Below, in pieces: positions 1 through 20,543 of a DNA stretch of 20,543 bases. The stretch covers positions 1,033,992-1,054,534 of the forward strand of contig KL197721.1 of the NCBI GenBank assembly GCA_000697665.1, written 5' to 3'. How positions within the stretch are numbered: the stretch's first letter is position 1; each line of letters starts with the position of its first letter. This DNA is from Jaapia argillacea MUCL 33604. Its lineage: Eukaryota; Basidiomycota; Agaricomycetes; Jaapiales; Jaapiaceae. Below the pieces are notes generated by a model. The model saw nothing but the letters and a program-made list of their open reading frames with translations, made no database searches and had not been told where the DNA came from. The translations under genes were made by a program, and so were the position numbers.

Positions 1-62
1 ATTTTTTAGAATATGTTAGTGTTGTGTATAGTTTGTAATGAAGGAAGTGTAATGTAGCATAC

Positions 63-1801
63 CACCAGTATCATTGAATGAGTGTTGAAATGGTTGCTCA
101 TGCTGTTGATGGGCGTCAGCATTGCTTAAGGAACTGAACAAGACATTGTCTGCAATTGAGAGCTTATGAGTTCTGTCACTTCTCAAAATGAAAATCTTTA
201 CCGCTTTGTGAGTTATCATGCTGATCGTTCTTGATGTGAGGAAGGGCCTCAACTTGAAGTGAGGGACTCAATACTGTTTGTTTTGAAACAACATCATTGT
301 TCAGCAACCAAAAGCAGTTTAAAAATTTAGTTCATACCTTGCAGCTCAATACCTTGCAGATCAGTAGCCAATGCACTGTTGTCTTCTGAAACCGGCCTTG
401 ACTTCTCCATAGGACTCGAGAGTAGATTATCTAACCAATGTTAATGCTTGTTGTGTGTATCTTGAATAGAACCTTACTCACCATCCTCTGTGTCTTCGTT
501 CAATACATTCTTCCTCTTCTTGTGAGACTGGGATGATTCGGCAATTGATTATTCAGGTGATGGCAGCTCAACTAGGTAATTATATAGACCAAAGAAACAA
601 TTGCTTAATGTTTGAAAGTAAGAACATACTATAGCCCACAAAAAGGTGCTTGCTTTTCTTTTGTCACAAGGTAATGATGGAAGACAGCGAAGGCTTTGCC
701 CTTTCCTTTCCCTTCAATGTTCCTTTCTTTGTCTTGTCAATGAGATGGTGTTCTGATGTACTGGTACTCAGTTTTGATGTTGACGAAGATGTGTTCGAAA
801 TGGACGATAAGGACGATTTTTGACATAAGCTGCATCGGATGGCTGGTGTCTGTACTTCAATCTGTTTGAGAGCTGTGATGTGTCGTTTTGAGACTTTCTT
901 CAGATTCACAACTTGATCCTCTTGTATGTTGTCAACGTTAATGACCTCCTTGGGATTGGTGACAGCCAGTGTTCCCAACCCTGGATCAACTGCTGAATGT
1001 TCGGTCGGTTCTTGCTGTGTTTGATCATCTTGTACCTTGGCAGCATTGATCAGTGCTGCTAGCAATGCTTTAGCTGCACCTTTGCAACAGTTATCGATGG
1101 CATGACAGATTGTTTTGACAATTTGTTTATTATCCAATTCTTCCCACCACTGCAAATCCTCCCCTTTACTTGTTGCACCATAGTCTACTGGATTTATCTT
1201 CGTGAATGCCTCCCAATCTGATGATGACTGAATTGGTGAGAATATAGAACACAAAGTGTTACTCACCCAACATAAACACATCCACATTCAAATCCAGAGG
1301 ATGTTCCTGAGATTCCATCCAGAATCGTAGCTGTACTTTGTCATGCAGCATTCTGAAATACTCCTGGACCAGGAATTGGTCAAACATAGTGCTTCGCCAA
1401 TCAGGTGTCAACTGGCCCTTTGACTTTGCGGAACACAACTCATCTAGGAATGATTGCACTACTGTTGATGTGGCGAAAGCTCCGAGTTCTGGTCCATTGT
1501 AGTCACCATGTAATTCATGCCAAAGTCGAGAGGAGAGACTGATGTAGTTAGTGAACCGAAAAAGATGCCAGTAATGCTCAGGAACCAGAACATAAGCACC
1601 ATGTCCATCTTCGAATGTGCTGTTGTTGAAATTGATGGTGTCCTTCTCTATGCTGAGAAACACTGAGCAATTGATTTTTGTCAATCCTTTGTCGACGATA
1701 GCAAACTGATCATATATCTCCTTGCATGCAGATCTGAGTCGACCAGGGCTGACTGTACCTGGCCACTTGGGACCCAAGACTGTGTACTGTTGCAACACCA
1801 T
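63..1801 (-). pseudogene. Unknown multi-exon gene, 3' part, two in-frame stops
   Basis: Exons read on the minus strand are 1801-1267, 1217-630, 571-482, 430-338, 273-202 and 149-63. All five introns (49-64 bp) are GT-AG and every junction is phase 1, so one frame runs through the whole model. The last donor (minus position 62) opens an intron that leaves the window, so the 3' end is missing. The first exon starts at ATG 1801, but the frame stays open a little upstream into the satellite boundary, so the 5' end may be truncated. The first ~200 residues look globular (Trp/Phe-rich, e.g. WEAFTKINPVDYG); the rest is Ser/Lys-rich and low in complexity. I do not recognise a function; it resembles an orphan family I associate with agaricomycete transposon islands (memory, unverified). 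The frame is broken by TGA at 664-666 and TAA at 549-551, both one C-to-T step from a sense codon, which argues for a pseudogene. Confidence 0.6.
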
Positions 1802-1848
1802 GTAGTTGAGCCTATTTAGATGCTTTTCTCATACTTTATGGTCAGCCC

Positions 1849-3140
1849 ATGGTGACAATGTATCATGGTATATGGTGGAGCCCACCTGGGCCCATACAGG
1901 TTTATGGATTGCACTTGATGGGTGGGCCAGTGGTGTTGATTTGTCAAGATAGGTGGGTGGGCCTAAGGCAAGATATATTGAACCATATTATTGGCCCAGG
2001 TTCATGTGGTACCTTTTGTGACTGTGGGCCCATGTCAAAGATGTATAGTAGATTATCATTGAATGCTATGAGCTCTCTGATGCAGTATGTATGGGCCCAT
2101 ATAGTGAGTGTTCAGTGCCATTCTTGTGGGCCCATCATTACTGAAAATTCGTGATTCCCTGATAAGCTCGATTTATGGATGGGCCCATATAAGGGATTGA
2201 CGGCATGGATCACTAGGCCCACATTGAATATTAGACCCATTTGTATTACCAATGTAGAATATTCAGTCTTGACTATGTTTAATCAGTGGGCCCAGAACCC
2301 TGACTAGTGTGAAATACTAATAGCTTATCTGTGGGCCCATGGTCCACAAGTATATCACATATCCAGGCCCATCTTCAAATGATTTTCTATCCTGGTAGTA
2401 GATTCATGGGCCCATGTTCCATTCATAAACTACACATATAGGCCCAGAGTACTAAATCTCTATTTCTGTTGATGGGCCCATTTTTAGCAAACAATGATCA
2501 ACTCATGGGCCCAGATAGTTCCTCCTCTTACTATGACCATGGGCCCACAGTACTGGTTTGCCATTTCTATATAATGGACCTGTACTCAAGCCTTGTACCC
2601 CACCCATGGGCCCATTATCTATGGTCTGTAATCAATCTATGGGCCTGGATTTTCCTGCTTCTTAATCATCTAGGGGCCCATATTTCATTTACAAACTGCA
2701 CATATTGCTGGTACACAATTTTTACCTATGGGCCCATGTTGAATCAGCAATGGTCAACTCATGGGCCCTGTATTCTTCTCCTCTTAATGCATGCATGGGC
2801 CCATGGTCTGGCCTCATACCCCATGCATGCATGGGCCTGTCATTAATAATCCATACTAAACATATGGGCCTAGTGTACGGGGTCTTGATTTTCATCTATG
2901 GGCCCACACTCTAGCCTTATACTGTATGTCTAGGCCCATCTTGAATAATCCATGATTAATATATGGGACCAAACTTTCCCTCCTCTTAATATACCTATGG
3001 GCCCACATTTGATCTACAGACTACATATATCACCAGAGCACTGGCACTTAATTTCAGATCCAGGGGCCTATTCAACTTACATATTATGTAAGAGCCCATA
3101 TCAATGTGTACCAACATAGATATGATGAATTCAGACCCAT
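1849..3140. repeat. Palindromic ATGGGCCCAT satellite array, ~33-bp spacing
   Basis: The core GGGCCCA, or a one-base variant, recurs in near-regular steps, for example at 2474, 2507, 2541, 2608, 2641, 2674, then 2730, 2763, 2797, 2833, 2866, 2900, 2932, 2965 and 2999. Spacing is 32-36 bp, with occasional doubled gaps where a core has decayed. The best copies extend to the palindrome ATGGGCCCAT. Spacers have diverged much more than the cores. There is a longer period of about 256 bp: the pair of cores at 2474/2507 and the spacer between them reappears at 2730/2763, both times ending in CAACTC before the second core. A pyrimidine-rich spacer (CCTCCTCTTA type) also recurs at about 2520, 2650, 2775 and 2978. 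Open frames here simply follow the repeat and are not genes. Confidence 0.9.
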
Positions 3141-3405
3141 AATAAATAAATTGAATTTGTTGAAATTTATTTCGAATTTAGTTTGAATATTGTCCATATT
3201 GGTAGATTTTTAGCTGTTTCTGGATTGACTCCAAAATATGTTGTAGTTATCTCAATTCAATCACATAGAGATGAATTGATTTCAATATTCCTGAATTTGA
3301 AAGGATTTGACCACTTATTCTTACATTTCTAACTAACCCTGGTAAGTTATTCCAATTTATGTCAATTTATATTAATTTATTTCAGTTGATATTGATTTGT
3401 TGGGA
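3141..3405. other. AT-rich spacer without genes
   Basis: This stretch is rich in AATT, ATTT and TTGAAT words and separates the GGGCCC array from the next repeat block. It holds no convincing coding frame, splice pattern or RNA gene. It could be a degraded transposon remnant, but nothing in it identifies one. Confidence 0.5.
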
Positions 3406-4260
3406 TGGACATTTATTGCAGACTTTCTGGCAGACATTCCGGCGGACATTCCAGAGAAGGTTCTGGTTGAGAATGTGCATATGTGATCACTGGAGATGAA
3501 GTTCATGCAGGAATCAAACAATCTGTCTGTGATATTGCGCACTGACAAGCAATGGAGTGGACATTGCTGGTATGGGGCCAAAAGCGGACTTGCCACGCAG
3601 AACTTCTGCGCAGCGAGGCTAGAAATTGCATCTGATGGAAAGAGCTCCAAAGGAATGACAGGAAAAGTGTAGGCATTACATTGCAGGCTGTGACAGGACA
3701 AAGCAGACTTTGCAAGCGGACTTTCCGCTTACCATCCGCCTGAGGATATAGAGCTGGAATTTGAACAAAACAACACAGGAGTGTACTATTTGAACAGGAG
3801 GAGTGTAGGAATTGGGGACTGACTACCAAATGATCAGATATTGCAGGTTTTGGCAGTGCACAGTGGAGCTTCCGAGTGGAGTTTCTGCTTAACTTCCGTG
3901 GAATCGTATAGAGAGCTAGAATTTGAACAAAATTGCACAGGCGTGTGGTATTTGAACAGGAAGAGTTAAGGCACTTGTGACTGAGTATCAAATGATTTGA
4001 TCTGATATTCAAGCAGACTTTCCAAGCGGACCTTCTGCTTATCATCCGCCTGAGGAAATGGAGCTGAAAGTTGAACAAAACAACACGGAGTGTATGATTT
4101 GGATGGAAGGGGACTGACTACCAAATGATCAGACTTTGCAGGTTTTGGCAGTGCACAGTGGAATTTCCAAGCAGAGTGTCCGATAACACTCAGGGCAAGG
4201 ATGTCGAGCTGGAATTTGAACAAAGCCACACTGGAGTGTAGGAGTCGTCAACGAATATTC
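3406..4260. repeat. Four ~150-bp imperfect tandem repeats with GGACTTTCC-like motifs
   Basis: The phrase GAGCTGGAATTTGAACAAA (with variants) starts at 3751, 3913, 4061 and 4206, giving steps of 162, 148 and 145 bp. A second layer is visible at about twice that period: GACTGACTACCAAATGATCA occurs near 3821 and again near 4111, followed both times by the same CAGGTTTTGGCAGTGCACAG stretch. Between them lie short motifs such as GCGGACTTTCCGCTT and CATCCGCCTGAGG (near 3715 and 4030). The block begins with GCAGACATTCCG (3430-3441) followed directly by a second GCGGACATTCC. The long minus-strand open frames here are shadows of the repeat. Confidence 0.8.
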
Positions 4261-4322
4261 CTTATCGACAGGGATGTGGTATAACACGTTGATATTTTAT
4301 AAAATCAGAGGTATATGAATAA

Positions 4323-6104
4323 CTATTGCCCATCCTCCAACTCCTGGATCAGCTCTCTCAAGATGTTTATCTTTGACATATGCTCTTCCAAAGACCGAGC
4401 TATCCTACTGAGAAGATGCATGTCCTGGGTTGCCTTGAGGATTACTCTCTTGTGGGCATCCAGGAGATGCAGACGGGAACGAGATGGATAATCTCCTGGA
4501 AATTTCCATCCAGGCTGAGGAGGTAGCTAGGGCGATAGAGTGAATAAAAGCAATTGAACACAGAGATATCATCTCACCTGCCAAACAGATTCTTGGTTTG
4601 GAACATTTCCGGCTGGCATTGACGGTCCGGCAATATTGGAAGCGTCAGCCGATAGGTAACTTGGCCTGTCAACCATCAGAGGTGTTTGGGTGATCTTGTC
4701 AATGGGAGTGGCGGTGATGCCTTCTGATTGTCTCGTGGGGGTTCCTTTGTCCTCGCTTGCAGGGATCGAAACATGAGGAATTGTCTGAACAGATTTGGGA
4801 ATGTGTGAGTCAGGTAGCAGGGGCAGGGTTGTGAATCTGGATATCATCTCATCAAGGTCAACAGGAGCTGGAGGCAAACTTCCACAGGCGTCGATCTGAC
4901 AAAATGTAGGGTTCTGGACGGAGGCAGCTGGAGGCATACTGAGAACAAGGAGGTTGCTGGTTTTGATAGAACTTACGAGATGGGTTGGCTTGATCTTGGG
5001 GAGGCAGTCAGCTCCTCATCAGGACCATAGGATATGTACTCACCATAATAGACTGCTATGGCTCTCAGGGATGCTATCCAGCAATTGGGAAATTGAATGG
5101 GGGGTAAACGGTGAGGCACTTACCAGTTCCAAGCCAGTCTGGAACAACTGGCTGGGGTGACGCTGGACTCAGCTCCCTATGTGGCCTGTTAATTGGAGAT
5201 ACTGGAGAACAATGAATGAATATGTCATCCATAAGCTGCACGGCAGTACATACCAGAAGGCAGGAGAAGTTTATAGCGGTCAATGGGACTGAAGTCCAGC
5301 GGGGATCATGAGCTTGTTGAGGGAGCACCTACAGCCTCTGCCAACTCAACGAAGATCATGCATTGGCACTGAGTTCATGGGGGCGGTGAATCAGCCAAAC
5401 TGAGTGTGTCATTTGAGGGCATTGGGGGTCAATGAGTTGGGAGGATGGCCTGTCGTTTCCCATGTCAATGGGGGCGAGGTGTTGGACTGATATCATCCAG
5501 TGGCACGGACAGTCCAGTGGACCGAGGGAGTTTGGGTTTACCAATTTTTGGAGGTGCCTCAGACCCAATGGGACCTGGAATAAATCATGGGTGGACAAAT
5601 TGAGAGAGAACAAGATGAGGAATGGAACTCACCATTGTCTACCTCCATTGCAACCACAGTCGTACTTGGCACTGCATTGTTGGGGGCGGGAGTGCGGAGA
5701 CAGGGGGGATTGTTGACCTTCCTTCTGGCAAAGGTGATTGGTGCAGCCCCTGTAGGGATCTCCTCAGATGACACATTGTCACCTATCACCAACAATGTTG
5801 AACAAATACATGGGATTGAGAAGCAATAAGGGAGCTGACCAGTGTTATTGACATCCATTCTAGCTGGGGGATCGACATCTTGATTTGTGAGGGGAGGTAG
5901 TGGTGGTGCTACAGGTACGTCACTTAGTGTGTGATGTGGGGGGAATGAGAGGAACGCAATCACCAATAACTGGCAACTTTGCAATAGTTCTCCACAAAAA
6001 TGTTGGTTGAGACTGCTGGCCAACTTCAGATTTCGATGCGTTGATTTCAGGGATGGTGAAAGGCTGAGCAGGATTGACTGCTGAACTTGAGAGGGAGAGT
6101 GGTG
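4323..6104 (-). pseudogene. Unknown multi-exon gene with C-terminal coiled coil, four TGA stops
   Basis: Exons on the minus strand, 5' to 3': 6104-5840 (start unresolved), 5782-5633, 5574-5254, 5201-5124, 5073-5044, 4994-4977, 4927-4578 and 4526-4323. The introns are 49-58 bp with clean GT-AG ends; one has a perfect CTGAC branch point. Phases agree at every junction downstream of the first exon, including through the 18- and 30-nt microexons, which is strong support for the model. The product is Pro/Ser-rich for most of its length, and the last exon encodes a 67-residue tail with a heptad-like helix (about the last 40 residues) ending at TAG 4323-4325. The frame is cut by TGA at 5465, 5429, 5375 and 5306, all in exon 5574-5254, and the first exon needs a one-base shift near 5930. 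The family is not recognised. It lies divergent to the plus-strand gene beginning at 6296. Confidence 0.55.
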
Positions 6105-6295
6105 CTGTAAAAAGGAGAATTCTGATCAGCTCACAGTCCGCCAGGAATGACCATAAGAACTCATTATTTGCCAACAGCCACCACCCTGTGCAGAGTTGTC
6201 CCCACCACTTGTCAACCATCTGTGCTGTTGAGCTTGCATCTCACAACCTTCACTGTCAATGTTTTACATCGTACCAACCTCTCATTAAGGACAAC

Positions 6296-8957
6296 ATGGC
6301 TGGACGCGACATGCAAGAACTACATGAGCAAGTCATGTACTACTGCCAGCGGATTCTCTGCGCCTATGAGGCACAAGCACAGCGCTCAGCTGGGATCAAC
6401 AATGCCACGTTTCTGACAAATGTTGTCGAAGAATGGGTGTGTTTGCCTTCATTCTCACCAATTCTTCTTATTGAGAGATTTTAGGACCATATGAACGAGG
6501 CTAGAAATGCATATGCCGCTCTGAGTGGAGGCGCACCACCCATTCCCAGGCTCATTCAAAGTTTCGATGAAGAAATCACCTCTGAGCCAGCCAAACAAAA
6601 TTTCCTGCGGGCCTCAGCTGATGATCCTCGCATCCCATTCATGGAGAATACCCCAGAGTCCATCCCTCCCAGCATTGACCTTGGCAAGAATCGATGGTGG
6701 GAGGAGCCAAGTAAGTTGTAGTGCTGTTTGACTGGGTGATAACATCTCATTTTCGATTTCCAGAGCCTACTCATGAAGCGGACCCTGATGAAGACAGAGA
6801 GCCAGAGATCGATGGTGCGCTTCAGTTTACGTCTCCTATTTGTTTACATGTCTAAGTTTGGCAGTTCCTCTGAGGTCTGTGTTGAAAGAATCAACCTCCG
6901 AAAGCCTTCCTGGATTCGCTCGAAAGAAAAAGGCATCCCGATCCAAGGGGAAGGGAAAGAGCAAGAAGGTGGTCATCGAATCCCCAAACAAGAAACTCAC
7001 AATCACGATCCCACGAGCGACGAGCGTTGAATCTAGAGCAAGTGCTGCTGTGTTGGATGCACGAGTGACAAGTGTTGGCGCTCAATCAGATGCCGCCATG
7101 TCGGATGGTGCTGTATCAGAGGCAACAACCGACTTTACCATCGTGGACCAATCTGACACTGAGGGAATGTACAACCATGTCTTGACGGCGAAGGAGAAAG
7201 CCAAGATCACTGTGTATCAGGTATGTTTACTCATATATGGAAGTCTCCCTCTAATGTGATACATCTAGGCACAGCCCCCCTGCCACCACTGCAGGGATAC
7301 CGATAAGGCCTGTGTTTAACTTAATGGCACGAGGTTGATTGCTTGCCTCAACTGCAGGAAGCTCCATAGGGGATGCACAAACAACAACACCATCACCAAA
7401 TTGCTACTCACAGCTGAAGAACTCGAGGAGCTAACCGTTCAAATGAGGAGATCGAAGCGCAGAACTCAGAAGTCTAGGAAGATGACTCAAGAAGCATCCC
7501 CGCCTCCTCCTCCAAAGCCAAAACCGACCCGTTGCAAGAGATCTCAATCAATTGTTTCAGCAACTCCTGCTCCCCCTCAGAAGTGTTCTCGCAAGACCGT
7601 TGTGTCGCAAGAATATGTTGAGGTGTCGGATGAGGAGACTCAACGTGAGTTCATTGCTCTCAACCGACTCCAGGGTCTGATTATTCAATAGCCGGCCCAT
7701 CGTCAGGAACATCCGCACATCAATTGCCTTGTGCAGCCAGTTCATCCGCACAGGTACAGCCTGTAACAGACCTTCTGGGTAAACCCTTTTCTTTTTTTGC
7801 TGGCATAGATGGCTGATTGCATGATGCGGATCCACAGGTGAGCTTGCACAATTGAGGGTGGAGATAGTGGAGATGAGGCAAGTGCAATCAGCAACACAAG
7901 CTACCCTCGAGCGCCTTCACATCGACCATGGAAGGGTTATGGCTGACAATGAGGGGATTAAGGCCTACATCGAGTCTGTCCAGAGCCTATTGCAGCGTCA
8001 TCCAGTCCAACCATCCCCAGCTCCACACTACATGCCTCCTCCTGGGTTTGTACAAACATCTCTCCATACCCCCATGCACCCGAAAACGAGTCATGGTAAG
8101 TGTCACATCAGTTTTCACATTTTGTCCAGACCTTTGAGAGGATTTCAGGGTTGGACAGCCCTTCATCATCTTTCTCGTTTGAACCCCGTCACCAGCTACT
8201 CGACAACAGCCAGGACTGGGACCTTCCACAACCGACACCCAGTCTGACTCCACAAATGTGGCCAGAAGCATCAACCCACCGGCTCTCGCCAGTTCCAGAG
8301 AGTCCGAACCCAGCCCCCCAGCAATCTTTTGTGGCTCCCAATACCACTGTTGCAGAGGCTCCGCTGGAGGTGCAGCCCACGGGACTCGCAACATCACCCA
8401 AGGCTCGCACTGATGTTTCAGCCGACATTCCATCCACAGAAGCAGGGGTTCCAGCCATCCTCCCTGCAGCAGATATTCTGGCGGATGTTTCATCCATGGA
8501 TGTTCCAACAGCGGAGCTTGCGACATCAGACATTCCCTCTGTCGTTCGAGCCACACCCTCCCTTCCAGCGGAGGTTCTGACTTTGGTAGAAGGAGCTCCC
8601 ACCAGTCAAGCAGAGTTTCCTCCAATTACCAGAGGGACACCAGCAATCACTGGAGCGGACTTTCCATTGTCTCCACAGAAAATCTCAATTCCCCTGACTT
8701 CAACTCTGGTCCGTCAAGTTGGGGCACCCAACCCATGGGTTTCGCCCATTCTGCCGTCATCCACAACACCAGTTGGCTCACCACCCATTCCTACCCTGCT
8801 GGATGTCTCTGCTCCAAGGATAATTGAACCTCCCGCCCCAACTATCTCACCGATTGCTTCTCCCTCTGCTCTGTTTGGTAGGTCCAAGCCGCTTCTCACA
8901 TTTGGAGCCAATGGACAACCTTTGGGACAGCCAGACATTACCATGGATGACGGTTGA
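6296..8957 (+). pseudogene. Eight-exon gene with Zn2Cys6-like cluster and coiled coil, one in-frame TAA
   Basis: Exons are 6296-6436, 6485-6710, 6764-6814, 6865-7220, 7269-7644, 7692-7778, 7838-8095 and 8149-8957. The introns are 47-59 bp with good donors and branch points, and the frame is phase-consistent over 768 codons (ATG in an AACATGG context, stop TGA 8955-8957). Residues 1-110 form a helical, acidic N-terminus. Residues 120-255 are Lys/Ser-rich and nuclear-localisation-like (ARKKKASRSKGKGKSKK). Residues 263-294 hold six cysteines spaced C-x2-C-x6-C-x10-C-x2-C-x6-C, which fits the fungal Zn(II)2Cys6 consensus. About 414-466 is a coiled coil, and the rest is Pro/Thr/Ala-rich. A nuclear DNA-binding or chromatin role is inferred, not shown. 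TAA at 7317-7319 falls in the loop between the two halves of the cluster; CAA (Gln) would restore it. No alternative acceptor removes the stop and keeps the cluster. Confidence 0.7.
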
Positions 8958-9050
8958 GGCAGCCAGTAAATATAATGTACACCACATAGATAAAATGAAT
9001 GATTACATGACTGGTATATAAAACATATGAATACGATTCAAACAATCAAT
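8958..9050. other. Convergent intergenic region
   Basis: Ninety-three bases separate the stop codons of two convergent genes (TGA at 8957 and, on the minus strand, TAG at 9051-9053). The stretch is AT-rich, as expected of overlapping 3' untranslated regions. No strong polyadenylation motif was recognised. Confidence 0.4.
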
Positions 9051-11356
9051 CTATGACTTCACCAAGGTCTTTCCTTGGTTCCGAGCAGCTGCACTGACTT
9101 TGTTTTTGCTATGGGTGGACTTCATCTCCTTCGATTCACCAGACTTTGTGGAATGTTGAGGCTTCCGCTCCTTCGATCTGCCAGCCTTTGTGGAATGTTG
9201 AGGGTGTTTTGCTGGTGGCTCAGCTCGTTTCTTCGCGAGGGTTGATCGGCTTGATCTGGCAGAGGGTTCCCTCATGGGCATTCTCCCCTCCTGTTCCTTG
9301 TCCTGCTTCAAATTAGATTTGGCTGCTTGAGATCGAGTGAACTTGGGACTGGGTTTGGTGGATGGTGCTATAAAGGTTAGAGATTAGTTATATCTCTGTT
9401 TGAAGGGTGATCAGTTTGGTTACCTGGTGCCTCCGCTCCTGCAGGTGGGACCTCCTGTATCTTCTCATCCTGGGGAACCATACGCTGAGCTGCTGGGAAG
9501 ACTTCAGCTCTTCTCCTCTTGAATAACCTAAATGCTGGCTGACCAGAGTTTTGTTGCTCCATCTGAAGCAGAGATTCCGCCTTTTCTGACTGAGGAGATT
9601 CTGCTTTCTCACGATTGTGTCCACTTGGTTCCTGTCTAGATTCCAGAGATCCCACGTTTGGATGGTTATCTCCGCTTGCCTTTCTTGGGGACTTCAGAGT
9701 TTCTGCTCCCTGGGCAGGACTGTCACCACCAATAGGATTTGTTCCTTGCCAACAACATGAGATCTTCATCAACTGAACATCAGATCGACGTACCTGCAAT
9801 ATTTTGTCCACCGTCTCAGAGTGGCTACTGGCTTGGGCAACAGCCTATCAATGCTTACCTTTAGGGACCACCTCCAGATCCGACTCGTCCGTGGGATTGT
9901 CTCTCAACCTGTCGGAACTTGACATACTCCAGCCAGTGGAGTCTGACTCTGTATCAGACTCCTCCACCTCACTCTCCAATTCATGTGCCCTGCGCTTTCC
10001 CTTTGCCTTGGCTGAGACCTTTTGACGAGTTTTGATCTTCTTCTTAGTGACCTTAGGTTTGATACGAGATCCTTTGGTGAGGGATGGGTCCCTCATATCG
10101 CCTTCCCTGCATCCAGAGAACTCAAAGACAACCTGGTCGTCGTCCCTTCGACGTGACCAGTGTGCAAGGAGAGCCTCCGATGACTTTTGTCATATGTGAG
10201 AGGGGTCGTTGAATTCAAATGATTCAGGGTAGTATTCCGCATCTAGGAAGTGGTTCAGATTTGATTTCAGTTCGGCCCAGGGAACCAATGCTTTGGGGTT
10301 GTGGGTAAAGCGTCCTACTCAGGAGGTGAGCCATGACCAGATGAAGTAGAGTTGGACTTACAGTAGTGTTTTGTTATGAAGTCCTGGATTATCGCCTTCA
10401 TCAGCATATTGCGAGGGGGTGCATCAGAGTCAAAGTCAGGGAGGACAGGTATACCATTGTCATCCACCATGACCTCCAATTTCATCATCTGCTTCCCATC
10501 ACCCTCCCCTGTATCCGCAAACACCTTGTCCTGGGCCCATTGCATGAAATGCTTCAGGGAGATCTTCTCTTCCTTCTTTTTCATTGCATCAGTAAATGCA
10601 ACCTTTCCCGCCTCCAAAAATTCATCCACACTGAAATTGAGTCAGCCTTCATCTGGGTATTGTGTAGATAATACTCACACCCATGAATCCATCTGCCCAT
10701 CCAGCCTCTTGAATGCTCCCATCGCCACAACCACAGTCCCACATTGCTTCCACATAGCTTGAATGAACTGCTTGGTGAGTTTAATCACCTTCTCCTCCGC
10801 CATCCTAGATATCTGACCATCAGTCAGGTGAAGGAATACCCTATAGGATGGCCAACTCACTTCTGCTGGCTTGCCGCTGGAGGGGCTTCACTGTTCCACT
10901 GATCAGCAATCTCAATAAGTCAGTCTATCTCCACTGGGGGGAGTTCAGCCTGAACTTCAGCCGTGATTCTCTTCAGATTACCCAGGAATTCCCGACTCCC
11001 AGCCTTCACACCAGTCTCATCCTCAGTCTTCTCCCTCAGCTCCTTCTTATGCTCCTCAGCATGGACCCGCCTCCAGTCCACTTGTTAGTGAGCTGGAAAT
11101 CCTCCTTCTTCTTTGTCAGTGAGCTTTGTATCCAGGACAGTGGAGGACGACTCGCCCTTTTAAATTTTCTTGCATCCTGTTTGTCTAAGGCCGGCCCCTT
11201 GGCCTTCTTCCTAGCCTCGACCAAAGAAGCATATGACTGTTTGATCACTTGAGGGCGGGTTTTTCGATCTCCAGCCTTGAATTCAGGAAGTGCATCCCTG
11301 AGATCCCTAATCTCATCTGCAGTAAGCTGAATTGTGGAGGTTTTTTTCGATGGCAT
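9051..11356 (-). pseudogene. Seven-exon orphan agaricomycete family, three TGA stops and one frameshift
   Basis: Exons on the minus strand: 11356-10861, 10804-10679, 10630-10362, 10314-9859, 9814-9794, 9744-9424 and 9367-9051. Introns of 44-56 bp keep phase throughout. The N-terminus (MPSKKTSTIQLTADEIRDL) begins a basic helical region; a WNSEAPP segment follows, then AMWKQCG and FITKHY segments. I recall this order from a large family of uncharacterised agaricomycete proteins common near transposons (memory, not a search). The C-terminal half is charged and Ser-rich, with a Lys/Arg tail carrying a 14-residue repeat. Damage: one base appears to be missing in the G-run near 11067 (frame leaves a KWTG motif and resumes at VHAEEHKK); TGA at 10920-10922; TGA split by the intron after 10362; TGA at 10190-10192. 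Each TGA fits a former CGA arginine. No enzymatic function is visible. Confidence 0.7.
9119..9202 (-). repeat. 42-bp coding repeat (14 residues)
   Basis: Two copies of a 42-bp unit ending in GTGGAATGTTGAG (plus strand, ends near 9160 and 9202) encode the 14-residue pattern PQHSTKxGxSKExK in the basic tail of the minus-strand gene. A weaker third match (STHSK) follows at its C-terminal side. The unit length is a multiple of three, so copy-number changes would keep frame. Confidence 0.7.
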
Positions 11357-11505
11357 TATAGACATCAGTGAGGCAGGTGAATGACAGTTGAAGGTGTGTT
11401 GTGCAAAGCTAAGTCGACCCATAGCAATTGGTTCAACTTCGGCTAACTGATCCATCACACAGCTTCCTCGCCTACCTCATTGGCTCCAGTTCTGCTACAA
11501 TCTTC
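11357..11505. promoter_or_regulatory. Divergent promoter region
   Basis: The 149 bp between two divergently oriented start codons (minus ATG at 11356 and plus ATG at 11506) must hold the promoters for both genes if both are expressed. ATTGG, the reverse complement of CCAAT, occurs near 11426 and 11479. No TATA box stands out. Assignment rests on position only. Confidence 0.35.
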
Positions 11506-11870
11506 ATGGCACATCCTAGCTCATATCCAGAAACCTTTCAGCTGTATCTCAATCATCGACCTCATTTGGTGTTTCGAGCTCAAGAGACGTTGAGATCATT
11601 TCCTCAGTCCTTCCCTTCAATGGATCACTTCTACCAGTGGATTACTTGGGCAAACGAACTGAAGGTATGAGTCAATTCATAGTCCTCACAGTCATCCCTC
11701 TCACATGAACATAGAATGAGCATACTTGCCATGAGAGTGCCATTCGCTCCTTCCTCATGCCCGTTCCTGTTGAATCATTTGATTGGCAGGGATATGTGAA
11801 TCAGGTGGATGCCTGGTTCACAGAATACCATCGCCTGGAGGAGCAAGAGCACGAGAATATGGGAGAATAG
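11506..11870 (+). CDS. Small intact two-exon protein, 104 residues
   Basis: Exon 1 is 11506-11664 (53 codons) and exon 2 is 11715-11870 (51 codons plus TAG). They are separated by a 50-bp GT-AG intron in phase 0 with a GTATGA donor and a CATAG acceptor. ATG 11506 is the first in frame in a TTCATGG context. The product has no signal peptide, membrane helix or cysteine motif. It is rich in aromatic residues (Phe, Tyr, Trp) in both exons and ends in an acidic tail (LEEQEHENMGE). I do not recognise the family. Unlike every larger gene in the window it has no premature stop or frameshift, but its short length alone could explain that. It is divergent from the 9051-11356 gene and upstream of the Tet-like gene on the same strand. 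Confidence 0.6.
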
Positions 11871-12372
11871 ATGTTAGAGCAACCGGGAGCGGCCCTGTGA
11901 GTCAGCTGGAGGAGTGATACTGGGTCGGTTATGCATAGATTAGATGTTCATTAGCACATCCCATGCGATTCAATATTATGACTAGCTGAGATTAGAAATA
12001 TTTTGGTTGTCTGCCTCTATTCATCTCTGGTTTGAAGGTATGCAGAACATTCACATATACACACTCTTAGTGTATTGGACAAGAATGGTGTTCAACGACT
12101 TGAATGGTCTTGAGGACTGCGTATCCTAATTGTGGACACCGTCAGCACGTGAACTTTACTGACCTGTTCCTGAGTCACATCGTCAGTGACACATTGAACT
12201 CTCAATATCAACAAACCTACAATGAGCCTGGAAGATGATCTCTCTAGCTTTGAACCCTTGGTTTACACCGAGATTCTCTCCTCCTATCTGTTGGATCGTT
12301 TCAAGGAGAGGGTGGAAATTCAACGAGGATTGCAAGACCCCACAACTCAAACAACTCCTCCCCTCAAGCTCA
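11871..12372. other. Intergenic region upstream of the Tet-like gene
   Basis: About 500 bp with no convincing exon. Short open frames start at 12222 and 12235. The frame from 12235 is in phase with the Tet-like first exon, so the N-terminus of that protein could extend upstream of the ATG chosen at 12373. The rest presumably holds the 3' untranslated region of the small gene and the promoter of the next. No repeat was noticed. Confidence 0.4.
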
Positions 12373-13527
12373 ATGTCGAAATTGTTTGCAAATGTGAATA
12401 CATTTTCAAAGAAATTTTCTACACATACTCTAACAATGGTATGTGTTTCGCCCATCCCTTCATTGTACAACTTAAACAGGTACACGTAGTGGGGGTGACC
12501 TGGGACGTGGAGAGATGTGGGGACAGGATTGGCAAGAGGCCTTCAGGACTGAATGAGAAGACTGAGGCAGCCATTGCAAAGGAATACCCTCCCATTTCCT
12601 ACCCAGGAATGACGACTGTGCAAACCAAACCACTCACGGTGGTGGATATGAACAACAAGATCATCCTCTGGTATCTTCCCAAGATCCTTTCTCCGAAACG
12701 GCGGGTGAGTCTCACCCTGCACTCCATATTCATTAATCACCTGTAACTTCTGCTGGATTCAAAGGGCATTATGTGGGAGTCGACGAAACACCTGGATGCT
12801 CTACTCTGCAACAACTATCTCACAGGCTCTCAAGGGAAGGGATGGCGAATCAACCACACTCTGTTCAGAAGCCCCTCCTCTTGTGAAGTCCATCCAGGGT
12901 TCTTGAATCTGTCCCCAGCATGGTTCCACCAGGGACATCAGGTGAGTGATTCTACCCCTCATCTCACCCTGGAATGTAAGTGCTAAATCATCTAAAGTCA
13001 CGAACAGACTCCCTGCATGTGTCTGCATCCCTGCAGGCAGGGTCCCGCACTCCCAGCGTCAATGCATGGCTGAGGGATTTCTACCAGAGCAGTGCTTTGA
13101 TGAGTGCAATTTTGAGAGTCATCCACCTGAAGCTGTATGATGCAGGAAGGTTAGCCTTGACCAGGCTGATGTTGGAGGACGAGGAGGTCTGGGATGTTCT
13201 CAAAGTGTGGCCATCTGTCTACAGTGTGATGTCGGTCATTTCTAATCGCCTCACTCCACCACACTGGGGTACACAATCTCAGGCATCATGGTACGATCTT
13301 CTTGCAACTGTCGGACTGTATCCTGATGCAGTCATGGAATTACCTGGACTTGGGCTGAGGTTGAGCTATATGTCAGGACGGTTGTGGGGTTTGCTGGGAT
13401 ACTCCTTTGTCACTGTGTGCCCGCCAATGATGGTGATCGAATTTGCTACGTCTACTATATGAGGGACAAGGTCCATGAGAGGGAGGATGTTGGGGCCCCT
13501 TCCTGGATGACATTGGATTTCTATTAA
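12373..13527 (+). pseudogene. Tet/JBP-like 2OG-Fe(II) oxygenase, inactivated
   Basis: Exons 12373-12438, 12480-12704, 12765-12941 and 12998-13527 join in phase 0 across introns of 41, 60 and 56 bp, for about 332 residues after one base is allowed for. Landmarks I associate with the agaricomycete Tet-like oxygenase family are present in order: IILWYLPKILSP near the end of exon 2, LNLSPAWFHQGH at the end of exon 3, then SVISNRLTPPH, WYDLL, MELPGLGLRL and, in another frame, RICYVYYMRDKVHER. Active members should oxidise 5-methylcytosine in DNA using Fe(II) and 2-oxoglutarate in the nucleus. Two lesions stand out: the iron-binding HxD site reads His-Trp-Gly (13262-13270), and about one base is missing near 13376, shifting the frame just before the second-histidine region (His codon 13411-13413). 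Stop TAA is at 13525-13527. The KDZ transposase follows immediately on the same strand. Family assignment is by motif recall. Confidence 0.75.
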
Positions 13528-13682
13528 TTGTATATACTCATCCCAATGTCTTGTGCCTTTGAATGTGAACATTGATCCCAACTACTTGTAACATCCGTGA
13601 CACCACTGCACACGTGTTGGCTCCTCTACTTTATTGCATCATGTCTCTCTGATGAAGGCTCACAAAGCAAAGTCCAGTCAAG

Positions 13683-16558
13683 ATGTATCAGGAAAAGGAG
13701 ACATCTAGGGGTACTAAGCTGATAGGAATTGCTCTCACGAGGGGACAGGAGACTCTGAGTAGGCCTTCTACCCTGAAGACAGTGTTTGACCCACTGGAGT
13801 ACCCAGAGTTTCAACGAGAGGACATTGAACCCTTGGCATTACTGAAAGCAAAGGTCAGTGACCCCTATCCATAGAATGAAGTCGTCTCACACCTCCTAGT
13901 CTCAACAAGACTATCTTAGGGATTGGATCCCATACCGAGATGAGCATCTCAATCATCTACTTGCTCGAGAAGCCCCTCTGGGGGAATGTCTCTGCGAGTG
14001 TAGCAGGGAGGGATCCTGGAGATGCAAATCTTGCTGGGGACAACCACTGTTCTGTTACGACTGCATTTGAAGGTCCCATTTTTGAATTCTGTTTCATAGG
14101 GTTGAGAGATGGGGTGGCGAGGGATACTTTGCACCATCATGGCTGTCTGAGGCAGGAATACGCCTACATTTAGGCCATAGTGGCAAACCTTGCCCAAGCA
14201 TGAACAATACCAACATCAGTGGTCAGGGAACAGAGGAGGAGAATAGCGATTTTGAAGACATCCCTTTTCTAGGGACCTTTGGAGGTATTTGACATATGTT
14301 TATTGTGGACTCCAGCGGCATGCATTCCCTACCTGTCGTCTTTTGTGGTTGCCACAATACATTGCGACCGGACCTCCAGCTCCTGGATATGGGTTTGTTC
14401 CTACAAGGAACACCTCAGGATCACAATTGATCATAAACCAGTGGGTAAAGCTGAAATATATCCACACGCCTTACCTCACATTTTGCAGAAATCGACTTGT
14501 CACAACCACAAAGCGGTGAATCAGGCAAACTTGGACTGTCACAACTTGGATGCTACAGGTATTGGGGCAACAGTATGTGCAAGACATGGCTGCTTCGCTC
14601 CCCATTGTGCAGTTGATTTTCAAAAGGGAGAGAGGCGAGTCTTATGATTGTCGGTTGGTCACAGGTCCTGATCATCCCCTAGACAAATGAACATGGATTA
14701 TTTGTTGACTCAGGCCGTTGTCTTAACAGTCGGAATACTCCGACTCATCATGGTCTTGTATGATGTAATGTGCCAGTATCACATCAACCTGCGAAAGTGA
14801 ATTCAAGAGAGCCATCATTTATCTGATGCTTGGCCCTCAGGAATCACAATGAAGAAGGGCATTGGGCTGTTCCATGTTCATGGACATCAGAACAGCTGCA
14901 CCCCAAGGTTCTCACCAGACTATATTGTAGGAGCCAGCATGATCAATGGAGAAATTGTGGAGACAACATGGCGACCGCTTGACGAGATTGCAGGATGCAC
15001 ATGGACAGTGACAACATCTCATCGAGAGGAGACACTGAATGACCACATGGGCTTCTGGAATTTCATGAAATTTGTCAATATGAGTGAGTATAGACTTTTC
15101 ACTAATGGTCAAATCCTGATCTTCCCTAGCCTCATCCATCTGCAGGAAGTTGAAGGCGGCTTGTGAAGGGGTGGGGTCAAGCACAGAGGCATTCGAAGAT
15201 TTGGATGCCAGGATAGGTGATGAGATCAGAAAGGAATGGCTGGAGCAGGAGCAAGACACATACCGAAGAAGATTGGATGACCCTTCAGTGATGGATATAT
15301 TTGATGTCTCATCAGCCAAAGGTGAGGTCATTCACCCTCCAGACAGTCCAGTCACAAACCCTATCATATCGTGTGGAAAGAAGGAAGTGCAACTTGAGCT
15401 AATGACCGCTGAGCAGCCGATGGGTCTGGTCTGTGGAACCATTGCTTGGCTCATCGAGGGGTTCAAACTACAGGAGTCACAGTCCATTGCCACGTTTAGT
15501 TGCAGAATGCTGGCTGATAATGCAACAGGCTGGACCTCGTGTCCTTCATCCGTCAGCTGGGCAAGAAACCCTCCCTCGAGGACAGGCTCGAGCATGACAT
15601 TCATGAATATTGCCTGGGGGCTCTGACTTACCTTGGGCACTCCATGGACTCTACACGTTCTGATGGTGGGGCGACTATCAACACCAATATTGATAAGTTC
15701 AACATCATGGAGGATGACGACCCAACGGAGTTTTTGGGGCGATACATTGATCCTGAGGAGTCATCTCCTGTGGAACAAGCCGTACTTCCATTGCCATCCA
15801 GTATGGGATTGGACGAGTGTAAGAGGAGGAAGATTGGGAAACTCGCTGAGCTCGAATTGCAACTTCGAATAGGCCAGGCTAATGACGCACTCCATGAGAT
15901 TAGAATTGCCCTGGGACACAAATCATTTCTATTCCGGACAAAGGTACGGCCAGGTAGATCTCAGAAGAAGACCCATGCTTGGTGAGAAGTAACGACAGTG
16001 GAGGACGCCGTAAAACGGCACGCCAGGGTTTATGTTGCATGTCAACAGGCAATGGTTCTCCTTGGAGCCAATCAGGACATATTGGATCGTTTCCAGGTTC
16101 TGCCAAAGGAGCAGATGAAGGCGGAGACATTTGTGATTGACCCAGGAATGTATGGCCAGCGTTACACAAGGCTTGCATGGTTCTGGTCTCTGGACGTAAA
16201 TAAAGTGGATGATCCTTACATGGTGGAATGTAAGTCAATCCCCAACATATTGAATCCAGCACTCGCTCACCATTGATCAGTCACAAGGGTCCATTGGTTG
16301 AGAGCAAAGTGCAAATGGGATAGGTGGCAGGAAGAAGCAACCATTCTTTACCACGAGATCAACTGGACTATCCAGTGGTTCAAAAATCAATCCAGAATCT
16401 GGCTGGGGCGAATGACCAGCAGTGGAGGTTCTGATCAGCAGGGGAAACGATGCTATGCAGCTAAGCAGGCTGCAATGTGGCAGAAAATGGCAGAAAATGG
16501 TGAGACTGCATTTGAGGCAGTTTGCAGTGACTTTCCAGCAATTAGGGGATGGAAATAA
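13683..16558 (+). pseudogene. KDZ (Kyakuja-Dileera-Zisupton) transposase with CxC2-type cysteine cluster, degraded
   Basis: A first exon (about 13683-13853) joins across a 46-bp intron to an exon starting at 13900. It encodes WIPYRDEHLNHLL and then cysteine pairs (13987-14064) typical of the CxC2 domain, followed by HRVERW, LHLGHSGKPCP and SSGMHSLPVVFCGC. Next come CHNHKAVNQAN, CARHGC, FQKGER, YDVMCQYHINL (Asp codon 14762-14764), GIGLFHVHGHQNSC, GEIVETTW (Glu codons 14951 and 14960), TTSHREETLNDHMG, GQANDALHEIR, LAWFWSLDV and VHWLRAK, in the order expected for KDZ transposases. Later introns are 15084-15129 and 16230-16280 (51 bp). Stop TAA is 16556-16558. Lesions: TGA at 14068, 14083, 14290, 14798 and 15983; frame changes near 14390, 14640-14680 and 15530; and an apparent internal deletion around 14400-14490 where about 200 residues of the core are absent. 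DNA cut-and-paste by this copy is therefore very unlikely. Confidence 0.88.
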
Positions 16559-16689
16559 TCATTTGAATGTTGTATATAAGATTTAGCTCATCTTGTTATC
16601 CCTCCAACACACACCGACTTGTATGACATGGTGCAACGTTTGGCCCATGGTTCGTTGTTAGGCTCTAAGCCAATTCAAAAGGTCCTGAG
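16559..16689. other. 3' flank of the KDZ gene
   Basis: A short non-coding stretch between the transposase stop codon and the start of the repeat block. It presumably holds the 3' untranslated region. No terminal inverted repeat or target-site duplication was recognised. Confidence 0.35.
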
Positions 16690-17620
16690 CTGTGAGCAGA
16701 CTTCATGTGTGGAAGTTCCCCCTGAAGTGGCATCTCTGCCTCGGAATATCTACCTTCAATATTGTGCCTTGGAAACTCCCAATCACCATGTCTGCTTCGG
16801 AATGTCTGCCTCAGAAACTCCACTTCTGCAAGTCCGCTTCAGAAAGAACCCCTGACACGGCATGCTCCAGGCACAGCGTCCGGTACAGTGTTTTGAATTG
16901 CAGCAAATGCTGCAGAATGTCACACTTGGAAACTCCTCGGAAACTCTGCCTCAGAACCTACAAACAGCGGGCCACGGCAATGCAAGTTCGTCTGGATTCC
17001 CTTCACTCTGCCTGATAATATTATCTATCTGATACCACGTCAGCTGTTTTGGAGGGAAGTGCAAATATGGTCACGGTTCGATCATCCCCATATCTTGCCC
17101 CTGCTTGGCTTTGCACAATTTGGTGATTCCCAATTCTTTTTGATTTCCCCCTGCCTCCAAACCTCGGTGATGGAAGTTCTGCCAGAGGTTTTGAGGCAGA
17201 GTTTCTGAGGCGGCAACTCTGACACAGCATGCTCCAGGCACTGTGTCCGGTGCAGTGTTTTGAATCGCAGCAAATGCCTCGGAATGTGATACTTGGAGAC
17301 TCCTGGGAACCTGCGCATCGGAAACACCGCATTGGAAACTCCGCCTCGGAAACTCTGCGATGGAAGTTCCGCCTCACATGGGAGCAGTGTTTTTAATTGC
17401 AATGTTTCTGTGCGACTTCATAGGTCCAAATACAAATCATTTATTGCTATCAGGGACTTCTGAGGTCAAAGGAACAAGACAGTCTGCTGATACAGTGGGC
17501 AAGCCAGGCCCAGTGATGGGCGGACCCTTTGAGACGGAACCTCCGTGGCAGCACTTCCGAGGTGGAGTTTCCAGACAACTGCAGACAACTGAATTCACAG
17601 GAGTGTTTACAGCTCCAAAG
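16690..17620. repeat. Repeat block right of the KDZ gene: short CGGAA-type motifs and a ~367-bp duplication
   Basis: Short motifs such as GGAAACTC, GCCTCGGAA and GGAAGTTCCGCCTC recur dozens of times. A longer unit is present twice: CATGCTCCAGGCAC starts at 16861 and again at 17228, followed in both by a GTGTTTTGAATYGCAGCAAATG stretch and a cluster of GGAAACTCC words, an offset of 367 bp over roughly 110 bp of good similarity. CGGAATGTCTGC (16798-16809) is the exact reverse complement of GCAGACATTCCG at 3430-3441 in the left repeat block. In contrast, CTTCCGAGGTGGAGTTTCC near 17565 and ACAGGAGTGT near 17597 match left-block phrases (near 3870 and 3775) in the same orientation. Open frames in this block are repeat shadows. 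Confidence 0.75.
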
Positions 17621-17819
17621 ATCCATGATTCCCTCCTGTCAGCAAATTTTGGGACAAAAGCAGCAAGACAGTGGCAATTGCATTTAGCGAGCCAGCCCCA
17701 AAATGGATAGGAGCAATCTCGGGGCTTGGAATTCCCGCGAGAACTTCCTGCGACCTCTGCATCCTTCCACACACATCTTCACCACATCATACTTTAGTTT
17801 CTCATCCAATACTGTCGAA

Positions 17820-19206
17820 ATGCCCAGGCCTATTCCTGCGTTCAAGGCGGACCTTCTTTCCACCCAAGTTAGCTATGCTGTTCAGAGGTTGGAGTACCAT
17901 CTCTATACTGCTCTCAAGGCACTCAGAAGAAGGAGTGATCGCAAGATGCTCAGCTCACAATTCGCTTGAGCACGAGCCTTTGATATGGAGCTGGTTTGTG
18001 ATCTCTTTTCTTGAATACAATTCCCGCACAATGGCGCCATCTTACCATCGACTAGGCTCCTGTGTATTGGTTGTTGGGCATGTCCTATGTTTCTGGACAC
18101 CTGCGGCATTCTGCTTTGATTCAAGCCATGTGGACCGAACTGCAGCAAGCAAGTCATCGCTTCCATGAGATTAACCTGTCAGGGTATCATCCAACTCCTG
18201 TGGACGATGACCCCCTGCCCAAATGGTGGCTCGCTGCAGATCCTCGCCAGGGTGTTGCTCAATTCTGTGAAATGTTTCTGCCAGTTGACCTTGATGAACA
18301 AAAGGTGAGCTGTCCCTCCCACTTGGGTCAGGGCTGATCCTCCCCCATAGAAACCGCCCATTAGCAAGGAGGCTGAGCTCTGCGACTTCCAGAACCTTGT
18401 CAACCTTTATCGCCACTTAATTCTGAAAGTACGTTGCTTTCGTCACACCATATCCATTCCTAACGGCAAGTTACAGGAACTTCAACACGATGCAGTGGAG
18501 GACGACACCAATTCAGATCCGGATGACACCGATTCAGATCCAGAAGACACAGTGGATCAGCTCGACTCTGATGAACCTATGGAGGAGTCCAATCCCACTC
18601 CACCTCCTTTGAGAGCTGATGGAGAAGTTGATGTTCTGGTGAGTCCATGTCAAGCTTCATAAAACGCGCCCCGCTCATGACGTTACAGTCGGATGGACGA
18701 AGTAGTACATCTTCATCCTCGTCAAATTCAGACAAAGTGCAGGTTTTTGTACGTACATTGCAAAGTCTGTGGAATCTAGTGCACTCATCTTACAGCAGTC
18801 AATTCATGGGGCGGGATCTCCTTCTCCATCGAAGGTGGGCAGGGCAGCAGAGTCGTCAGTGAGTCGATAGCACCTTTTATCAATGATCTCTCACTCATTC
18901 ACTAACAGTCTAATAATGGGTCCGATGGATCTCCGTCCCCATCTTTGCCAGGTGGACCTGGGGAAAAACAAGTGAGTTGACCTGACCTTCTCAAAATATC
19001 TTTAACTCAGCCCTCCATAAGCCCAACAATGCAACAAATCTGTATCCAGTTAGTATCTCCTCACTTTCTGGCTCTCCCCTCCTCTCAATTCCTACTACTA
19101 GGCGGACAGAGTCCTTGATGATGCATGGGATGTGGCGCTTGGTGTCCTCCAGGTACTGTTTTCCCATCTTCCATTACATTCCCTGACACAACCACAGTTT
19201 ATCTGA
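17820..19206 (+). pseudogene. Ten-exon gene with Ser/Pro/Asp-rich tail, one TGA stop
   Basis: Exons are 17820-17993, 18056-18304, 18351-18428, 18477-18638, 18689-18742, 18796-18858, 18909-18971, 19022-19048, 19102-19152 and 19198-19206. Every exon length is a multiple of three and every intron (45-62 bp) is phase 0, giving 310 codons. The N-terminal ~140 residues are helical and globular (VSYAVQRLEYHLYTALKAL; APVYWLLGMSYVSGHLRHSA). The middle is acidic (repeated DTNSDPDD and DTDSDPED), and the tail consists of very short Ser/Gly/Pro exons. TGA at 17967-17969 interrupts exon 1 and fits a former CGA. The 62-bp intron 17994-18055 has a weak GTTTGT donor; reading through it instead would need two frameshifts. 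No function is recognised. The last two exons are the least certain. Confidence 0.6.
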
Positions 19207-19279
19207 CATCCCACAGCCCATTCAGCCAAATTACCAGCTACTAACAGTCAACCGACATTACAATAAGAGTGATACTAAC
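19207..19279. other. 3' flank of the Ser/Pro-rich gene
   Basis: Non-coding spacer after the proposed stop. An alternative acceptor at 19216 would extend the previous gene in an open frame to about 19393, but that extension runs into the GCCGACATTGGCC repeat and reads as unlikely protein. Confidence 0.3.
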
Positions 19280-20090
19280 GAGCCAGCCGACATTGGCCGA
19301 CATGGCATGGGCGCCCAATGTTCATTGGTCAGCCGACATTACATTCATATCTGGTCGGCCGACCTTGATTGCTGCAGCTCGGAAAAGGGTTGGTAGTGTT
19401 GATAATGAGACAGCCGACATTGGCCAGCATCAAGTGGCTGGGTGATATTGAATCACTATCCATTTGGGCGCCCATAGCACTTATTGTTGTGCAGCCAACA
19501 CAGGAATCAGCCATTCAATTTGTGGTGATACATGGTCAAGAACAGCATCCGTATTTGATGCCACAATGCCTAGGATGCAGGCTACATGTATACCATCACC
19601 CATCCAAAGCAATGAAGGCTTCTGGTTGGAGAATCATCATCTAGTGGTAGAGGAAATGGCTATTTGATGTCTTGTGATAATTCAGGGCGCTGATAGTATC
19701 CCCATGCAATTAGGCACCATCCGCAATATGTGAGGGCGCCGATGGTAATTAGTTTGGATCTAACAGCTTCTTGGGCGCGGATTCATGATTCAAGCTTATG
19801 TATATGTTGAAAATGTTTGTTCATCACCGAATATGCTCTTATTTGTGTATGGAATCCCAAGGCGCGATTTGGTTCCCTGAATTCTTTGAAGTTCAATTAT
19901 ACTTTGCTGAGAAGAGGCGCGCATAGGCATGGCATAAAACATGGCATTCATCATAAGACATATCTATCTTGGGAACATGGAAACGTAAGCATGAAGGACA
20001 TGCAGGGATATACAGTAACTAAGAATACAATAACGGTGAGGCGCCCAAAGACCAACCAGTAATTGCACAGAAGGAGAAGGCGCCTTAGGG
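19280..20090. repeat. Second array: GCCGACATTGGCC words and spaced GGCGC(C) cores
   Basis: AGCCGACATT occurs near 19287, 19332 and 19412, the first and last continuing as GGCC. Two copies of the palindrome-like TGGGCGCCCA lie near 19308 and 19467. GGCGC cores then follow near 19686, 19735, 19774, 19861, 19916, 20040 and 20079, with gaps that are roughly one, two or three times ~41 bp. The spacers are AT-rich and show no coding frame with splice support. It looks like a more degraded counterpart of the left GGGCCC array but with a different core. Confidence 0.5.
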
Positions 20091-20543
20091 CTCATGCTCA
20101 AGCATGGTCTCGAGTGACTGGAGGCGGTCGCGGAGGTTGTCGATGATTGTCTGCTTGGTGGTCAGATCCTCTCACAGAGCGTCAACATCGCGCTTGAGGG
20201 CGTCATATTGGAACTGATCTTGATTCAGCCAGTGGACTGTATAAAGTGTATGAGCAACATACCTGTGACACAAAGCTACCACCTCCAGGGGCTGTATTAA
20301 GTGTCTGTTGAATGAGGTTAGCATATGACATAATTTGGGGATAGACTCATGGAACAACAAGAATTGAGGAGGAAACTATGAGGAAGGACATCAGCATAGG
20401 AATAGAATCCAGACACGGATGACTTACGACCAGGAATCACCTTGGGGTCTGGATAGTCAACGGCTGATTCAGTGCTCCATCAGATATTGCATCAAGTAAA
20501 TGCTACGGAGGGCACAAGTGATGACTTACTTTTGACCGAGGCC
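20085..20543 (-). pseudogene. 3' part of an unknown gene with C-terminal coiled coil, two TGA stops
   Basis: Exons on the minus strand: from the window edge to 20530, then 20463-20428, 20375-20263 and 20213-20085, ending at TAA 20085-20087. The introns are 66, 52 and 49 bp, all GT-AG, with the last having a GGCTGAATC branch point. Phase agrees across all three. The last 43 codons form a charged coiled coil (FQYDALKRDVDAL, then EDLTTKQTIIDNLRDRL) interrupted by TGA at 20172-20174; a second TGA lies at 20347-20349. Both would be arginine as CGA. Upstream, a VDYPDPKVIPG stretch is encoded by the 36-nt exon. The gene continues off the right edge, so neither its length nor its family can be judged. 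The short coiled-coil C-terminus is reminiscent of the gene ending at 4323, but I see no sequence identity. Confidence 0.55.

Follow-up and report, generated by a model that had tools for sequence, protein, structure and literature searches.

TGA-Biased Premature Stop Codons in a Decayed KDZ/TET-JBP Transposon Copy of Jaapia argillacea Are Consistent with CpG Deamination

Organization of the Element and Its Flanks

Why should the broken genes of one fungal locus be interrupted almost always by TGA? The question is raised by a stretch of 20,543 nucleotides (hereafter, the window) from contig KL197721.1 of Jaapia argillacea MUCL 33604, the elements of which were compared with repeats across the contigs of the 43.7-Mb genome. 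The first-pass annotation had taken the window as one region. This comparison revealed that only positions ~1807–19213 constitute a single element, while 1–1806 and 19214–20543 match other places in the genome. The element is about 17.4 kb in size and has relatives on five other contigs (C28, C65, C80, C47 and C66). Its left end is common to four copies, the window included, the flanks of which differ, and its right end is common to two. The following features were delineated:

1..1806, strand −, left flank, gene of another repeat with TAA at 549 and TGA at 664; 91% identity to C70 and 69% to C23
1807..19213, no strand assigned, dead multi-gene KDZ element with a TET/JBP gene; blocks of ~67–87% identity to C28, C65, C80, C47 and C66
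1807..3150, no strand assigned, left-end zone with 18 GGGCCC palindromes; CpG observed/expected 0.07
4322..6019, strand −, gene A, multi-exon, function unassigned; TGA at 5306, 5375, 5429 and 5465
6299..8957, strand +, gene B, conserved cysteine/histidine cluster; TAA at 7317; drawn by copy comparison
9052..11352, strand −, gene C, multi-exon; TGA at 10190 and 10920 and an intron-split TGA at 10362/10314; drawn by copy comparison
12222..13547, strand +, TET/JBP oxygenase gene (Pfam Tet_JBP; CcTet match); zero TGA in the counted segments
13683..16558, strand +, KDZ transposase gene (Pfam KDZ and copy comparison); TGA at 14068, 14083, 14290, 14798 and 15983
17820..18638, strand +, gene F, function unassigned; TGA at 17967; drawn by copy comparison
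19214..20543, no strand assigned, right flank, another repeat with TGA at 20172 and 20347 (putative coding); 91% identity to C3 and, over part, 94% to C73

Pfam analysis identified the KDZ domain with a score of 60.3 bits (cut-off, 26.6); a second exon scored 34.6 bits, and further KDZ exons were found. The CxC2 cysteine cluster, which Pfam by name associates with KDZ, scored 26.2 bits in the same gene, just below its cut-off of 27. The Tet_JBP score of the window piece (33.4 bits) lies below the cut-off of 34.9, whereas that of the C28 copy (58.5 bits) lies above it, and the window piece matches Coprinopsis CcTet (E-value, 8.9 × 10−8). Beyond these two genes, the element has four more (A, B, C and F). 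The reading frame of gene A is strongly conserved in the 3′ exons relative to C28 and C80, and more weakly relative to C65 and within 5100–5850. The segment 7320–7640 of gene B has no Pfam match, and a frame transition near 11085 in gene C, common to C28, was put down to a putative intron. Comparison between the copies shows that several genes of the element bear the mark of purifying selection.

The GGGCCC palindrome occurs 18 times in the left-end zone versus twice in the remaining window, and the corresponding zones of C28, C47 and C65 harbor 20, 18 and 19 palindromes, respectively. Comparison of both flanks with the genome yielded no empty insertion site for this copy, because the two flanks match different repeats. 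No 5–8 base word is shared between the apparent ends of the element as a target duplication, either in the window or in C28, and the true ends may lie elsewhere. A scan of the window for bacterial-type promoters and terminators gave nothing useful.

Inventory of Premature Stop Codons

All of the 18 stops listed in the first-pass annotation (16 TGA and two TAA), including the split codon 10362/10314, are present at their positions and strands. They had been placed in fixed coding frames, and this stands for all 14 stops inside the element (13 TGA and one TAA), for which comparison with the copies supports the exon or exon joint, in some cases strongly and in four moderately; the coding status of 20172 and 20347 in the right flank is unsupported. 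A mechanical count over 37 hand-drawn exon segments, outside of which the intron-split codon falls, returned 13 single-exon stops, exactly those listed before and none extra. In the conserved frames, the window copy thus counted has 12 TGA, one TAA and no TAG in 3,194 codons, plus the intron-split TGA. Based on codon make-up and with CpG assumed to have no effect, the expected share of TGA is 0.26–0.28, and the probability of at least 13 TGA among 14 stops is 3 × 10−7 to 8 × 10−7, in agreement with the earlier claim that TGA dominates beyond random decay.

In the six copies together, 41 TGA, five TAG and two TAA were found in 10,546 codons, and 28 of the 41 TGA face CGA in another copy (TGA common to several copies being counted repeatedly). 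Genome-wide, KDZ matches contain 42 TGA, 11 TAG and 10 TAA in 71 rows, and TET/JBP matches 10 TGA, one TAG and two TAA in 25 rows, stops in introns included in both cases. The bias thus extends through the related copies, which decay in like manner.

Origin of the TGA Codons

At ten of the 13 TGA codons inside the element, one or more of the related copies carry CGA; the other three TGA face other sense codons only. In the left flank, TGA 664 faces CGA in a related copy, while the sole copy aligned to TGA 20172 and 20347 of the right flank has TGA as well. The proposal that each of the 16 TGA can derive from CGA is therefore borne out at 11 of the 14 informative sites; the other three show no CGA in any copy. 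One of the two TAA arose by transversion and the other faces CAA. The three sites and the transversion count against an origin of the stops by CpG deamination.

Among the sites at which the other aligned copies are in agreement, CGA has become TGA in 13 of 47 cases, versus 3 of 279 for CAA/CAG to TAA/TAG (Fisher p = 9.7 × 10−10), and for the window alone the corresponding counts are 5/13 and 0/91 (p = 1.4 × 10−5); these p-values are guides only, since the copies share ancestry. Deamination on both strands should yield CGA to TGA and CGA to CAA changes equally. Only four of the same 47 CGA codons have become CAA, an imbalance that counts against simple deamination, though the balance over all CpG is 11 versus 9.

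The comparisons make it likely (probability of about 0.88) that the window carries a dead copy of a KDZ/TET-JBP transposon in which the TGA stops arose through deamination of putatively methylated CpG in a silenced repeat. The element would first have been silenced and then CpG-methylated by the host; spontaneous deamination of 5-methylcytosine would convert CpG to TpG on either strand and arginine CGA to TGA. CAA and CAG would be mostly spared by such decay, and TAA and TAG would be rare because the cytosine of these codons does not lie within CpG.

That TGA is instead recoded as arginine or another residue, or is subject to RNA editing, in genes that still function would fit frames that are otherwise mostly open and conserved. 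Yet 14 of the 16 sites are CGA or another sense codon in other copies, the TGA sites differ among copies, KDZ frames without TGA occur elsewhere (one of 698 aa), and the window also has TAA and a frame change. Recoding, already considered unlikely in the first-pass annotation, can be dismissed with near certainty, the sense codons in other copies and the open KDZ frames elsewhere providing firmer grounds than those given before.

Substitution Context and Competing Mutational Processes

Alignment of paralogues, suggested earlier as a check, revealed a strong CpG excess: window-specific C-to-T changes affect 17 of 57 CpG sites versus 79 of 2,444 elsewhere (Fisher p = 8 × 10−12), the latter comprising CpA (45/975), CpC (17/732) and CpT (17/737). 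If the decay were simply random, with CpG playing no special part and the TGA excess due to chance, the TGA that do not face CGA would be accounted for; given this contrast and the expected TGA share calculated above, the probability of such decay is negligible. The CpG excess and the CGA found at most informative sites support deamination of 5-methylcytosine as the earlier reading had it, the methylation itself being presumed. The host has candidate DNA cytosine methyltransferases, with five above-cut-off matches to the DNA-methylase domain PF00145 on C4, C5 and C2. CpG observed/expected is 0.41 in the element versus 0.84 in an insertion nested inside the C28 copy; it is 0.94 in a control consisting of a single 5-kb stretch with genes unchecked (the second control stretch was N).

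As proposed, both strands are affected: genes on either strand are hit, and the CpG changes comprise 11 TG and nine CA. Frame-changing indels are indeed few, with one contradicted by three of three aligned copies and two others unpolarised. The former is a one-base change near 13375 in the TET/JBP gene of the window; in an ungapped display the frame had seemed to shift in every copy where this gene ends, a reading that was rejected because the change proved to be a one-base difference of the window from three copies.

CpA is about twice as changeable as CpC or CpT, a mild excess that counts against the deamination of CpG as the explanation, as do the most distant copy, C66, where the CpG rate (0.219) barely exceeds that of CpT (0.198), and one TET/JBP stretch in which the window changed none of two CpG.

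The alternative of a RIP-like process, also offered in the first-pass annotation, is less supported. Neurospora-type RIP and the Pucciniomycotina type with its TpCpG context, as outlined in PMC4352252 and PMC12730594, likewise turn C into T on either strand of repeated DNA; unlike these, the window context is CpG without 5′ preference and with CpA mildly raised. CpA is not the main target, contrary to the Neurospora type (45/975 versus 17/57 for CpG). The TpCpG preference of the rust/smut type is not seen, as TCG changed in 26 of 87 cases versus 14/55 for ACG, 10/43 for CCG and 12/47 for GCG. Strand tracts were not detected among the 20 changes (14 runs versus 10.9 expected by shuffling), a test of weak power. 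Taken together with the mildness of the CpA excess, these results leave both types unsupported.

A RIP-like mutator that actively attacks CpG in repeats, for which a DNA methyltransferase of the Masc2 type might be responsible, would produce stops in bursts and not by passive decay. The codon contrast (~26-fold, 13/47 versus 3/279) exceeds the all-position contrast (~9-fold), a difference that could follow from a burst of mutation in copies already dead, and CpG hypermutation is reported in Tricholoma matsutake and Rhizoctonia. The absence of 5′ context preference and of strand tracts (the latter with weak power) argues against such a mutator, which we regard as improbable. The same low odds apply to its extended form, in which TET/JBP would act as a counter-defence, and copies or families losing the oxygenase would suffer a CGA-to-TGA burst, their first disabling lesions being nearly all TGA. 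Mushroom-type fungi have been reported to lack RIP-like hypermutation.

Relation to Known Systems

Transposons of the KDZ group encoding TET/JBP were reportedly recognized by Iyer et al. in 2014. Those of Agaricomycetes (Kyakuja, Zisupton) are treated by Kojima 2025 (PMC12730594), where the Kyakuja lineage in Laccaria is given 7-bp target duplications and CA..TG ends. The element of the window resembles them in combining a KDZ transposase and a TET/JBP gene in one repeated element, in having no terminal inverted repeat that was noticed, and in the CcTet-like TET/JBP piece. It differs in its four further genes, in being dead in the window copy, and in its apparent ends, at which neither CA..TG nor a 7-bp target duplication was found. 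Since the true ends may lie elsewhere, it is classified no further than as a KDZ element carrying TET/JBP.

Publications already cover both the decay of mushroom-type fungal DNA with a CpG bias and KDZ elements that carry TET/JBP, so that the locus is a quantified new example and not a new system. At the level of single codons, a transposon encoding a 5-methylcytosine oxygenase appears to decay through the chemistry of 5-methylcytosine itself, the mark whose removal is ascribed to this enzyme. Setting CGA-to-TGA changes against CAA/CAG-to-stop changes gives a simple, polarised measure, which could be extended to all TET/JBP elements to see if CpG decay is slower where the oxygenase is functional.

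Within Agaricomycotina, CpG-biased repeat decay is described for Tricholoma matsutake (PMC6980582) and for Rhizoctonia solani AG8 (PMC4014442), whose repeats share the C-to-T bias at CpG. Unlike in those cases, the decay of the window was polarised codon by codon between copies. In AG8, the bias is similar in genes and repeats.

Element Structure and Reading Frames

The window occupies C13:1033992–1054534 of the surveyed genome (43.7 Mb, 95 contigs), and the slices on either side of it read N. Blocks of about 67–87% identity to copies on five other contigs (C28, C65, C80, C47 and C66) set the bounds of the element at approximately 1807–19213. Its left end is common to four copies, the window counted, each with different flanks, and its right end to two. 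The flanks are made up of two other repeats. The features of the window are as follows:

1–1806, flanking repeat
1807–19213 (approximate), multi-gene KDZ transposon
4322–6019, minus strand, gene A
6299–8957, plus strand, gene B
9052–11352, minus strand, gene C
12222–13547, plus strand, TET/JBP oxygenase gene
13683–16558, plus strand, KDZ transposase gene
17820–18638, plus strand, gene F
19214–20543, flanking repeat

No target duplication was seen at the apparent ends (1806/1807 and 19213/19214), where the neighbouring repeats stop elsewhere in the genome too; a nested or modular construction is possible. In the Pfam search, the KDZ exon scored 60.3 bits (cut-off, 26.6) and the TET/JBP exon 33.4 bits, slightly below its cut-off of 34.9; additional KDZ exons were found, and a CxC2-like cluster scored narrowly below cut-off. 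The TET/JBP piece aligns with Coprinopsis CcTet, whose structure is solved (E-value, 8.9 × 10−8).

Reading frames were judged by synonymous versus non-synonymous differences from each copy, in sliding windows and all six frames. Frames with a ratio of about 0.1–0.4 mark out portions of six genes, all multi-exon and distributed over the two strands. Within these, 37 exon segments were delineated manually, with GT..AG introns taken from the sequence and translations. The KDZ and TET/JBP genes are strongly supported, as are most of gene C and the middle of gene B, whereas the best frame reaches only 0.5–0.8 in the terminal parts of genes B and C and at 5100–5850 in gene A, so that the TGA codons at 5306, 5375, 5429 and 5465 lie on a moderately supported exon. 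This exon has good splice sites at both bounds; over the 3' part of gene A, comparison with C65 favours a frame other than the one used.

A strongly conserved cysteine/histidine cluster in gene B (7290–7390) is present in all four aligned copies and has no match in Pfam; the gene B product is a candidate DNA-binding protein.

Stop Codons and Their Ancestral Codons

The 37 segments hold 3194 codons with 12 TGA, one TAA and no TAG, at the same 13 positions that the first-pass annotation had listed inside the element. The intron-split TGA that it also reported is a fourteenth stop, where the window has T and both C28 and C65 have C, forming CGA in C28. Its proposal that each TGA codon can derive from CGA is backed for most of them: a relative carries CGA at 9 of 12 (10 of 13 when the intron-split TGA is included), and three face other sense codons only. 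Pooled, six copies contain 41 TGA, five TAG and two TAA in 10,546 codons, and CGA occurs in another copy at 28 of the 41 TGA, those shared between copies being counted repeatedly. Opposite the single TGA of the left flank, one copy has CGA and another TGA; the TAA there faces CAA. Both TGA of the right flank face TGA in the sole aligned copy.

The first-pass annotation noted few indels, and this holds. A frame change in the TET/JBP gene has no counterpart in any of the three aligned copies; two more, near 11075 and 15332, are seen against C28 alone and are unpolarised. The remaining listed differences are copy-specific or cancel inside a few dozen bases.

Six-frame matches to the KDZ domain (71 rows) contain 42 TGA, 11 TAG and 10 TAA, and those to TET/JBP (25 rows) 10 TGA, one TAG and two TAA, by hand counts that include intron stops. 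Recoding of TGA as a sense codon is unnecessary, since one KDZ match, on C12, lies inside an open frame of 698 amino acids.

CpG Bias of the Decay

Without a CpG effect, codon make-up predicts a TGA share of 0.26–0.28 (transition weights 1 to 4). On that basis, 13 or more TGA among 14 stops would have a probability of 3 × 10−7 to 8 × 10−7; CpG weights of 10 to 26 lift the expected share to 0.43–0.75. Among polarised codons (other aligned sense copies agree, sometimes with one aligned, and a codon may count for several target copies), 13 of 47 CGA became TGA versus 3 of 279 CAA/CAG becoming TAA/TAG (odds ratio, 35; p = 9.7 × 10−10). In the window alone, the figures are 5/13 and 0/91 (p = 1.4 × 10−5). 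These p-values are guides and inexact, since the copies have common ancestry. CAA replaced four of the same 47 CGA, below the expectation from equal decay of both strands.

At positions with at least two agreeing copies, window-specific C-to-T changes affect 17/57 CpG, 45/975 CpA, 17/732 CpC and 17/737 CpT. For CpG in the window, three-way comparisons give rates of 21/86, 33/126 and 4/16, and 0/2 in one TET/JBP stretch, where informative CpG are few. Rates in the five other copies are 0.08–0.42; in C66, the most distant and hence worst polarised, CpG (0.219) scarcely exceeds CpT (0.198). At 35 CpG intact in all other aligned copies (at least two), the window kept 13, with 11 changed to TG, nine to CA and two otherwise. 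The 5' context shows no marked preference (TCG, 26/87; others, 10/43 to 14/55), and no strand tracts were seen (14 runs among 20 changes; 10.9 expected).

The element has a CpG observed/expected ratio of 0.41, and its flanks 0.38 and 0.59; the ratio is 0.68 in the C12 stretch holding the open KDZ copy, and 0.94 in a single control stretch of unchecked gene content. The C28 copy bears an insertion of about 8.7 kb in its KDZ gene (C28:447434–456151, at window 14067/14071). The ratio is 0.84 there versus 0.50 in the remaining element, and the insertion is, judging by composition, a younger insert within older CpG-poor DNA.

Combined, the evidence fits a course in which silenced repeats would have been methylated at CpG, a step that we infer, and deamination at the methylated CpG would have come next. 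Methyltransferase-domain matches are found on C4, C5 and C2. The contrast between CGA and CAA/CAG (about 26-fold) exceeds that across all positions (about 9-fold), which may be read as a long working phase with selection against stops, then a short, CpG-dominated dead phase.

Kojima 2025 (PMC12730594) deals with KDZ transposons of Agaricomycetes that encode TET/JBP (Kyakuja, Zisupton). CpG-biased hypermutation is reported for Tricholoma matsutake (PMC6980582) and Rhizoctonia solani AG8 (PMC4014442), and Amselem 2015 (PMC4352252) ties CpG signatures to Masc2-type enzymes and deamination. A 2025 survey (PMC12543289) describes RIP-like signatures as enriched in ascomycetes only, and another study places oxidised methylcytosines of Laccaria and Coprinopsis in transposable elements (PMC8889193). 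A limited literature search found no prior work tracing CGA to TGA in TET/JBP elements.

Internal Repeats

The left-end zone (1807–3150) contains 18 GGGCCC palindromes, mainly inside ATGGGCCCAT-like sites, and their number stays at 18–20 in three other copies; the zone is a candidate cluster of sites to which proteins encoded by the element bind. At 3678–4240, within a fast-evolving stretch of the element, lie three direct repeats that are about 108 bases long, diverged and 69–74% alike. The interval that separates the KDZ gene from gene F (16727–17357) carries a pair of 105-base repeats together with a 26-base repeat of TCGGAA type in seven diverged copies.
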